DNA from: Ohtaekwangia koreensis | GTDB lineage: Bacteria > Bacteroidota > Bacteroidia > Cytophagales > Cyclobacteriaceae | DNA length: 64,000 nucleotides | Direction of reading: 5' to 3' | Assembly (NCBI RefSeq): GCF_900167975.1 | Contig: NZ_FUZU01000005.1 | Span: 191,001 to 255,000 of the forward strand | The notes under the pieces: generated by a model | Told to the model about the DNA's origin: nothing | Database searches by the model: none | What the model saw: only the letters and a program-made list of their open reading frames with translations | Shown here: positions 1 to 64,000 of the stretch, piece by piece | Position numbering within the stretch: the stretch's first letter is position 1 | How the letters are laid out: every line of letters begins with the position of its first letter | Position numbers and translations under genes: made by a program

Positions 1-635
1 TTTTGAAGCCGGTGACATTGACTTTAAAGTATACGGACGATGAACTTAGCACGAAGAAAACATACCCTGCCCTTCTGCGACTTGTAACGAGAAAATCATC
101 GGGCAGCAGCTGGGAAGTTGTTGACGACTTTATAATCGACCAAACAACAAAGACAGTGAAAGCAGAGGTTGATCATTTTAGCGATTGGACTCTCATAAGC
201 ACGGACGGTACACTTGATTTTTCAGTGGACGGTGTTTCCTATAGAAACTTGTCTCTTTCAGTAACAATGGACACGAAGTTAGGCCGCCCTGCAAAATTTC
301 GCGCCAGTAGTACAGAAAGATATTTCACGGCTACCGTTGACTCAACGGTCATGGGAGCATCCTATGCAACACTAAGCGCATACCTTGGGAAGATTGCTGC
401 CTTAACAGAACAGACTCCTACAGATACATCAAATGTATTGTTCGTTGAGCCTAATCCTAATTCGTGCTATAGAAGAGGTGATGGTAGTACCAGGTTTCGT
501 TTCACAAATTATTCTACCACCACAAATGTACTTGTAACAGGAACCTTTACCTTGGTTGGAACTTTACCAACAGACAACAGTACCTGCCAGGCCAGAAAGA
601 CTATAACGGGGACTTTTGCGTATAGGGTGAAATGA
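1..635 (+). CDS. C-terminal part of a secreted/lipoprotein-like protein (5' end outside window)
   Basis: The frame is open at the left edge, so about 210 C-terminal residues are seen and the true start is upstream. The first 65 residues form a beta-rich segment ending in an HFSDWTLI motif. That motif is common at the end of ZU5-like or bacterial surface beta-domains in Bacteroidota lipoproteins. A second compact beta-rich domain of about 140 residues follows, with two cysteines (in NSCYRR and STCQAR) that could form a disulfide. This suggests an exported protein, but no signal peptide can be seen because the N-terminus is missing. No enzymatic motif is visible. Function unknown; the extracytoplasmic location is inferred. 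Confidence 0.7.
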   Translation, partial: LKPVTLTLKYTDDELSTKKTYPALLRLVTRKSSGSSWEVVDDFIIDQTTKTVKAEVDHFSDWTLISTDGTLDFSVDGVSYRNLSLSVTMDTKLGRPAKFRASSTERYFTATVDSTVMGASYATLSAYLGKIAALTEQTPTDTSNVLFVEPNPNSCYRRGDGSTRFRFTNYSTTTNVLVTGTFTLVGTLPTDNSTCQARKTITGTFAYRVK

Positions 636-833
636 TTGTTTGGTAAATTTATACCGTATACCCTACTGAAATAAGACCCTAGTGACATGCTATAAAAATG
701 CGGAGTACTGTAAATATTCTTCAATTCTAAATTGACCAGCATTGTAAAGTAGCTCTGTTTAGCGATATACGCAGTTTACGGTATAAGACTTTCTATCTAG
801 CTACGCATATTTGCCATTGTTGCAAGGGGCATA

Positions 834-1238
834 TTAACCTTCCCTCAATTTTAAATAGGAAGAATACCCGCCAAGAAAAATGGCAATAAATGTCATCGTG
901 ACCATCAGCTGTTCGTACTGGCGATGAGCCATTACAGAGTTTAAAAATCCTACAAACCCGATGGTTGAAAAGATCATCATTATCCAGGAAAAGATATTTA
1001 AAATCTTGTATGCTGGTATCTTTGTTCCAGGATTCTCCCTCTCAATACGCTTATATATACCGTAAGGAAGTCTACTTAAGAATTGGAATGCGAAGTGAAA
1101 TTGAAGGTTCACTAATAATGCCATCCAGAATTTTTCAACCAAAGTTCCTTCGATTAAAACTAATGGTCCCATAATACTTACTATGAAAGTTACAAGTGAC
1201 GACCATTTATAATAGTAGGAAATACTGACGCTTGTCAT
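834..1238 (-). CDS. Small multi-spanning membrane protein, unknown function
   Basis: The product is 134 residues with about four hydrophobic segments (roughly residues 12-33, 36-55, 80-100 and 108-126). A basic loop (YKRIERENPG) lies between the second and third. No family was recognised. The gene stands alone on the minus strand, with spacers of about 200 bp on each side. The steady hydrophobic periodicity and the ATG start support a real coding gene over an overlapping plus-strand frame of 69 codons. Function unknown. Confidence 0.6.
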   Translation of the reverse strand: MTSVSISYYYKWSSLVTFIVSIMGPLVLIEGTLVEKFWMALLVNLQFHFAFQFLSRLPYGIYKRIERENPGTKIPAYKILNIFSWIMMIFSTIGFVGFLNSVMAHRQYEQLMVTMTFIAIFLGGYSSYLKLREG

Positions 1239-1436
1239 TCTGTCGGATTAAAATGTTTGCAGCATATATATAGTCAGTGCTAAAAAATATAGCGATTTTT
1301 AGGCCAGATAGGATTCACTCTTTGTCAATGAGTGATGGTTCCATTGTAACAGATCTACTCACTACAAGTATTCTGGTATAGCGGTGGGCTAACACCTGAC
1401 CAAGGCGTGAATAAACCTACAATATTTCTAGCCGTA

Positions 1437-2303
1437 TTATTTCTTTAGCCGGCTTTTAAAAAGCTCAATTCGTTTCTTATACTCTGCTTCACTTTGTTGC
1501 TTTGCATTGGAGTTCCAGTCTGTTCTTTTTTGATCCATCGAAATAGCGAGCATAGCAAAGTCAATCGCTTCCTTATATTTCTTTTGCAATTCCAAGATGT
1601 CAACTTTTTGTCTGTAGTACCAGGATTCATTTTTCATTGCAATTGCTTTGTCAACGAGTAACAACGCTCGATCTAAGTCCTTGTTTAGGAAGTAATAGTA
1701 CTCTGCTGCCGCAGCATATTCGTCTGCATTGCTAGACTTATCTGTTAACAAATGTTGTTGAACAAAGTCATTGACTACTTTGTCTGATTCTGTTTTTACA
1801 AGGAATGAAACCTGAGTATTCTCCCACGAAATGTAAACCATGGCATTGTTGGGTACTACATCAATGTCTATGGTTAGTGATTCATAGTATCGATCAGTCG
1901 AGTGCGGCTTTACTTTAAATCGAACTATATCTTTTGTTGCGTCATACGAACTTGCTCCGTAAAGAGTTGTGTCCTTATTCAAGATTACAGTCCATTCGTT
2001 GGTATCTGGTATGGTAAAGATTGAGTAAGTCCCTTTGCTTATGTTTTTATTATCTATAGTGACAGGCTTGCTGAATCTAATCTTTGTACAGTTCCCTGCG
2101 CCTGTTCGCCATAGTTTATTGTACGGCACTAATTCGCCAAATACTTTGCGCCCTCGGGCTGCCGGTCTCTCGTAATCTGCTGAAATGTTTGTTAGTCCAA
2201 TGGTTTGCTCAATTCTCCCTTTCGGACTTAGACCTGGAAAGATTGCTTGCGAAAAGGAAACGGTTGTCGCTGTTAGAAAGGATATTATTAAAATAATCTT
2301 CAT
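1437..2303 (-). CDS. DUF2911 domain-containing exported protein
   Basis: The 288-residue product starts with a signal peptide (ends near FSQA). The DUF2911 signature follows: SPKGRIEQTIGLT, then an SADYERPAARGRKVFGELVPYNKLWRTGA-type block split across residues 25-70, then the TIDNKNISKGTYSIFTIP strand region. The last 100 residues look like a short TPR-type helical tail (DEYAAAAEYYYFLNKDLDRAL, then YRQKVDILELQKKYKEAI). DUF2911 proteins are common in Bacteroidota, exported, and without known biochemical function. The ATG at 2303 is favoured because it gives the complete signal peptide. The gene is monocistronic. The family call is firm; the role is unknown. Confidence 0.88.
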   Translation of the reverse strand: MKIILIISFLTATTVSFSQAIFPGLSPKGRIEQTIGLTNISADYERPAARGRKVFGELVPYNKLWRTGAGNCTKIRFSKPVTIDNKNISKGTYSIFTIPDTNEWTVILNKDTTLYGASSYDATKDIVRFKVKPHSTDRYYESLTIDIDVVPNNAMVYISWENTQVSFLVKTESDKVVNDFVQQHLLTDKSSNADEYAAAAEYYYFLNKDLDRALLLVDKAIAMKNESWYYRQKVDILELQKKYKEAIDFAMLAISMDQKRTDWNSNAKQQSEAEYKKRIELFKSRLKK

Positions 2304-2463
2304 TTATAGTCATTGATAGTACAAACTACTATAGCGAATTTTTCAGTATAGAGATACTTAATTCATCCTTCAATCAATATATCATTGATAGTCATTCTTG
2401 TTACAGATATACTTGTAGCTACTCGATTTAGATGGTATATGTATAGAGAATTTATTTATAGTT

Positions 2464-2820
2464 TCAGTCTTTACTTGCTAACTTATCTACGAGTTTGTCA
2501 TATCTCTTATAGAACTTACCAATCCATAGTCTTATGTAGTACGGAGCAATCATAAAAACCATTACAGTTAGTCGATTGTAGTTCTCTGTCAGTATTGCGT
2601 TTAAGACCACAAAAATCAGTTCGAAAAAGAAGACAGAATAGAATATGATTGTTAGGATACGTTTGGTTGTCCTTGCAGTTGTTGGATTAAGAAAGGATAT
2701 CAACCAATTTGCAATGACAAAAATGAGAATTATAATTCCGAAAGTTATCAGTAGACCCCAAAAGTCCAGATCAGATAATGGGAATTTGAAATTCTTAATA
2801 AAATCTATTACGCTGTCCAT
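2464..2820 (-). CDS. Small hydrophobic membrane protein, unknown
   Basis: The product has 118 residues and about three membrane segments (around residues 18-40, 52-72 and 80-97). It ends in a charged, lysine-rich tail (GKFYKRYDKLVDKLASKD). The N-terminus (MDSVIDFIKNFKFPLSDLDFWG) is amphipathic. No family was recognised. It lies about 95 bp downstream of the serine hydrolase gene on the same strand, so co-transcription is possible, and 160 bp before the DUF2911 gene. Function unknown. Confidence 0.6.
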   Translation of the reverse strand: MDSVIDFIKNFKFPLSDLDFWGLLITFGIIILIFVIANWLISFLNPTTARTTKRILTIIFYSVFFFELIFVVLNAILTENYNRLTVMVFMIAPYYIRLWIGKFYKRYDKLVDKLASKD

Positions 2821-2915
2821 TGTGAAAAAATTACGATCGACAATACTAATATATGAATTTATACCTATAATCTTTTCACCAAATATATACTGCGCATTTC
2901 ATGCAGTTAAACAAA

Positions 2916-4007
2916 TCACTTTTGGTTCAGAGATCTCAGCACGTAATCAAATATATTGCGACTTCTTCTATGGCCATACCCTTGACCGTAAGCACTGGAG
3001 ATCAGGCTTACAACCAGATTCTCACCGGGTACAACAAACAACAGATTGCCACCATTTCCGGAGGCATAAATGCATTCGTATTTTTTGCCATTAACTTCCT
3101 TTGTCGCAATGAACCAAAAATATCCGTAAGAGTTTGCAAATGGGTCGTCCTTTGAGATGTCAAACCGTTTCAAGGATATTTCATTAATCCATGCAGTGCT
3201 GATAATCTGTTTTCCTTGCCATTGACCTTTATTGATTACCAGTTGTCCAAGTTTGGCAAAGTCCAATGCTGATATATATAAATTACCCATCGGTCCGGTT
3301 CTGCCATTGGGCGCGGTATACCAATAGAATTCTCTTATTCCTAAAGGAGTAAACAGGTTTTCTTTCGCGAAGTCGGAAAGCTTTTTACCCGATGCTTCTT
3401 CTATAATGGCGCCAACAAGCATGGGGCAAACGTCGTTGTATATATATTTCTCTCCCGGAGTAAAGAGCATCGGCAGAGCGATTGCAAAGTTTACCCAATT
3501 ATCATTTGTCAGCCAGTTTCCAGTACCGCCAGGAGAGTTGTCATCATTGTCGTCTGCGCTGAGTCCTGAAGACATGCTAAGCAGGTGCTTGATCTTAATA
3601 TCCTGGTGCCCGTCTTTCGCAGGACGAATAAACTTAGAACTCGGGAAAAAATCATATATACTTTGCTCGGTACTTTTTACTAAACCCTTATCAATGGCTA
3701 TACCCAACAGTAAAGCGGTAATCCCTTTACCAGCAGATCGGATGTCATGAACCGTCTCCCGCCAATAGGTATTAAAATATTCTTCAACAACTAATTTGTT
3801 ATCCTTAATTACGACTACTCCCCTGAAGTCGTTTGGAGGAGTTGAGTTGATTAACTGAATCAGCTTCGCGATAGTGTCTTGATTCATTTTTACCGAAGCG
3901 AGATCGGCACGCGGTAAACCTGGAATAGGTTGTTTTAGTTTGTCCTGTCCAAAACAAGCGCTACTCACCAGTAGCCAGATTACTAAAAATCTAAATTGAT
4001 GGTTCAT
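2916..4007 (-). CDS. Serine hydrolase of the beta-lactamase/EstB family, exported
   Basis: The 363-residue protein has a signal peptide ending at about CFGQ (residue 21). The serine-lysine catalytic pair is in SAGK at residues 91-94, and the tyrosine motif is YND at 190-192 in place of the usual YxN. The third motif seems to be the GNGG stretch near residue 318. The HLLSMSSGL sequence around 141-149 is typical of this family (Pfam Beta-lactamase, class C-like). Members cleave esters, D-amino peptides or cyclic peptides, and substrate cannot be told from sequence. It is periplasmic by its signal. A second, related hydrolase lies 360 bp away on the opposite strand. Confidence 0.87.
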   Translation of the reverse strand: MNHQFRFLVIWLLVSSACFGQDKLKQPIPGLPRADLASVKMNQDTIAKLIQLINSTPPNDFRGVVVIKDNKLVVEEYFNTYWRETVHDIRSAGKGITALLLGIAIDKGLVKSTEQSIYDFFPSSKFIRPAKDGHQDIKIKHLLSMSSGLSADDNDDNSPGGTGNWLTNDNWVNFAIALPMLFTPGEKYIYNDVCPMLVGAIIEEASGKKLSDFAKENLFTPLGIREFYWYTAPNGRTGPMGNLYISALDFAKLGQLVINKGQWQGKQIISTAWINEISLKRFDISKDDPFANSYGYFWFIATKEVNGKKYECIYASGNGGNLLFVVPGENLVVSLISSAYGQGYGHRRSRNIFDYVLRSLNQK

Positions 4008-4154
4008 CTTTTATTTCATTGGTATAATCTGTGCAAGCTCATAAGGCACAACATTCCTCTCCTAATATAATGTTTTTAAGCATGTATATAGCGGTTCATT
4101 GTCCTGCAAGGTGCTCTGAGGTGGGACTGTGTGGTGACTAGCCAGCTGACCCTT

Positions 4155-4233
4155 TGGCGTATTGTGTAGTATTCAAAACTGCATGAGCATCCTCACTTCT
4201 TTACAACGGTATAATTGTGAAATGTATTTTAAT
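4155..4233 (+). repeat. Direct repeat copy 1, promoter-like, upstream of the lipoprotein hydrolase
   Basis: About 75 bp beginning TGGCGTATTGTGTAGT and including TTTACAACGGTATAATTG recur in diverged form at 5533-5606. The copy includes TATAATTG, one base away from the Bacteroidota -7 consensus TAnnTTTG, so it may be the promoter of the gene at 4370. It occupies the middle of the 4008-4369 intergenic gap, in which I see no gene. Confidence 0.6.
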
Positions 4234-4369
4234 TAGTGTGAGTTTTGGGAGCATGTTGGTGAAGTGCCAAATGCCATGAGATGCTGGACATTTTGAGATA
4301 GTACAATTTTCAAAAAATAAAAAAATGTATTGATTAAACTTTTTAAGAACTTGGAAGTCTAATGAACCT

Positions 4370-5434
4370 ATGATGAAGTATATAAAATTCCTTGTAATAG
4401 CTGCATTTGTATTTTCGGGTTGTTCGAATGATAATGAACCCAGCCCTGATGAATCCATGTATTTTCCTTCAAACACCGGCACTGATTGGGAAACAAAATC
4501 CATTTCCAGTTTGGGTTGGAATCAAAGTGCAGTACAACCATTAAAAGATTATCTTCTTGAAAAGAACTCCAAATCATTTATGATTCTTGTAAATGGAAGG
4601 ATTGTTATGGAGGAGTATTTTGATGGACATACATCAACTACTTCGTGGCCATGGAACAGTGCAGGTAAAACACTGGTAACCACCACAACCGGAATAGCGC
4701 AGCAGGAGACACTACTTGATATTAATAACAAAGTATCTCAATATCTGGGCACGGGCTGGACGAGCGAACCCATAGAAAAAGAAAACCTGATAACATCAAA
4801 ACATTTGCTGACCATGACTTCGGGAATTAATGATGAAAGTGATTTGGTAATAAAAGCGAATTTAACGTACCTGGCGGATGCAGGTGCGCGGTGGTCTTAC
4901 CATAATGTTTTTCAAAAATTAATGGATGTTGTTGCCGAGGCCAGTAGCCAGGATTTTGAGGCGTATTTCAATGCCAAACTAAAAAATAAAATAGGAATGG
5001 ACGGCAGCTGGAACTATGGCGTTATTTTTAAAATATACCATAGTAACACCCGTAGCATGGCCAGGTTTGGACTACTGGCACTGAACAAAGGAAAATGGGT
5101 TGATGAACAAATTGTAAACGAAAGTTTTTTTAATGAAAGCATCCGTACATCGCAGAGTATAAATCCTGCTTATGGATATTTATGGTGGTTAAATGGTAAG
5201 ACAAGTTATATGGTGCCGGGTGGCCAAACTGTTTACGAGGGACCCTTAGTGCCTAGCGCCCCTGCTGATATGTATGCAGCAATGGGTGCAGAAGATCAGC
5301 GCATCTATGTTATTCCCAGTAAGAATATGGTAGTGATAAGAATGGGCGATGCCTCGGATCCTGCAAACCCTAATTTTGCACTTTCCGGATTTGACGATGC
5401 TCTCTGGCAAAAAATAAATGCTGTAATAAATTAA
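4370..5434 (+). CDS. Serine hydrolase lipoprotein (beta-lactamase family)
   Basis: The 354-residue product has a lipobox (VFSGC, Cys18), so it is probably a lipoprotein at the cell envelope. The catalytic serine and lysine are in SAGK at 97-100 and the YxN motif is YHN at 177-179. The HLLTMTSGIND block around 145 is typical of class C beta-lactamase-like serine hydrolases, and a YLWWLNG motif lies near the C-terminal third. Length is normal for the family. The gene lies between two copies of a promoter-like direct repeat (4155-4233 and 5533-5606), so it may have arrived or been duplicated as a unit. Two ATGs in a row (4370, 4373) are equally good starts. Substrate unknown. Confidence 0.87.
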   Translation: MMKYIKFLVIAAFVFSGCSNDNEPSPDESMYFPSNTGTDWETKSISSLGWNQSAVQPLKDYLLEKNSKSFMILVNGRIVMEEYFDGHTSTTSWPWNSAGKTLVTTTTGIAQQETLLDINNKVSQYLGTGWTSEPIEKENLITSKHLLTMTSGINDESDLVIKANLTYLADAGARWSYHNVFQKLMDVVAEASSQDFEAYFNAKLKNKIGMDGSWNYGVIFKIYHSNTRSMARFGLLALNKGKWVDEQIVNESFFNESIRTSQSINPAYGYLWWLNGKTSYMVPGGQTVYEGPLVPSAPADMYAAMGAEDQRIYVIPSKNMVVIRMGDASDPANPNFALSGFDDALWQKINAVIN

Positions 5435-5532
5435 AGGGTTTCGAAGACCGCGTATTCGAGATAGGCTTTGAATAATTATTTCTTTAAGCGCTTGTCTTGC
5501 AAAATGGTTTCATTCAAGACATGTAACCGTAA

Positions 5533-5606
5533 TGGCGTATCGCGTAGTAGTCAAAACGGCATTCTCATATTTTTTACAACGGGTATATTTGTGAGGTATA
5601 TTAACT
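5533..5606 (+). repeat. Direct repeat copy 2, orphan promoter-like segment
   Basis: This copy begins TGGCGTATCGCGTAGTAG and contains TTTACAACGGGTATATTTG. TATATTTG is a perfect -7 match (TAnnTTTG). It resembles the segment at 4155-4233 over about 75 bp. Just downstream, an ATG at 5610 opens a frame of only 11 codons before TAA, and the IS3-family element begins 138 bp later. It may be a promoter that lost its gene. It explains most of the 5435-5747 gap; no other gene is seen there. Confidence 0.55.
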
Positions 5607-5779
5607 GACATGAAGAATCAGAATTTACAGATTGTATATCCCTAAATATATAGTGCATTAATTGATTTCTTATCAGATGCTTGCAAGTCAGTGCTTATTT
5701 CGGTCTGTCAGCTACCTCATAATGAATAAAAATTCATTCCAAGACTGTGTAAGCTTCCCATATTTAGGACGTCCACAAA

Positions 5780-6628
5780 TTAGAAAATTTCATTTATAGT
5801 TGTAGTTATAGTCCGCTGTGGATTTGTGGGAAACTCTTCCGAAGTTTTCCATAAATCCACGGCTAGCATATCCACTGGACTGCGCCCGTTCAGCGCATCG
5901 TGCGGACGTTCATAGTTATAGTCCTGCATCCACTCGTCAGCCAGGGTTCTTACTTGACTGAGCGTTTCAAACAAGTAGGCATCAAGTATATCTTTCCTGA
6001 AGCTTCCATTAAAGCGTTCGATGTATGCGTTTTGTGATGGCTTTCCAGGCTGAATAAATTGAAGGTTAATCTGATGTTCTTCACACCAGAGGCCAAGCTT
6101 GCTGGAGACGAATTCAGGACCATTATCAACCCTAATTCTTTGCGGCTTACCTCGCCATTGAATCGTTTGTTCAAGTATGCGCACCACGCGCTCTGCTGGT
6201 AGCGAAGTATCAATTTCGATTGCTAATGCTTCACGATTAAAGTCATCGAGTAAGTTCAGCGTCCTGAATTTTCTACCGTTGAGGAGTGCATCACTCATAA
6301 AGTCCATAGACCAGCTGATATTGGTTGTGCTCACTGCTTCCAGTGGATATAGTATACGCGCAGGAAGCCTTCTCTTACTCTTGCGTTTCATATTTAGCTT
6401 TAACAATTTATATACCCGATGAACGCGTTTATGATTCCACAATAAACCTTCTTTGCGAATGCGGAAATACATTTTCCAAAATCCTTCCGTTGGTCGCTGC
6501 TCCGCTAAGCTTCGGAGTTTGTCAATGACTATATGATCATCGCGATGGCTTTTATAGTAATAAACTGATCGTGATAAGTTTACCAGACTACAGGCCCGTC
6601 CAAGGCTTACTGTATAGCTCTTTTGCAA
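5780..6628 (-). CDS. IS3-family transposase OrfB (DDE integrase core)
   Basis: The catalytic half of the transposase. The residues listed run from an internal TTG at 6628, but the frame is open further upstream to the slippery site near 6670. The natural product is therefore an OrfAB fusion made by a -1 frameshift, joining ILGKK to VLRPSEKRAQIEYLQKS. The rve core shows the DDE triad: D in WSMDF, D in VDNGPEF and E in YIERFNGS, with the usual spacing of 35 residues between the last two. An HTH_21-like region (RSVYYYKSH, then RRLPAR) precedes it. It performs copy-out/paste-in transposition of this element. Confidence 0.92.
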   Translation of the reverse strand: MQKSYTVSLGRACSLVNLSRSVYYYKSHRDDHIVIDKLRSLAEQRPTEGFWKMYFRIRKEGLLWNHKRVHRVYKLLKLNMKRKSKRRLPARILYPLEAVSTTNISWSMDFMSDALLNGRKFRTLNLLDDFNREALAIEIDTSLPAERVVRILEQTIQWRGKPQRIRVDNGPEFVSSKLGLWCEEHQINLQFIQPGKPSQNAYIERFNGSFRKDILDAYLFETLSQVRTLADEWMQDYNYERPHDALNGRSPVDMLAVDLWKTSEEFPTNPQRTITTTINEIF

Positions 6629-6660
6629 ATACTCAATCTGTGCTCGCTTCTCGGAGGGCC

Positions 6661-6927
6661 TTAGAACTTTTTTCCTAGAATGTCCTTCAGCATTTTATTA
6701 TCCAGAGCAAGATCAGCATACATCTGCTTGAGCTTTCGATTTTCCTCTTCGAGCTCTTTATACTTCTTAAGTTCATTCATCTCCATGCCGCCATACTTAG
6801 CCTTCCAGTTATAGATTGTGGCTTTCGATACGCCATGCTCGCGTGAGATATCCTGAATGTTTTTGCCCGCATCAAATTCCTTGAGAATGTTAAAAATCTG
6901 GGTCTCTGTAAATCGCTTCTTTTTCAT
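6661..6927 (-). CDS. IS3-family transposase OrfA (HTH)
   Basis: The 88-residue product starts MKKKRFTETQIFNILKEF. It carries the HTH_Tnp_1 domain (helix-turn-helix around ISREHGVSKATIYNWKAKYGGM, residues 28-48), then a leucine zipper-like coiled coil (ELEEENRKLKQMYADLALDNKMLKDIL). It binds the terminal repeats and supports assembly with OrfB. The stop codon lies seven bases past the A6G slippery run, as usual for IS3 elements that make OrfAB by frameshifting. Confidence 0.93.
   Translation of the reverse strand: MKKKRFTETQIFNILKEFDAGKNIQDISREHGVSKATIYNWKAKYGGMEMNELKKYKELEEENRKLKQMYADLALDNKMLKDILGKKF
6667..6673 (-). promoter_or_regulatory. Programmed -1 frameshift site A_AAA_AAG of the IS3 element
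   Basis: On the coding strand the run AAAAAAG is read as GGA AAA AAG TTC TAA in the orfA frame. A -1 slip gives AAA AAA GTT CTA AGG CCC, which is open straight into orfB. This is the standard IS3-family slippery heptamer, so the fused OrfAB transposase can be made without any mutation. Confidence 0.87.
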
Positions 6928-7239
6928 ATGTAACAGTTTAAAGTTAAAAGACTTTCGTCTAATCTTAAACCGTCCTATTTTCAGGGGAGCTTACAACTGG
7001 CTATATTATTTATATGGTGATTCAAAGAGTGAAAAAAACTTTGCATGGAAAGGCACAAAGCAATGAGTCATGATTATTATGCAGTGTACACTAAGTCAGG
7101 ATGTAAATATCTTGAACTAAAACATCTTTATATATACTAGCTTCTTCCTAAACTTATCATTAGCTCCAGCCGCCATATTGCCAAACTGATGTTACAGGCT
7201 GTGTTTATTTCTTTGGCTTTTAAGATATTCTTAAAATTG

Positions 7240-7698
7240 CTATTTTTCACAGAGTTCTTTCAACTTGTCGAGTGCTTTTGGGTAGGTCTGGTTCATATAA
7301 TCTAAAAAATCTTCCGTTGTGTCTAGGTCAACAGTAACGGTTGTAGTCCCATTGTTTTCTTCGAAGGTATAGTTTTCAAATCCGTTTGCCCATTTTTCTA
7401 CTTCTGGTCCTTCTGTAATTTCCTTATCAGCTTTTAAAAGCCCATAATGTTGAATAGAAACAAATCGGTTGAGAATGTTTTCAGCTATCCTTGAAACCAT
7501 ACCTCCCTTTTCTCCTTTCTCATCTATACCAATAAATAGAATTTTATTTCCCTTGCCCCAACTTCCTTCATAGGTAGATGTAGGGTTAAACAAAGAAGTC
7601 CATTGTTCATAAGTTGATTTACTGTTAATGCCAAGCATAAAATCATATATCCTGGTTACAGGTGCATTGATACTTACTTTGAATTGCAACTTTTTCAT
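7240..7698 (-). CDS. SRPBCC (START/AHSA1-like) domain protein
   Basis: The 152-residue protein starts MKKLQFKVSINAPVTRIYDFM, the typical first strand and helix of the SRPBCC fold (lipid- or small-ligand-binding helix-grip proteins). Later motifs (YEQWTSLFNPTSTYEGSWGKG, GFENYTFEENNGTTTVTVDLDT, YPKALDKLKELCEK) fit the AHSA1/polyketide-cyclase group. I chose the ATG at 7698, since the 28 residues further upstream are non-conserved spacer. It is cytoplasmic. First of several unrelated minus-strand genes separated by attC-like spacers. Ligand unknown. Confidence 0.82.
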   Translation of the reverse strand: MKKLQFKVSINAPVTRIYDFMLGINSKSTYEQWTSLFNPTSTYEGSWGKGNKILFIGIDEKGEKGGMVSRIAENILNRFVSIQHYGLLKADKEITEGPEVEKWANGFENYTFEENNGTTTVTVDLDTTEDFLDYMNQTYPKALDKLKELCEK

Positions 7699-7722
7699 AA
7701 TGTTTAATATTTGTTTTACACA

Positions 7723-7852
7723 GCCTATAACGTCTATGGTGGGCTTGAATTTTTGAAGCACATTACTGTCCCACGTTGCCAAACGAAATTAAGAAAACAA
7801 AACTTCAAATTTACACTGAACCCCAAGCTGGCATAAACATTTTGTTAGCGGC
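7723..7852 (-). repeat. attC-like imperfect inverted repeat between two genes
   Basis: The outer arms are GCCTATAAC (7723-7731) and GTTAGCGGC (7844-7852). Inner paired blocks are TATGG/GGCATA, GCTTG/CAAGC and TTGAAG/CTTCAA. In the direction of the genes this reads gene stop, GCCGCTAAC ... GTTATAGGC, next gene start, which is the layout of integron attC sites (RYYYAAC ... GTTRRRY). The GTTATAG core departs slightly from GTTRRRY. The element shares its outer arms with the one at 8568-8655. No integron integrase is in the window. Confidence 0.5.
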
Positions 7853-7881
7853 TGTAATACAGTCCATGTTAAGTCCTGCCG

Positions 7882-8520
7882 TCATTTTATTTGGTCAATA
7901 GTTTGGTCAAGAATTTGTCCGTTTACTGGAAAAGTTCCACTATCCCAAACAGGCTTGTCAAACGGTGGCAGAGTTTTCTCTTCTTTGAAATATTGTCCTA
8001 ATGTCTTGAAGTCAATAAATTCATCACTCCCTTTTTTTCTAATGATTTCAAATTCGGTATTCGGAAAGCGCTTGTCATATTCAAGTTCGTCTAAATACTG
8101 TCCCCATAAAAATAAAGTCTTTGGTACTCCCTTGTCCAAAACGTCAATGTAATATGCAACACCAAAATCTTCTGCGTCTTCCCGCTTAATTGCTCTTGTA
8201 GTCGTCACATGAATAACTTCCGCTTGTTCAGAGTTAATGTTCGAAATATATTTATTGATACTAAGTCCGCCCTCCCATCTTTTAGTAATCCAAAAGGTCA
8301 ACAGCAACGCTACTACCACCATTACTATACAATAGGCTGCCTGAGTTTGGGAAGCTACAGGAGAGAAGTGGTCGTATACAAGCAGGGGAATGTCCAACAC
8401 CAATACTATGAAAATAAATTTCATAACAAATCCCTCAACCCGTTTGTAAACACTCGGCAGTTGTTTTGTCTGTCTTTTTATTTCTTTGTCAGTAAATGGT
8501 CTAGTCGTAATAGTTATCAC
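7882..8520 (-). CDS. Hypothetical membrane protein with two N-terminal spans
   Basis: The product is 212 residues. A charged N-terminus (TDKEIKRQTKQLPSVYKRVEG) is followed by two transmembrane helices (about residues 33-50 and 61-80) and a soluble C-terminal domain of about 130 residues. That domain holds an EVIHVTTTRAIKREDAEDFGVAYYIDV strand region and a GTLFLWGQYLDELEYDKRFPNTEFEIIRKKG-like segment, given here only approximately. No family was recognised with certainty. It lies between two attC-like spacers, as a cassette gene would. Function unknown. Confidence 0.68.
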   Translation of the reverse strand: MITITTRPFTDKEIKRQTKQLPSVYKRVEGFVMKFIFIVLVLDIPLLVYDHFSPVASQTQAAYCIVMVVVALLLTFWITKRWEGGLSINKYISNINSEQAEVIHVTTTRAIKREDAEDFGVAYYIDVLDKGVPKTLFLWGQYLDELEYDKRFPNTEFEIIRKKGSDEFIDFKTLGQYFKEEKTLPPFDKPVWDSGTFPVNGQILDQTIDQIK

Positions 8521-8567
8521 GGTATTTATATACTGTCGGTTTGGGTTCGCACTGTTGTCAAATTATA

Positions 8568-8655
8568 GCCTATAACTCCAGCATATAAGGCGTGCCGGCA
8601 GACCAAATTAAATAATTAATCATCAACCTACCTGACTATATGCAATGTTAGCCAC
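8568..8655 (-). repeat. attC-like imperfect inverted repeat
   Basis: The outer arms are GCCTATAAC (8568-8576, identical to the arm at 7723) and GTTAGCCAC (8647-8655), with an inner pair GCATATA/TATATGC. The TAA stop of the upstream leucine-rich-repeat gene (8648-8650) lies inside the GCTAAC arm. Overlap of a gene end with the first core is typical of integron cassettes. The distance between arms is 88 bp. Confidence 0.5.
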
Positions 8656-9529
8656 GGTAACTTTTAATTATCTTCCCGGCCTCAATTTTATAAGCCTTGT
8701 ACTTTTCTTCAAACATACTTATTTTCTCAAGAGCACTAGAGCTTTTTAGTTTTACATTTCCTGCCCCTTTTCCAATAAACTCCATATACTCTTTTCCTAT
8801 TTTGTAACAAGGTGTCCAAGGAGTATCTGAAAAATTTACACACTTTTTGGATGACAACGCTGTTTCTAAAAATGCATATTCTTTTGTATTAAAAGTTGCC
8901 ATTCCAACTTTGATTTTCTTTAACTTTTTTAATTTTAGAATTGGTAAAAATGCAGGAAAGTCTGTTTTGTTAATCACAAAGCCAAATGCAAGAATTTCCA
9001 AGTTGGGTAGCTCTTCTAAAAAATTAAAGTTTTCTATGGGTTGCTTCCAATCAAGGGTTCCGTCAATGTATAAATAACGTAAACTTTTAAGTCCTCGAAG
9101 TCCGTCAAAGTTTGAAACCCTACGAAGGTTTTCAAAATGTAATGATTTTATTTTCGGTAGTCTTTGGAATGGGGAGAGGTCTGAGAACCCAGATACATAT
9201 TCAAAAATAACTTCTTCCAGATTTCGAAGATTAGCAATAAACTCAACATCTTTCGCTCGAAAGAAAGTTAATCTTAGTCTTTTGAGTTGTTTTAATTTTT
9301 GAATTTCTTCGATCTGCTCTTTACTTGGATCGTGTAAAGTTATTTCTTCAATATTAGGGCATTCAAAAACCTGATTCCAATATTTATCATGCTTTGATAT
9401 AGTTAAAATTTTGACTTTACTTTTTTCTTTAATGTTTTTGTCAGCTGAAAATGAATAGCGCCCAACATTTGGAATAATGGTCCAATAGTCTCCTGTTCTG
9501 TCTAATAAATCTCCAAAGTGATGCTTCAT
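8648..9529 (-). CDS. Leucine-rich-repeat-like protein, cytoplasmic
   Basis: The 293-residue protein has about seven irregular leucine-rich repeats between residues 50 and 210. Examples are CPNIEEITLHDPS, LKQLKRLRLTF, LRNLEEVIFEYV, LPKIKSLHFENL, LKSLRYLYIDG, LPNLEILAFGF and LKKLKKIKVGMA, spaced 22-28 residues apart. There is no signal peptide or membrane span. The tail (SALEKISMFEEKYKAYKIEAGKI) is helical. LRR proteins bind other proteins, and the partner is unknown. The compact single-gene setting between attC-like spacers suggests a horizontally moved cassette. Confidence 0.75.
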   Translation of the reverse strand: MKHHFGDLLDRTGDYWTIIPNVGRYSFSADKNIKEKSKVKILTISKHDKYWNQVFECPNIEEITLHDPSKEQIEEIQKLKQLKRLRLTFFRAKDVEFIANLRNLEEVIFEYVSGFSDLSPFQRLPKIKSLHFENLRRVSNFDGLRGLKSLRYLYIDGTLDWKQPIENFNFLEELPNLEILAFGFVINKTDFPAFLPILKLKKLKKIKVGMATFNTKEYAFLETALSSKKCVNFSDTPWTPCYKIGKEYMEFIGKGAGNVKLKSSSALEKISMFEEKYKAYKIEAGKIIKSYRG

Positions 9530-9574
9530 TTTCTTTCTGTATTGTGGCTACATACCAATATAAAGAATATCGTT

Positions 9575-9759
9575 GCCTATAGCCGTTTGCAAACGAATAT
9601 AGTCGATTATTCAGTAGACATATATATATACTTACAATATTCAATTCAGTGTGGGTATAGGTATGGAAATATACCATGAGTGTGGTGTAGTGTGTTGTTG
9701 GAGAAAAACACCAACAAAGGCATTGGGGTCAACTGTCGCCTTGCCTTGTCGTCCGTTAG
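9575..9759 (-). repeat. Degenerate attC-like spacer between LRR and VOC genes
   Basis: One end is GCCTATAGC (9575-9583), close to the GCCTATAAC arm of the two neighbouring spacers, and the other end is GTTAG (9755-9759) at the stop of the VOC gene. A short inner pair is ACAAAGGCA/TGCCTTGT. The block ATCGTTG..CCGTTTGCAAACGAATATA near 9569-9600 recurs in the next spacer (10246-10280). Confidence 0.4.
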
Positions 9760-10149
9760 TTATTTCTTAGGCAGCTCGCTGGAGAATGAAACAGTAAAGC
9801 CGTCAATGTCTTTGAATGAAATTACCTTTCGTCCGTAAAATGTTTCGTCTTCTGTATCAAATGAGATGCACTCTTGGTTCAAAAATTTCGCCATCTCGTC
9901 TACCGATTGAACATTAAACCAAAGTCCCGAATCTTTACTATTGGGTACATCCTTTCTTTCATCTGGCCCAATCATAAAAGCAGCTCCGTACCATTCTATT
10001 CTCGCCCAGTTGAGTTCACAATCTGGCTCCCATATAAGATTAGTCGCTGTGCATTTGAAGCCGATTTTTTCGTACCAATCAATTGTCTTCTTAATATTTT
10101 TCACGATTAAAAATGGTACACATTCAGCAATATTAACTTGAGTCGCCAT
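9760..10149 (-). CDS. VOC superfamily (glyoxalase/bleomycin-resistance-like) protein
   Basis: The 129-residue protein is one glyoxalase-type module pair: FLIVKNIKKTIDWYEKIGFKC at the first beta-alpha unit, then AFMIGPDERKD. The second unit is GLWFNVQSVDEMAKFLNQECI and ends with the ISFKDIDGFTVSFSSE strand typical of VOC proteins. Such proteins bind metal or drugs or act in small-molecule conversion. A metal-binding His/Glu set cannot be assigned with confidence. It is cytoplasmic and an isolated cassette-like gene. Confidence 0.85.
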   Translation of the reverse strand: MATQVNIAECVPFLIVKNIKKTIDWYEKIGFKCTATNLIWEPDCELNWARIEWYGAAFMIGPDERKDVPNSKDSGLWFNVQSVDEMAKFLNQECISFDTEDETFYGRKVISFKDIDGFTVSFSSELPKK

Positions 10150-10251
10150 AGGCCAAAGTTTATTTTAATCACTAATTATTGTCCAGCGTTGACTAGTCCT
10201 TTGTTGTCCAAGACCACATTACCGCCAATATTCTAATATAAGAACATCGTT

Positions 10252-10350
10252 GTATAAATAACCGTTTGTAAACTAATGTAATGCATTAAATTTTGTAAAT
10301 TCAGATATATATATTAAAATATCTACCCCTTTACCCACTACAGTTATTTA
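10252..10350 (-). repeat. attC-like spacer with TAAATAAC/GTTATTTA arms
   Basis: TAAATAAC (about 10255-10262) and GTTATTTA (10343-10350) are perfect 8-bp inverted arms about 80 bp apart, and the right arm overlaps the stop of the GLPGLI-like gene. The flanking block AAGAACATCGTTG..ACCGTTTGTAAACTAATGTA repeats that at 9563-9600, which shows that the two spacers are related. Confidence 0.4.
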
Positions 10351-11072
10351 CTTATTCTCATTACTTCTCTGTTCGCTATTTTAATGATGTTAAGGTCTTT
10401 ATCAGCAACGAGTTTTGGTATTACGAATAGTTTTGGGTCAACTTTTTCTTCGGCATGTCTGGTAAGTGTATACGTCACAGTTGCCAGGCCCTTTGTGGAT
10501 TTTACTATTTTAACTGGCAGTGAATTTGAAATTTTCAGAAAGTCTGCCCAGCCGTCATATACATGGTTTGCATATAGCTTGCTATCAACTTTTAGAAAAG
10601 AACTGTTATAGTAATAGTCGTATGTTCCTGTTTTCCATTTAACTCTTACAGCTTCACATTTCATTCCGTTTATCTCAGCTATAGTATCAAGTTTTGCTAC
10701 AGTAGGTTTATTACCCGTCATTTGAAATTCCAAGTCTATAGCAACATCTGTTACTGTGCATATATCAGAATCTTCACCGCTTTGAAATGAATATAGCTTG
10801 TTGTCTTTTTGTTTATATACCGACCAGGATTGAGGATTGAAATTCGTGTAACTAATATAGTCTCCTTGCTTGTAAATTGTCTTAACGCTATCTGTCAAGG
10901 AACCATCTTGTTTCATTTTTTCTTTCATCATTTCTTCGGTCAGACCCATTTGAGCCATTTTCTTAGAGATCTGAAATTTAAAGTCAGTCTTATAAACTAA
11001 TGTTCCTTCAAATGATTGACCGAATAAAATTCCTGTCGTTAGAACGAAGAGTGTCGTAATTAAATGTTTCAT
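10344..11072 (-). CDS. GLPGLI/DUF4412-like exported protein
   Basis: The 242-residue product begins with a signal peptide (MKHLITTLFVLTTGILFGQ). It continues SFEGTLVYKTDFKFQ, the opening of exported Bacteroidota proteins of the GLPGLI/DUF4412 type. Features such as YKQGDYISYTNF, VAKLDTIAEINGMKCEAVRVKW and YDYYYNSSFLKVD fit that group, in which a membrane-cleaved leader is followed by a beta-sandwich. I chose the ATG at 11072, as the 43 residues upstream have no signal-peptide character. Function of the family is unknown. The family assignment is by overall pattern and moderate. Confidence 0.68.
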   Translation of the reverse strand: MKHLITTLFVLTTGILFGQSFEGTLVYKTDFKFQISKKMAQMGLTEEMMKEKMKQDGSLTDSVKTIYKQGDYISYTNFNPQSWSVYKQKDNKLYSFQSGEDSDICTVTDVAIDLEFQMTGNKPTVAKLDTIAEINGMKCEAVRVKWKTGTYDYYYNSSFLKVDSKLYANHVYDGWADFLKISNSLPVKIVKSTKGLATVTYTLTRHAEEKVDPKLFVIPKLVADKDLNIIKIANREVMRISK

Positions 11073-11152
11073 GGTTGGGTTATATATAATGGGTACTAAT
11101 GTAAGGCGCGCTCCTAAATTATCGGAGTATATACATAGTATGGGGTTAGTAC

Positions 11153-11222
11153 ACTGACAACCTCTTATTGCAGGTATATGTTTTTTTGGAGAGGAAGGCA
11201 AGAAAAGTTTTTTGTTAGGCAG
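11153..11222 (-). repeat. Possible attC-like element ending GTTAGGC
   Basis: ACTGACAAC (about 11153-11161) faces GTTAGGCAGT (11214-11223). In the gene direction this gives GCCTAAC, an exact RYYYAAC-type core, 45 bp after the stop of the 77-residue gene. The facing arm is only partly complementary, so the assignment is weak. Confidence 0.33.
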
Positions 11223-11265
11223 TGTCTAAAAAAGCTTCTTCCGCAACGTCTGAGCTCAAAAATAA

Positions 11266-11499
11266 CTATCGCTTAATGACTGTTATGTTCACTGCATCAA
11301 CAACATTCTTAGCTCCATCTATTTCTAACTTTGTTCTTAAAAGATTCAGACTATCTTGTAGATGGTGAATATCAGTTTCAAATTTAGCATTCAATTCTTT
11401 TAATTGAATTGAGCACTTCTCTTCCGCCATATATTTTCCATTCCAGAACGCGCCAACTACGAACGCAAGTGCAATCGCCGTCTTAATTAAATCTTTCAT
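11266..11499 (-). CDS. Small membrane-anchored coiled-coil protein, partner of the NACHT NTPase
   Basis: The 77-residue product has one transmembrane helix (residues 6-23, ALAFVVGAFWNG region). A predicted coiled coil follows (about 30-62: SIQLKELNAKFETDIHHLQDSLNLLRTKLEI), then a short tail. Its ATG (11499) lies inside the last codons of the NACHT gene, with a 17-nt overlap, so translation is probably coupled. No family was recognised. The arrangement suggests a dedicated partner of the large NTPase, perhaps a membrane anchor or effector, but that is inference. Confidence 0.62.
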   Translation of the reverse strand: MKDLIKTAIALAFVVGAFWNGKYMAEEKCSIQLKELNAKFETDIHHLQDSLNLLRTKLEIDGAKNVVDAVNITVIKR

Positions 11500-14400
11500 A
11501 GTTGTTAAGGTCTGCTGTTGCTTCCAAAATGTCCTTTGCTATTTCCGGAGACTTAGAAAAAAGGTCCTTAAATTTCGCGTGATTGTCAAGCAAGCGTTCA
11601 ATTATGGATATAGGGGCATTGTACTGAACAAGAATAACTGCTGCTTTTGCCAATACGTTATTATGGTAATCTCTCTCACGAAAGGTGTCAACTAAGCGTT
11701 CTATCATATGCTTTTCACGTCCAGTCGTATGATACATTTGATTGATTAACAACAATTCAAAAAAAATTAAAGCCAAGTCCGGATTATCTCTGAATTCTAC
11801 ATCCATTTCCTTTGAAACTCTAAACAAATGCTCATCTATAATCTTTCCCTTGAATCCAAGGTCACTAGAATAATACCTACAAAACTGTTTCACAATCTGT
11901 AGATACTCATAAGCTTGTTTCCGATCACGAATTATATAAATCAAATCCTTTGACAAGCGATGAAAGGCATCGCGAATTAAACTGTCAGGAACAATTTCAT
12001 TTATCGAATAATGCTTACTGAATTCACTTATTATTTTTAAGTAGTCCAAGACACTGAAGTCCTCATTTTTCAGCAATATAACCTCCCACTCCTCTGTTAT
12101 AGATTGCACTGCTTCAATTAGAAATTCATAAGGGAACTTTTCTTTAAAAGGAAAGTTTTCCTTCATGTCGTTAAGGAGTTTTAGATACTCTAATATAGCT
12201 TGAGGGTTTTCCCTAACAAGAGATCGAATATTTTTTGAAAAAATATGTATACTTTCATCCAGGAAGTCGGGGTGCATTTTACGAATAGGATAGTACTGTC
12301 TCAGTTCATTTAATAACTTTAAATATTCAAAAGCTAAATACGAATTATCTCTTATATAATGCCTCATGTCTCTAGTCAAGCGATGCAAAGCCTCTTCCAT
12401 ATAGTCAACTTTGAATTTATGCCTGAACGGATAATACTCATTGATCTTGTTTAGGAGACGAAAATATTCTAATAAGGCCAGTGGACTCTCTCTTTCGTGT
12501 CGACCAAAATCTCTTGAAAATCTACGCAACAAATCATCCAGTACTTCTGGATGAACAACTTGTGCAAGCGGGAAATATGCTTTTAGGTCCACTAAAATCT
12601 TTAAATACTCTATTCCTGCTTGAATATTATCCATAAAAATCGATTGCATTTTTTCACTAATCAACCGAATCAAATCAATCAAATTTCTTGAGTCGACTTG
12701 CCCCTTTAATAGTCCAGCTTTCTTAATAAAAGCTATCTGCTGTTTTCTATTAATATCTTTATTCCCAAACCATTCAAGCAAATTCTTTCCTTCTATTGAA
12801 TATAAATCATGAAATCTGTGAAGCACAACGTCAACCGCCAATGAAAATAATTCGGGCTTTTTCTCAAGTATTCTTTCAATAACTTGTAATGGATTTTGTT
12901 CGTGTGAGAATTTATACTCGTTATCAAAATATGAGAGAAGAAGTTCGAAGTCATTGCATCCTACATTTGCAGAGTCGAAAAAATTATGAGTTACTTTAGA
13001 CTTAGTTTTGCGCAATTCTATTACATTTCCTATTTCACTAACTGCTATCCATTCGGTAAGTTTTGCCGTTGCGCTATAATTTCCGACTAACGCCCAAAGT
13101 TTTGCAAGGTGTTTCCAAAGAAGTTTATTTTTATTTATTTCATCGCGATCTTGAGACTCGTACCTGGGCTCGTTTACTACTTCACCTATATTTTCATTCA
13201 CATCAAAAATCTCAAACTTAACTTGGTGTTTATCACCAACAATAGCAAGCCAAAGAAATACTATATTTTGCGAGTAGATTCCTAAGTGTTCAATTACATT
13301 TTTATTTTCAAGTAATCTTATGGTTGTCACTGGGAATTCCCTGTGTCCCTTATCAAACAAATATTTTAAGTCGGTTTTAATAAGATTAAGAACAATTTTG
13401 GATTCATTTGAATCAGGTTTCAAAACTTGCCTCGCATGTTCAAATAAAAAATTTTGAATATTGTTGTGTTTATGTAACCAATTGTATCCAAAGCAGAAGT
13501 TAAAGGTTTCCTTTTGTGAAATTATTTCAGGGTCAATAGCAATCATCCTATCTTTTTGTTTTTTTGCTACGCGCAACATAAAGTCAGCAGTCAAAAATTC
13601 TCCAAATGTTTTATGAAGAAATTCGTAATTAAATTTTTCCACATCACTTTCTGTTGTTGATTTGTTTTCGTGAATAAAGAAAAACCCCCCCAAAATATTT
13701 TCAGCTTGCATACTTGATTTATGAATTCCAAAGGCAGTCATTTCTTCTAACAGCTTCTGTGTGTCTCTGCTCGTTGTATCGTTCATAAACATCATTAATG
13801 CTATCATCCCTAAACGCAACCGAAACAATTCTTCTTCTTTTTCCTTCTGGGAATTGGCAGCATCTTTAAACGCTAGATTCTTTACAAGTTGCCTCTTTAT
13901 AAATTTATCAAGTAAAGAATCGTATAACTTGCTTTGATTGAAACTCCTATCGTTCAGTATATTCTGTAATTCACCATTTTCAAAATCATAAACGGCAAGC
14001 ATAAACATTAACAATGGTTCTTTAGCAAGCAATTCAATCTTATCATTCTTAGGAACTACAAATTTGTATTTTGGTTTTTTTTGTACATCATTCCATTTAC
14101 GAATCCATAAATCTCTTCTTTTCCCGTCAAAGCTGTCTAGTTTTATAATCTTAGTATATTCCGGAATTGAAACGTCTTGCATTACCGTAACGCGACTAGT
14201 CAATATGATTCTCACGCAAATACCACTGTTTATTGCTTTCTCTTGAAACTCACGAATGGCATCAACATAACCATTTAACTCGCGATTTGAAGTTTGCATC
14301 AATTCATCAAAGCCATCCATTATTATAACAGGAATTCGATTTCTAAACTCCTTTGCCCATTCAAGCCAGTTAACATCAGAAGTATTTTCGATGGAGTTTT

Positions 14401-15757
14401 GAAGACCTTTATTTATATGCTCTGATATACTTGCGGAGCTTGATGCGACACTCCTTAACTTAATTAAAAAAGGAATAAAGTCATTCGTCTCACAAAGAAG
14501 ACCGGCAAACATTTTACTCAACATTGACTTACCCGCCCCTGGGTTACCAAGAAGAATAATTGGCCTGGTTGCATAGTTAGGATCAACTAAAGTTCTCAAG
14601 AGATAGTTACCTATATTTTCGCCCCTTTCTGCTTTTTCTCCTAAAGAATCTGCTGTTAAAAAGCCTTTTCTATGTTCTTTCTTTCTATATGTGATTGCTT
14701 CAAAACTTTGTGAAATGAAAATATTTTTATTCAGAGGGTATACAATTTGTTCGACATCTGTATTATCCGACAAAGGTTTAATCAGTTCGCTTTTGATTTG
14801 ATTCTGATGTGCTGCAATATTCTCTATTGTTTTTCCTTTAAGAATTTTTGAAAGATGCTCCTCTTGTACTTTGAACATCGTTTCGTACACGTCCATAAAG
14901 GAAGGAAATCCGCTTTCTCTTATGAATGAATTATCCCTTAATTCTTCAATTTTTTTAAGTAGTTTTTCCGTTTGAGAAACAAATTTTTCGTGCTCCACTC
15001 GACTGGCCTCAGCTATGGCTTTCGTTGAATCCTTTAGCTCTTTAATAATTTTTGCTTTTAGTGTTACATCTACCCACAACGTGAATTCAGGGAATTCGCC
15101 GGAAAAATTTATAAGGAACGCATGATATTGAAACGAAACATTCTCGATTAAGGCTTCCTTCATCTTTGAAGAATCAAATTTCTTCAATGCTGGTACTGTT
15201 TCTTTCCCCTTATCAATACATTTATTTAGAACAGAAAATATAGGATCAATAATTTTATTCGACTGACTATTTATATCTTCTCTCGATAATGCACAGTTAT
15301 TTTGTACGTTCAAAATTTCCCTTTCCTTGTCGCACTCCTTACTTTTTTTCTCCAGTTCTATTTTATCTTCGGCTGAAAGCTCAATGCCTTTCAAAATTAT
15401 TTCAAGATGAGGCATTATAATTTCTTTCACTCCATTCTTAATTGCTATTTGCATTAAGATAAAGTTTACGTACGCTGCAAGTTCATATTTTTGTAATGCG
15501 GTCCTTTCTCTATCTCTGTACTTAAATTTATCAGGTAGCCAAGAGAAAAGTTTGGATACCCTTAATGAAGCGGCATCAATACCTGCACAAAACACACCAA
15601 TTTTAGAAACAGGGTCAGGAGCTATAATAACAGCAACAATTCTTGCGGCTGTTATAAAGTATCCACCAAACTTATCAATATCGTCATCAAATACTGGAAC
15701 TTGATTCTTTTTAAAAAAGTCAATGAGGTCTGAGAAATTAATTTCCTTCTTTATCAT
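11483..15757 (-). CDS. Large NACHT (STAND) NTPase with C-terminal repeat array; candidate anti-phage protein
   Basis: The 1424-residue protein has an N-terminal region of about 390 residues, mostly helical, with a hydrophobic patch at 31-66 and a coiled-coil stretch at about 240-310. The NACHT core follows: Walker A GNPGAGKS (404-411), Walker B VIIMDGFDEL (477-486), sensor-like ILTSR (518-522) and the LLAKEPLLMFML block (576-587). A helical region to about 1030 leads to seven degenerate repeats, with EYLKLL-type anchors near 1050, 1097, 1144, 1190, 1238, 1284 and 1331, so the period is about 47 residues. Bacterial NACHT proteins are NLR-like, and several defend against phage. The repeat array may be the sensor. 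No effector domain is recognised at the N-terminus. A small membrane protein overlaps its 3' end. Confidence 0.85.
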   Translation of the reverse strand: MIKKEINFSDLIDFFKKNQVPVFDDDIDKFGGYFITAARIVAVIIAPDPVSKIGVFCAGIDAASLRVSKLFSWLPDKFKYRDRERTALQKYELAAYVNFILMQIAIKNGVKEIIMPHLEIILKGIELSAEDKIELEKKSKECDKEREILNVQNNCALSREDINSQSNKIIDPIFSVLNKCIDKGKETVPALKKFDSSKMKEALIENVSFQYHAFLINFSGEFPEFTLWVDVTLKAKIIKELKDSTKAIAEASRVEHEKFVSQTEKLLKKIEELRDNSFIRESGFPSFMDVYETMFKVQEEHLSKILKGKTIENIAAHQNQIKSELIKPLSDNTDVEQIVYPLNKNIFISQSFEAITYRKKEHRKGFLTADSLGEKAERGENIGNYLLRTLVDPNYATRPIILLGNPGAGKSMLSKMFAGLLCETNDFIPFLIKLRSVASSSASISEHINKGLQNSIENTSDVNWLEWAKEFRNRIPVIIMDGFDELMQTSNRELNGYVDAIREFQEKAINSGICVRIILTSRVTVMQDVSIPEYTKIIKLDSFDGKRRDLWIRKWNDVQKKPKYKFVVPKNDKIELLAKEPLLMFMLAVYDFENGELQNILNDRSFNQSKLYDSLLDKFIKRQLVKNLAFKDAANSQKEKEEELFRLRLGMIALMMFMNDTTSRDTQKLLEEMTAFGIHKSSMQAENILGGFFFIHENKSTTESDVEKFNYEFLHKTFGEFLTADFMLRVAKKQKDRMIAIDPEIISQKETFNFCFGYNWLHKHNNIQNFLFEHARQVLKPDSNESKIVLNLIKTDLKYLFDKGHREFPVTTIRLLENKNVIEHLGIYSQNIVFLWLAIVGDKHQVKFEIFDVNENIGEVVNEPRYESQDRDEINKNKLLWKHLAKLWALVGNYSATAKLTEWIAVSEIGNVIELRKTKSKVTHNFFDSANVGCNDFELLLSYFDNEYKFSHEQNPLQVIERILEKKPELFSLAVDVVLHRFHDLYSIEGKNLLEWFGNKDINRKQQIAFIKKAGLLKGQVDSRNLIDLIRLISEKMQSIFMDNIQAGIEYLKILVDLKAYFPLAQVVHPEVLDDLLRRFSRDFGRHERESPLALLEYFRLLNKINEYYPFRHKFKVDYMEEALHRLTRDMRHYIRDNSYLAFEYLKLLNELRQYYPIRKMHPDFLDESIHIFSKNIRSLVRENPQAILEYLKLLNDMKENFPFKEKFPYEFLIEAVQSITEEWEVILLKNEDFSVLDYLKIISEFSKHYSINEIVPDSLIRDAFHRLSKDLIYIIRDRKQAYEYLQIVKQFCRYYSSDLGFKGKIIDEHLFRVSKEMDVEFRDNPDLALIFFELLLINQMYHTTGREKHMIERLVDTFRERDYHNNVLAKAAVILVQYNAPISIIERLLDNHAKFKDLFSKSPEIAKDILEATADLNNYERFN

Positions 15758-15897
15758 CTGGTGTTTTGCTATAGATTTTTAGACAAACAAAAATTCATGT
15801 CTTAGCCGATATAATGAACGCATTTCATTATGAAGTAAATCCAAGAATACATCATCTTCAATTAACTTTCATTTTACATACATCAACTCATATAAAA

Positions 15898-15939
15898 AGC
15901 CCATCTTTTAGCTACTGAGAAGTAGCCAAAAGATGGGCT
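15898..15939 (-). terminator. Intrinsic terminator ahead of the NACHT gene
   Basis: A 19-bp stem (AGCCCATCTTTTAGCTACT with its complement, one A/G mismatch) encloses a GAGA loop. On the minus strand it is followed by TTTTTA. It would end transcription coming from the gene at 16173-16643 and so insulate the NACHT operon. It lies in the 15758-16172 gap. Confidence 0.75.
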
Positions 15940-16012
15940 CATGATGTGAATATATACAACTACACTTTATATTCCAAATCCCGGTATATATTTAGTAGCA
16001 GTAAAGTAACAT

Positions 16013-16121
16013 CACCGCACCTCGCGTGAGGGATAGAAGCGAAAAGCCCGGAGCGTGGACGGGTTTGTGCGGCTAGGGTGAGGACTTGTAGCAGATAGCC
16101 CGACCCGTAGGGGCACGCCCA
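16013..16121 (+). ncRNA. Structured intergenic RNA, probably flavo-1-like
   Basis: This segment is clearly richer in G+C than its surroundings. It contains the blocks GTGAGGGATAGAAGCG, AGCCCGGAGC, GCAGATAGCCCGACCC and GGGGCACGCCC. From memory these blocks match the conserved core of an intergenic RNA common in Bacteroidota (the flavo-1 motif). The function of that motif is not known. The strand is uncertain and follows the direction in which I recall the motif. It occupies most of the 15758-16172 gap together with the terminator. Confidence 0.5.
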
Positions 16122-16172
16122 AAATATTAGCTATATATACTAAACGAACATTACTTGCAGTATCCGTGTCTA

Positions 16173-16643
16173 CTAAGAGGCATTCAACATAAGTAAGGCT
16201 GTCGCTAAAATTGACATAGAAGCAAATGCAATTATATTCTCTAACCGCAGATTTGATTTAATTTGATAGTGATTTTTTAAGGGACTCTTATTCATTAGAA
16301 TCAAAGGCAACCCAATGAATATCATAAAAAGTAAGTATGTGGATATTTCGAACAATGATTCAGGAGTGTTTTTAATACCAACCATAATTCCTAGCAATAG
16401 CAATAAGTAAAAAACACTGGCGGCACAAAACCAACCAACAACGGTTGTTCTAAATAAGCCGACTATACCAAGAACTATAGGAATAAAACTTAAATAGCGA
16501 TAATTTTTCACGATAAACTGCGCAAAGGAATTTATCTGCTTCGAATTGAATTCATTTACATATTGGTTAATGCTGAGAATGATCAACCCGAATGTGATAA
16601 TTACAAGAACTGATATCACGAAAATTATATATATTCTATTCAC
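16173..16643 (-). CDS. Hypothetical membrane protein, about five spans
   Basis: The 156-residue product is very hydrophobic. Membrane segments lie at about 4-26, 47-66, 70-92, 101-117 and 133-153, with a short hydrophilic loop of KSPLKNHYQIKSNLRLEN before the last. No family was recognised. It lies 22 bp downstream of the RadC-like gene on the same strand, so the two probably form one transcript that ends at the hairpin at 15898-15939. Function unknown. Confidence 0.6.
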   Translation of the reverse strand: MNRIYIIFVISVLVIITFGLIILSINQYVNEFNSKQINSFAQFIVKNYRYLSFIPIVLGIVGLFRTTVVGWFCAASVFYLLLLLGIMVGIKNTPESLFEISTYLLFMIFIGLPLILMNKSPLKNHYQIKSNLRLENIIAFASMSILATALLMLNAS

Positions 16644-16665
16644 GGTTCGAGCGTTTTACTTCATT

Positions 16666-17283
16666 TCAATCAATCTTCAAGCTTTTAATCTCAGTCTTTG
16701 TAAGACCTGTCGCCTGCTTGATGGTATCTATATCAACACCAGCCTTCTTAAGATTAGTAGCAATTTCTTTATTTCTTTTATCTATCTCCGCCTCCAACTT
16801 CATCTCCTGCAACCAGCCCTTCTCTTTGTCGATTAGCTCATAGCGGCCGCTTTGTTTTAGTTCGTCAAGTATACCTTTGTCGGCAAAGCTTATATAGGTT
16901 TCTTCGGTTATTACGAGGTGGTCGAGTACTTCAATGGCCAGCATGTCGCCCGATTTTATCATGCGGTCGGTAAAGTCGCGGTCGGCTTCCGATACTTTTA
17001 TACTTCCGCTCGGGTGGTTGTGTACCAGTATCATTTTTACGGCCGATTTGTATATCGCTATACGAAATACTTCTGCCGGCTTTACTTCTACGCGGTTGGT
17101 GGCACCTAAACTTACCAGCTCTATAAACAGAATCTTGTTGGCTCTGTTCAGCCCTATTACCCAAAAGTGCTCCTGGTTTCTGCGTATTTTATTTTCGCGC
17201 AGCAGTATGGCCTGCATAATGGTAAATATATCGGTGGAGTTAAGTACCGCGATCTTTTGTGATGATGATAGACGAACGTTCAT
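16666..17283 (-). CDS. RadC-like JAB/MPN-domain protein with Rpn-type C-terminal tail
   Basis: The 205-residue protein carries the RadC C-terminal JAB domain (residues about 10-145). It shows the metal-binding motif HNHPSG near 93-98 followed by SEADRDFTDRM, and an LDHLVIT strand. The N-terminal HhH part of full-length RadC is missing, as in the short mobile RadC proteins of Bacteroidota. The last 50 residues are unusual: AEIDKRNKEIATNLKKAGVDI followed by ATGLTKTEIKSL. That helical tail is typical of Rpn/PD-(D/E)XK transposase-like nucleases. A role in DNA metabolism of mobile regions is likely but unproven for short RadC proteins. Confidence 0.85.
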   Translation of the reverse strand: MNVRLSSSQKIAVLNSTDIFTIMQAILLRENKIRRNQEHFWVIGLNRANKILFIELVSLGATNRVEVKPAEVFRIAIYKSAVKMILVHNHPSGSIKVSEADRDFTDRMIKSGDMLAIEVLDHLVITEETYISFADKGILDELKQSGRYELIDKEKGWLQEMKLEAEIDKRNKEIATNLKKAGVDIDTIKQATGLTKTEIKSLKID

Positions 17284-17299
17284 GGGTGCAAGATAAAAA

Positions 17300-17405
17300 T
17301 TCAGTTTTAAGAAGCGAGGAGTTGGAAGTAAGAAAGTAGGTGAGAAAGTCCGGAAGTCGGGAAGTCAGAGAAGTCCGAAAGTGAAAAGTGTGGTTGGAGA
17401 AGTTT
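17300..17405 (+). repeat. Purine-rich degenerate GAAGTC/GAAAGT repeats
   Basis: About ten imperfect copies of a 7-9-bp unit (GGAAGTC, GAAAGTC, GAGAAGT and variants) lie between the RadC-like gene and the gene at 17551. The coding frame across it on the minus strand is only a by-product (Ser/Leu/Thr-rich low complexity). Confidence 0.6.
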
Positions 17406-17550
17406 GGAGGAAGGGACGTTTGTATAGACATTAGTGTCAAGCGTAATAAATCCTGCTTTTTCTTCCAGCGGCCGGAAGTTATATACTTGGCGATTACTTG
17501 AATACGTTCCCAATAGTATTTGTCCAAAACTTTTCTTCGGTCATCCACAT

Positions 17551-17880
17551 TTATGTTGATACAGAATTTACTATTTGAAAGAGCCGTTCAATTGCCGATG
17601 TTAATTCATCTTGATTGCAAAAATACTCATCGATGGTTCCGTATGTTTTATAATTGGAAATATTGAATCCCTCTTCAATGTCGTTGTACCAGATCACGTT
17701 TCTGCCAATGAGTCCAACAACCCAAAATCCGTTTCCTTCTTTTCCATAATTTTCTTCAATCCATTTCTCTGGGTTGATTTTTATCAAATCCCAAAAATTA
17801 AGAAGTTCACCATCCAGTTCACTTTCAGCTTGAAAGATAAAATCATAAACCTTTTCGATTGTTATCGGTGTCCAAGTCAT
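17551..17880 (-). CDS. Hypothetical protein, immunity-protein-like size and composition
   Basis: The 109-residue acidic cytoplasmic product contains EKWIEENYGKEGNGFWVVGL, IGRNVIWYNDIEEGFNIS and the end YFCNQDELTSAIERLF. Small acidic single-domain proteins of this type (SMI1/KNR4- or immunity-like) occur in Bacteroidota near polymorphic toxins, but no toxin is seen here. Family not certain. The ATG at 17880 is the only reasonable start. Confidence 0.6.
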   Translation of the reverse strand: MTWTPITIEKVYDFIFQAESELDGELLNFWDLIKINPEKWIEENYGKEGNGFWVVGLIGRNVIWYNDIEEGFNISNYKTYGTIDEYFCNQDELTSAIERLFQIVNSVST

Positions 17881-17988
17881 TTATTAGTTGATTATTCGGC
17901 ATCGTCAAATTATATAGGACATATCTGTCTGTATATACTTAATATGAAGAGGTATAGCTAATACGCCCTTATCCCACTTAGCGATTCA

Positions 17989-18201
17989 TTATTTCTTCTC
18001 GTCAACATATTCAAGTATATCTCCAGGCTGGCAATTCAGCGCCTTACAAATTGCCTCTAATGTACTAAAGCGGACTGCCTTGGCTTTTCCGGTTTTCAAT
18101 ATTGAAAGATTGGACAAGGTGATGTCTACCTTTTCGGAGAGTTCATTCAAAGACATTTTTCGCTTGGCCATCATCACGTCCAGGTTAACTATAATTGGCA
18201 T
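17989..18201 (-). CDS. XRE-family HTH regulator (YozG-like)
   Basis: The 70-residue protein is a single Cro/C1-type HTH: MMAKRKMSLNELSEKVDITLSNLSI around residues 9-33, ending CQPGDILEYVDE. Such mini-regulators usually sit directly behind a DUF2975 membrane protein gene and act with it. Here only the last 33 codons of the DUF2975 partner remain, two bases upstream. Regulatory target unknown. Confidence 0.85.
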   Translation of the reverse strand: MPIIVNLDVMMAKRKMSLNELSEKVDITLSNLSILKTGKAKAVRFSTLEAICKALNCQPGDILEYVDEKK

Positions 18202-18203
18202 GC

Positions 18204-18305
18204 TTATACATCTAATTCGTTTTCGGATTGGATCTCGATTCCTCTCTTAAAAATCTGTGCTATAACAAAAAGTATAATGCTCATAATTCTGATTTCAAAA
18301 CTATG
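18204..18305 (-). pseudogene. C-terminal remnant of a DUF2975 membrane protein
   Basis: The reading frame HSFEIRIMSIILFVIAQIFK, then RGIEIQSENELDV, ends two bases before the XRE gene. The pattern IAxIFKRGIxxQxENxL is the typical end of DUF2975 proteins, which are normally about 160-200 residues. The upstream 130 or more codons are absent; the sequence beyond 18305 has no similar frame and soon meets the divergent gene at 18385. This looks like a truncation by deletion. Confidence 0.65.
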
Positions 18306-18384
18306 ATGCAAACATAATGATATTTCTAGGGTATATTGCGTAATAGCCTGTAACGCTGTAGTGTTTACCGTAATTAATTTTAGC

Positions 18385-18687
18385 ATGATTTACATCACAC
18401 AACTGATTTATGTTATTCCCGGACAGGAAGATGTTTTCGATACGTTTGAAGCTATAGCTATACCGATCATTGCAAAGTATAAGGGTCGGCTTTTATTCCG
18501 CGTCAGGCCAGGAAACGATGCCTATATTGGGCATCAGGTTGATAAGCCTTATGAAATACATTTGGTAGAATTCGATACACAACAGGATTTTGATGATTTC
18601 AAACTTGATGAAGAACGAAAGAAGTTTTTACACCTGAAGGAGAAATCTATAAAAGCGTCTGTTCTTATTCAGGGTATAAAGTTGTAA
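18385..18687 (+). CDS. DUF1330-like small protein
   Basis: The 100-residue product from the ATG at 18385 (MIYITQLIYVIPGQEDVFDTF) resembles DUF1330/dimeric alpha-beta barrel proteins: EAIAIPIIAKYKGRLLFRVRP, then HLVEFDTQQDFDDFKLDEERKK. These are small ferredoxin-like folds, often dimeric, of unclear function. An upstream GTG adding eight residues is less likely. It starts just past the truncated DUF2975 gene and leads a run of five plus-strand genes. Confidence 0.68.
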   Translation: MIYITQLIYVIPGQEDVFDTFEAIAIPIIAKYKGRLLFRVRPGNDAYIGHQVDKPYEIHLVEFDTQQDFDDFKLDEERKKFLHLKEKSIKASVLIQGIKL

Positions 18688-18722
18688 AGCCTGATTTAAC
18701 ATTTCTTTATATTGAAGATTGA

Positions 18723-19430
18723 ATGAAAAATAGATTCAGTTGTGGGTTGATTTTAGCCCTTTTAGTTTTAGCAATTGTAGTGTTAGTGGTAGGCTCTGTT
18801 TTGTTTTTAAACGTTTTAAACAGAACATGGCAGATCATAGTTTCTATAATACTTATTATTGCTTCACTGGTATATTTAATAAGAGATAAGCAGAAACAAG
18901 GCAAAGACAAATCTGAGTTTTTGCAGATAGGAAAATTGCTTTTTCAGGATTACCTGGATGAATTCGAATCTTACTTCAATCTATACCTTCATGAAAAAGA
19001 AGAATTCATCCGGAGATATAGCGTGATGCTTTTGAAAAATAATGAAGATGCTAAACTAAAAGATATCAGTCCTCTTGAGGTCATATACGCTTTTGCTGAC
19101 AATAAAGGGATTGTACACATTACAGATTGGCGTGGTGAGGAGAATGAAAATGAAATTCAGGATTTCATTGATACGCGAGTATTAAATAAGCCAAGCTGGA
19201 CTAATGTCGATACATTAAGAAGGGGAGTAGATGGAGAAAAGCAACGGGACGATAAATTCACCATTGATTTATTGAAAGCTGTAGATAAGGACTTGTTAGA
19301 ACTTAACAGGAAATTGATATTCTTTAATCTCGGTTGGGATGCCTATGTGTATACGGCGGTAGACCTGGTTGCTTTTCAGGCTATATTGAATAAATTTAGT
19401 GGTCATTTTCACGGCACAGAGAAGTTGTGA
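18723..19430 (+). CDS. Hypothetical protein with two N-terminal membrane spans
   Basis: The 235-residue product has transmembrane helices at about 7-29 and 36-52, then a soluble acidic domain. Distinct blocks are SPLEVIYAFADNKGIVHITDW in the middle and KLIFFNLGWDAYVYTAVDLV near the C-terminus, followed by FSGHFHG. A similar GWDAY block occurs in proteins of the DUF6630 kind, but I am not sure of that assignment. It is 35 bp downstream of the DUF1330-like gene. Function unknown. Confidence 0.65.
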   Translation: MKNRFSCGLILALLVLAIVVLVVGSVLFLNVLNRTWQIIVSIILIIASLVYLIRDKQKQGKDKSEFLQIGKLLFQDYLDEFESYFNLYLHEKEEFIRRYSVMLLKNNEDAKLKDISPLEVIYAFADNKGIVHITDWRGEENENEIQDFIDTRVLNKPSWTNVDTLRRGVDGEKQRDDKFTIDLLKAVDKDLLELNRKLIFFNLGWDAYVYTAVDLVAFQAILNKFSGHFHGTEKL

Positions 19431-19468
19431 GGACAGATGTTCAATATCAATTTTAACCTTTATTCAAG

Positions 19469-19843
19469 GTGAGTATAGCAAAACCCATAAATATTAATTC
19501 CAAAGGCGAGCAATTGGACCTGACACCCGGGAAATATCAAATTCATATTTTGGGTGGGTGGGGCATCAGGCTTGGAGATTTTTCAGTATCGTTCAAACAC
19601 AATGAAACACAACAGATAATCCGTTGCGTACGTAGCCTCTTGCCGGTACAATCTTTTATTTTAAATACGAGGGCGAGGCGGGTATTCGTTTTTAAGGTTG
19701 AGGAATCAGGAAGGTATACCATCGAGTTCGCGAATGCCGAAACGTTAAAGGTGCGGCCCTCGAATTTGTTTTTCCGGTCGCTCTTTGAAGAGCCAATCCC
19801 TAACGATAAAATACAGATATATATTCATGAAGATGGTCTTTAA
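19469..19843 (+). CDS. Hypothetical beta-rich cytoplasmic protein
   Basis: The 124-residue product is read from a GTG at 19469. It is rich in beta-strand pattern (GKYQIHILGGWGIRLGDFSV, SFILNTRARRVFVFKVEESG, RYTIEFANAE). No signal peptide or membrane segment is visible, and no family was recognised. It follows the 235-residue gene by 38 bp on the same strand and is probably in the same transcript. Confidence 0.58.
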   Translation: MSIAKPININSKGEQLDLTPGKYQIHILGGWGIRLGDFSVSFKHNETQQIIRCVRSLLPVQSFILNTRARRVFVFKVEESGRYTIEFANAETLKVRPSNLFFRSLFEEPIPNDKIQIYIHEDGL

Positions 19844-19883
19844 ATTGAATTTAAATTTTTTCTAAAAAAGGTATTTAAGTAGC

Positions 19884-20426
19884 ATGGGACATAAGAGAGT
19901 TAGGTTGGATACTTTGGATACATTTATTCATTATAGTCTGGCAATTTATTTCGGACTTCCAATTCTGATTTTCGCAGTATACTTCATGCTGGCAAAGCTT
20001 GATATCCTCGGAAATAAACCGGACATAGATATATTAAGTGTAATAATTCCTGCTTTAATGCTTGGCCCGATCGCATTGATAATATATATTATTCAACATG
20101 AGAAATTGAAATTCCAGTTTATTCGAACCACCTTAGATGTTGAGGCATCAAAAAAACTGATTCAAGATATAGTGATAGAATTCAAGTGGACAGTGCGGTC
20201 CTTTAAAAACAATGAGTATACTATAAAAACGAATCCTGGATTTGTAAATCAATCTTGGGGACAACATATAACCATAAGACTTGTGAAAGGAGGGTTATTA
20301 GTAAACAGTATTTTTGATACCAACAAAGGGAGCTGGCTCATAACATTTGGAAGTAATCAAAAAAACATAAAGGAGATTAAGCGAGCAATTAAGGTTAGAA
20401 TCGTGAATCAAACTAATAATTTCTGA
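19884..20426 (+). CDS. Hypothetical membrane protein with two spans
   Basis: The 180-residue product has two membrane helices (about 16-38 and 50-70) and a soluble C-terminal domain (about 75-180). That domain contains RTTLDVEASKKLIQDIVIEF and a NSIFDTNKGSWLITFG strand pair. The gene lies 40 bp after the previous gene. No family was recognised. The topology resembles that of the 212-residue protein at 7882, but I see no sequence similarity. Confidence 0.6.
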   Translation: MGHKRVRLDTLDTFIHYSLAIYFGLPILIFAVYFMLAKLDILGNKPDIDILSVIIPALMLGPIALIIYIIQHEKLKFQFIRTTLDVEASKKLIQDIVIEFKWTVRSFKNNEYTIKTNPGFVNQSWGQHITIRLVKGGLLVNSIFDTNKGSWLITFGSNQKNIKEIKRAIKVRIVNQTNNF

Positions 20427-20489
20427 CGCTTATATTTTGGCGCTTGAAAAATGAATTGTGATTAATCTATACAACTAACTATAAAGTAA

Positions 20490-20852
20490 ATGGAACATAA
20501 GGCTATATCCATTCGGCCATTCATTGGTGCGAAGAACTTTGAGGTGTCGCGTAATTTTTATCGCGACTTCGGATTCCAGGAAAGTGTTCTGGGGCCTAAT
20601 ATGTCTTATTTCAAAACAGACGAAATAGGATTCTATCTGCAAGATGCATACGTTAAAGATTGGATCGATAATTCGATGATCTTTGTAGAAGTTAAAGATG
20701 TTACCCGCTATTGGAAAGAACTGTTGGCGTTGGATCTGCCAACGAAATATGAAAGCGTAAGACTGGTTCCCATTCGGGAATATGATTGGGGTAGGGAATG
20801 TTTTGTGCACGACCCATCAGGGGTACTTTGGCATTTTGGCGAGTTTTTTTAG
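20490..20852 (+). CDS. VOC superfamily (glyoxalase/bleomycin-resistance-like) protein
   Basis: The 120-residue protein has the usual VOC layout: SIRPFIGAKNFEVSRNFYRD, FGFQES, YFKTDEIGFYLQD in the first half, then MIFVEVKDVTRYWKEL and the final CFVHDPSGVLWHFGEF. The final HDPSG-hxWHF motif is characteristic. It is a cytoplasmic small-molecule-binding or converting protein, substrate unknown. It is the last of the five-gene plus-strand run. The 20853-21116 spacer that follows holds no recognisable feature. Confidence 0.86.
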   Translation: MEHKAISIRPFIGAKNFEVSRNFYRDFGFQESVLGPNMSYFKTDEIGFYLQDAYVKDWIDNSMIFVEVKDVTRYWKELLALDLPTKYESVRLVPIREYDWGRECFVHDPSGVLWHFGEFF

Positions 20853-21116
20853 TCAATGAAGTATATTTTGATATTTTGGTATAATCAAGCTCTTGCCATA
20901 ATGCCGTTAATATTTATCCGATACTATACCTATATATGTAGGATGGGGAGTGTTGCGATGTGCATAAAATGCCTTAAGACGGGTTAAATATTGACTTTCC
21001 GGAAAAAACATAGCTATGTTAAGATAATACAATTACTTGCTAATATCTGTAAAGTGATCCTACGGCTTTATCTCTACCTTTGATACGTTGTAGTCGCATA
21101 ATTAATTACTTTACAG

Positions 21117-23024
21117 ATGCCAATGCTTCGTTCTTTCATGAAATATACTTTCCATCATAGGAGTATATCTTTTTTACTGTCGTTTACGCTTATAGTAGCG
21201 GTAGCATTGCTGGCAGGTTGTCGTGATAATGATGTAACATCCGATACAGAGCCAATACCAGATGATTCAGTAACTACGCTGGAGCCGTCTGCAGTTGATA
21301 TTAGCAAGATTTATATTCCGGTTGAACTTCAGAGTATCAATCTATATAAAAGCTCAAGCACATGGTATTACGGGAGAAGCAAGCAATCAGATCACTTTAT
21401 TGTTTTCTGGGGTGCAGGGTATAAAGATAAAGATCCGGGTTCTGCAGAGGTTCCGGAAACATACCGCGTAAATATAGATGACCTGCTCGCAAAGGCTGAG
21501 TCGTTTTATGATCTCAATATCACCAAACTTAAATTTGCAGAAGTAGGCACGGGTAAATCTAATCTCGATCGGTATAAGATGCTGATCTTTGTATACTATC
21601 AGAGTGAATGGCTGGCCACTGGCTCAGGGTACGATAATAAAATAGGAGCGCTGTGGGTAAGTCCCAGTACGTGTAAACCTGTAGGTTCTGTCATTGCACA
21701 TGAGATAGGACATAGTTTTCAGTACCAGGTTTTCTGTGACCTGAAAGGTTCTTCCGGGTTTCGGTATGGCTTTGGGGGAAAGGGAGGCAATGCGTTTTGG
21801 GAGCAAACTGCTCAATGGCAGTCGTATCAAAGCTATCCGACCCAGGCTTTTACAGATTCTGACTTTGGTATATATACCGAGAATTACGCGCGACATATAT
21901 GCCATGAAGCACAACGCTATGCGAGCTATTTTATTCATTATTATTGGGCCGATAAGCATGGTCGCGATATCATTGGTAGAATCTGGCGTGAGGCGAAGGA
22001 ACCGGAAGATCCGTTGCAGGCCTATATGCGCATTACGAACATTACCAACGCGCAGTTCAATGAAGAGATATATGATGCAGCCACTCGTTTTGTTACATGG
22101 GACCTGGATGCTATCCGCGATATAGGGGCTGACTATATAGGCGCACATACATTTAAGTATACTACACTGGAGGATGGGAGTTACCAGGTTGCGTACGACC
22201 GATGTCCGGGTACAACGGGTTACAACGTAATCAGACTTAATGTACCAGCTGCAGGAACCTCTATATCAGCAGGATTTACAGGACTTGTAAACGCCCCTGG
22301 ATTTAATCACGTTGAAGAAGCGAGCAGAGCGGGATGGCGGTATGGTTATGTTGCCTTGTTGAAAAATGGTGTCCGTACCTATAGCGAAATGTATAGCGGC
22401 ACAAACGGTACTGCTACTTTTACGGTGCCGGATAATTGCAGCAAACTTTGGTTTGTTGTTACAGGGGCTCCTGATACATATGCTCCACATCCATGGGATG
22501 ATGATAATAGTAACGATGAGCAGTGGCCCTATAAAGTTAAGTTTACAAATACCAATCTATATGGCAACGTAACATTTGATGGTACGGAAACGCCACAGAA
22601 TGTAACGCTAACCTATGATATCAGCTTTCCTTTTAGTGCTACGGTTTATCCCGGAACTACCGTGACGCTAGATGATGATATTATAACATTGGCAAAAGCA
22701 TTTGTGTTACAACCAGGCGAGATCACTTCTTCCATAGGCAAAAGCATCAAGCTATATGCAGTGGAAAGTAATGGAACGCTGAATGCTAACACAACTGCCA
22801 ACAACGGTCATTGGTTTAATACCGGAGGAAATGTATGCGCATGGGGAGGTGAGGCAAGGGTGTTTTCAGAATTTAATGGCACTGCGCTTTCATTTGCTAT
22901 AGGGCAATATCCGGGGCAATGTGCAGCGGGAAACAAGTATACAATAAAGCAAGCATTGGTATATGAATACGAAAGTGGTAAAACTGTTCAGGCTACGTTC
23001 GTGTTTAACATTACATTGCTATAA
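21117..23024 (+). CDS. Zincin lipoprotein with DUF6055 and DUF4859 domains
   Basis: The 635-residue lipoprotein has a lipobox LLAGC at about residue 35. The region 50-360 fits DUF6055, a secreted metallopeptidase-like domain. It holds the zinc motif HEIGHSFQYQ (HExxH-type with G at the fourth place), then FWEQTAQWQSYQSYP. Later beta-sandwich segments (about 360-470) lead to a DUF4859-type domain at the C-terminus (about 490-635: TLTYDISFPFSATVYPGTTV, AWGGEARVFSEFNG). It is likely attached to the outer membrane and may act on host or environmental glycans or proteins. Substrate unknown. The ATG at 21117 or at 21138 could be the start. Confidence 0.8.
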   Translation: MPMLRSFMKYTFHHRSISFLLSFTLIVAVALLAGCRDNDVTSDTEPIPDDSVTTLEPSAVDISKIYIPVELQSINLYKSSSTWYYGRSKQSDHFIVFWGAGYKDKDPGSAEVPETYRVNIDDLLAKAESFYDLNITKLKFAEVGTGKSNLDRYKMLIFVYYQSEWLATGSGYDNKIGALWVSPSTCKPVGSVIAHEIGHSFQYQVFCDLKGSSGFRYGFGGKGGNAFWEQTAQWQSYQSYPTQAFTDSDFGIYTENYARHICHEAQRYASYFIHYYWADKHGRDIIGRIWREAKEPEDPLQAYMRITNITNAQFNEEIYDAATRFVTWDLDAIRDIGADYIGAHTFKYTTLEDGSYQVAYDRCPGTTGYNVIRLNVPAAGTSISAGFTGLVNAPGFNHVEEASRAGWRYGYVALLKNGVRTYSEMYSGTNGTATFTVPDNCSKLWFVVTGAPDTYAPHPWDDDNSNDEQWPYKVKFTNTNLYGNVTFDGTETPQNVTLTYDISFPFSATVYPGTTVTLDDDIITLAKAFVLQPGEITSSIGKSIKLYAVESNGTLNANTTANNGHWFNTGGNVCAWGGEARVFSEFNGTALSFAIGQYPGQCAAGNKYTIKQALVYEYESGKTVQATFVFNITLL

Positions 23025-23245
23025 AGCAACGCGTTCTGTAGGAATGTTATAAACAGAAAATCACTCATAGTTTGTCATGATAAAATAAGTTATCCCTTAG
23101 AAATATAGCTTGTCAGATTGTTGTATAAAACTATAAGCATTCAGCGCTGAGGTAAAGCAAAAGCATATTATATTCGTATTACGTTTGGCGGTGGCAGAGT
23201 TTATGTATTTCAACCGCCTATGCTCAAGCGTAACAATATTTACTT

Positions 23246-23932
23246 ATGCGGCTATCCTATATAGTATTATTTGTAACCTTCATATCTTCTGTATCCTTTG
23301 GACAGAGACCGTATAATCCAGGTTTAAAAAAGGAATTGGACAGTATTTTATACGAAGACCAACGGTATCGTCAACTTGTTTTTTCTGACCTGCTTAAAAC
23401 AAAAACAGATTCTATTTCAGAGGTTTATAAAATCGATAAAAAGTATATAGTCGAACACCTCATGGCGACTATGCAAAAAGTAGACTCTGCGAATCTTGTG
23501 AGAGTAGAGGCTATCATTAAACAATATGGATATCCAGGTAAATCACTGGTGGGCACACCTGCTAATGAAGCAGCGTTTTACGTTATTCAACACTCCAATC
23601 ATATCGACCAGTATATTCCAGTCATTAAAAAGGCCGTAGAGCAGAATGAACTTTCTTTTACGCTATACGCCATGATGCTCGATCGTTCATTGATGTACAG
23701 TGGAAAGGAACAGATCTACGGCACACAAGCGAAAGGATTTGAAACTATAGATAGAGCAACCGGGAAGAAGATATTTAAAATGATTATCTGGCCTGTGCAG
23801 AATCCAAAGACTGTAAACGCATTAAGAAAAAAGGCAGGATTTGATCAGACTATAGAAGAGAATGCCAAACGACTGGGTGTCGAGTATGAAGTGCTTACAC
23901 TCCAGCAGGTTAAAGTGATGCAAGGGAAATAA
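23246..23932 (+). CDS. DUF6624 domain exported protein
   Basis: The 228-residue product has a signal peptide (MRLSYIVLFVTFISSVSFG). The DUF6624 pattern follows: KKELDSILYEDQRYRQL, a long helix, KQYGYPGKSLVGTPANEAAF, VIQHSNHIDQYIPVI, LYAMMLDRSLMYSGKEQIYG and IWPVQNPKTVNALRKKAGF. The GKEQIYGTQ segment is the strongest mark. Function is unknown; exported by its signal. Monocistronic. Confidence 0.82.
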   Translation: MRLSYIVLFVTFISSVSFGQRPYNPGLKKELDSILYEDQRYRQLVFSDLLKTKTDSISEVYKIDKKYIVEHLMATMQKVDSANLVRVEAIIKQYGYPGKSLVGTPANEAAFYVIQHSNHIDQYIPVIKKAVEQNELSFTLYAMMLDRSLMYSGKEQIYGTQAKGFETIDRATGKKIFKMIIWPVQNPKTVNALRKKAGFDQTIEENAKRLGVEYEVLTLQQVKVMQGK

Positions 23933-24116
23933 AGTATACCTTTATTAGAAGACGTAATTATATAGTTGTTAAACATAGCGCTTAAAACTATTCAGGATTT
24001 GATCCATGTGAGATTCAGATAACATCAACGCAAATCGTTTCCTCTTTATTTATACCGGATTCATAAGAAGTATAGAACTTTCGTTTTAAACGCGTGATGT
24101 GGTAAGGTATATAAAA

Positions 24117-24150
24117 AGAAAAACCCGGCTTTATAAAGCCGGGTTTTTCT
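24117..24150 (-). terminator. Bidirectional terminator downstream of the tRNA cluster
   Basis: A perfect palindrome (AGAAAAACCCGGCTTTA with its complement) gives a stem of up to 17 bp with T-runs on both strands. It lies six bases after the last tRNA on the minus strand. Confidence 0.87.
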
Positions 24151-24155
24151 TTGAG

Positions 24156-24237
24156 TACCGAAGGAGGGACTCGAACCCTCATGTCTTGCGACACACGCCC
24201 CTGAAACGTGCGTGTCTACCAATTCCACCACTTCGGT
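24156..24237 (-). tRNA. tRNA-Leu (CAG)
   Basis: On the minus strand the acceptor stem ACCGAAG pairs with CTTCGGT. A long variable arm (class II) and the TTCGAGTCC T-loop are present. The anticodon loop TTCAGGG-like places CAG after the invariant T, giving leucine (codon CUG). CCA is not encoded. Confidence 0.92.
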
Positions 24238-24304
24238 TTGTGTTGACCGTTGCTGTGATGTAATCGATGCAACGGATCAACTTTTCTCTATCCTTTAAAC
24301 AATG

Positions 24305-24388
24305 TGCCCAGGACTGGACTCGAACCAGCACACCGGTTAAGGCACCACCCCCTCAAAGTGGCGTGTCTACCAATTTCACCACCTGGGC
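24305..24388 (-). tRNA. tRNA-Leu (GAG)
   Basis: The acceptor stem GCCCAGG/CCTGGGC is seen on the minus strand, with a D-arm TGAAATTGGTAGAC, anticodon GAG in CTTTGAGGG, a long class II variable arm and the GGTTCGAGTCC T-arm. It reads CUC/CUU leucine codons. It is in line with the other two tRNAs. Confidence 0.92.
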
Positions 24389-24694
24389 ATGTAGAGTGGT
24401 GTAGATATTTTACGAGGGGCGACAAAAGTAAGAAGCTTTATTAGATTTAACAAAATACACTCGCAAAAAAGGGCGTAGTATTAAAGCCGGCTATAGCACC
24501 ACTGAAATCCGTACTCTTAATCCTCTAACAACGCCAGGCCTAGATTAAGAATGGAAATCATTCAAAAACGATGTATAGGAACATAATTTATAAATTTTCA
24601 GTTACGAATGGGTCATGATATACCTTGGTGATAATGATTCACAAGCGATGCCTGATCACCCAGATTTTTTAATGATTTACAGGAATATACTGAG
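24389..24694. other. Gap between tRNA genes, nothing recognised
   Basis: About 306 bp between the leucine and threonine tRNA genes. No coding frame, strong hairpin or known motif was seen. It may be processed spacer if the three tRNAs share a transcript. Confidence 0.5.
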
Positions 24695-24766
24695 AGCCGA
24701 GAATGGGATTTGGACCCACGACCTTCCCGTTACGAGCGGGATGCTCTACCCCTGAGCTACCTCGGC
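24695..24766 (-). tRNA. tRNA-Thr (CGT)
   Basis: Class I tRNA on the minus strand: acceptor GCCGAGG/TCTCGGC (last pair G-T), D-arm TAGCTCAGGGGTAGAGCA, anticodon stem TCCCG/CGGGA around the loop CTCGTAA (anticodon CGT) and T-arm GTGGGTCCAAATCCCA. It reads the ACG codon. Confidence 0.92.
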
Positions 24767-24841
24767 AGCGAATGGAGTATGTCAAAATTAACCGAAGGAA
24801 GGTAACTACAAAACCTTGAAATCCCTTAAATTGTCCCACTT

Positions 24842-25282
24842 ATGCTATCAAAGAAATGCAAGTACGCTATCCACGCCTTGGTGCACATGGCACGAGAGCC
24901 AGAGGAGAAGTTTTTGATCAAGGACATATCGGAAGCCTGTAACATTCCAAAAAAATTCCTGGAGGCTATATTACTTGATCTGAAGCGGTCTGGTGTTTTG
25001 GGAAGCAAGCAAGGAAAGGGTGGAGGATATTTTTTAAGGATGAAACCCGCAGATGTAAACCTGGCAGAAGTAGTACGCCAGTTCGATGGTGCTATAGCAC
25101 TCGTATCGTGCGCTGCTCATAAGTTCTATGAACCTTGTGCAGAATGTGAAGATGAAGAGACCTGCACGGTTCATGATGCCTTTCTTCAGATCAGAAATGC
25201 AACGGTAGAAATGTTGAAAGCCGATACACTGGAATCATTGGTGAAGAAAGAAACGAAACTGAAAGCGCGCAAAAAGCGTTAA
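24842..25282 (+). CDS. Rrf2-family transcriptional regulator with four conserved cysteines
   Basis: The 146-residue protein begins MLSKKCKYAIHALVHMA, the classic Rrf2 start. The winged HTH follows (FLIKDISEACNIPKKFLEAI, then LKRSGVLGSKQGKGGGY), then a dimerisation helix. Cysteines at 90, 99, 102 and 108 (SCAAHKFYEPCAECEDEETC) resemble the Fe-S ligand region of IscR/NsrR/RsrR-type members, so it may sense Fe-S, redox or sulfur status. It lies directly before the 1-Cys peroxiredoxin gene. A palindrome between the two recurs at three more promoters in this window (53581, 55328, 57649); this protein is the best candidate to bind them. Confidence 0.92.
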   Translation: MLSKKCKYAIHALVHMAREPEEKFLIKDISEACNIPKKFLEAILLDLKRSGVLGSKQGKGGGYFLRMKPADVNLAEVVRQFDGAIALVSCAAHKFYEPCAECEDEETCTVHDAFLQIRNATVEMLKADTLESLVKKETKLKARKKR

Positions 25283-25305
25283 GCTCTACACAATATTTTG
25301 TGTAA

Positions 25306-25354
25306 CTCTATTAAATCAATAGAGATTAAGTATTTTTAAGTTTCTATACATTTG
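25306..25354 (+). promoter_or_regulatory. Peroxiredoxin promoter with CTCTATT-palindrome operator
   Basis: The operator at 25306-25324 reads CTCTATTAAATCAATAGAG, near-perfect dyad symmetry. A perfect -7 element TACATTTG is at 25347-25354, about 22 bases before the ATG. At the -33 position there is ATT in place of TTG. The operator sits just upstream of that position, where an activator would bind. Confidence 0.66.
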
Positions 25355-25376
25355 TTTCACTTAAACACGATTGATT

Positions 25377-26009
25377 ATGTCACTCCGATTAGGCGATGTA
25401 GCCCCTGATTTTACAGCGGAAACTACCGCAGGCACTATCAAATTTCATGAATGGCTTGGCAATAGCTGGGGCATTTTATTTTCGCACCCTGCAGATTTTA
25501 CACCGGTTTGTACTACAGAACTTGGATCTATGTCGAAGTTGACACCGGAATTTGAAAAGCGTAATGTTAAAGTTCTTGCCATCAGTGCCGACCCACTTGA
25601 GTCGCATTTGAAATGGATTGGTGATATTAACGAAACGCAAAAAACAACAGTAACCTATCCGCTGATCGCAGACCCTGAATTTAAAATAGCGCACTTGTAT
25701 GGTATGGTTCACCCTGCGGTGGATAAGTTTACAGTTCGCTCTGTATTTGTGATTGGGCCTGATAAAAAAATCAAGCTGATGATTACCTATCCGGCTTCTA
25801 CCGGAAGAAACTTCGATGAGATTCTTCGCGTGGTCGATAGTCTTCAGTTAACCGCTAATTATAGCGTGGCAACCCCTGCCAACTGGAAGCATGGTGAAGA
25901 TGTAATTATTACACCTGCTGTAAAAGATGAAGACATTGCAGCTAAATTTCCAAAGGGACATACGCGCATTAAGCCGTATCTGAGAACTACGCCACAACCG
26001 AATTTATAG
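25377..26009 (+). CDS. 1-Cys peroxiredoxin (Prx6 family)
   Basis: The 210-residue protein has the Prx6 layout: LGDVAPDFTAETTAGTIKFH, then SHPADFTPVCTTE with the peroxidatic Cys45, LSISADPLESHLKWIGDI-type helix, the KLMITYPASTGRNFDEILRV segment and the extended C-terminal domain ending with FPKGHTRIKPYLR. No resolving cysteine is seen. It reduces peroxides in the cytoplasm. The ATG at 25377 is chosen over a TTG six bases earlier. It is likely co-regulated with other genes through the palindrome upstream. A strong terminator follows. Confidence 0.93.
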   Translation: MSLRLGDVAPDFTAETTAGTIKFHEWLGNSWGILFSHPADFTPVCTTELGSMSKLTPEFEKRNVKVLAISADPLESHLKWIGDINETQKTTVTYPLIADPEFKIAHLYGMVHPAVDKFTVRSVFVIGPDKKIKLMITYPASTGRNFDEILRVVDSLQLTANYSVATPANWKHGEDVIITPAVKDEDIAAKFPKGHTRIKPYLRTTPQPNL

Positions 26010-26029
26010 TCGGAATTCCAAACCTCATT

Positions 26030-26064
26030 AAAAATGCTCCTGTTCATCGAACAGGAGCATTTTT
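26030..26064 (+). terminator. Intrinsic terminator after peroxiredoxin
   Basis: The stem AAAAATGCTCCTGTTC pairs with GAACAGGAGCATTTTT over 16 bp with loop ATC, followed by more T's. A-rich on both sides, so it may work in both directions. The rest of the 26010-26290 spacer shows nothing else. Confidence 0.92.
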
Positions 26065-26290
26065 ATTTTCGGCCCGATAGTTGGATATATCTGTATGTCG
26101 GGCCGCTTTCTAAGAATCAAGGTGTATAACCACGGATATATAGGAGCAGCACGGGCACTATGCATCGTTTGCATTGTAAAACGACTCTAAGACGCAACAC
26201 GGTGTTGGTCGATTTAAAACGCAGGGCCGTCTCATTTTTGTAACGAAAGGCATAGGGGTTAACGTTAGTACGATTGTCAATGAATAAAAA

Positions 26291-26473
26291 ATGAAAGTCA
26301 TGGAAAATAAGATCAACCTTCTGGCATCCGCAAATCCCTACCTTCAGCAATTCAACATTGCACAAGTCAACCTCAATAAATTAATTAAAGAGGAACGGCT
26401 TCAGAAACGCATCGAAAGAAGCAAAAGACAACTCTTGAAGCCTGAGCAATACCAGGCTGGCACAGCGAACTAA
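26291..26473 (+). CDS. Small basic hypothetical protein
   Basis: A 60-residue product (or 57 from the second ATG at 26300) that is helical and basic at the C-terminal half: LIKEERLQKRIERSKRQLL. It is preceded by an A-rich stretch and lies in a region without overlapping genes. No family was recognised. The composition looks protein-like, but evidence is limited to the open frame and the start context. Confidence 0.42.
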   Translation: MKVMENKINLLASANPYLQQFNIAQVNLNKLIKEERLQKRIERSKRQLLKPEQYQAGTAN

Positions 26474-26604
26474 TAAGTATATCTCTTCCATAATTTTAGT
26501 ATATTGAATATGCGTGGTATATGGCTGCATTCCATATAGTATATTTGCAGCCATACGCTGAGTGGGACATTTAAAACTTGCTCAGTGACCTTAAGACCAT
26601 ATTT

Positions 26605-27126
26605 ATGCATATCAGAACAGCGGCTCCGGATGATGTACAACGAATTATGCAACTCTATAAAGAAGTTGCTAAAGTTAAAGGCGGCATCGCTCGACTCGAA
26701 AATGAAATCACGGAAGAGTACGTTGAGAACTTCCTCAAGAAAAGCCTTGCGGCAGGTTTGATCCTGGTGGCGATTCACCCGGAAGATCCTGAACGTTTTG
26801 TTGGTGAGATCCACGCCTATAAACCCGGTATACACGTCTTCAAACATCTGCTCTCAGATTTAACAATAGCCGTGCACCCGGAATTTCAAGGGAAGAAAAT
26901 AGGAAGAACACTCTTCACTATTTTCCTGGAAGAGATCGCCCTTAACCATACGGATATAGGTAAAGTAGAATTGCTTACACGCGAAGGCAATAAAAAAGCG
27001 ATAGCGTTCTATCAATCACTCGGATTTAAGATTGAAGGAAGAATGGAAATGCGGATCAAGACGCCACAAGGTATATATGAAGCAGATATACCGATGGGAT
27101 GGCAAAATCCAAATTTTGAATTCTAG
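26605..27126 (+). CDS. GNAT-family N-acetyltransferase
   Basis: The 173-residue protein starts MHIRTAAPDDVQRIMQLYKE, typical for GNAT strand 1 and helix 1. Motif A is LTIAVHPEFQGKKIGRTLF (acetyl-CoA pyrophosphate loop QGKKIG), and motif B is LTREGNKKAIAFYQSLGFKIEGR. It transfers acetyl groups from acetyl-CoA; the substrate is unknown (amino acid, peptide N-terminus or amine). I chose the ATG at 26605, because the nine residues further upstream are not part of the fold. Confidence 0.9.
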   Translation: MHIRTAAPDDVQRIMQLYKEVAKVKGGIARLENEITEEYVENFLKKSLAAGLILVAIHPEDPERFVGEIHAYKPGIHVFKHLLSDLTIAVHPEFQGKKIGRTLFTIFLEEIALNHTDIGKVELLTREGNKKAIAFYQSLGFKIEGRMEMRIKTPQGIYEADIPMGWQNPNFEF

Positions 27127-27169
27127 TAGTCAGGATACTTTTCCGTTAGAAATATAGCACAGCGCTATA

Positions 27170-28036
27170 TTAAACTCCCAGGTCAGCACCATCGGCAATA
27201 ATCAAAAGAAGTTCTTTCACTTCTTCCGCTTTCGCGTGTTCACCCATCTTGTCAAAGGACATGATCAGGTTTCGGAATACTCTGCGAATAATTTCAAGGT
27301 TAGAGCAAGGCTCGAAGAAAGATGTTTGAGGTGTGAGGTGAAGCTCGCTGATATAGTTCTCAATATCTTGTTTCGAAAAAATTAATCCTTTGTTAAAAGC
27401 ATTGATATAAAACTGTGTGTGGCGTTCATCTTTATACGTCAGCACAAATAGGTTCGGAAGATTAACACCGTATACCGGTAACTTAAGTTTTTGTGATACG
27501 AGTAGATAGATCACGCACAAGGTTATCGGATTTCCTTTTTTAGTTTCCAATACAACATTGAACATAGAGTTTCCGGGTGAATGAAAATTCTTTGTGTTGG
27601 CGCCAAACTTAAGTTTATTAAACAAGACACTGTTTACAACTTTGATCTGATCAAAAGGATAAAGATCGGGTTTGAATTCAAGCCACGTTTCGTAATAGAT
27701 CTGTTCGAGCTCCTGTTTTAATTTAATTAACTCAAGGTCTGGATACTGATACGTTGCCACGAGCCACATGCCTGTAAGTAAATCTTGCTCAGGCGTTTCA
27801 TACCAGTTTTTAATCCGCTCTTTCAGCAGTTCATATTGCAGAGAATGAATCAACTCTTCAATCTTCCGTTGTACCTGAGGATTGAAATTACTTTCCCACT
27901 CTTGCTCTAAAAACGGAATGATAGTAGTACCCAACGACAGAATCTTTTCTTCTACATGGGAAACTATTTGCACATCCTCGTCATCGAGCAGGGAAACAAG
28001 CGCTTTTAATTCAGTGTCTTTCAAATAATTATTCAA
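27170..28036 (-). CDS. SirB1-type transglutaminase-like domain protein
   Basis: The 288-residue protein has a helical N-terminal half (HEAT-like LVSLLDDEDVQIVSHVEEKI) and then the SirB1/transglutaminase-like core: FHSPGNSMFNVVLETKKGNP followed by ITLCVIYLLVSQKL (the C of ITLC is at the place of the catalytic cysteine in some members), LPVYGVNLPNLFVLTY and the FYINAFNKG segment. The end (FRNLIMSFDKMGEHAKAEEV) is TPR-like. This family is widespread and lacks an established role. Cytoplasmic. Confidence 0.85.
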   Translation of the reverse strand: MNNYLKDTELKALVSLLDDEDVQIVSHVEEKILSLGTTIIPFLEQEWESNFNPQVQRKIEELIHSLQYELLKERIKNWYETPEQDLLTGMWLVATYQYPDLELIKLKQELEQIYYETWLEFKPDLYPFDQIKVVNSVLFNKLKFGANTKNFHSPGNSMFNVVLETKKGNPITLCVIYLLVSQKLKLPVYGVNLPNLFVLTYKDERHTQFYINAFNKGLIFSKQDIENYISELHLTPQTSFFEPCSNLEIIRRVFRNLIMSFDKMGEHAKAEEVKELLLIIADGADLGV

Positions 28037-28215
28037 TGATGTTCGCTAAAGTATAAACTATTCAATATTCAAGCGAATAATGCGCTTAAAAAAAATGCCA
28101 CATTACCACTTTTTATTCCTACGCTGTGTCTAATCACTCAATGAAGAACGCTATCAACAACTGGAATATTTTTTGATGCTGCTTGGAAACCAATTATAAA
28201 TTAAAAATAAGAATC

Positions 28216-28917
28216 ATGAAGTCATCTGTTTTAGTATCCCTTTTTCTTTTTGTAAGCATTATATCTTTTGCGCAGGAAGGATTTAAAGGTGAGCATTTTA
28301 TAGAAGTTACCGGTAACGCAAAACAAGAAGTTGATCCCAACGAAATTTATGTAAATGTACAGCTCCGCGAATTTGAAGAGAACCGTGAAAAAGTATCGCT
28401 TGAAAAATTAGATAAAGAATTTTGGGATGCTATCAAAGGCGCAAACATCGATAAGAAAAAAGTTTCCCTGGCAAATGTAGGATCGCAGTTTGGAAAACTT
28501 GGTCGTAAAGATAAAGATGCATTCCGCGAAAAAACTTATCAACTTATTCTGAGCAGTGGAGGAGAACTCGAAAAATTACTGGAGAAGATTGAACCTGTTA
28601 AAGTAAACCAGGTTGTGATTACAAAAGTAAGTCATACGGATATTGAAAAATTCAGAATAGAGTTGAAAGTAAAAGCATTGCAAGCGGCAAAAACAAAAGC
28701 TGAATCATTACTGAAATCAATAGGCTCTGAAATTGGCAAGCCACTCATGGTAAGAGAATTTGAAAACTTCTATCCTCAAAATGATATGGCCACCAACGTA
28801 ATGGTACGCAGCAAAGCTGGCTATGAAGCAGAAGGTGGAATGCCTGCTGAAGATCCCACGGCCTTCAGAAAAATTACGCTGCAAGCACAGGTAACAGCAC
28901 AGTTTGAAATAAAATAA
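28216..28917 (+). CDS. SIMPL (DUF541) domain protein, exported
   Basis: The 233-residue product from the ATG at 28216 has a signal peptide (MKSSVLVSLFLFVSIISFAQ). The SIMPL features are IEVTGNAKQEVDPNEIYVNV at the start of the domain, SLEKLDKEFWDAIKGANIDK, the YQLILSS strand, and KALQAAKTKAESLLKSIGSE, then a terminal LQAQVTAQFEIK strand. DUF541 proteins are periplasmic or surface, and some are linked to oxidative stress. Function otherwise unknown. It converges on the carboxylase gene with a shared terminator. Confidence 0.88.
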   Translation: MKSSVLVSLFLFVSIISFAQEGFKGEHFIEVTGNAKQEVDPNEIYVNVQLREFEENREKVSLEKLDKEFWDAIKGANIDKKKVSLANVGSQFGKLGRKDKDAFREKTYQLILSSGGELEKLLEKIEPVKVNQVVITKVSHTDIEKFRIELKVKALQAAKTKAESLLKSIGSEIGKPLMVREFENFYPQNDMATNVMVRSKAGYEAEGGMPAEDPTAFRKITLQAQVTAQFEIK

Positions 28918-28930
28918 TATATTCTGTTTA

Positions 28931-28979
28931 ATATAAATCAATTGCCCTGGGTTTAAACCCAGGGCAATTTGATTTATAT
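28931..28979. terminator. Long bidirectional terminator between SIMPL and carboxylase genes
   Basis: The two arms pair over about 24 bp (ATATAAATCAATTGCCCTGG side against its complement) with a single extra T. It serves both convergent genes. Confidence 0.88.
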
Positions 28980-28984
28980 ATATA

Positions 28985-30616
28985 CTATGTTTGAATTACG
29001 CCTACATTAAATTTTTCGACAGGAGCATGATTGGCTGCTTCTATACCCATCGATATAACTTTTCTTGTTTCAAGCGGATCGATCACATCATCAACCCAGA
29101 TACGTGATGCCGCATAGTATGGACTGAGTTGTTCATTATAGCGGTCCGTAATTTCTTTCAGCAGTGCTTCTTCCTCTTCTTTGCCAATGGTTTTTCCTTG
29201 TGCCTTTAATGTACTCACACGAATTTGAAGTAACGTCTTTGCTGCAGAAGCTCCGCTCATTACCGCGATCTGTGCGGTGGGCCATGCCACAATAAGCCGT
29301 GGATCATATGCTTTACCACACATCGCATAATTACCGGCACCATACGAGTTACCAATGATGATGGTAAACTTCGGCACGGTTGAGTTAGCCATCGCGTTCA
29401 CCATCTTGGCACCATCTTTAATGATACCACCATGCTCTGCTTTACTCCCCACCATAAAACCACTCACGTCCTGTATAAAGACAAGCGGAATTTTTCGCTG
29501 GTTGCAATTCATGATGAAGCGAGCAGCCTTATCTGCAGAGTCAGAGTATATCACGCCTCCCATTTGCATCTCGCCCTTTTTTGTCTTTACAACTTTACGT
29601 TGATTGGCAATTATACCCACCGCCCAGCCATCGATGCGTGCCGTGCCGCATACTATACTTTTGCCGTATAGCGCTTTATACTCATCGAACTCCGAGTTGT
29701 CAACGATACGTTTGATGATATCGAGTATATCATACGGCTTTACGCGATCAACCGGCATGATGCCATATAGCTCTTTGGGATCAAGCAATGGAGGTATAGA
29801 TTTTGCGCGATCGAAACCAGTTTTATAGGACGATCCGAATTTACTGAACAACGACCGGATATAGTCCAGACACGCCTGGTCATTCGGAAATTTATTGTCT
29901 GTTACTCCGGAGATCTCGCAATGCGTGGTAGCACCGCCCAGTGTTTCATTATCTATATCTTCTCCTATAGCTGCTTTTACAAGGTATGATCCTGCAAGAA
30001 AGATAGAGCCAGTCTTGTCAACGATCATAGCTTCGTCTGACATGATCGGTAAATATGCACCACCGGCTACGCAGCTTCCCATAATGGCAGCGATTTGTAT
30101 TATACCCATCGCCGACATCTTTGCATTGTTTCGGAATTGTCTTCCGAAGTGTTCTTTGTCAGGAAAAATTTCATCCTGCATCGGTAAGAAAACTCCAGCG
30201 CTATCTACCAGATATACCACCGGTAAATGATTCTCGAGGGCGATCTCTTGTGCGCGCAGATTTTTTTTCGCGGTGATCGGAAACCATGCGCCCGCTTTTA
30301 CAGTAGCATCGTTCGCTACGATAACACATAATCTTCCATGTATATATCCAAGGCCGGTGACTACGCCTCCGGAAGGACAGCCACCTTGTTCTTTATACAT
30401 ACCATCGCCTGCGAACAATCCGATCTCCGTGAATGGAGCACCATCGTCTGTAAGGTATTCTATTCGCTCACGCGCTGTAAGTTTACCGCGTTGATGTTGC
30501 TCCTCCATTTTCTTTTCACCACCACCAAGCTTTGTCTTTTTTGCTTTGGACTGAAGTTGATAGAGGAGTTGCTTGAACTGATCTTCATTTTTATTGAACT
30601 CAAGATCGGATGCCAT
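28985..30616 (-). CDS. Acyl-CoA carboxylase beta subunit (carboxyltransferase)
   Basis: The 543-residue protein is of normal length for propionyl-/methylcrotonyl-type carboxylase beta chains. Marks are EEQHQRGKLTARERIEYLTD (N-terminal), GGCPSGGVVTGLGYIHGRLC, the acyl-CoA-binding loop with MGSCVAGGAYLPIMSDEAM, the second crotonase half with FIQDVSGFMVGSKAEHGGII, GAGNYAMCGKAYDPRLIVAW and the C-terminal YYAASRIWVDDVIDPLETRK. It transfers the carboxyl group from carboxybiotin to an acyl-CoA in amino-acid or odd-chain fatty-acid degradation. The alpha chain is not in this window, so the substrate cannot be fixed. Cytoplasmic. Confidence 0.93.
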   Translation of the reverse strand: MASDLEFNKNEDQFKQLLYQLQSKAKKTKLGGGEKKMEEQHQRGKLTARERIEYLTDDGAPFTEIGLFAGDGMYKEQGGCPSGGVVTGLGYIHGRLCVIVANDATVKAGAWFPITAKKNLRAQEIALENHLPVVYLVDSAGVFLPMQDEIFPDKEHFGRQFRNNAKMSAMGIIQIAAIMGSCVAGGAYLPIMSDEAMIVDKTGSIFLAGSYLVKAAIGEDIDNETLGGATTHCEISGVTDNKFPNDQACLDYIRSLFSKFGSSYKTGFDRAKSIPPLLDPKELYGIMPVDRVKPYDILDIIKRIVDNSEFDEYKALYGKSIVCGTARIDGWAVGIIANQRKVVKTKKGEMQMGGVIYSDSADKAARFIMNCNQRKIPLVFIQDVSGFMVGSKAEHGGIIKDGAKMVNAMANSTVPKFTIIIGNSYGAGNYAMCGKAYDPRLIVAWPTAQIAVMSGASAAKTLLQIRVSTLKAQGKTIGKEEEEALLKEITDRYNEQLSPYYAASRIWVDDVIDPLETRKVISMGIEAANHAPVEKFNVGVIQT

Positions 30617-30767
30617 AGAAGGATGATTAATTTCAAAATAGAAATTGAAAGACTAAAGATTGGAAAAATAGTTAATAGTCCATAGCAAAAGCGAAGGTCC
30701 ATCATGCGGTGGTATACACGCAAGATGGACCTTGAATTTGTCAGTCCAGATCTAAAATAACTGTAAA

Positions 30768-31727
30768 TTATTTCTGATCTTCTTTCCGTTGACGTGTCAA
30801 TTCTCTTTCTATTTTCTTGCTGCTTTTGCCCAATGGCGATAAGAAATGCCGCGGGTTTTTATCGAAGTGTTTCGCGAGTGAATCGATGGATTGCAACAGC
30901 TTGTTCAGGTTAACATACAAGGTGTCTTCTGTCAGCAGCTTGCTCATGGTGTTGTCACCTTTATTTAGGCGCGCGAGTGTTTCATTCAGTTTGGTAAGAC
31001 TTTGTTGTGCTTTTTTAACGGTGCCATTCAACTCCATCATCTTTAATGAATCCGATAACACATGGAAGTTGGCAATGGTTGGCTTCAACTCTTCGAGTGT
31101 ACCGTTAAGGTTATGAGCAACAGTTTTAAAGTTAGCACCCAGGTCGTTGATGTTGGTATTGGCTGTAACAAGTGTTTTGTTCAGTAGCCCGGGCGTTGAC
31201 TGCAAGCCGGTAAACAATGTATCAAGTCTTTTACTATTCCCCGAAAGATTCTCAAGCAGCTCATTTACTTTCTTCAGTGTAGTAGTAAGGTTGGAAGCTA
31301 CCGGTTCTGCATTTTGTGTAATGAAATCCATAATGCCTTTGGCTACTTCCGAGTTCATGGTATCCTTTGGTTCCAGAGGCTTGCCACCTTTACGAACATC
31401 GAGTTGAATAAAGCGACCGCCCAACAACTCACCATTCAGCATAGCGATGGAAGAATCTGTGAGGAGAATATCAGAGTCAATATCGAGTTCAACAATAACG
31501 CGATCTCTGCTCTGCTGTATTTGAATGTCACTTACACGGCCCACCGCATAACCGTTTAAAAAGATCTGGTTAGATTCCGTAAGCTTATCAACATTGTGAT
31601 AGATCGCGTAGTATTTATTGGTGGAAGAAAAAAAGTCGATGCCTTTCAAAAAGTTAAATCCGAAATAGAGCAACGCGATGGCCACTACCATAAAAAGGCC
31701 AACCTTGAATTCTTTTGATAATTTCAT
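30768..31727 (-). CDS. MlaD/MCE family lipid-transport protein
   Basis: The 319-residue protein has an N-terminal membrane anchor (residues 6-27). The MCE domain follows (about 38-115: YYAIYHNVDKLTESNQIFLN, GYAVGRVSDIQI, then ELLGGRFIQLDVRKGG). A long helical, coiled-coil-rich part with LLENLSGNSKRLDTLFTGL extends to the end. MCE proteins form rings that carry phospholipids between the inner and outer membranes. No Mla permease or ATPase is adjacent, but the amidase and lptD nearby also concern the envelope. It lies 45 bp downstream of the amidase gene, probably in one operon. Confidence 0.92.
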   Translation of the reverse strand: MKLSKEFKVGLFMVVAIALLYFGFNFLKGIDFFSSTNKYYAIYHNVDKLTESNQIFLNGYAVGRVSDIQIQQSRDRVIVELDIDSDILLTDSSIAMLNGELLGGRFIQLDVRKGGKPLEPKDTMNSEVAKGIMDFITQNAEPVASNLTTTLKKVNELLENLSGNSKRLDTLFTGLQSTPGLLNKTLVTANTNINDLGANFKTVAHNLNGTLEELKPTIANFHVLSDSLKMMELNGTVKKAQQSLTKLNETLARLNKGDNTMSKLLTEDTLYVNLNKLLQSIDSLAKHFDKNPRHFLSPLGKSSKKIERELTRQRKEDQK

Positions 31728-31772
31728 GCAGGGAGTAAAAAAATGTTTATTTCAGAGTAACCGTTTTCGTCC

Positions 31773-32555
31773 TCAATTTATAGATTCTACTTCACTTTTA
31801 TAGTCTTTAAAGGCCCGGTATATTCCGGAAGCAATTAAATCCTGGCCATCGTTGGTTAACAGAAATTTTTCTTCAGCTCCATTGGAAAGAAATCCGGCTT
31901 CGATCAAAACACTCGGCATCGTAGTTCTCCAGAGTACAACAAAGCCCGCTTGTTTAACACCACGGCTAAAACGCCCGACCTTGTTCTTGAACTGAGCTTC
32001 TACTTTTTGAGCAAAGCTCAGGCTGCTTTCCTGGTAAGCGCTTTGTGTTAGTGTAAAAAGAATATAGGACTCAGGACTGTTCGGATCGAATCCTTCGTAA
32101 CGTTCTTTATAGTTCTCATCCATCAGAATTACTGAGTTCTCACGTTTGGCAACCTGCAGGTTGCGTTCATCTACGTGCATACCCATGGTAAACGTTTCGG
32201 TGCCAAAGGCTTTGGAATTGGAGTGAGAGTTTGCATGTATACAGATGAACAAGTCGGCTTTGTTCCGGTTGGCGATCTCTGCGCGTTCATCCAGGGCGAG
32301 GTAGCGATCATCCTTCCGGGTGTAAATAACTTTTACGTCCGGCATATTCTTTTCTATATATTCGCCAAGCTTCAGCGCCAACTTTAGCGCGATGTCTTTC
32401 TCCCTTGCCTGCTTGCCTATATTGCCAGGGTCTTTGCCACCATGGCCGGCATCGATAACTATAACATCTACCTTTGCATCGGTACGATAAAAGGTAGATG
32501 ATGAATTTAGCAAGGTTATTGCTATCAGAAGCAGAGTTAATCCAATATTCTTCAC
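31773..32555 (-). CDS. N-acetylmuramoyl-L-alanine amidase (Amidase_3)
   Basis: The product begins at a GTG (32555) giving VKNIGLTLLLIAITLLNSSS, a good signal/anchor, and is about 260 residues. The Amidase_3 domain shows VIVIDAGHGGKDPG (zinc His), the RTEG-like YTRKDDRYLALDERAEIANR, FICIHANSHSN (second His motif) and LIEAGFLSN with the catalytic Glu. It cuts the bond between MurNAc and the peptide stem in the periplasm during cell separation or growth. A longer frame reaches 32684 but would overlap the divergent lptD start by over 100 bp; the GTG start avoids that. Precedes mlaD. Confidence 0.9.
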   Translation of the reverse strand: MKNIGLTLLLIAITLLNSSSTFYRTDAKVDVIVIDAGHGGKDPGNIGKQAREKDIALKLALKLGEYIEKNMPDVKVIYTRKDDRYLALDERAEIANRNKADLFICIHANSHSNSKAFGTETFTMGMHVDERNLQVAKRENSVILMDENYKERYEGFDPNSPESYILFTLTQSAYQESSLSFAQKVEAQFKNKVGRFSRGVKQAGFVVLWRTTMPSVLIEAGFLSNGAEEKFLLTNDGQDLIASGIYRAFKDYKSEVESIN

Positions 32556-32565
32556 AGGCCTTACA

Positions 32566-35361
32566 ATGTTCAATCTATTTGCAATAACTTTACGCAAAAA
32601 TGTGAATTTTTCACTAAAAGCTAAAGCCCTGATTTTCAACTCAGCACCTGTGCAGCGACTTTCTATATTTACTTTCTTTTTCATGAGTTCAATGGCCTCC
32701 TATGCGCAGGTAGAGCCTACTGTTAAAACACCTGAGAGTATATTACGGGTTAAGACCGATTCCATTAAAAATACAACACCTTCTGATACTATTCCTCCAC
32801 CATCCACACAAGCCGATACCTTAAAATCAGATACACTAAAAACACCGCCTCCGAAAGGTGATATCGAAACTACTATCAACTATTCAGCCAGAGATTCTAT
32901 TCGTGCTACACTTGATAACCAGATGGTATGGCTATATGGGCAGGCAAAGATAGTATATGGCGAGATTGAACTGGAGGCAGATGAAATTGTGATTGACTAT
33001 GCCAACAGTACACTCACGGCACATGGCACTCGCGATTCCCTCGGCCAGCGTATAGGTTATCCCGTCTTTAAAAATGGTGCCGAGCTATATGAGACCAAAG
33101 ATATCATTTATAATTTCAAGACCAAGCGTGCACGGATCAGTGAAGTAGTAACGCAGCAAGGCGAAGGATACCTGCATAGTGAGGCTGCCTTCAAGAATGA
33201 GAACAACGAGATTCTCAGTGTACACAATAGTTATACTACCTGTAACCTGGAACATCCTCACTTCCGGATCAGGGCAACGAAAACAAAGGCTATACCGAAC
33301 GATAAAATTGTAGCGGGACCTTTCTATATGGAGTTCAATGATATTCCATTACCCATCGGGTTCCTTTTCGGCATGTTCCCTTCGCCTCGTAAAAGCGCTT
33401 CCGGTATTATAGTGCCATCGTATGGTGAAGAGCGAAGAAGAGGTTTCAACTTGCGTGGAGGTGGATACTTCTTTGATATCAGCGAGTATGCCAAGCTTGC
33501 CCTCACCGGAGATATTTATTCAAAAGGAGGTCATGCCCTATATGCAAACTCAAGCTACCTGAAGCGCTATCATTATAGTGGTTCATTAAATTTCTCATAC
33601 TCGAAGAATCCGGATTCTGATGATAAGATCGAGACACAGAACTTTACAAAAGATTTCCGGTTAACGTGGAGCCACTCGCCACAGTCCAAGGGTACAGGCA
33701 GATTTTCTGCTTCGGTTAATGCCGCGACTACAACCTATAATCAGAATAACTATTTGGGATATGGTACATCGGCAGACTTAACCACATCAAGCCTGAGCAA
33801 TATATCAACGAAGCTGAGTTCCAATATTTCCTATAGCAAGCGTTTCACAGGTACTCCTTTTACCATGGGGTTGAACATGAGTCACAACCAGGATCTTGTT
33901 ACCAAGATAGTTGACTTGTCGTTGCCTACCCTTACGGTGAACATGACGAATATATACCCTTTCCAGAGAAAGAATGGTTCGAGCAACGGACCGTTGGATA
34001 ACTTCTCGGTGTCCTATTCGATGGCAGCATCGAACCGTGTAACCAATAATCTGGGCAAGATCGGAAACTCCGATACCGATAGTATAGCCCCGTTTAACTT
34101 CAACAGCTTCGGTAGATTTTTCGAGAATGGTAAGAAAGGTATACGCCATTCTATACCAGCTTCTTTCTCGTTTAAAGCGTTGCGTTATTTTACAGTGTCA
34201 CCTTCGGTGAGTTATGAAGAGAAATGGTATTTTGAGAAAAGGGGATGGTATGAAGATCCTACAACTAAGGAAATTCTTAGAAGCGACACGATAAGAAAAG
34301 AGTTTAATCGTATTTCAAATTATTCTTTCAGCACCAGTTTAACAACCAGGCTATATGGAACATATTTCTTTAAAAAGAAAGATAGTAAGATCAAGGCTAT
34401 ACGCCATGTCGTGAATCCATCTGTATCATTTGGGTTTACTCCGGATTTTACCGGGAATAGAAAATATTTTGAAGAATTCGAGACTAATGATAGCCAGGGG
34501 AAATCACTTACGGTTTATAAATCTTACCACGAAGGATTTGTATACGGAGGCTCGAACACGGGTAAGAGCGGCTCTATAGGGTTTAGTTTAGGGAATAATC
34601 TTGAAGCAAAAGTACAGGGGCCACAAGATTCTGTAGCCCGTAAAGTAATGCTATTGAATAACCTCTCATTCAGTTCCAGTTATAACATCATTGCCGATTC
34701 ATTTAAGCTGGCCCCTATAGGTATATCTGCTAACACAAACATCCTGAATAATAAACTTAATCTTAACCTTTCGGCAACACTCGATCCCTATAACTATGTA
34801 ATGCGACCGGTGGAGGGAGAAGAACCCGTAGAAAAACGGATGGATCAGCTCGCCTGGAAAAGCGGGCGCCTCGGGCGGATCACCAGTGCTACATTAGCCA
34901 TGAGTACGAACCTTAATCCGAAGGCAAGAAGTAAAGAGACATCGAGTCGTGAAAAAATAGCGAAGTCCAATATGCCGCAGCAGGAAAAAGAATTTCTCAT
35001 TCAAAACCCCGATGCCTATATAGATTTTGAAATACCGTGGAGCTTGAATTTAAGTTACAACCTTAGCTATACGCATGCTGTTGACTCTGATCCAAATGTA
35101 GTGCAGACTGTTTCTGCCAATGGAGATCTTTCACTCTCTGAAAAATGGAAAGTGACCTATAGCACCGGATATCACTTTGAGTCCAAAGAGTTTACACAAA
35201 CCAACCTGGGTATATCACGTGATCTTCATTGCTGGACCATGCATTTGAATTGGACACCTTTCGGAAGATTCCAGTCCTTCAACTTTACCATCAATGTAAA
35301 GGCAAGCATTTTACAGGATCTGAAACTCGAAAGACGCAAATCATTCCTCGACAACCTCTAG
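32566..35361 (+). CDS. lptD: Putative LPS-assembly protein LptD (Bacteroidota type)
   Basis: The 931-residue outer-membrane protein has a signal peptide (SIFTFFFMSSMASYAQ, ending near residue 47). An OstA/LptA-like beta-jellyroll region covers about 105-235: INYSARDSIRATLDNQMVWL, YGQAKIVYGEIELEADEIVI, the ETKDIIYNFKTKRARISEVV block and CNLEHPHFRIRATK. A C-terminal barrel covers about 240-931 (GIIVPSYGEERRRGFNLRGG). It places lipopolysaccharide in the outer leaflet, receiving it from the Lpt bridge. The start is uncertain: ATG at 32566, or a GTG at 32650 closer to the signal peptide. Divergent from the amidase; the short space between must hold both promoters. Confidence 0.88.
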   Translation: MFNLFAITLRKNVNFSLKAKALIFNSAPVQRLSIFTFFFMSSMASYAQVEPTVKTPESILRVKTDSIKNTTPSDTIPPPSTQADTLKSDTLKTPPPKGDIETTINYSARDSIRATLDNQMVWLYGQAKIVYGEIELEADEIVIDYANSTLTAHGTRDSLGQRIGYPVFKNGAELYETKDIIYNFKTKRARISEVVTQQGEGYLHSEAAFKNENNEILSVHNSYTTCNLEHPHFRIRATKTKAIPNDKIVAGPFYMEFNDIPLPIGFLFGMFPSPRKSASGIIVPSYGEERRRGFNLRGGGYFFDISEYAKLALTGDIYSKGGHALYANSSYLKRYHYSGSLNFSYSKNPDSDDKIETQNFTKDFRLTWSHSPQSKGTGRFSASVNAATTTYNQNNYLGYGTSADLTTSSLSNISTKLSSNISYSKRFTGTPFTMGLNMSHNQDLVTKIVDLSLPTLTVNMTNIYPFQRKNGSSNGPLDNFSVSYSMAASNRVTNNLGKIGNSDTDSIAPFNFNSFGRFFENGKKGIRHSIPASFSFKALRYFTVSPSVSYEEKWYFEKRGWYEDPTTKEILRSDTIRKEFNRISNYSFSTSLTTRLYGTYFFKKKDSKIKAIRHVVNPSVSFGFTPDFTGNRKYFEEFETNDSQGKSLTVYKSYHEGFVYGGSNTGKSGSIGFSLGNNLEAKVQGPQDSVARKVMLLNNLSFSSSYNIIADSFKLAPIGISANTNILNNKLNLNLSATLDPYNYVMRPVEGEEPVEKRMDQLAWKSGRLGRITSATLAMSTNLNPKARSKETSSREKIAKSNMPQQEKEFLIQNPDAYIDFEIPWSLNLSYNLSYTHAVDSDPNVVQTVSANGDLSLSEKWKVTYSTGYHFESKEFTQTNLGISRDLHCWTMHLNWTPFGRFQSFNFTINVKASILQDLKLERRKSFLDNL

Positions 35362-35426
35362 TAATAAATGATTCGTTAATGGTCGTCCGCTATACGGATA
35401 GCCTTTAACGGATCAACAGTATATCA

Positions 35427-35975
35427 TCACATACGAGGCTTCCAGGGAGTTTCTTCTGCTCCAAGCTCATGCGCTACCTTTCGTGCGAGTACAAAAAGAT
35501 AGTCTGAAAGACGATTTATATACTTGATAACTTCTTCGGGGACACCTTCCAGTTCGCTTAGTGCAATGATCAATCGCTCGCTTCTGCGACACACCGTGCG
35601 CGCTATATGGCAGTTGGATATAGCAGGATGACCACCTGGTAAAACGAAGAAACGCATAGGCGGCAATTCAGCGTCCATGGTATCAATTTGTTTTTCGAGG
35701 AATTGTATATCCGTTTCGGATAGAACAGGAATCTTTACTTTCGTATTGCCCGGCTCCGTAGCGAGTATAGAACCGATTGTAAAAAGGCGGTCTTGAATTT
35801 CAATCAAGACATCTTTTCTTTTTTGATTGACATCCAGATCACGCACCATACCGATCCATGAGTTCAACTCGTCCACCGTTCCGTAGGTGTCAATGCGCAG
35901 GTCGGCTTTCGATACACGCTTTCCTCCAAAGAGCGCAGTGGTACCCTTATCGCCAGTCTTGGTATATATTTTCAT
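35427..35975 (-). CDS. Cob(I)yrinic acid a,c-diamide adenosyltransferase (PduO type)
   Basis: The 182-residue protein starts MKIYTKTGDKGTTALFGGKR, the PduO-type ATP-binding N-terminus, followed by KADLRIDTYGTVDELNSWIG. Later come FVLPGGHPAISNCHIARTVC and RRSERLIIALSE, then the terminal YINRLSDYLFVLARKVA. It transfers the 5'-deoxyadenosyl group from ATP to cob(I)alamin, making coenzyme B12 in the cytoplasm, and would serve enzymes such as methylmalonyl-CoA mutase. The ATG at 35975 is chosen; a GTG two codons upstream is also possible. Confidence 0.93.
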   Translation of the reverse strand: MKIYTKTGDKGTTALFGGKRVSKADLRIDTYGTVDELNSWIGMVRDLDVNQKRKDVLIEIQDRLFTIGSILATEPGNTKVKIPVLSETDIQFLEKQIDTMDAELPPMRFFVLPGGHPAISNCHIARTVCRRSERLIIALSELEGVPEEVIKYINRLSDYLFVLARKVAHELGAEETPWKPRM

Positions 35976-36088
35976 GAACACTTCCTTTTTGAAAACCGGA
36001 AGTTAAAAGAAAGATCTCAGTATAACTGAAAGCTCTTCAGATTAAGCTTTCAGTGTAGTATACTTTTATAGGTGGCGTTAAACGTACA

Positions 36089-36112
36089 GCCTAACAGCCT
36101 AACGCCTAACGC
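36089..36112. repeat. Three tandem GCCTAAC units
   Basis: GCCTAAC occurs three times in 24 bp, with a spacer of 0-1 base, just past the end of the ABC-ATPase gene. The surrounding bases are also TTAACG-like, as in the spacers at 41000-41108 and 43318-43378. Confidence 0.5.
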
Positions 36113-36117
36113 TTTTT

Positions 36118-36831
36118 CTAAGCTTCAACCGGTCTGCCGCGGTTGATGTTTTCATTTTTACGATCCCACTCAATAAGGCCATCGCGAAGGCGAATAATCC
36201 GGTGCGAATAATGTGCAATGTCGTCTTCGTGCGTTACCATAATAATGGTGTTGCCTTTATCGTGAAGTTCCTGGAAAAGATTCATAATGTCGTATGAAGT
36301 TTTCGTATCCAGGTTCCCGGTAGGTTCATCAGCAAGTATAATAGAAGGATTGTTTACGAGTGCACGTGCTATTGCTACCCGTTGACGCTGACCTCCGGAG
36401 AGTTCATTCGGTTTGTGATGATAACGATCGGCAAGGCTCACACTTTCCAACGCGGCCATCGCCATCTCTTCACGTTCCGACCTGCTATAGCCTGCATAGA
36501 TTAATGGAAGCGCTACGTTCTCCAATGCAGAAGCGCGGGGGAGGAGGTTAAACGTCTGGAACACGAATCCGATTTCCTTATTCCGGACTTCAGCCAATTC
36601 GTTCTCCGTCATTTCACTTACCAAATGATTATTGAGACTATATGTGCCACTGGTAGGTGTATCGAGACAACCAACAATATTCATGAGGGTTGATTTTCCG
36701 GATCCCGATGGCCCCATGAAGGCAACGTACTCGCCTCTGTCAATTGAAATGGTTACATCCTGAAGGGCATTAACAATGTTGTTACCCATGCGGTAGACCT
36801 TTGCAATGTGATGTGTCTCAATAATTTTCAT
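36118..36831 (-). CDS. ABC transporter ATP-binding protein (MacB/LolD-like)
   Basis: The 237-residue ATPase has Walker [10 protein letters not shown] (40-48), Q-loop [11 protein letters not shown], signature LSGGQRQR (144-151) and Walker [12 protein letters not shown] (165-175), with the switch His in [23 protein letters not shown] and the GNLDTKTS pattern are typical of the MacB/LolD/FtsE-like class that works with FtsX-type permeases in lipoprotein release or efflux. The permease partner is not next to it. Cytoplasmic side of the inner membrane. Confidence 0.92.
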
Positions 36832-37013
36832 CTGTATATTTTTTAAAAACTGGAGCCGATACCTGCGTGTGCGTTGTGGGTAATTAGTTTGTGTTTTAAC
36901 GATTTAATTACAAGGATGTATATAATTATTGAAAAGTTTCCTATCAATATACTCTTAATCCAGGGTTTGGTTGCAAAATGCCGCCAGAAATCCACAGGCG
37001 GTCACAATTTATA

Positions 37014-37880
37014 CTACTCTTCCCCAGACGCTCCCGAGCTGATAAATGTTACGCTTGCCCGGATCACAGCGTTGTCTTTTAAGATTCGGGTATGGCCGAG
37101 CCCCTCTGTCCGGATCAGGCGTGCGTGTGGATAAATCTTCACCAACGCTTCGGCATGTTTCAGTTCAACCTCTTTATCATCGGCATCGTGTATCAGTAAA
37201 AGGTCAATGGGTGTTGGAAGATGTTTTATAAAATGAAGGGCGGTATATTCATCAAAAGGTTTACCATAGGTCTTCATTATAAAATCCTTGAAAAAAGCAG
37301 CTGTACCCTGCGAGGCATTAACAGCCTTGAGGAAACTCTTGATAATTTCATCGCCGATCGTGGGACTTGCAATGTTGATCAGCTTTTTTATAGGCAGTCC
37401 GTTCAAGGCAGAGTATAGTGCAGCCCCACCACCAAATGAATGCGCAAGGATGGCATCAGGCTGTCCTTTCAGTTCATATATTTTTTTTAGCACCTGTTCG
37501 AATTCAAGAATGGTGGTGCGTTTGCCTTCCGAATTTCCATGAGCAGGAGCGTCAAAACCGATTACACTATATTCTGCTGCAAGCAAGGGTTTAACGAATC
37601 GTCTGAATTGCGTTCCGCGTCCAGCCCATCCGTGCACGACAAGAACATAGCGCGGGCTGTTGCCCCATCTATAGGCTTGTACTTTTTTGTTTTCGATGTC
37701 GAATGAAAATTTTTCACTGAACGTCTCCGCTTTTCTTTCCTTCTCAGGAGTTGGATAACGCAACGGAGTAAAGAATAACCGGGCGAAGTACTGGTGTGCA
37801 AGTGAAGGCGCAATACGCTCAACCCTTGGGAAAATCCAGCGCACAACTTTTAGCGCGAAAGGTGTATTGTCTTTCTTCAT
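37014..37880 (-). CDS. Alpha/beta hydrolase
   Basis: The 288-residue protein shows VLVVHGWAGRGTQFRRFVKP (oxyanion region), IGFDAPAHGNSEGKRTTILE, the nucleophile elbow AHSFGGG at about 144-150, LLLIHDADDKEVELKHAEAL with the acid residue, and TEGLGHTRILKD with the catalytic His. It hydrolyses esters or thioesters; substrate unknown. No signal peptide, so it is cytoplasmic. The spacer to the ABC gene (36832-37013) holds nothing clear. Confidence 0.9.
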   Translation of the reverse strand: MKKDNTPFALKVVRWIFPRVERIAPSLAHQYFARLFFTPLRYPTPEKERKAETFSEKFSFDIENKKVQAYRWGNSPRYVLVVHGWAGRGTQFRRFVKPLLAAEYSVIGFDAPAHGNSEGKRTTILEFEQVLKKIYELKGQPDAILAHSFGGGAALYSALNGLPIKKLINIASPTIGDEIIKSFLKAVNASQGTAAFFKDFIMKTYGKPFDEYTALHFIKHLPTPIDLLLIHDADDKEVELKHAEALVKIYPHARLIRTEGLGHTRILKDNAVIRASVTFISSGASGEE

Positions 37881-37928
37881 ACCGTAGTTTACAAAAACTT
37901 TTCAACTTGCTTTCGCGGATCTATATAC

Positions 37929-38699
37929 CTATACCGTTTCTGTTGTGAACTGAAAGGTTTGCGTGGCGAACTGAAAGGTTTTAAGGTCATATACACGCTC
38001 ACTGAAAAATACATGATTGTCGTGATCCACTAGTACAACAGTAGAACATCTCGACCCGTAATTTTCAGTTTTAATAAACATAGAAGACAACGCTCGTTCG
38101 CGTTCGATGGTTAACCCTGTATTCGGAAGCCGTTCATCTTCTGCTATAGCATCGTCATACAGAATATCAAAAACATCTTTTGGATCAATGTATTGCTGAA
38201 GCAACAGCGGTTTGAATTTCTCTTTGCCACGCACCACTTTAGGCCACGGGGTTTCCAGAAGGTGATTGCTGATGCCATAAAAGCCGGGAGCAATTTTATC
38301 AACGCCTTCTTTATAGTTCGAATAATACCATAACTCGTTGACGCTTCCCGCTAACAGATTGAATCCGTTATATACTTTGCCATTTTTCTCAATCCGTTTC
38401 AGATATTCTTCCGGTCCTTCATCCGACAGCAGGTAATCGGTTATTAACTGACCACGCGATGGTGCCTTTGGATCGATGTTGAGCGGGTCACGATAATTGG
38501 TCAGCATGCTGATCTTTCCAGACTTTGTCATAGCCATCCATGTACCACCCGCCTCAAGATCGCGCCCGCCTAAAATCTCAGGATGATCTTCCCAATACGC
38601 GGCAGGCGCAGTCTTACGGTTATAAAACTCATCACGATTGGCCGCAATAATTAATTTATAGGTTGGATGATTTTGAACAGAGAAGAAGATCAGACACAT
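37929..38699 (-). CDS. NRDE/TANGO2-family protein
   Basis: The 256-residue product starts MCLIFFSVQNHPTYKLIIAA and continues with the name-giving NRDE motif (AANRDEFYNRKTAPAAYWED), then LGGRDLEAGGTWMAMTKSGK and LTNYRDP. These are the main TANGO2 marks. The Cys2 and the N-terminal region suggest an Ntn-hydrolase-like fold. TANGO2 proteins are thought to act in heme or acyl-CoA handling; in bacteria the role is unsettled. Cytoplasmic. Confidence 0.93.
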   Translation of the reverse strand: MCLIFFSVQNHPTYKLIIAANRDEFYNRKTAPAAYWEDHPEILGGRDLEAGGTWMAMTKSGKISMLTNYRDPLNIDPKAPSRGQLITDYLLSDEGPEEYLKRIEKNGKVYNGFNLLAGSVNELWYYSNYKEGVDKIAPGFYGISNHLLETPWPKVVRGKEKFKPLLLQQYIDPKDVFDILYDDAIAEDERLPNTGLTIERERALSSMFIKTENYGSRCSTVVLVDHDNHVFFSERVYDLKTFQFATQTFQFTTETV

Positions 38700-38788
38700 A
38701 GTGATTTTTCTGCCGTCAAGTTATAATTTTTTATCAAGCGAATACTATACAAATTAAGATTGCCTGCAGTTCAATACATTACATAAAA

Positions 38789-38818
38789 AAAGTCCCTTCA
38801 CCGAGGCGAAAGGACTTT
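38789..38818 (-). terminator. Terminator after the serine hydrolase at 38882
   Basis: AAAGTCC..TTC pairs with GAA..GGACTTT around a CACCGAGGC loop region. On the minus strand it is followed by seven T's. Confidence 0.77.
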
Positions 38819-38881
38819 ATATTTTAAAACATTAAGCTATATATTTTGTAGTGGACGCTCTCCTGCTTTGAGCTTGAGATA

Positions 38882-40294
38882 TTACTTTAGTTTCAATCTG
38901 TAATTGCTGCTTCGCCACATTTTAACAATCTTACCGGCTTTGTCGCGTTCGAACGTAATTTCTTCGCCCAGTTCTCCATCATCACGAATGCGCCTGAAGG
39001 TATCTTCCTTTATATACTTTAGCAGGATCATATTTTTAGGATTATCGTTTGGCATATATACCATCGCGAGTTTATCGCCCCATGGCGAAATGATCAGTTC
39101 GCCACCCCAGGGTTTAAAACCATAGGAGCCGCTATATTGATCAAGGTCTACTTTCTTCTCCGTAGGTTTCTCATCAATACCTTTGGCATATACTGTGCGC
39201 ATCGCTTCAAAGTATTTATTCGGATCTGTGCCTATAGCATTGATCATGACTATAAATGCAAGTTTATCTTTTGGATTGATCATGATGAGGGTTTGATATC
39301 CCGGGCAATATCCACCATGACTTACATAGGTCTTTCCATCTACCTGTGCAACCGTGAAGCCAAGTCCCCATGAAGTACGCCAGTTCGGATCCATAAAGTG
39401 AACGTTATACATTTCACGAAGCGTTGACGATTTTAAAATCTCGGTGCCACCATTCTTCAGCAAGCGAAACTGCCATGAAGCAAAACGCGCGAGGTCATCT
39501 ACAGTAGAGGTTAATCCTGCTGCAGCAGCCAGTCCTTTGGTATCAAATTTATCGAGCATTCTGCGCTCGCCTTTTCTGCTTTCATCGCTATAGCCTGTAG
39601 CCATTCTTCCCTGCCACAACTCTTTAGGAAAGTACGTGCGCGTGTCGGAAAGTTGAAGCGGCTTGATTATATTTTTGTTTATATATTCATCGTATGAAAG
39701 TCCTGAAATTTCTTCCACTATATATCCAAGTAGTGTGATCCCCAGGTTGCTATATTGAAAATACGTTGATGCAGGATAAAGCGTTTGTTGTTCTTTTAAT
39801 TTTTGAATGACCTGTTCTTTCGTGGGGAAGTTAGAGTCCGTCCAATATGGAAAATCAGATTCACGTGGCAGACCGGATGAATGCGTTAGTAAAGATCGAA
39901 TGGTGATAGGGCCGCTATCAGCAGAAGATTGCTTGATGTTAAACCAGGGTAACACTGCAGACACTTCATCATCTAACCGAAGTTTGCCTGCGTCACGCAG
40001 TTGCATAATGGCAACCGCTGTAAACAGTTTTGAAATCGAGCAGACGCTATATATAGTGTTGGCCTGAGCCGGAATATTCTTGGCTATATCTGCTTTACCA
40101 TAACCTTTACTCCAGAGGAGTTCCTGATCTTTTACAATCCCTACGGAAATGCCGGGTAAGTTATCGTATTCAGCCTGCGCTTTGAACCATTCATCCAGCA
40201 ACCGGAGTGCGTCAGCATTTTCAGCAGGCGTGGTTTGACAATACGCAAAGCAAGTATGTACTGCTAGAAGCAGAAAAAGTATTCTCTTCAACAT
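38882..40294 (-). CDS. Serine hydrolase (beta-lactamase family) with C-terminal lipocalin-like domain
   Basis: The 470-residue exported protein has a signal peptide (MLKRILFLLLAVHTCFAYCQ). The catalytic SISK is at 86-89, the YSN motif at 181-183 in FQYSNLGITLLG, and HGG in the SHGGYCPGYQ segment near 325. LLTHSSGLPRESDFPYW is typical of this family. After residue 375 a beta-rich domain (VDLDQYSGSYGFKPWGGELI, then DTFRRIRDDGELGEEITFE) matches the extra C-terminal domain (DUF3471-like) of such hydrolases. Periplasmic; it may act on D-amino peptides or esters. Not a proven beta-lactamase. Confidence 0.9.
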   Translation of the reverse strand: MLKRILFLLLAVHTCFAYCQTTPAENADALRLLDEWFKAQAEYDNLPGISVGIVKDQELLWSKGYGKADIAKNIPAQANTIYSVCSISKLFTAVAIMQLRDAGKLRLDDEVSAVLPWFNIKQSSADSGPITIRSLLTHSSGLPRESDFPYWTDSNFPTKEQVIQKLKEQQTLYPASTYFQYSNLGITLLGYIVEEISGLSYDEYINKNIIKPLQLSDTRTYFPKELWQGRMATGYSDESRKGERRMLDKFDTKGLAAAAGLTSTVDDLARFASWQFRLLKNGGTEILKSSTLREMYNVHFMDPNWRTSWGLGFTVAQVDGKTYVSHGGYCPGYQTLIMINPKDKLAFIVMINAIGTDPNKYFEAMRTVYAKGIDEKPTEKKVDLDQYSGSYGFKPWGGELIISPWGDKLAMVYMPNDNPKNMILLKYIKEDTFRRIRDDGELGEEITFERDKAGKIVKMWRSSNYRLKLK

Positions 40295-40398
40295 TCGATT
40301 CAGGGTCAGTGTTGTTGATAAATATATAACGATTGCATTTGAACCTGAAATTTATTGGGGATGAGAGGTAGTATGTGTGCACTATTGGTTGTGCTGCT

Positions 40399-40995
40399 TT
40401 AGAAAAGTTCGAGCTGCTCAGGCAGCAATGTAAAAGATCTTCGATGATACGGTGTGACTCCAAATTGTTTGATACCATCGCGATGTGCTTCGGTTGGATA
40501 GCCTACATTCGTTTCCCATCCATAACCCGGAAATTGATTCGCAAGATTCTGCATCAGGTCATCACGATATGTTTTTGCCAACACCGATGCAGCGGCAATA
40601 GACAAATACGTTGCATCGCCTTTGATGATACATTCATGACGTATATCCCGATAGGGTTTGAAACGATTGCCGTCAATAAGCAATAACTGTGGTGACTCAT
40701 TCAGCTTGTCCAATGCAAGGTGCATGGCTTTGAACGATGCATTTAAAATATTGATCTGATCGATTTCTTCGTGACTCACTTCGCCAACAGCCCAGGCTAT
40801 AGCAACCTTTTGAATTTCATATCGCAATTCTTCCCGCGCTTCTCTCTTCAGCTGCTTGGAATCGTTCAGTAATTTATGCCTGTATTTTTTCGGAAGTATA
40901 ACAGCAGCAGCTACCACAGGTCCTGCAAGACAACCACGTCCTGCTTCATCGCAGCCCGCTTCGGTTAAGTCTTTCGTAAAGGATGATCGTAGCAT
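40399..40995 (-). CDS. rnhB: Ribonuclease HII
   Basis: The 198-residue protein has the RNase HII core: [20 protein letters not shown] (Asp16, Glu17 of the metal site), [26 protein letters not shown] with a third Asp, [20 protein letters not shown] with the fourth acidic residue, and [20 protein letters not shown] followed by the [10 protein letters not shown] end. It removes RNA from RNA-DNA hybrids and misincorporated ribonucleotides in the cytoplasm. The start at 40995 fits the family. Confidence 0.95.
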
Positions 40996-40999
40996 CGGT

Positions 41000-41108
41000 A
41001 GAAGTTATACGTTATTGGTTACCCGTTAACGTTAATGGTGATCGTTACTCGTTTATATTTTCTGCACGGATAACAATTCACGAATAACGCTTAACCGTTA
41101 ACGTTTCA
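41000..41108. repeat. Degenerate GTTAACG/ATAACG repeat spacer
   Basis: The spacer before the NUDIX gene is made of imperfect short units such as GTTATTGG, CGTTAACG, GATCGTTAC, AATAACG and CCGTTAACGTT. It shares style with 43318-43378 and the segment at 36062-36117. No coding frame is credible here. Confidence 0.5.
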
Positions 41109-41221
41109 CAAACTTAAAATAGATTTGATTTCATACAAAAAAGAAATCGAATAGCTTTGGCGTTCAACTTTTGACTCCGGTTTAAAATCTTCATCTGCGA
41201 AAAAGCTAATTGGGAAATCTC

Positions 41222-41779
41222 ATGAATCAGAAAGAAATAAAAAATCCTTGGACCACTTTATCTGGTGAAGAAAAATATGAGAACCGTTGGATACAGGTAA
41301 CGGAATACCAGGTGCTGAATCCTTCCGGAGGAAAAGGTATTTATGGCAAAGTTCATTTCAGAAATAAAGCGATTGGTGTAATTCCGGTTGATCATGAAGG
41401 GAATACCTGGCTGGTTGGACAATTCCGTTATACCCTGAATGAATTTCAATGGGAGATTCCGGAGGGCGGTGCTCCATTATCAGAAGATCCGCTGGATGCT
41501 GCAAAGCGTGAACTCCAGGAGGAGACGGGCATCACTGCAAAGAAGTGGACAAGGATTGCGCGTCTTCATACTTCCAACTCCGTGACCGATGAAGAAGGCT
41601 TTTTGTTTTTGGCGGAGGACCTGGAGTATGGTGTAAACAACCTGGAAGAAACAGAAGCAGACCTGAAAGTATGGAAGCTGCCGCTGCAGGAAGCCATTGA
41701 CATGGTGATGCGCGGAGAGATAACGGACAGCCTAAGCGTTATCGGCTTGCTGACGTTGGGGAGATTGAAAAAAATCTGA
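41222..41779 (+). CDS. NUDIX hydrolase (ADP-ribose pyrophosphatase-like)
   Basis: The 185-residue product has the Nudix box GX5EX7REUXEEXGU seen as GGAPLSEDPLDAAKRELQEE followed by TGI. Before it comes VIPVDHEGNTWLVGQFRYTL and after it LHTSNSVTDEEGFLFLAEDL. The N-terminal strand pairs and EIPEGG are typical of ADP-ribose pyrophosphatases. It likely hydrolyses ADP-ribose or a similar nucleoside diphosphate-X in the cytoplasm. ATG at 41222 is preferred to a TTG four codons upstream. Confidence 0.92.
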   Translation: MNQKEIKNPWTTLSGEEKYENRWIQVTEYQVLNPSGGKGIYGKVHFRNKAIGVIPVDHEGNTWLVGQFRYTLNEFQWEIPEGGAPLSEDPLDAAKRELQEETGITAKKWTRIARLHTSNSVTDEEGFLFLAEDLEYGVNNLEETEADLKVWKLPLQEAIDMVMRGEITDSLSVIGLLTLGRLKKI

Positions 41780-41888
41780 TACAAACTTCAAGCTTAAGCT
41801 CACCTATATATCAAATCCATAAACCGTAAGGTGTTGGTTGCCGTATAATGGCCACGAACAAATTCGGCAGCACACATCTATATATCCC

Positions 41889-43229
41889 ATGACCATTCGC
41901 ACACACTTCAAAGAGAACTTTCACCTGGCTTATCCCGTCATGCTCAGTAACCTCGGGCATGTTATGATGAGTGTTACAGATACCATGATGGTAGGGCACC
42001 TCAATGCAGAGTCGCTGGCAGCAGCGGGTTTAGCTGTTGTTGTGTTTAACGTATTCATGCTCTTTGGTATAGGAGTGTCGTTTGCTATAACACCGTTGGT
42101 GGCCGCAGCACAAGGTGAGAACAACGATACAGATATCGTCGAGACGCTTCGCCACGGACTCGTCATCAATGTGATCAATGCTTTTATTTTGATTGGCGTA
42201 GTGGAGATTGGAAAGAATGTTTTGTATCACATCAATCAACCTGTGGAAGTTGTAGAACGCGCGATTCCCTTTTTAAGCATCGTGGCGTTTTCACTGGTAC
42301 CGATGATGGTCTTCCAGAGCTATAAACAATTTGCTGAAGGATTGTCCAATACACGTGTAGCGTTAGTCGTGATGATCCTGGCGAACATATTAAATGTGAT
42401 CCTGAATTATATACTGGTGTATGGTCACGCAGGTTCTCCTGCTTTCGGATTGATTGGTGCCGCGTGGGCAACGTTTATCTCGCGGATTTTTATGGCGATT
42501 GCCATCGCCGTATATATATACTATATTCCTTCCTTCCGGAAGTTTCGTGCAGCGTTCTCGTGGGGTAACTATTCAAAGAAGCTTTTTTCAAAGATGTTGC
42601 ACCTCGGTATCCCCAGTGGTGTCCAATTTATATTTGAAGCCGCAGCATTTGATTTTTCCCTGGTCATGATGGGTTGGCTGGGAACAAAAACACAAGCTGC
42701 GCACCAGATCGCCATCAATCTGGCAACACTAAGCTATATGACTACAGCCGGGCTTGGCACTGCAGCAACCATTCGGGTTGGATATTTTTCCGGAGCACGT
42801 GATTATAAGAATATGCGCCTCGCGGCCTATACATTGTTGGGCATGGCACTTCTCTTTATGAGTATCACGGCAGCTATATTTATTATAGCGAATAACTGGT
42901 TGCCTACCCTTTATGTAAATGACCCTACGGTGATTCCGATCGCAGCATCGTTGTTGATTGTGGCTGCTATATTCCAATTATCCGATGGCGCACAAGTAGT
43001 CTGCGCCTCTGCGTTACGTGGACTGCAGGATGTAAAAATACCGTCCTTCTTTATTTTCATTTCATACTGGGTGATTGGTTTGCCTCTCGGCTATTGGCTT
43101 GGTTTCAAAACCGATTACCAGGCTATCGGCATCTGGATGGGACTTCTCATAGGACTTACGCTTACTGCCATTGCCATGTTCCTTCGTCTAAAGTGGTCTA
43201 TGGACAGACGTTTAGCCGTTGGCGGTTAA
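41889..43229 (+). CDS. MATE-family efflux transporter
   Basis: The 446-residue protein has about twelve membrane helices in two MatE repeats. Marks are LAYPVMLSNLGHVMMSVTDT and MMVGHLNAESLAAAGLAVVV in the first repeat, and HLGIPSGVQFIFEAAAFDFS with GTKTQAAHQIAINLATLSYM in the second. It exports drugs or metabolites with H+ or Na+ across the inner membrane. I chose the ATG at 41889, because the 17 residues before it are not membrane-like. It stands between NUDIX and thioesterase genes. Confidence 0.93.
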   Translation: MTIRTHFKENFHLAYPVMLSNLGHVMMSVTDTMMVGHLNAESLAAAGLAVVVFNVFMLFGIGVSFAITPLVAAAQGENNDTDIVETLRHGLVINVINAFILIGVVEIGKNVLYHINQPVEVVERAIPFLSIVAFSLVPMMVFQSYKQFAEGLSNTRVALVVMILANILNVILNYILVYGHAGSPAFGLIGAAWATFISRIFMAIAIAVYIYYIPSFRKFRAAFSWGNYSKKLFSKMLHLGIPSGVQFIFEAAAFDFSLVMMGWLGTKTQAAHQIAINLATLSYMTTAGLGTAATIRVGYFSGARDYKNMRLAAYTLLGMALLFMSITAAIFIIANNWLPTLYVNDPTVIPIAASLLIVAAIFQLSDGAQVVCASALRGLQDVKIPSFFIFISYWVIGLPLGYWLGFKTDYQAIGIWMGLLIGLTLTAIAMFLRLKWSMDRRLAVGG

Positions 43230-43317
43230 AACATTCTATACTGAAAGTTATCTTTATGAGTATACTTCCACATCGATAATGGGTGGTGTATAACGTATAT
43301 ATACTCTGACTCCTGCT

Positions 43318-43378
43318 GAACAAATAACGAATAGCGTTTAACTTTAAATAGTTTACGGCTAACGTATAACAATTAACC
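43318..43378. repeat. Degenerate AATAACG/GCTAACG repeat spacer
   Basis: Units such as AATAACGAATAGCG, TTTAACTTTAAATAG, GGCTAACGTATAAC and AATTAACC follow the MATE gene. They are similar in style to 41000-41108. Confidence 0.45.
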
Positions 43379-43409
43379 TTACTATATTTCACCGAATATT
43401 GAATTTGCC

Positions 43410-43961
43410 ATGATCGAAATCAAACCTGTCCGCTCCTCCCAAACTACGATTACTGAATTGATGATCCCTTCGTACGCCAACTTTGGTGGAAAAATTCACG
43501 GAGGCATTTTACTCTCCTTGATGGATAAAGTTGCTTATGCCTGTTCGAGTAAACACGCTGGTGCGTATTGTGTAACTGTATCCGTTGACAGAGTGGAATT
43601 TCTTCAGCCGGTAGAGGTAGGGGAACTGGTATCATTACATGCCTCGGTCAACTATGTTGGTAATTCTTCCATGATCGTTGGCATTCGTGTAGAAGCACAG
43701 AATGTGAAACTCGGTACCATCACACATACCAACTCATCGTATTTTACCATGGTGGCAAAAGGTGATGATGACAAACCTACGAAGGTTCCAAAGCTTACAC
43801 TGGAAAGTGAAGAGCAGGTAAGACGTTTTGTGGAGGCACTGCGCATGAAGGAAATCAAAACCAGGATACGCGAAGCATTGGATGATGCGAAGTCTGGAAT
43901 AGAAATGCCAGAAGCGATTGAACTGTTGAAGAACGAGCGATGCATTATTGATATCCGGTAA
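43410..43961 (+). CDS. Acyl-CoA thioesterase (hotdog fold)
   Basis: The 183-residue protein has the hotdog-fold signature MIPSYANFGGKIHGGILLSL followed by MDKVAYACSSKHAG. VTVSVDRVEFLQPVEVGELV and LHASVNYVGNSSMIVGIRVE are the usual strand blocks of YciA-like acyl-CoA thioesterases. A C-terminal helical extension of about 50 residues (VRRFVEALRMKEIKTRIREA) is common in Bacteroidota members. It hydrolyses acyl-CoA in the cytoplasm. The M24 peptidase gene follows after nine bases, so the two may be co-transcribed. Confidence 0.92.
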   Translation: MIEIKPVRSSQTTITELMIPSYANFGGKIHGGILLSLMDKVAYACSSKHAGAYCVTVSVDRVEFLQPVEVGELVSLHASVNYVGNSSMIVGIRVEAQNVKLGTITHTNSSYFTMVAKGDDDKPTKVPKLTLESEEQVRRFVEALRMKEIKTRIREALDDAKSGIEMPEAIELLKNERCIIDIR

Positions 43962-43970
43962 ACTATATAT

Positions 43971-45302
43971 ATGATCAGGTATTTACTCGTAGCGGCATGT
44001 ATAGCCTTTGTATCTTCAGCGGCAGCGCAGACGCCTGTAATTCTTTCGCAGCGCGAGCAAGCAAAAGTGATCGATGATTTACTTGACGACCGCCTGCATA
44101 CGGTTCTCCCGAAACTGATGCGCAGGGAAGGTATAGATATGTGGGTGGTGATCTCTCGCGAGTACAATGAAGACCCGGTAATAGAAACATTATTGCCTGC
44201 AACGTGGATGGCTGCACGCAGAACAACCATGCTGGTTGTATTCGATCGCGGTGCTGATAAAGAGGTTGAATACCTTGCCGTATCACGTTACGATGTTGGT
44301 AAAGTTTTCAAGCGCGCCTGGGATCCCGATAGCGAACCGGATCAATGGAAGCAACTCGCCAGAATTATAGAAGAACGAAATCCCAGGAAGATTGCATTGA
44401 ATAAATCAGAACACTTTGGTCATGCCGATGGTATATCTGCTAACGATTATGATCAGGTGCTGAACGCGTTGAATAAAAAATTCCATACACGTGTTATATC
44501 TGCCGAAAGGCTTGCTATAGGCTGGCTTGAAACGCGAAGCGAACGTGAGATGGTGATCTATCCGCAGATCTGTCGTATAGCACATGATATCATTCAGGAA
44601 GGCTTCTCTGATAAAGTTATTCAACCCGGTGTAACCACAACCGAAGATGTAGTGTGGTGGTACCGGGAACGTATAAAAGAATTAAAGCTCGATACCTGGT
44701 TTCATCCTTCCGTATCGATTCAGCGAAATGAACCGGAGGCTATATTTGCAAGGCGTCCACAACCGGTGGTGATCATGCCCGGTGATTTGCTGCACGTTGA
44801 TTTTGGTATTACATACCTGCGGCTCAATACCGATACACAACAACATGCCTATATATTAAAACCTGGTGAAACCGATGCACCTGAATATTTGAAGAGTGCA
44901 TTGGCGAAAGGAAACAGATTACAAGATATACTCACCCACAGTTTTGTGTTGGGAAAAAGTGGCAACGCCATGCTGTCGGAATCGCGCAAGCAAGCTATAG
45001 ATGAGGGATTACGTCCTTCTATATATACTCATCCTATCGGTTATCACGGACACGCTGCTGGTCCAACTATTGGTATGTGGGATATGCAGCAAGGTGTACT
45101 GGTGCAAGGCGATTATCCGCTATACTATAACACCGCGTATTCCATCGAGCTAAACGTTACAGTATCTATTGCTGAATGGAAAAAAGATATTCAGATCAAG
45201 CTTGAAGAGGATGGATATTTTGATGAAACCGGTTTCCGCTATATCGATGGGCGGCAGACCGAACTGATCGTAATCCCAAAGCAGAGCAAGATTAACCGAT
45301 AA
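43971..45302 (+). CDS. M24-family metallopeptidase (Xaa-Pro aminopeptidase-like), exported
   Basis: The 443-residue protein has a signal peptide (MIRYLLVAACIAFVSSAAAQ). The creatinase-like N-terminal half (about 25-200) contains RREGIDMWVVISREYNEDPV. The pita-bread catalytic half shows VDFGITYLRLNTDTQ (two Asp ligands), HPIGYHGHAAGPTIG (His), the SIELNV segment (Glu) and a terminal EEDGYF (Glu). Other M24 members remove X-Pro dipeptides. The signal suggests a periplasmic place, which is common among Bacteroidota copies. It sits nine bases after the thioesterase. Confidence 0.9.
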   Translation: MIRYLLVAACIAFVSSAAAQTPVILSQREQAKVIDDLLDDRLHTVLPKLMRREGIDMWVVISREYNEDPVIETLLPATWMAARRTTMLVVFDRGADKEVEYLAVSRYDVGKVFKRAWDPDSEPDQWKQLARIIEERNPRKIALNKSEHFGHADGISANDYDQVLNALNKKFHTRVISAERLAIGWLETRSEREMVIYPQICRIAHDIIQEGFSDKVIQPGVTTTEDVVWWYRERIKELKLDTWFHPSVSIQRNEPEAIFARRPQPVVIMPGDLLHVDFGITYLRLNTDTQQHAYILKPGETDAPEYLKSALAKGNRLQDILTHSFVLGKSGNAMLSESRKQAIDEGLRPSIYTHPIGYHGHAAGPTIGMWDMQQGVLVQGDYPLYYNTAYSIELNVTVSIAEWKKDIQIKLEEDGYFDETGFRYIDGRQTELIVIPKQSKINR

Positions 45303-45520
45303 TGAAGACTATAGATAGTAGCGTTTATAAAAATGCTGCGTGTTGAAGGGTCTTGTTCTGTGCGTTATGCGTTTGGTTTGTTAACAGAATTTTCCAGAAA
45401 ACATAATGCGGAAACCGGGAATATTTACTCTTGGGAATAGAATAAATTCAGCCAGTTAATTATTTTTATAGATGTGATTTTCAAAGATGATTTCTTTGAA
45501 GCGTCAGGTGAGGTAAGATC

Positions 45521-46303
45521 ATGAAAATACTGCGAGTTATACATACCTCCTACGGGGTGCTGGTGTTTGCCATACTGTTCCTGCTCTTATTTCCGTTTCT
45601 GCTGATTCCAATTATTTTCCCCAGTCAGTACAAACTAACCGGCATCATCAATCGCTGGTGGGCGCGACTGCTATTGTTCTTTGTATTTATTCCTTTCCGG
45701 GTAGAGTACAGAAAGAAACCGGATCCAAAAAAGCAGTACATCTTTTGTCCGAATCATTTTTCATATATGGACATTCCTACCGCGGGGTTGAATCATTACA
45801 ACACCATTTTTGTCGGGAAGAATGAAATACAAAAAATTCCACTCTTTGGCTATATGTACGGCAAGCTTCATATTACCGTAGATCGGAATAAACTAAAAAG
45901 CCGCTATACCTCTGTGAAGCGGTCGCTCGAAGCCGTTGATGAGGGAAAAAGCCTTGTAATCTTTCCGGAAGGAGGGGTGGTAACAGAACGCGATCCGGTG
46001 ATGGGACGTTTTAAGGACGGAGCATTTCGCATCGCGATCGAGAAACAAATTGCCATTGTACCTGTCACCATTCCATATAATTGGATAATTTTGCCCGCTG
46101 ATCAGTTTCTGTTACACTGGCATCCGCTTAAAGTCATCTTTCATGAGCCCATTGAAACGACCGGGCTTACGTTGCAAGACGTAGATTCTTTGAAGGAAAA
46201 AGTGTTCCGGATTATTGATGAGGAATTGAAAAGGAATTTAGCAAATCTGCATATACCAACGAACATCATAAATAATGAATATAGATCGCGCCCTGCTGGA
46301 TAA
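45521..46303 (+). CDS. 1-acyl-sn-glycerol-3-phosphate acyltransferase (PlsC-like)
   Basis: The 260-residue protein has an N-terminal membrane anchor region (about 12-60). The acyltransferase motifs are NHFSYMD (H79, D84, the HX4D motif), then GKNEIQKIPLFGYMYGKLHI, the FPEGG motif near 151-155 and IVPVTIPYNW. It adds the second acyl chain in phosphatidic acid synthesis at the inner membrane. Its end overlaps the gatC start by 29 bases. Confidence 0.92.
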   Translation: MKILRVIHTSYGVLVFAILFLLLFPFLLIPIIFPSQYKLTGIINRWWARLLLFFVFIPFRVEYRKKPDPKKQYIFCPNHFSYMDIPTAGLNHYNTIFVGKNEIQKIPLFGYMYGKLHITVDRNKLKSRYTSVKRSLEAVDEGKSLVIFPEGGVVTERDPVMGRFKDGAFRIAIEKQIAIVPVTIPYNWIILPADQFLLHWHPLKVIFHEPIETTGLTLQDVDSLKEKVFRIIDEELKRNLANLHIPTNIINNEYRSRPAG

Positions 46304-46562
46304 AATCGCTCACCTTTCACGTCTTGAATTTGATGAGAAGGATGCCGAGAAGATGATGAAAGACATGACCGCCATTGTAGATTGGGTTGAGAAACTGAAG
46401 GAAGTAAACACAGATGGTGTTGAACCGCTTACTACCATGAGCCACGAAATAAATGCACTGCGTGAAGACGAGGTGAAAGAACACCTGAGCCATGAACGTG
46501 CGCTGCGCAATGCACCTAAAAAAGATTCCGACTATTTCAGAGTACCAAAAGTATTGGAATAA
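46275..46562 (+). CDS. gatC: Asp-tRNA(Asn)/Glu-tRNA(Gln) amidotransferase subunit C
   Basis: The 95-residue protein matches GatC: LLDKIAHLSRLEFDEKDAEK and MMKDMTAIVDWVEKLKEVNT in the N-terminal helices, DGVEPLTTMSHEINALREDE, and the terminal APKKDSDYFRVPKVLE. It stabilises the GatAB complex that makes Gln-tRNA(Gln) and Asn-tRNA(Asn) by transamidation. The start lies within the plsC-like gene, so translation may be coupled. A terminator follows. Confidence 0.94.
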   Translation: MNIDRALLDKIAHLSRLEFDEKDAEKMMKDMTAIVDWVEKLKEVNTDGVEPLTTMSHEINALREDEVKEHLSHERALRNAPKKDSDYFRVPKVLE

Positions 46563-46582
46563 TCGTTTCCTGTTGAGGAGTG

Positions 46583-46614
46583 AACCCGGAAGATTGTGAA
46601 AGCCTTCCGGGTTT
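46583..46614 (+). terminator. Terminator after gatC
   Basis: AACCCGGAAG pairs with CTTCCGGGTT around ATTGTGAAAGC-like loop bases and is followed by an A-interrupted T-run to 46622. Confidence 0.85.
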
Positions 46615-46659
46615 ATTTTTTTAAACTTGTACGCTTTAACATTTGATTCTGTAACCAAA

Positions 46660-49605
46660 ATGCAATCACTTTTCTTCTGGAAGAATTGGCTGAAAGATTA
46701 TCGCTGGATCGGCTACGCCACTGCCGCTGTATTTTTCCTCTCCTTATTCTTTTTGTGGTTTTCGTATTTTCAGGGAGTTGATGGTGTTATACATTGGGAT
46801 ACCATACAAGAGCAAAGAACGGTTGAAACGACCGTCCATAATTTCCGGCTGGGACCTTTTGTACTAAATATACCAGCCGAGAGCTATACCATACTGGAAT
46901 ACTTTAACGGTAGTAGTGTTGAACCGAATACAACGGCATCCTATATATTCCTGTTTGTTCTTATCGCCAGCGCGATTATACTGCTTACCGTCATTACCAC
47001 CATTGAGCGCTTCTGGTATTTCTTCGGAATGGCACTGTTCATTCTTTTTGTAGTAAGTCTCCGGCTCGAGGTGTTGGGTATATTCGGTCAGTTTAACCGC
47101 ATACCGGTAGTGATGGCGTTAGTGCTATATATAGTGCCCGCGTTTTATTTTAACCGCTTTAAAACTTCGGTATCGTTCATGAAACGGTTACTGCTGTTTG
47201 CGAGCATCACGTTACTGTTAGCGCTGACAGTTGCATTTTTTTCTGAAGTAGAATATCCCTTGTATCACCTTACCCTCACGGGATATACACCGGGCCTGAT
47301 CATTTCAGTATTGTTTATTATCATGATCGCCCACGAGGTACTTGCAGCATTCATCAACGTAATCAGCCAGGGGTCTTCTAAAAGCTTACGACATCTTTCC
47401 ATCATCAGTGTCATCTACATGGCGAACGTTGTCATAACTGCGCTGCATGAAATGGATGTTATCCGGTGGAATTTTATATACATCAATCTTTACTTGCTGT
47501 TGACGATCTCTGCTATATTGGGCATCTGGGGATATCGTGGCAGAGAAGCTATATATGGAAATGTGCTTTCGTTTTATCCATTCGGAGCATACTTCTACCT
47601 GGCGATGGGTGCAATATGTTTTGCTACCACGGGACAGCTATTGGGCAATGCCAATGATCCTGCTCTGAAGATCATCCGTGATGTTATAATCTTTAGCCAT
47701 GCAGGCTTTGGTATCATTTTCCTCACCTATGTGTTTTCGAACTATATCGTGATGCTGGCGCAGAATATGCCCATCTACAAAATCCTGTATAAGCCGAACC
47801 GGATGCCATACTTCACGTATCGCTTTGCAGGACTGATTGCCATGCTCGCCTTTATATTCGTATCCGATTGGAAAGGCTATGTATACAACGGTATGGCTGG
47901 ATTCTACAACAGCGCGGGTGACCTATATGCATTGCAAGGCAACGAAGTATACACGGAATCATTCTACGATCAGGGAAGAGCGCAGGGCGCAGGAAATCAT
48001 CGCTCGAACTACGCTTTGGGAGTTATAAAAGGAATGCGTTTCAATTTTGAAGGTGCTCAGGAAAATTATAACGCTGCCAATTTTAAGAGGGCATCTGAAT
48101 ATTCACTTGCCAATGCCGGAAACATTTTAATATGGCAGAATGAAGTATTCGATGCTATAGAACAATATCATAATGGCATTAGGATTATGCCGGAGTCCGG
48201 TACGATTGCCAACAACCTCGGCTTAGCATATGCTAAAGTACATAACCTGGATTCTGCCCTGGTATATTTCAGCAAGGCTCGTGAACATGATGTTTCCAAA
48301 GATGCTGCTGAGACAAACTTCTTTGCTATGGCTACCGGTGAATTGCTTCCCCTGCAAGCCGATTCTATCCTCGGTGTTTTCAATACCAATTCATCGGCTA
48401 CGATGGCAAATGCATTGGCGTTATCATCCTTGTATGGCCAGCCACTAACCGTAAAGAACGACCCGCTCGCAGTGCGCATATTGGATTTAAAGTCTGCTAC
48501 TTTAATGAATAACTATATCATTAAGAACGCAAAGACATTGGACACCGCCTTTACAAAACGTGCCTACACCATTGCGTCCGATACTATGAATGTAGACTAT
48601 AGCATCTCATTGAAATCTGCGCTGGCCTATGCGTTTTATCACCAGGGAAATGTAGCCAAGGCACTTGAGATCATGGCGGAACAACTATACCTGGGCCAAG
48701 CCAACCAGGGAAAGTATAATTATATCATGGGACTTTGGGCTCTGGAGCAAGCCAATCCTGCTGTTGCTGCTGATTATTTTAGTTATGCTGATACGTATGA
48801 TTATAAAGACGCGCGTTTCTATCACGCCATTGCACTCACCGAAGCTTCGCGTATACCCGATGCGTTGGTAGCCTGGGACACAGTGGCTGCCGGGAAAGAT
48901 GAAGCACAGCAAAAAATTGCAACGCGTATCAGAAAGATATTAACACTGTCGACACAGGAAGCTATATCCTTAACAGATGCAGAGAAATATCAATTCTGTC
49001 GCTATCGCATCAGCCTGCGCGATTCTATTGTGTTCGACCGCCTTGTAAATACATTTCAGAATGCAAACTATAAGGCCCAGGCTTTACTCGACATCAGTAA
49101 CAAGTATTATAGGGCTGAACAATATGTACCGGCTATACGATTCTTCAATCGCATTGCAGGCCTGGAGTTGACGGATAAAACACTATATGAAAATGTACAG
49201 CACTTTGAATTACGAATGCTGGCATCACGTCTGGAGCTGCGGTCACTGGCAACACAGATTAACAAGGGTGTTGAATTTAACGGATCGCGTACATTGGAGA
49301 AGATTCTGTATACGGCATTGATCAACGCATCCAATGGCGATACATTGAATGCCGGAAAGAACTTTGAAATTGTAAGCCGCTATAATCCCTACTTCGAAGA
49401 AGGTATATTGGCCGCAGCCGATTTTTTCCGCGAGAAGGATGCTAAAAGTATGAAGCCTTATACAATTCTTTCGGAAGCTATACAGGTTAACGGAAATTCA
49501 TATCGCTTGCTGAAAGCTTACGCTGAAGAAGCAATACGTCAGGGATTTGATCTATATGCTGCCAGCGCCCGGCAGCGGCTCCAGGAATTGGAGCGAGGTT
49601 TCTGA
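46660..49605 (+). CDS. Large membrane protein with TPR-rich C-terminal half
   Basis: The 981-residue product has about ten membrane helices in its first 410 residues (for example AAVFFLSLFFLWFSYF and IFLFVLIASAIILLTVITTI). A periplasmic or cytosolic tail of over 500 residues with TPR-like repeats follows (YALGVIKGMRFNFEGAQENY, AGNILIWQNEVFDAIEQYHN, IANNLGLAYAKVHNLDSALV and a later QGNVAKALEIMAEQLYLG). No enzyme domain is seen. Such proteins occur in Bacteroidota as scaffold-like envelope proteins; function unknown. The ATG at 46660 is chosen, since it starts the charged N-terminal stretch before the first span. Confidence 0.82.
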   Translation: MQSLFFWKNWLKDYRWIGYATAAVFFLSLFFLWFSYFQGVDGVIHWDTIQEQRTVETTVHNFRLGPFVLNIPAESYTILEYFNGSSVEPNTTASYIFLFVLIASAIILLTVITTIERFWYFFGMALFILFVVSLRLEVLGIFGQFNRIPVVMALVLYIVPAFYFNRFKTSVSFMKRLLLFASITLLLALTVAFFSEVEYPLYHLTLTGYTPGLIISVLFIIMIAHEVLAAFINVISQGSSKSLRHLSIISVIYMANVVITALHEMDVIRWNFIYINLYLLLTISAILGIWGYRGREAIYGNVLSFYPFGAYFYLAMGAICFATTGQLLGNANDPALKIIRDVIIFSHAGFGIIFLTYVFSNYIVMLAQNMPIYKILYKPNRMPYFTYRFAGLIAMLAFIFVSDWKGYVYNGMAGFYNSAGDLYALQGNEVYTESFYDQGRAQGAGNHRSNYALGVIKGMRFNFEGAQENYNAANFKRASEYSLANAGNILIWQNEVFDAIEQYHNGIRIMPESGTIANNLGLAYAKVHNLDSALVYFSKAREHDVSKDAAETNFFAMATGELLPLQADSILGVFNTNSSATMANALALSSLYGQPLTVKNDPLAVRILDLKSATLMNNYIIKNAKTLDTAFTKRAYTIASDTMNVDYSISLKSALAYAFYHQGNVAKALEIMAEQLYLGQANQGKYNYIMGLWALEQANPAVAADYFSYADTYDYKDARFYHAIALTEASRIPDALVAWDTVAAGKDEAQQKIATRIRKILTLSTQEAISLTDAEKYQFCRYRISLRDSIVFDRLVNTFQNANYKAQALLDISNKYYRAEQYVPAIRFFNRIAGLELTDKTLYENVQHFELRMLASRLELRSLATQINKGVEFNGSRTLEKILYTALINASNGDTLNAGKNFEIVSRYNPYFEEGILAAADFFREKDAKSMKPYTILSEAIQVNGNSYRLLKAYAEEAIRQGFDLYAASARQRLQELERGF

Positions 49606-49618
49606 TAGGTATATATAG

Positions 49619-49649
49619 CTATTGCCCCGGATTAATTCCGAGGCAATAG
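49619..49649. terminator. Bidirectional terminator between the TPR and SET genes
   Basis: CTATTGCC.CGGA pairs with TCCG.GGCAATAG around a short TTAAT loop. It lies between two convergent genes. Confidence 0.82.
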
Positions 49650-49660
49650 TTGATATAGAC

Positions 49661-50245
49661 TTAAGCTGCTACGCGCTTGCCAGCCGTCTTCTTTACTTTG
49701 CGCGCATTCACTTTGCCGGCATGCTTGGAAGTTTTGCCGTTCTTTTTGGCTTTGGCTTCAGCTTTCTTCGCTTTCGCTGCTTCTTTTTTAGCCTTCGCTA
49801 TTTCCTTCTTCTCTTTGTCTTTAGCCTCTTTAGCCCAGAGTTTCCGGTTCTCACGAATTACTTTCCAGTAATCTTTTCCGTAGTCTACAAGGATCTCAGA
49901 ACCTGCTGGTATATCTCTGAGAGCAACGATAAACGCTCGCAGATCTTCAGTTTCATAATCACAATTGTTTTTAAGACCTTTTACCTTGGTCAGTCCGTTT
50001 GCATCATTCGCATAGCGCGCCAATGCTTTTAGCGTAGGCGCTGCGTTGATCACATGATGACGCTTCACATAAAAGATATAGCCATTACGGCCATCTTCAT
50101 CTTTAACGTCTTTCCAGGTGGAGATTATACCCTTATACTCCAGTACACGTGCGCCCTTCGGTATAAATTTTTTAGTGAATAAACCTTTTCCCGCATTGGG
50201 GATCGTTGACTTCTTAACGTAAAGTTGTTTTTCCAGGAGTGCCAT
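49661..50245 (-). CDS. SET-domain protein-lysine methyltransferase with lysine-rich tail
   Basis: The 194-residue protein has a SET domain at about 8-130: KSTIPNAGKGLFTKKFIPKG, VLEYKGIIS, YIFYVKRHHVINAAPT, ARYANDANG and NNCDYETEDLRAFIVALRDI, followed by PAGSEILVDYGKDYW. The last 60 residues are a Lys/Ala-rich repeat-like tail (EIAKAKKEAAKAKKAEAKAK) similar to histone H1-type tails. Bacterial SET proteins methylate lysines; here the tail may bind DNA or be the substrate. Cytoplasmic. Confidence 0.88.
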   Translation of the reverse strand: MALLEKQLYVKKSTIPNAGKGLFTKKFIPKGARVLEYKGIISTWKDVKDEDGRNGYIFYVKRHHVINAAPTLKALARYANDANGLTKVKGLKNNCDYETEDLRAFIVALRDIPAGSEILVDYGKDYWKVIRENRKLWAKEAKDKEKKEIAKAKKEAAKAKKAEAKAKKNGKTSKHAGKVNARKVKKTAGKRVAA

Positions 50246-50473
50246 TCAAATGTTAATCTGTAAATTAAAGTGCGTGAAGATAAAATAAATAGCATTCCAA
50301 AAAAATCACGGATGCCATCACCGGCATAGCAGCCAGTATCTTCTGCTTCTTTTGAAAGGATAAGGTTGGAGCTTGGAGACAGGAGTGATGATTGCCTCTC
50401 GCTATTTTCTTTCTCCCATCACCCCGGTATAAACTTTAAAGAATTATGCCAGCCAACGATTGCTCCCTATAAA

Positions 50474-50507
50474 AAAGCTTGCTGTCCTGTTATAGACAGC
50501 AAGCTTT
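50474..50507 (-). terminator. Terminator after the TonB receptor gene
   Basis: AAAGCTTGCTGTC pairs with GACAGCAAGCTTT over 13 bp. On the minus strand it is followed by a run of six T's. It lies in the 50246-50600 gap, about 95 bp past the receptor stop codon. The rest of that gap holds nothing credible. Confidence 0.85.
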
Positions 50508-50600
50508 ACAACCAGAATACATACCCGGACTTTTTGCCCTTTAAATTTCTTTCAGACATTCATGATGAAGTGATAGTCGTGGAAGAAATTTCCGCCCGGG

Positions 50601-53528
50601 TTATTTTGTTAACAAACCATCCAGTGTAACGGATACATAGTATAGTCCTCCGATCGTAGGACCTGCCGCATACTGGATATAGCGATTGTTGAATAAGTTT
50701 GTTCCACCTACTTTCACACTGGTCTTGATGGCTGGCAGGCGATACGTAACCTGTGCATCCACGGTGCTATACGCAGGGATCGATCCGTTCGCCAATGGGC
50801 TTTCCCACAGGAACGACTCTTGCCATCTCCACACAATGTTAAAGCCCAGGTTGGTGATCACTTCACGATTTCCAAACGAAATGTTGGTTGCCCAAGTCGG
50901 TGTGTTGAAGCCGGTAACGAATACATCTTTCTCTTTGTTCTTCGAAATGTTGTTATAGTTTACATTTCCGGAGATCGTAAATTTCTTGTAGAAGTTATAG
51001 GTTACACCGAGTGAAGAGCCGTAGTTCTTATACTTCTGTTTCGCATTGGTATATACACGATAGCGAACCTGACGAGGTGTTCTGTTTGCTGCAAGCATAG
51101 AGATAACAGCATCATCGGTTCCTACTTCAACCTGTTTTGCAGGATCAGGATATTTACCGGTAGCATCTGCAAGGTATGGCACAGCAACTTCTACTTGTCC
51201 TAAAAAGCCATCGTATACATTGGTATAGGCATCAATGTCGATTACCAGTGTGTTGTTGAACAATACGCTTTTATATCCTACTTCGAAGGAGTTAATACGC
51301 TCCGGGCGAGTTGGAGACAAATTGGTATTCTGAAGCAGAGCTCTGTTTTTAAAAGCCGCATCGTTGGTAGTAAGACCAGCCTTTACATCCGCGTTTACAG
51401 CGGCATTGAATGTATTGATCGATGCAAGAGTATAGGAATTGTCCAGGTAGTTCAAACCTTCATTGATATAGGACAATCCACCCACGCGTCTGATATTTCC
51501 ATTATTCACAAAAGATAACGCTTCGAATAAAGAAGGGAAGCGGAAACCATTCTGAAAGGATGCACGGAAGTTATGCTTCTCCGCTACAGTATATACTGCA
51601 GCAATGCGTGGATTTATTTTTGGATTGAATTCAAGGTTATGATCGAGGCGAAGGGATCCAAACAGTTTCAATTTTTCGTTGAACAATGTTTTTGTTATCT
51701 GTGTGAAGAAGCCATATTTGGTATAGTGTACATTGCTTCCATAGCTGCCATCTTCTAATGGAGTATTGCGTTCGGCAACCGGTCTTTTGAAGTCAACGAA
51801 GTTATTTCCATCCGGTATAATTTCATATACACGAAGATCAGCGCCAACCAACAGGTCGATGAACTTCACTTTTTTGGAAAGATCCCACTGAGCATCGGTG
51901 TGATACATGCGACTCATCTGGTGAAGCTTTGCACCACCGGAAGATGTACCGGTAGGAACAGCGCTGATGTGATCCCAGTTGTTGATACCTTTGATCACAT
52001 TCTTCATAGAGTCAAAGCGATATGTACCCGGCTCGTATCGGCCAGCATCGGCAGCAGCTCTTGCAATTCGCATGGCTTCTGCCAACTCTATATCCGGATT
52101 CGCATTGAGTGTACCCTGCAGTGAAGCTTTAAATTTATCACGCCATGCGTTATTCGAAAGATGTGAAAGATCAAGGTTATCAGACAATGGTTTCAGGTTG
52201 TAAGAGTCTCCTGTATTCTCAAGAGAAACATACGAACGAATGGAGTAGTTAGCACCTTTCAATTCAAGCTTGTGATTTTGTACCCTCGTGTTATCAAGTT
52301 GTATTTTATTACCGCGTTGAAATAAACCATCGAGTAAACCAAATCTATAGCTATAGCTTAATTCAGCGTTACTTCCGATTTTATAGTGAAGCGCAGCATC
52401 AACTTTTATATTGTCAACCTTGCCAGGGACAAGATCTTTTTCCCAATAGCCAGTTCTTCTTACAACAAAAGATTGATTAGCTACCCCGTCATAGTTTATA
52501 CCACTCACTGTAACAGCGTTGCTACCACTGTCATCACCATATTTATTCCAGGCATCATAAGCAGGATGATCGGCTACATTTAGTTCGGGATAGGAAGGAT
52601 TACCTGTGCCTGCTGTTCCGTTTGGATTCTGATCCGTTTTTGTATTTCCACGCCAGTCAGTAGCACGCAGGTAACTTGCATTTATTTTAAAAGCGAATTT
52701 ATTATTGAATGCTTTTGCATAGCGGACTGCTGTCTCCGTTAAAACACTGGGATCGTAATCTATACCATCTACATGGTTTACACCCGTCTTCTGATATATA
52801 CTTAGACCCTGGTATAAAAATGGACTTTTGGTAATGAGGTTAGCCATACCGTTGATTGCATTCATACCATATAGGGCAGAGGCAGCACCAGGTGTTATCT
52901 CAACGCTTTCTATATCGAGCTCTGTCGGGCCGATGGCATTTCCCAGTGGTACACCAAGTGTAGCGGCTTGCATATCAACACCATCTACAACCTGCACGAA
53001 ACGAAAGTTGTTGGGTATATTAAATCCTCTGGTGTTCGGTACTTTAAAAGTGATACTCGAAGTTGTCATCTGCACACCCTTTACATTTTCAAGGGCATCA
53101 TAAAAACTTGGAGCCGGTGTTTCTCTGATCGCCCGTATATCCAGTTTTTCTATGGCTACAGGAGATTTAAGTTGAGACTCTTCTACGCGTGAAGCAGTGA
53201 TCACAACTTCTTCGCCTAGTAAAGCACTTGGATTTAATTTCAGGTTGATTACATCATTGGGTGATGACACAGTAATTTCTTCTGTTCTATACCCTACGAA
53301 AGAAGCCATCAACGTAACCGGAAGTTGCTTGACAGTAAGTGAGAACTTACCGGATGCATCTGTTACTGTACCAAGCACAGTACCTTTTACAGCGATGTTT
53401 ACACCGGGAAGAGCATCCTGTGTTTCACCATCGGTGATGCTTCCGCTGATTTGATTTTGTGCCTGTGCGAGGGAGCTGGCTGAGATGAGAAAAAATAAAA
53501 CGAGAACCTGGTGGTAGTATCTTTTCAT
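50601..53528 (-). CDS. TonB-dependent receptor with carboxypeptidase-regulatory-like domain
   Basis: The 975-residue outer-membrane protein has a signal peptide (MKRYYHQVLVLFFLISASSL). A CarboxypepD_reg-like domain lies at about 26-105 (GSITDGETQDALPGVNIAVK), the plug at about 113-235 (EEVVITASRVEESQLKSPVA, RGFN-type motif, TPGAASALYGMNAINGMANL) and a 22-strand barrel to the end (NLFNNRYIQYAAGPTIGG). It takes up a scarce solute using TonB energy. No SusD-like partner is next to it, so the substrate is probably not a glycan. Its promoter carries the shared palindrome (see 53564-53600), so expression is probably tied to the Rrf2-type regulator. Confidence 0.93.
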   Translation of the reverse strand: MKRYYHQVLVLFFLISASSLAQAQNQISGSITDGETQDALPGVNIAVKGTVLGTVTDASGKFSLTVKQLPVTLMASFVGYRTEEITVSSPNDVINLKLNPSALLGEEVVITASRVEESQLKSPVAIEKLDIRAIRETPAPSFYDALENVKGVQMTTSSITFKVPNTRGFNIPNNFRFVQVVDGVDMQAATLGVPLGNAIGPTELDIESVEITPGAASALYGMNAINGMANLITKSPFLYQGLSIYQKTGVNHVDGIDYDPSVLTETAVRYAKAFNNKFAFKINASYLRATDWRGNTKTDQNPNGTAGTGNPSYPELNVADHPAYDAWNKYGDDSGSNAVTVSGINYDGVANQSFVVRRTGYWEKDLVPGKVDNIKVDAALHYKIGSNAELSYSYRFGLLDGLFQRGNKIQLDNTRVQNHKLELKGANYSIRSYVSLENTGDSYNLKPLSDNLDLSHLSNNAWRDKFKASLQGTLNANPDIELAEAMRIARAAADAGRYEPGTYRFDSMKNVIKGINNWDHISAVPTGTSSGGAKLHQMSRMYHTDAQWDLSKKVKFIDLLVGADLRVYEIIPDGNNFVDFKRPVAERNTPLEDGSYGSNVHYTKYGFFTQITKTLFNEKLKLFGSLRLDHNLEFNPKINPRIAAVYTVAEKHNFRASFQNGFRFPSLFEALSFVNNGNIRRVGGLSYINEGLNYLDNSYTLASINTFNAAVNADVKAGLTTNDAAFKNRALLQNTNLSPTRPERINSFEVGYKSVLFNNTLVIDIDAYTNVYDGFLGQVEVAVPYLADATGKYPDPAKQVEVGTDDAVISMLAANRTPRQVRYRVYTNAKQKYKNYGSSLGVTYNFYKKFTISGNVNYNNISKNKEKDVFVTGFNTPTWATNISFGNREVITNLGFNIVWRWQESFLWESPLANGSIPAYSTVDAQVTYRLPAIKTSVKVGGTNLFNNRYIQYAAGPTIGGLYYVSVTLDGLLTK

Positions 53529-53563
53529 ACAATTTTAACTCTATAGTATTGGTAGATTTATGG

Positions 53564-53600
53564 CAAAAGTAGAACTATTTCCTACTAAGTCAATAGAGTT
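53564..53600 (-). promoter_or_regulatory. TonB receptor promoter with shared palindrome
   Basis: On the minus strand TTG (53593-53591) is followed after exactly 19 bases by TACTTTTG (53571-53564), a perfect fit to TTG-N19-TAnnTTTG. The palindrome CCTACTAAGTCAATAGAG (53581-53598) covers the -33 element, which suggests that the bound regulator blocks or modifies polymerase entry. The start codon lies about 30 bases downstream of the predicted transcript start. Confidence 0.78.
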
Positions 53601-53733
53601 AAGGGATTTATTTAAGAATGACAGGCCTAACGACCAGCAGGCAATAGAAAAAAACGGCTATATCGCACCATAAAGCCGATATAGCCGTTGAATCTTGATG
53701 TTTATAGCACTACGTGATTCCTTATATAGTATG

Positions 53734-55014
53734 TTAACTGAAGAGGAGATACGCTATAATCAGCGTGACAATAATGTTGAACCCTTGTGCGATCAGGAAA
53801 GCGTATAAGGGCTTTTTGCTATTTTCGTTGAACAAGTCTGAGAACTTTGTTTCCAGTCCGATGCTGGTAAAGGCAAGTACGAACCAAAGCGTTTGTATAC
53901 TCTTCAAACTATCTTTTACAGAACTCACAGCTTCAGGACTAAGCGCAAAAGAGAAGATGAGCGATGCCGCTACAAATCCGATGACAAATTTCGGAAAGCG
54001 CTCCCAGATTAATCCCAACGAAGGTTTTGTTACTTTGCCATCCGCCTGACTTTTGCCGGTATAGGTCCAATATATACTGATCACAAAAGCTGCTACACCC
54101 AGTAAAACATTTTGCGAGAATTTTACAATGGTGCTGATCTTTAATGCAGTTTCGCCCACCAATGTACCAGAGGCCACTACTGCACCCGTTGTATCTATAC
54201 TTCCACCAAGCCATGCACCGGTTACCTCCTGCGAAAAGTGAAAATAGTTGGCGATATAGGGCATGAAAATCATCATGGGGATAGCTACAATCAATACCAA
54301 TGAAATGACATATGACAGTTTTTTTGAATCTCCCTGTATAGCTCCTGCGGTTGCTATAGCAGCGGATACCCCACAGATCGATACAGCACTTGAAATCATC
54401 ATGGTTAATTCATCGTCTAGTTTGAATTTTTTACAAACCCAATATGCGAAGTACCATACACTGAGTACAACGGCTAGAGCCTGAACAAGGCCAAGCGCAC
54501 CCGCCTTAAGAATGTCTGAAAAGATTACACCGGTGCCCAGCAATACAAGACCAATCTTTACAAATAACTCTGTAGAAAGCGTTGCGCGAAACCACTCGGG
54601 AAGATTGATGGTATTGCTGATCAACAAGCCGATGGATAAGCTGAAGATTACAGCTTCCAGGTTAAGTGATTTTATCGCACTGTTACCTGCCAGTAACACT
54701 GCGATTATGGTTAAGATATATAGTATAGGAAAAACGATCAGGAAATTCTTCCATGGTTTTCCGGTGAGCAATGCACCCACTATGGCAATCAGGAAAGTAT
54801 ATATGAACTGTGCACCAATACTCCCTATATTATGAGTGGAAAATATTTTTTTGGTAAGATCATGGCCCTCTTTCCAGGAGAAGGATGGTGTTGGAATAAT
54901 AAACAAGACAAGCGAAAACAGGATGGTGATTCCTCCCAATATAACGGCCGTCCAATCTTCGTGTAGTGAAACGCTTTTCTTTGTACCTATAGTCTGCGCT
55001 GTAGTCGTATCCAT
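53734..55014 (-). CDS. YeiH-family (UPF0324) putative sulfate exporter
   Basis: The 426-residue protein has about ten to eleven membrane helices. The YeiH family pattern is clear: ALLTGKPWKNFLIVFPILYI, the IKIGLVLLGTGVIFSDILKA-like block, MMISSAVSICGVSAAIATAG and the central VTGAWLGGSIDTTGAVVASG with LVGETALKISTIVKFSQNVL. Members are annotated as putative sulfate exporters; direct proof is limited. It has a leader of about 325 bases behind a promoter with the same palindrome as the TonB receptor. This links it to a likely sulfur-response regulon. Confidence 0.92.
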   Translation of the reverse strand: MDTTTAQTIGTKKSVSLHEDWTAVILGGITILFSLVLFIIPTPSFSWKEGHDLTKKIFSTHNIGSIGAQFIYTFLIAIVGALLTGKPWKNFLIVFPILYILTIIAVLLAGNSAIKSLNLEAVIFSLSIGLLISNTINLPEWFRATLSTELFVKIGLVLLGTGVIFSDILKAGALGLVQALAVVLSVWYFAYWVCKKFKLDDELTMMISSAVSICGVSAAIATAGAIQGDSKKLSYVISLVLIVAIPMMIFMPYIANYFHFSQEVTGAWLGGSIDTTGAVVASGTLVGETALKISTIVKFSQNVLLGVAAFVISIYWTYTGKSQADGKVTKPSLGLIWERFPKFVIGFVAASLIFSFALSPEAVSSVKDSLKSIQTLWFVLAFTSIGLETKFSDLFNENSKKPLYAFLIAQGFNIIVTLIIAYLLFS

Positions 55015-55164
55015 TTTTAGAAGAATGATTTTATTAAAACCTTATAAATGTAATCAACTCTGCAATAGATAGAAAGTAAAAATACGGGAGCAAACGATCA
55101 GAGAGGAAGTGAGATTCCCGGTGATTGATGTAGAAGGATTACGGTTAACGGCCAGAGGATTGGC

Positions 55165-55236
55165 GGCTACGGAATGCACCAATGTCTTTAGAGAAATTCC
55201 ACCAAAAAATCTTTAAGACCGGTGCATCCGGAAGCC
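55165..55236 (-). other. Large hairpin in the yeiH-type leader
   Basis: GGCTACGGAATGCACC (55165-55180) faces GGTGCATCCGGAAGCC (55221-55236), 13 of 16 bases pairing, with an inner pair GTCTTTA/TTAAGAC around an A-rich loop. The segment is more GC-rich than its flanks. It lies in the leader of the transporter gene. On the coding strand it also contains a 16-codon frame from an ATG at 55238 to TAA at 55188 with one Cys. It may be a structured leader, a small coding frame, or a passenger repeat. Confidence 0.45.
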
Positions 55237-55327
55237 ATTTACTTTTAACCAATCAGTAAGGGATTTACATGATCAGCTTACAAACACGAACCTGATAAGA
55301 TAAATATATACTTGTTCCTTTTTTGAT

Positions 55328-55375
55328 CTCTACTAAATCTATAGACAAATATATGTTGGATAATTTTATGTACAA
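55328..55375 (-). promoter_or_regulatory. YeiH-type transporter promoter with shared palindrome
   Basis: On the minus strand TTG (55375-55373) is followed after exactly 19 bases by TATATTTG (55353-55346). The palindrome CTCTACTAAATCTATAGAC (55328-55346) follows at the transcript start, a place typical for a repressor. The gene start is about 315 bases downstream, so a long leader is made. Confidence 0.78.
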
Positions 55376-55393
55376 GCATTCGCGAATTTTTTT

Positions 55394-56329
55394 TTAAATA
55401 GTGAGTGCTATTTCTTTTATTTTCTGGAGCCGTTGTTCCAGGTAGTTGGTCAGTTGATCGAACGGATTAAAATCCAAACCATCCACACCAATGCTCAACG
55501 AACTGGTATGTGGGCGGATAGCATAGAAGTAAACGTTGTTTGTTTTGCGGTCAATGATATACTCAATGCTGCCAACATCAATGAGTGCCGCATGAGCAAT
55601 TTTTTCCAATGCCTGGGTAATCTCTATAGACGGCGTAAATATATTCGCCTTGACTTCGATAGACCAGGCATCGGGTTGATCGCCTGCATGAAAAACTTTT
55701 ACCGCGTATAGAACCTGGCCATTCAAAATTTCTGCTCGCAGAATATGGTTTCCTTTCGGCTGAATATACTCTTGCACGACCAACGACTTATCTCCATTCA
55801 AACGCAATTCATCGTTGATGAGTACATTGACCAATTCACTGATAGACTCAAACCGCTGCGTAGCAATGTGGTCGTTAATGCCGTTACTCTTTATAAGAAT
55901 AGGAAAGTTAAGTTCATTGCCGGCTGCAAGCAGTTGATCGATACTGCTGACAACACGTGTTTTCGGAAAAGATATACCCAGCGAAGCAAATACTGCCAGC
56001 TGCCGCGACTTCGTGCTAAGGATTTCCGTAACACGGGCTCCATTAATTATTTTACTGCTGTTGTGTATACCATTTAACTTCTCCACATGTTTTACATATT
56101 CTATAGTCTGTGCTATACCCAGTGCGTTGTGTGTGAGGTATGGCGGAGAGCTCATGTCGTTAAATACAAGACTATAGGGAACTTCGTATTGGGCAGGGTC
56201 ATATAAATGATCCGCCGGATTAATGATGTCAAACGCAATTCCCCGGTTATAAAGTTTTTCAAACAAAGGGTTGTATTGCTCCGAGTGCCCGTAAATAATA
56301 CCAATTGGTTTATCAAAAAATGAAAGCAT
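55394..56329 (-). CDS. ATP-grasp-type protein
   Basis: The 311-residue protein from the ATG at 56329 (MLSFFDKPIGIIYGHSEQYN) has an N-terminal pre-grasp region. An ATP-grasp domain covers about 100-300: TKSRQLAVFASLGISFPKTR, FPILIKSNGINDHIATQRFE, LVVQEYIQPKGNHILRAEIL and LIDVGSIEYIIDRKTNNVYF. The RimK/glutathione-synthetase-like group joins a carboxylate to an amine or thiol with ATP. It forms an operon with the PhyH-type gene 46 bases upstream. It stands under a promoter with the shared palindrome and a cysteine-rich leader peptide, which suggests work on a sulfur compound. Confidence 0.82.
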   Translation of the reverse strand: MLSFFDKPIGIIYGHSEQYNPLFEKLYNRGIAFDIINPADHLYDPAQYEVPYSLVFNDMSSPPYLTHNALGIAQTIEYVKHVEKLNGIHNSSKIINGARVTEILSTKSRQLAVFASLGISFPKTRVVSSIDQLLAAGNELNFPILIKSNGINDHIATQRFESISELVNVLINDELRLNGDKSLVVQEYIQPKGNHILRAEILNGQVLYAVKVFHAGDQPDAWSIEVKANIFTPSIEITQALEKIAHAALIDVGSIEYIIDRKTNNVYFYAIRPHTSSLSIGVDGLDFNPFDQLTNYLEQRLQKIKEIALTI

Positions 56330-56375
56330 GGTTGTAGTTTTTTCTAACAAAAATATAGCGTGCGTCTTCTAAAAT

Positions 56376-57224
56376 TTATGCTGCTCTTCTGAAAGCAGGG
56401 ATCAGGTTTTTGTGCTTCTTACTGCCTACGAGTGGCAACAAGTGCAGGTATAGGGGAGTAGTACTCTTTTCAGTTTTAGGATTGTATTTACCAACGATCA
56501 TCGGTATATACATTACTCTTCTGCGGCTTGCAGCGCCTGTTAAAGGTGATGGCGCCACACGATGCCAGATTCTTCCGTCATGAATAACCAGGTCGCCAGC
56601 GTTTGCTTCAACAAGCACTTCATTCTTGTCGTCATAATTATTCAAATAGTATTTCTTGCGAAAGAGTAGATCCCAAAGTCCTTGTTTATGCGTGCCAGGC
56701 AAAACACGCAGTCCACCTTTATCAGCAGTGGAGTCATCGAGATAAAAACCGATGTTAAGCATAGGCGCTACTTTCTTGCCATAAAATATATCACGAGCGC
56801 TATCCGTATGCCAGCCCATGTGGTAAAAATTACTTCCTTCACTATTTACATAGTGATTGAACACTACACCATCTTTTTCTTCAAGACCAAGGCGTGCGCC
56901 TTTGGGCATTAAAACGCGAAGCGCATCAAGTGCAGGGTTATTTGCAAATTGGTTAACCGCTTCACTATGTTGATTTGTAAATGCAAATCGTTGTACGATG
57001 GTTTCTCCATTTTCATCAACACCATATTTAATAGGAACACCATTTATTTTCTGAACATTTTCTTTCACCCATCTGCGTTGAACCTGCTCAGTCGATTGTA
57101 TGATCGCGTCTACAGTTTCCTGCGATGCATATTTTTCAAAATGAATGAAGCCATTCTTCTGGAAGAAATTAATTTGTTCTTCTGTTAATATACCTTCGAA
57201 AGTAAATTTTTTATAAGTAGCCAT
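56376..57224 (-). CDS. Phytanoyl-CoA dioxygenase (PhyH) family protein
   Basis: The 282-residue protein carries the 2-oxoglutarate/Fe(II) site: H139 and D141 in GWHTDSARD, the distal H221 in IWHRVAPSP, and an Arg in the SRRRVMYIP segment. The N-terminal FFQKNGFIHFEKYASQETVD is typical of PhyH proteins. It oxidises a small substrate; members act on phytanoyl-CoA, phosphonates or other metabolites, so the substrate is open. It is the first gene of a two-gene unit with the ATP-grasp gene, behind a cysteine-rich leader peptide and the shared palindrome. A sulfur-scavenging or thiol-biosynthetic role is inferred. Confidence 0.88.
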   Translation of the reverse strand: MATYKKFTFEGILTEEQINFFQKNGFIHFEKYASQETVDAIIQSTEQVQRRWVKENVQKINGVPIKYGVDENGETIVQRFAFTNQHSEAVNQFANNPALDALRVLMPKGARLGLEEKDGVVFNHYVNSEGSNFYHMGWHTDSARDIFYGKKVAPMLNIGFYLDDSTADKGGLRVLPGTHKQGLWDLLFRKKYYLNNYDDKNEVLVEANAGDLVIHDGRIWHRVAPSPLTGAASRRRVMYIPMIVGKYNPKTEKSTTPLYLHLLPLVGSKKHKNLIPAFRRAA

Positions 57225-57349
57225 GATATTTTAAATTTTAAGTTTTTGTTATAGTTAGCAGTATGTTGAATCGATCCGTTCAACATCGACATGTTGATAG
57301 TATATGAACCATTTACATGTCTCATCTTTTGGAACAATAAGTCCCGGTC

Positions 57350-57370
57350 ACATTCTCTTTAGGAGAATGT
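57350..57370 (-). other. Hairpin between leader peptide and PhyH gene
   Basis: ACATTCTC and GAGAATGT pair over 8 bp around a five-base loop. It lies 46 bases after the end of the leader peptide and about 125 bases before the PhyH start. No T-run follows, so it is not a simple terminator. It could form part of a translational switch. Confidence 0.4.
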
Positions 57371-57416
57371 ATTTTACTCGTCTTAAATTTTAATAGGGGA
57401 ATTTCAAAAGGCCGAA

Positions 57417-57506
57417 TCAACAACAACAGTTGTGCATGCAACGATTTGTATAGATAGCCTGTGGATGCATACTACTACGAACGGAGAATTCTTTTCTGTG
57501 TTTCAT
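57417..57506 (-). CDS. 29-residue cysteine-rich leader peptide
   Basis: An ATG at 57506 opens a 29-codon frame ending at TGA (57417-57419). The peptide starts MKHRKEFSVRSSMHPQ and ends NRCMHNCCC, with four cysteines in the last seven residues and a final Cys-Cys-Cys. It lies within the leader of the dioxygenase operon, about 140 bases after the predicted transcript start. Strings of cysteine codons just before a stop are a hallmark of leader peptides that sense cysteinyl-tRNA through ribosome stalling. No family was recognised. It is too short to be a typical gene, and the evidence is composition and place. Confidence 0.6.
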   Translation of the reverse strand: MKHRKEFSVRSSMHPQAIYTNRCMHNCCC

Positions 57507-57648
57507 GTTAGTTAAAATTTTATAGTTCCAATTTTTTTATTGGTAGGAATTAGCACCTTTTCAGCTTGGCAGCTGATAGGTTGCTAGGGGATCGCTGAGC
57601 CTATTCTCTACTCCCTTCTGTATAAAATCAATCTGGTGAGAATTGATT

Positions 57649-57697
57649 TGTCTACTAAATCGATAGACAAATGTAGGTATTGATTTTTAATGCACAA
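57649..57697 (-). promoter_or_regulatory. PhyH operon promoter with shared palindrome
   Basis: On the minus strand TTG (57697-57695) is followed after exactly 19 bases by TACATTTG (57675-57668). The palindrome GTCTACTAAATCGATAGAC (57650-57668) lies at the transcript start. This is the most symmetric of the four copies. The leader to the PhyH start is over 400 bases and encodes the cysteine-rich peptide. Confidence 0.8.
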
Positions 57698-57748
57698 TAC
57701 TTTCTGAAAAAATATTTAAAAAATTTTTAATAGCAGGGAGGTAAAACA

Positions 57749-57775
57749 AAAGAGCCTGCAATGTGCAGGCTCTTT
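57749..57775 (-). terminator. Terminator after the sigma/anti-sigma/DUF4097 operon
   Basis: AAAGAGCCTGCA pairs perfectly with TGCAGGCTCTTT around an ATG loop. On the minus strand it is followed by TGTTTTAC. It lies 45 bases past the last DUF4097 gene. Confidence 0.87.
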
Positions 57776-57819
57776 ATTATACAAAGATTATAAAGGACAA
57801 TATTGAAATCAGGAAAGAG

Positions 57820-58563
57820 TCAGTTCGCCTTGCGTAAGTACACGTTACCATATTTTGATTCAAAGCTATAGCGTGGCCCATTACCAGGTTTTGCAGAAAC
57901 ATAGGTGTGGAAGTTTTCCTGCTTGCCGGGTGCACCACCAAACTTGGTCTCCAGGTTTGTATAGATCTCACCATAGTTTGTTTCTGCGCTCAGCTCTCCC
58001 GTTGCTTTTTCTGAAAGCGCGGCATCTACAGCGCCATACGTTGATGTTACAGCAAGAGGACCTATAAATTCTTTAATCTCTACCGTGCCATATACAGATT
58101 CGATACGCGTTTCAAAATTGCGGGGAACTTTAATCTCCAGTTGTATATCCATATCAACACCGGATGACATCATGTCAAATTTACCTTTGCCATTCTGCTC
58201 CTGATATTTATGTAACTCTTCTTTACTTTTAAATGTGATTGTTTGCGAGCCGTCTTTAATGGTATAGCGTTGTGGCAAGCCTTTTAAATTGACAATCTGA
58301 TTACGAATGGTAACGGTGTTTCCCTGGGTTGACGCTTCAAGTATAAATGCATCGTCATTTTCTCCGTTGTTAATGCTGGCAGTTCCCTGGATCGAGATTT
58401 CATTTTTGTCCCAGGTGCTGACACGAACCAACTCGGGATAATCAAAGTGCATTACTATTTTTTGTCCCGGTTGTATAGCTACCGATTTATTGATAGCTGT
58501 TTGAGCATAGTCTTTCAGCGGTGCGATGAGCGCGACTATGACGAACAGTATATTGGTTTTCAT
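57820..58563 (-). CDS. DUF4097 family exported protein (second of pair)
   Basis: The 247-residue product has a signal peptide (MKTNILFVIVALIAPLKDYA). The DUF4097 beta-helix-like repeat region follows (LEIKVPRNFETRIESVYGTV, EIKEFIGPLAVTSTYGAVDA, TGELSAETNYGEIYTNLETK, and SFESKYGNVYLRK at the end). It is the last gene of the sigma operon. The protein is probably extracytoplasmic, and its role is unknown. Confidence 0.88.
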   Translation of the reverse strand: MKTNILFVIVALIAPLKDYAQTAINKSVAIQPGQKIVMHFDYPELVRVSTWDKNEISIQGTASINNGENDDAFILEASTQGNTVTIRNQIVNLKGLPQRYTIKDGSQTITFKSKEELHKYQEQNGKGKFDMMSSGVDMDIQLEIKVPRNFETRIESVYGTVEIKEFIGPLAVTSTYGAVDAALSEKATGELSAETNYGEIYTNLETKFGGAPGKQENFHTYVSAKPGNGPRYSFESKYGNVYLRKAN

Positions 58564-58646
58564 AGTGAGGAAGTTTTAGTGTATAGTAAAGAGATATGTC
58601 TTTATTGCTGGCTGGTATCGGACCGATACCAGCCAGCGCTTCAGAT

Positions 58647-59408
58647 CTATTTCTTTCGCAGGTATACATTGTTATGTGTAGATGACAAGTTTATATCCAG
58701 GCCACCACCATTAAGCTTACCACTCACATTATCGCTATACTTGATCATGTTACCAGATTTCTCTATCTCAAGTTTGAAATCAGGATCAACAAAGATCTCT
58801 CCGTATACTGTACCTAATTTTAAATTGGCTTTGATTGTTGTCGGGAACGCTACATCAACGTGACCATGTACAGAGACGATCGATACCGGGTTTTTAATAT
58901 TCGGACTCAGAGATGCATCTATATCACCGTGAACAGTTTTTATAGTCATCGGACCGGTGGTGTTCGTGAGTACTACACCGTTGTGTACAGTCGATACTTC
59001 AATTTCGCCTTCAAAGTTTTTGAACTCAATCTCATCGCCATACGGTGATGTATGCGTATAGGATACGACAACACCTTTGGGAACTTTAATAAGAATATCC
59101 GGTCCATCCATTTTCTTGAGTTGTTGCACTTCAATGGTGCCACCTTTTTCTACTACCGACAAACCTATACCTGTATTATCTTCAAGACCCATGCTGCTGA
59201 TAGAGCGTAAGCCCTTTGCACGTTCGTCATCATCTTTTTTGCCATTGCGTGAAGTGAAAACAATTTCGCTTCCACTATATCCCTCAATCTCCACATGGTT
59301 CACTTCTTTTATTTCCAGGCGTCCGGTGCTTTTAGCCAATTTATATTCCTGAGCCTGTATGAACCCTGCTATAAACGCCAGGGCTACCGTTGCAAATACT
59401 TTTTTCAT
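58647..59408 (-). CDS. DUF4097 family exported protein (first of pair)
   Basis: The 253-residue product has a signal peptide (MKKVFATVALAFIAGFIQAQ). DUF4097-type strands follow (EIEVSTVHNGVVLTNTTGPM, TIKTVHGDIDASLS, SIVSVHGHVDVAFP, LKLGTVYGEIFVDP, ending NNVYLRKK). It shares the YLRK end and the repeat style with the next gene, so the two probably arose by duplication. It lies 190 bp after the anti-sigma gene. Role unknown; probably exported. Confidence 0.88.
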   Translation of the reverse strand: MKKVFATVALAFIAGFIQAQEYKLAKSTGRLEIKEVNHVEIEGYSGSEIVFTSRNGKKDDDERAKGLRSISSMGLEDNTGIGLSVVEKGGTIEVQQLKKMDGPDILIKVPKGVVVSYTHTSPYGDEIEFKNFEGEIEVSTVHNGVVLTNTTGPMTIKTVHGDIDASLSPNIKNPVSIVSVHGHVDVAFPTTIKANLKLGTVYGEIFVDPDFKLEIEKSGNMIKYSDNVSGKLNGGGLDINLSSTHNNVYLRKK

Positions 59409-59598
59409 TGTTGTAAGTCGTTTAATTTAATTTCGTTGTACTTGAGATAGGTTCATTCAGTATAAAACATCCAGCATAAAGTCGACATGTATACCTTAGT
59501 CTTTTTGTCTTATACGCCAACCTTAACATTCGGCCTCGAGCTTTAAGCCTCGGCTATAATTCGTGTGCGTGTGAAAAGCATGCTTTATATATTCTTTA

Positions 59599-60372
59599 TC
59601 AGGAAAGTTTTAGCAGTCCTGCGTGTGCTTCATCTTTTACTTCCTTCAATACTTCTTCGTCATTGGAGATACGCTCCAATTCTTTCACAGCACCCTGCAC
59701 TTTCATTTCCACCAGTATTCTAATCAGAGCAATTTGAACCAGCGGATCTTTTTGTGTAGCAAGCGAGGCGATCAGTATACCACGCACATGTCGCTCTTTA
59801 TTAAATTTACTCAAGGCGTCAAGTGCGGCAAGGCGTACATTGGTATTCGGATCTTCATTCATCGCTTTGCCAAGTGCCATGACAATTTCATCATCCGGGC
59901 GCTCCATCTTTAGTGCAACCGTTGCTCCCAATACACGCTGACTTGCTGAGCCCTCATTGTCGAGCATCGACATCATCATCAGCTTGTTTTCTTCCAGTTG
60001 CTTTTGAATGAGCGCGATCTCTTGTTGCTGGCGTTGATATTTACTGATCCAGTAACCTAAACCAGCGCCCAGTATAAGCAACGTTACTGCAGCAGCTACG
60101 CGATAGAAGGAAGGCTGCAGAAAAATCACTTTTGGTTTTTTAACAGCCTTGATCTCTTCTTGCAGCAATGTATTGAAAGATGACTGAAGGGACGCTGATG
60201 GCTCGAGCTTCGAAGAGCGATCCATCGCGTGCATCACTTCCTTCAATTGTTCATATAGTATATATGCATCTTTGTTGTTAACAAGCTCCTGCTCCACCTG
60301 AAGTTTCTCTTCGTGCGTAAGCTTTCCATCGATGTAATCAATCAGAAGTGTCTCCAATGTTTCCTTGTTCAT
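59599..60372 (-). CDS. Anti-sigma-factor-like membrane protein with HEAT repeats
   Basis: The 257-residue product from the ATG at 60372 has a cytoplasmic N-terminal anti-sigma-like part (LLIDYIDGKLTHEEKLQVEQ). No zinc-binding His-Cys-Cys set is seen. A membrane span lies near residues 92-112, followed by a periplasmic part with HEAT-like repeats (ALGKAMNEDPNTNVRLAALD, ALIRILVEMKVQGAVKELER, then EVKDEAHAGLLKLS). It probably holds the ECF sigma factor encoded directly before it (35 bases apart) and frees it on an envelope signal. Confidence 0.82.
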   Translation of the reverse strand: MNKETLETLLIDYIDGKLTHEEKLQVEQELVNNKDAYILYEQLKEVMHAMDRSSKLEPSASLQSSFNTLLQEEIKAVKKPKVIFLQPSFYRVAAAVTLLILGAGLGYWISKYQRQQQEIALIQKQLEENKLMMMSMLDNEGSASQRVLGATVALKMERPDDEIVMALGKAMNEDPNTNVRLAALDALSKFNKERHVRGILIASLATQKDPLVQIALIRILVEMKVQGAVKELERISNDEEVLKEVKDEAHAGLLKLS

Positions 60373-60407
60373 AAAGCAGTTCAAAACTCTCCGAAGAGAA
60401 ATCTTGG

Positions 60408-60947
60408 TTATATTTTTTCCAGTTCAAAATAATGCTCGCGTAGTTTCAGAATCGCGCGATGCACTTTCACTTTTATATTCGCGACAGTTGTATCCATAAT
60501 GACGGCCACTTCTTCATATTTCATGTGCTGAAACCGAGTCAGTATCAAGAGCTCCCGTTGTTCTTCCGAGAGCAGCGACATTGATTTTTGAAGAAGTTTT
60601 TCCTGTTCATGAATAGTTTCATTCTCTTCACTATCCTGTAAATGGTCGCTCACTTTTTCGATGTCTACAAAATCAGAGAACTTATTTTTGTGCACCTGGT
60701 AATGATCCGAAAAAACATTCCGGGCTACCTGGTATATCCACGACTGAAACCGGGCACCTTCTTTATAGCTGTTCCTGTATTTTATAATTCTCAGGAAAAC
60801 ATTTTGTGTCAGGTCTTCAGCCAATGCGCGGTCCATCGTCATGCGCGCCAGAAAATTGAAGATGCGTTTGTTATAGCGCTCAAAAAGTGCAGAAACCTGC
60901 TGAAGATCACCGTTTTTCACGGCCTCCATAAGTAGTTCGTCTGTCAT
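60408..60947 (-). CDS. ECF RNA polymerase sigma factor
   Basis: The 179-residue protein from the ATG at 60947 (MTDELLMEAVKNGDLQQVSA) has sigma region 2 with the RIFNFLARMTMDRALAEDLT block, QNVFLRIIKYRNSYKEGARF and QSWIYQVARNVFSDHY. Region 4 is LSEEQRELLILTRFQHMKYE followed by EVAVIMDTTVANIKVKVHRA. It directs RNA polymerase to stress or envelope promoters. The next genes are its anti-sigma factor and two DUF4097 proteins, which are its likely targets. A TTG seven codons upstream is a possible alternative start. Confidence 0.92.
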   Translation of the reverse strand: MTDELLMEAVKNGDLQQVSALFERYNKRIFNFLARMTMDRALAEDLTQNVFLRIIKYRNSYKEGARFQSWIYQVARNVFSDHYQVHKNKFSDFVDIEKVSDHLQDSEENETIHEQEKLLQKSMSLLSEEQRELLILTRFQHMKYEEVAVIMDTTVANIKVKVHRAILKLREHYFELEKI

Positions 60948-61153
60948 CAGATACGCGCTTTTTGTCAATTTTCGTGTTAGTTACCGGAAGGTGGTGTAAA
61001 GGTTACAATTGAAAAGTTAAAAAAGATCTCGGGGACGTTATCCATACACTGTTTTGAAATAATAGGGGTAGCCATTCCTAAATACGTGAAGCTACGTTGA
61101 AAGAGAGCTAAACTAAGTGTGCCAACTTAATTTGTCAGAATTACAAAAAATAA

Positions 61154-61176
61154 AAAGCCGGCTTTTGCACGGCTTT
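61154..61176 (-). terminator. Terminator after the oxyR-like gene
   Basis: AAAGCCG pairs with CGGCTTT around GCTTTTGCA. On the minus strand a T-rich run (TTTTTATTTTTT) follows. It lies in the 60948-61248 gap; the rest of that gap holds no gene. Confidence 0.72.
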
Positions 61177-61248
61177 CATTCATAACAGGGCACTAAACCC
61201 TTTGCGTCATTTTTTATCGGCACAAAGACGTGCTTATGTTATAGTATA

Positions 61249-62169
61249 TCAATCCCAACGTACACGTATATACTTGTCGTTCTTTTTGAAATGAGGTGGT
61301 ATAACTTTCATAATAGCTTCGCGTAGTTTGAAGAGAAGATTCTCTTTTACAAAACCACTATGCACTGCGAGACTAACTTCCCGAACGGGTTCTGGTGAAA
61401 CAAATCGTTTTACATGTTTACTCTTGCTGTTCACGGCAAGTTCAGGAATCAAGGTATAGCCATAGTTATTATCGACCATCGCTTTCAACGTCTCAAATGA
61501 TCCGCTTTGATAGTTTAGCTGGTGATGTACTTTGCCATTTTTTGCTGAACATAAATTCTCCACTTGGCCGCGAAAGCAATGACCTTCTTCGAGCAAAAGC
61601 AGGTTATCATAGCTAAGCGTTTTTAGATTGATTCTTTCCTGCTGGTAATACTTCAGATTTTCGGAAGTATATAGCAGTATCGGTTCGTAAAATATAGGCA
61701 CTTCACGAATATCTTTATCATCGAGCGGAGTCACGAGTATAGCAACATCAAGCCGGTTTGTTTTCAGGTAATTGATGATCTCGTGTGTCTGAAGTTCCAT
61801 CACCGTAAAAGATGTACCCGGATGTTTTTGCAGGAACTCATTCAGGAATCGTGGAAGCAGGTATGGAGCGAGGGTCGGAATCACACCCAACCTGAACTCT
61901 CCTTCAATTGAATCCTTTTCACTGCGGATAAATTCTTTCAGATTTTTTACCTCTTGTAAAATCTGTCGCGCGCGACTGATGATGATTTCTCCGGAAGGTG
62001 TTGGCTTGAGCGGCTGCGTTTTCTGAAAGATCTTTACTTCCAGTTCGTCCTCTAATTTTTTCACCATCATGCTCAGCGTTGGCTGTGTTACATGACAGTG
62101 CTCCGCAGCCTTTGAATGGTTTCGGTGAATATCAAGGGCAATAATATATTCCAGTTGCTGAAGATTCAT
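61249..62169 (-). CDS. oxyR: LysR-family peroxide regulator OxyR
   Basis: The 306-residue protein begins with a LysR HTH (MNLQQLEYIIALDIHRNHSK, then AAEHCHVTQPTLSMMVKKLE). The effector domain contains EEGHCFRGQVENLCSA, with Cys198 and Cys207 nine residues apart. This matches the redox-active pair of OxyR (Cys199 and Cys208 in E. coli). It activates peroxide-defence genes when its cysteines form a disulfide. It is divergent from ahpC-ahpD, its usual target. Confidence 0.92.
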   Translation of the reverse strand: MNLQQLEYIIALDIHRNHSKAAEHCHVTQPTLSMMVKKLEDELEVKIFQKTQPLKPTPSGEIIISRARQILQEVKNLKEFIRSEKDSIEGEFRLGVIPTLAPYLLPRFLNEFLQKHPGTSFTVMELQTHEIINYLKTNRLDVAILVTPLDDKDIREVPIFYEPILLYTSENLKYYQQERINLKTLSYDNLLLLEEGHCFRGQVENLCSAKNGKVHHQLNYQSGSFETLKAMVDNNYGYTLIPELAVNSKSKHVKRFVSPEPVREVSLAVHSGFVKENLLFKLREAIMKVIPPHFKKNDKYIRVRWD

Positions 62170-62212
62170 TCGTTTGCAAAGATCGGTTAAAACGTTATAA
62201 TAAACACTACCA

Positions 62213-62266
62213 ATAATCTGATAAGTATTATCGATATGATTTATAATGTTTACAAATATATTTTTG
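62213..62266 (+). promoter_or_regulatory. ahpC promoter with probable OxyR binding site
   Basis: A perfect -7 element TATTTTTG lies at 62259-62266. The expected -33 TTG is missing (TGA in place), as in activator-dependent promoters. The AT-rich partly symmetric stretch ATAATCTGATAAGTATTATC, then GATATGATTTATAAT (62213-62247), fits the spaced ATAG-like tetrad layout of OxyR sites loosely. Intergenic region of oxyR and ahpC. Confidence 0.5.
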
Positions 62267-62299
62267 TGTTATTCACAATCAAACAATTTTTAAAATCAT

Positions 62300-62857
62300 A
62301 TGAGTAAAGGTATTCTTTCAGTTGGTCAGCCCTTCCCGGTATTTAAGAAGGCTGCTGTTGTATCACTTGAAAAAGGAAAAGAATTTTTTGATATCAGTTC
62401 TGAAGACTTGATTAATGAAGAAGGTCGCTGGACTGTTATCTTCTGGTGGCCAAAAGATTTTACATTCGTATGTCCTACAGAAATTGCAGAGTTCAACAAA
62501 AACTTTGGTGAATTCCGCGATCGTAGCGCGAACCTGATCGGTGCTTCTACCGATTCTGAATTTGTACACTTGGCATGGAGAAAAAATCACGATGACCTTC
62601 GCGATTTGAAATTCCCGATGCTTGCAGATACTTCTAAATCATTGGCTGAAGAGCTTGGTATACTGGAGCCGAACGAAAAGATCGCTTACCGTGCAACGTT
62701 TATTGTTGATCCTCAAGGTATCATTCGTTGGGTGAGTGTATACGATCTGAACGTAGGTCGTAATGTAAAAGAAGTTATCCGTGTACTGGATGCTTTGCAA
62801 ACCGATGAACTTTGCCCATGTAACTGGGAAAAAGGTAAGGAAACATTGAAAGTATAG
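62300..62857 (+). CDS. ahpC: Peroxiredoxin (AhpC/TSA family)
   Basis: The 185-residue protein has the peroxidatic Cys58 in WPKDFTFVCPTEIAEF and a C-terminal Cys pair in LCPCNW (Cys172, Cys174). These fit AhpC paired with AhpD, as in mycobacterial-type systems. It reduces hydrogen and organic peroxides. It lies seven bases before the AhpD-like gene and is divergent from oxyR. The name follows family and context. Confidence 0.93.
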   Translation: MSKGILSVGQPFPVFKKAAVVSLEKGKEFFDISSEDLINEEGRWTVIFWWPKDFTFVCPTEIAEFNKNFGEFRDRSANLIGASTDSEFVHLAWRKNHDDLRDLKFPMLADTSKSLAEELGILEPNEKIAYRATFIVDPQGIIRWVSVYDLNVGRNVKEVIRVLDALQTDELCPCNWEKGKETLKV

Positions 62858-62864
62858 TTGAACA

Positions 62865-63458
62865 ATGGAATCAACCGTAACATATTCAGAAACCACGCAG
62901 GAGTTCCTGGAATTTTTAAAGCTGGAAAAAGATTACAGCACCTATACACTTGATCTGCTGGAAGAAGGCAAGTCACGTTATCTCGCTGATCTGAAACTAA
63001 ACTTTAAGAATTCTTTCGAGAGTGAATATCTCTCGAAGAAGGAGATTTCTTTGTTGGGAGTTTCACTTGCTGTGAATGCTACCAACAAGATATTGCGTGC
63101 ATTCTTTTCAGACAATGCGCGCCAGGAAGGTGCCACTGCTGAAGAGATTGCAGAAGCTGTTGCATGTGCATCGCTGCTGAGCGCGAACAATGTGTTCTAT
63201 CGCTTTCGTCACTTCCTGAACAAGGAGAAGTATAACGAGATACCTGCTCGTATCAAGATGAACATTATGGCGAGACCTGTTACCGGCAAAGAGTTCTTTG
63301 AACTTATAAGCCTGGCAGTAAGCGCTGTAAATGGTTGCGAAATGTGTGTGAAAGCGCACGAAGCATCTTTGATCGAATTAGGTGCAAAAGAAGAACGCAT
63401 TTTTGAAGCAGTTCGCCTTGGCGCTGTAATCACAAGCTTGACTAAAGTAGTTTACTAG
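62865..63458 (+). CDS. ahpD: Alkyl hydroperoxide reductase AhpD-like protein (CMD family)
   Basis: The 197-residue helical protein has the AhpD active-site set E146, C158, C161 and H165 (FELISLAVSAVNGCEMCVKAH), in the exact spacing E-x11-C-x2-C-x3-H. The CMD-like N-terminal half is LGVSLAVNATNKILRAFFSD. AhpD passes electrons to AhpC through its Cys pair. It is co-transcribed with ahpC and ends at a clear terminator. Confidence 0.93.
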   Translation: MESTVTYSETTQEFLEFLKLEKDYSTYTLDLLEEGKSRYLADLKLNFKNSFESEYLSKKEISLLGVSLAVNATNKILRAFFSDNARQEGATAEEIAEAVACASLLSANNVFYRFRHFLNKEKYNEIPARIKMNIMARPVTGKEFFELISLAVSAVNGCEMCVKAHEASLIELGAKEERIFEAVRLGAVITSLTKVVY

Positions 63459-63490
63459 TTAGTTTATATTGATAAATGTTGAGAAAGGAA

Positions 63491-63518
63491 AAAGCCCGGA
63501 GCAATCCGGGCTTTTTTT
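63491..63518 (+). terminator. Terminator after ahpC-ahpD
   Basis: AAAGCCCGGA pairs with TCCGGGCTTT around GCAA and is followed by five more T's. Confidence 0.92.
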
Positions 63519-63605
63519 ATGCTATAGCGGGTACGCTCTCCGTTGTGCTGGTATATATACTATATCCTCACGGGAGATATATTCCAGCTTGTAAGATATA
63601 TACCT

Positions 63606-64000
63606 TTAAAAATGACTCAACCCATCGTATAGTTTGTTGCCTGCGCTGGTATGCACGGCATACGTAAATCCTTTTTGCAGGCAGTACGCTCCATACTCAC
63701 CATTTTTATTTAATGCAAGAAAGCCTACTTGTACCTGTTTTGCTTTTTGAGGACTTTTCTTGAGTATACGTTCTACGGCTAGTCGGCACGCATCACCCGG
63801 GGAATGCCCCTGACGCATAAGTTCCACTACAAGGTGGCAGCCAACGATACGGATTACTTCTTCACCTACACCGGTAGAGGTAGCAGCACCAATCTCGTTG
63901 TCAACATATAGGCCTGCACCGATAATAGGAGAGTCGCCTATACGGCCGCGCATTTTATAGGCCATACCGCTCGTAGTACATGCTCCTGATAAATTTCCCT
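63606..64000 (-). CDS. Isoaspartyl peptidase/L-asparaginase, C-terminal part (5' end outside window)
   Basis: The frame is open to the right edge, so only the last 131 residues are seen. Upstream of MAYKMRGRIGDSPIIGAGLY the frame reads GNLSGACTTSG, which fits the nucleophile region of Ntn asparaginases, where the second Thr is the usual start of the beta chain. YVDNEIGAATSTGVGEEVIR is the next known block. It hydrolyses isoaspartyl dipeptides, L-asparagine or GlcNAc-Asn by an N-terminal threonine after self-cleavage. The cellular location cannot be seen. Confidence 0.87.
   Translation of the reverse strand, partial: GNLSGACTTSGMAYKMRGRIGDSPIIGAGLYVDNEIGAATSTGVGEEVIRIVGCHLVVELMRQGHSPGDACRLAVERILKKSPQKAKQVQVGFLALNKNGEYGAYCLQKGFTYAVHTSAGNKLYDGLSHF

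Follow-up and report, generated by a model that had tools for sequence, protein, structure and literature searches.

A palindrome common to four promoters within the 64-kb window (the whole stretch of DNA that was analysed) probably serves as the operator of a small sulfur-supply regulon, to which a dimer of an Rrf2-family protein, most likely the one here called Rrf2-1, would bind, with further RNA layers acting downstream. Judging from sequence, we give this reading a probability of roughly 70%. The consensus of the palindrome is about TCTAYT-N5-ARTAGA, and all four copies lie where an earlier note on this DNA had placed them and follow a single consensus as it had proposed, each holding CTAYTAARTCNATAGA exactly. 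The neighbouring genes, which that note had called as a 1-Cys peroxiredoxin, a TonB receptor, a YeiH-type transporter, a PhyH and ATP-grasp pair and an Rrf2 regulator, agree with the domain matches (Table 1). Three further promoter sites are found in the genome, ahead of a sulfatase, a SusC operon and a fatty-acid hydroxylase, for a total of seven.

Table 1. Features of the window at the four palindrome-bearing promoters
Feature	Position	Strand	Remarks
Rrf2 family regulator (Rrf2-1), candidate palindrome reader	24842..25282	+	PF02082, TIGR00738
Site A, palindrome upstream of the -7 box, peroxiredoxin promoter	25306..25324	+	same place in genus
-7 element TACATTTG, promoter A	25347..25354	+	ATT, not TTG, 19 nt upstream
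1-Cys peroxiredoxin	25377..26009	+	likely ATG at 25377; PF00578, PF10417; PRK13189 217.2 bits, cut-off 211
TonB-dependent receptor	50601..53528	-	PF00593, PF07715, PF13715
Degenerate second palindrome copy, promoter B, near transcript start	53540..53555	-	3 mismatches
-7 element TACTTTTG, promoter B	53564..53571	-	10 nt from site core
Site B, palindrome over -33 TTG of the TonB receptor promoter	53581..53598	-	
YeiH-type transporter	53734..55014	-	PF03601 176 bits; TIGR00698 93.1 bits, below cut-off 232.6
R1, structured RNA in the YeiH leader, between site C and YeiH	55150..55244	-	model R1 97.8 bits, this copy being among those used to build the model
Site C, palindrome immediately behind -7 box, YeiH promoter	55328..55346	-	
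-7 element TATATTTG, promoter C	55346..55353	-	TTG at 55373-55375
ATP-grasp (RimK-like) protein	55394..56350	-	PF08443 24 bits, cut-off 21
PhyH-type dioxygenase	56376..57224	-	PF05721 70.3 bits, cut-off 22
Leader ORF, 29 codons, ends Cys-Cys-Cys-stop	57417..57506	-	start 10 nt behind SAM aptamer
Predicted SAM-I riboswitch aptamer (RF00162), between site D and PhyH	57517..57628	-	69.5 bits, gathering 44.4, E 3.7e-14
Site D, palindrome immediately behind -7 box, upstream of SAM aptamer	57650..57668	-	
-7 element TACATTTG, promoter D	57668..57675	-	TTG at 57695-57697

The four shared palindromes are a real, conserved DNA switch site. The exact consensus occurs five times in the 7.24-Mb genome, four of these in the window, against no occurrence of the reversed pattern used as control, and across 59 genomes (this one included) 27 times against one. 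Most of these exact copies (23 of 27) lie between genes, namely all five in this genome and 18 of the 22 in relatives; the other four are inside ORFs and are the only exact matches of genomes G018, G028, G034 and G045. The earlier note had held that a palindrome equally common inside genes would speak against a regulon; the exact sites are mostly intergenic, whereas of the one-mismatch matches in this genome four of six are inside ORFs and two between genes. Looser matching carries no signal: matches at up to two mismatches genome-wide were dropped, being as frequent as in the control (36+29 against 28+31), and at up to three mismatches the window holds 13 matches against a chance mean of 8.4, a number reached by 10 of 100 shuffles, so that the window alone is uninformative. 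Despite this non-significant window test, a chance origin of the palindromes was rejected, since the exact and the geometry-aware tests stand out.

The position of the site within the promoter was computed as well. It shifts as had been claimed, from upstream of or over the -33 element (A and B) to the transcript start (C and D), and a TTG does precede the -7 boxes of B, C and D by exactly 19 nt. The pattern with the palindrome over the -33 element has ten exact matches and the pattern with the palindrome behind the -7 box has six, all of them in the genus, G021 or G030, and the degenerate second copy in promoter B is visible in the six relatives displayed. These conserved sites at fixed promoter positions support the view of one regulon. 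That the site could activate as well as repress, as had been suggested, is not established: a palindrome over the -33 element or at the transcript start fits repression, and only site A is in a possible activator position. It is very unlikely that the repeat at C and D is an RNA hairpin at the 5' end of the transcript instead of an operator. Both repeats begin where the transcript is expected to start and could be part of the RNA, but the same letters stand upstream of the -7 box, outside the transcript, in promoter A, promoter B and the sulfatase and hydroxylase promoters.

An Rrf2-family protein is the likely reader of the palindrome, and Rrf2-1 the most likely one. By a profile spanning the whole protein it belongs to the Rrf2 family (PF02082, 115.8 bits against a cut-off of 30; TIGR00738, 104.6 against 73.3), and it falls below the equivalog cut-offs of both CymR (NF047409, 55.1 against 195) and IscR (TIGR02010, 66.3 against 207.55). 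The four cysteines ascribed to it do form a C-terminal cluster, although the protein has six in total. Of 30 Rrf2 loci, 13 have the palindrome no more than 300 nt away (reversed pattern, 0/30). In a set of 80 Rrf2 loci, which like the 129 aptamers treated below are related sequences whose independence is overstated by p-values, it is found up to 150 nt downstream of 46 and in the 200 nt upstream of none (reversed pattern, 0/80). Moreover, every one of the seven genomes of the genus has the palindrome after Rrf2-1, with 0 to 2 mismatches. However, all 46 palindrome-bearing loci precede a peroxiredoxin; they are 46 of the 53 loci with that gene and none of the 27 without it, the latter including Rrf2 genes that are 75-77% identical (L332, L333 and L337). 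As the palindrome in this set is present only where a peroxiredoxin comes after Rrf2, it may mark the peroxiredoxin promoter and not Rrf2. The claim of an Rrf2-controlled regulon thus gains from a strong gene linkage and is tempered by a site that follows peroxiredoxin as much as Rrf2, and by a possible role for a paralog.

This paralog, Rrf2-2, is an additional Rrf2 match (46-49% identity) present in each of the nine genomes with Rrf2-1, the copy of this genome being at C6:545091, and co-occurrence is therefore unusable as proof for Rrf2-1. We consider it unlikely that the palindrome is read by Rrf2-2, alone or together with Rrf2-1. The four Rrf2-2 proteins placed in the tree form one clade (99/99), and by eye the helix-turn-helix and wing letters are nearly identical to those of Rrf2-1; Rrf2-2 adjoins a palindrome in G030 and, again by eye, YeiH-like and TonB-like genes in G006. 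Nevertheless, within 400 nt of Rrf2-2 in G000, G006 and G021 there is no palindrome, the best matches having four or five mismatches, in contrast to the site found downstream of Rrf2-1 throughout the genus. In G030 the palindrome ahead of the peroxiredoxin is degenerate, with four mismatches.

Beyond the features of the earlier note, the window holds the second copy in promoter B, the structured RNA R1 in the stretch from site C to YeiH and, between site D and PhyH, a SAM-I riboswitch predicted from the RF00162 score and followed by a leader ORF ending in a Cys run. Matches to the SAM-I family were computed behind three of the seven promoter sites of the genome (D and two others), which represent three of its five SAM-I copies, and 17 of 129 SAM-I aptamers in the 59 genomes have a palindrome up to 300 nt upstream (reversed control, 0/129). 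The leader reading frames were also computed. Under a strict rule, which asks for three consecutive Cys among the final eight codons, 52 of the 129 aptamers are followed by a short ORF with a terminal Cys run, no other residue exceeding three loci, and the combination is present in 33 of the 52 genomes that have SAM-I. A looser rule, which accepts three Cys within six codons and an ATG no more than 80 nt away, gives 59 of 129, with Cys leaders at 0 of 39 metH and 29 of 37 metY loci, these classes being assigned from hand-typed short motifs and not from family scans. In this genome the sulfatase leader (ending FCCR) fails both rules and the metY leader passes the looser one only.

It is hardly credible that these Cys-rich ORFs are open by chance. 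They are admittedly short, and none was found at the SAM-I loci of the 30 best-scoring genomes from a class-wide draw of 198 (16 of the 30 being metH by motif), so that the joint SAM-I and Cys leader is supported only inside this order. The excess of Cys over every other residue speaks against chance, as do the placing of the ATG 7-11 nt behind the aptamer in 40 of the 52 leaders (about 9 nt being typical), the use of both codons (TGT 198, TGC 116) and the lack of such leaders at metH loci. A classical attenuator gained no support: no intrinsic terminator was found in the D leader, and across the 59 loci the Cys run pairs with downstream RNA no better than shuffled sequence (34 of 59 above, p 0.41).

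The link to sulfur genes suggested by the earlier note is supported by the SAM-I matches and Cys-run leaders that share transcripts with the sites, and by the targets and their neighbours in the genomes, among which are sulfatases, Cys/Met PLP enzymes, rhodanese, SAM_HAT_N, a chromate transporter, ChrB and permeases with a Na_sulph_symp match. A regulon responding to peroxide, nitric oxide or Fe-S status instead of sulfur, or a site that is part of the peroxiredoxin promoter and read by a different regulator, appears improbable to us. The peroxiredoxin is the most conserved target beside Rrf2, and the C-terminal Cys cluster of Rrf2-1 would fit such a redox role. It would not account for the aptamers and leaders that share transcripts with the sites, nor for the sulfatases, the Cys/Met PLP enzymes or the transporters of sulfate or chromate type. 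Moreover, sites follow Rrf2 ahead of other genes in G033, G034, G051 and G028, at one or two mismatches, and the OxyR-like/AhpC-like cluster of the window has no site at up to two mismatches.

For the sulfur-supply regulon we infer binding by Rrf2-1, the signal sensed and the direction of control as follows. Under sulfur sufficiency the Rrf2 dimer would bind the palindrome and block the promoters of the TonB receptor, the sulfatase and the hydroxylase, where the site is over the -33 element, and those of YeiH, PhyH/ATP-grasp and the SusC operon, where it is over the transcript start. On some of these transcripts the SAM-I aptamer would report SAM or methionine, the leader would be translated with the ribosome stalling at its Cys codons when Cys-tRNA is scarce, and this stalling would act on the gene; at some loci the R1 RNA would be next in line after the Cys leader. 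Expression would then require low sulfur (read by the protein), low SAM (by the aptamer) and low cysteine (by the leader). More tentatively, and less likely than not, a single transcript may carry up to four sulfur readers (Rrf2 operator, SAM-I, a Cys leader whose start is within reach of the aptamer, and R1). In that reading the aptamer would control whether the Cys leader is translated, the two forming a two-input RNA gate on sulfur-assimilation genes that is omitted at metH, and R1 might represent a riboswitch class sensing another sulfur metabolite.

Parts of this arrangement resemble known systems. CymR of Bacillus and Staphylococcus is an Rrf2 protein described in PMC2869319 as a repressor of cysteine genes whose loss also affects oxidative stress genes indirectly. 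It shares with Rrf2-1 the family (PF02082) and sulfur-supply targets, and the CymR structure 2y75 is the second-best PDB match. Rrf2-1 differs in its score below the equivalog cut-off and its C-terminal four-Cys cluster, and the targets are of other kinds (SusC/sulfatase, TonB and YeiH), with SAM-I and Cys-run leaders as added layers. The aptamer of the D leader scores above the gathering threshold of SAM-I (S box, RF00162), but unlike the usual ones it is followed by a Cys-run leader ORF and not directly by the gene, and no intrinsic terminator was found. The leader peptides before actinobacterial cys operons, as described in PMC1262725, are likewise short ORFs with a Cys run near the stop, upstream of sulfur genes and without a conserved terminator; they belong to another phylum, whereas the leaders here begin some 9 nt after a SAM-I aptamer. 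Similarly, uORFC-8-2 before cysS in Rhodobacterales is an upstream ORF with tandem Cys codons that has been proposed as an attenuator, but the motif ends in an intrinsic terminator, and the relevant excerpt of PMC8632094 mentions no SAM aptamer. Leader-peptide attenuation before amino-acid genes is reported from the same phylum in Flavobacterium psychrophilum, with neither a Cys run nor a SAM-I link named in the available text of PMC9723704, unlike here.

Searches of open-access papers turned up no Rrf2 sulfur regulon from Bacteroidota and no SAM-I riboswitch coupled to a Cys-run leader, which is weak evidence of absence. Sulfatase/SusC loci are commonly taken as carbohydrate-use genes; if the proposed regulon is true, they would be tied to sulfur hunger, and the system would offer a defined operator, a candidate regulator, a two-input RNA leader and a compact folded RNA without known family.

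This last element, R1, is a conserved foldable RNA without an Rfam family match, Rfam 15 giving none to 55150-55244 at E up to 5. Its fold has a z of -4.0 against shuffles, and pair counts add to the evidence for it, although one measure among them goes the other way (further pair types, 11 seen against 12.0 in shuffles, 460 of 500 shuffles being at least as high). A small protein was considered and rejected: a short ORF from ATGGCTT is readable in several copies, but the ATG is absent in some copies, while the helix is kept. By eye only, the loop (UUGGU) and the 3' tail (RCCAA) of R1 could form a pseudoknot, and these letters hardly vary.

The four palindromes that the earlier note took to mark a single regulon lie where it placed them, and each holds CTAYTAARTCNATAGA exactly. 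Matches at up to three mismatches in the window alone (13) are not above chance (shuffle mean 8.4). The exact consensus occurs five times in the 7,241,272 bases of the genome and the pattern read backwards is absent; besides sites A to D there is a fifth site at C3:384099 (contig:position), upstream of a sulfatase gene (PF00884). Across 59 genomes, this one included, 27 exact matches were obtained against one for the control. All five exact sites of this genome are intergenic, as are 18 of 22 in relatives, the four within ORFs being the sole exact matches of genomes G018, G028, G034 and G045. Because two of the six one-mismatch matches in the genome also lie at promoters, the other four being inside ORFs, the genome holds seven credible sites. 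The first of these two (C2:284627) precedes a fatty-acid hydroxylase gene (PF04116), and the second (C4:809656) an operon encoding a periplasmic-binding-like protein, a SusC-type receptor and SusD (the last recognized by eye). The binding-like protein has no Pfam match, while its homolog in G021 matches PBP_like_2 below the cut-off.

Features of the window discussed in the text
Feature	Position	Strand	Remarks
Site A	25306-25324	+	1-Cys peroxiredoxin
Site B	53581-53598	-	TonB receptor
Site C	55328-55346	-	YeiH-type transporter
Site D	57650-57668	-	PhyH/ATP-grasp pair
Rrf2-1	24842-25282	+	Rrf2 family regulator
SAM-I aptamer (RF00162)	57517-57628		between site D and PhyH; 69.5 bits, gathering score 44.4
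Leader ORF of D	57417-57506		29 codons, ends Cys-Cys-Cys-stop, starts 10 nt after aptamer end
R1	55150-55244		element common to leaders of YeiH (site C) and SusC operon
OxyR-like/AhpC-type cluster	61249-63458		OxyR-like LysR regulator divergent from AhpC-type peroxiredoxin and AhpD-like gene
Long ORF	11483-15757		1424 codons, AT-rich stretch (33-35% GC)
Transposase-like ORF	5780-6628		flanks long ORF
RadC-like ORF	16666-17283		flanks long ORF
tRNA genes	24156-24766	-	three, just upstream of Rrf2 gene

Two promoter arrangements recur, read on the strand of the gene. At site B, the sulfatase and the hydroxylase the palindrome lies over the -33 element, 10 nt from TAnnTTTG, and the promoter TTG forms part of it; at sites C and D and the SusC operon it begins directly after TAnnTTTG. 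At up to two mismatches the combined patterns gave 27 matches over the -33 element (control 10) and 20 behind the -7 element (control 7) in the 59 genomes; the perfect matches (10 and 6, respectively) are confined to the genus, G021 or G030. At promoter B a weaker duplicate of the site lies close to the transcript start and can be made out in each of the seven genomes inspected. Both overlap positions would suit a repressor; site A, which lies further upstream, would also suit an activator.

RNA elements provide the strongest independent evidence for the function of the regulon. Of the five SAM-I copies in the genome, three lie behind the palindrome (D, sulfatase, SusC operon); the other two precede a MetY-type gene (Cys_Met_Meta_PP) and metH (by its sequence), with no palindrome upstream at up to four mismatches. 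SAM-I is present in 52 of the 59 genomes, and all 129 aptamers listed there were read. The palindrome, at up to two mismatches, occurs in the 300 nt upstream of 17 aptamers and is free of mismatches at 10 of them; the reversed upstream sequences gave nothing below three mismatches. The palindrome precedes SAM aptamers in nine genomes of one family, this one included (G000 to G006, G021 and G030), and in G051 of another. In relatives, the genes behind or adjoining these elements include those for sulfatases, a rhodanese, SAM hydroxide adenosyltransferase (SAM_HAT_N), ChrB, a chromate transporter, Cys/Met PLP enzymes and permeases with CitMHS and Na_sulph_symp matches. YeiH itself matches PF03601, and the NCBIfam YeiH model below its cut-off.

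The layered leader of operator, SAM-I, Cys run and R1 is the more surprising part and goes beyond the earlier note. Under a strict rule (three consecutive Cys within the last eight codons) 52 of the 129 aptamers are followed by a Cys-run ORF, the next-best residue, Arg, reaching 3. These leaders are spread over 33 genomes, 26 genera and 8 families; the ATG lies 7-11 nt behind the aptamer in 40 of the 52, and both TGT and TGC are used. Sorted by downstream gene under a looser rule, leaders were found at 0/39 metH, 29/37 metY, 1/10 metB/Z-like and 29/43 other loci (metH against the rest, Fisher p 5.7e-14, the rows not being independent). The Cys leader therefore occurs where sulfur is acquired and is absent at methionine synthase. 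None was found at 30 SAM-I loci (16 of these metH) drawn from across the class. SAM-I and Cys-run leaders also occur together in other genera (loci L115, L248, L254, L287, L295, L296, L309 and L313), before genes which we take to be ferredoxin-like and OsmC-like, which suggests that the sulfur set extends beyond metY. A search of the D leader for an intrinsic terminator gave none, and pairing of the Cys run with downstream RNA was not above shuffles; the leader may act through Rho-dependent termination or translational coupling. Actinobacteria are already known to have Cys-run leaders (PMC1262725), as are Rhodobacterales a uORF with two Cys (PMC8632094), and PMC9723704 speaks in general terms of leader-peptide attenuation in a flavobacterium. 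No report of Cys-run leaders joined to SAM-I was found in the open-access literature searched.

R1 has no match in Rfam at E up to 5. Five copies, folded singly, have z-scores of -3.2 to -5.0 against shuffles. Over 13 distinct rows, 94.6% of the cells of the outer helix are paired and five of its pairs are changed on both sides, the alignment being fitted to the structure so that pair counts lean towards it; pairing drops to 25-49% when the helix is slid, and further pair types are no more numerous than in shuffles. In 146 genomes the model finds 14 copies, spread over 10 of them; 11 of the copies were used to build it. Judged by eye, the copies of G006:C4 and, from another family of the order, of G110 and G125 retain a palindrome-like site behind the -7 box, the Cys-run leader and R1, next to a SAM aptamer that seems degenerate. 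R1 could bind a ligand or serve as an expression platform.

The natural candidate for reading the palindrome is Rrf2-1. By profile it is an Rrf2 protein and an equivalog of neither IscR nor CymR; in the proposed scheme it would act as CymR does, with no membership claimed. In 7/7 genomes of the genus, this one included, it directly precedes the peroxiredoxin gene with a site between (0-2 mismatches); the site is good in G023 (one mismatch) and degenerate in G030 (four). A site at up to two mismatches lies no more than 300 nt to either side of 13 among the 30 Rrf2 loci listed, against none for the reversed control. In a second set, taken from named genome records of relatives, among them Chryseolinea, Parachryseolinea, Dawidia and Pseudochryseolinea, and having some genomes in common with the first, 46 among the best 80 of 97 loci have the palindrome within 150 nt behind the Rrf2 stop, with none in the reversed control or in the 200 nt upstream. 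The main weakness of the linkage lies in these same 80, where sites occur at 46 of 53 loci with a peroxiredoxin next and at 0 of 27 others, so that the site could follow the peroxiredoxin rather than Rrf2. In G033 (one mismatch), G034 (two) and G036 (three) a palindrome-like stretch and then a permease gene come after an Rrf2 gene, the two permeases scanned (G033, G036) having the CitMHS and Na_sulph_symp matches, and in G051 a site (one mismatch) and then a TonB receptor gene come after the sole Rrf2 match.

The Rrf2-1 clade (support 100/100, tree of 34 rows) comprises the same nine genomes that have the palindrome before SAM aptamers. This co-occurrence cannot decide for Rrf2-1, because all nine have another Rrf2 match besides. 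Among four paralogs looked at, only that of G030 adjoins a site. At L159 (G006:C45, 5949-11985) the paralog lies beside YceI-like, YeiH-like and TonB-like genes (by eye), so targets of the same kinds may be linked to both paralogs. The Rrf2 regulon proposed by the earlier note is largely borne out, binding of the sites by Rrf2 being predicted.

At L078 and L152 (G021:C7) Rrf2-1 precedes a ChrB gene, with a chromate transporter further on, 6.4 kb from a palindrome, SAM-I and Cys-run leader. The OxyR-like regulator of the window scores below the OxyR cut-off, and its cluster has no palindrome at up to two mismatches; similar clusters are found at L068, L069 and L233. The long ORF presumably contains a P-loop NTPase segment, and its neighbours we take to be transposase-like and RadC-like.
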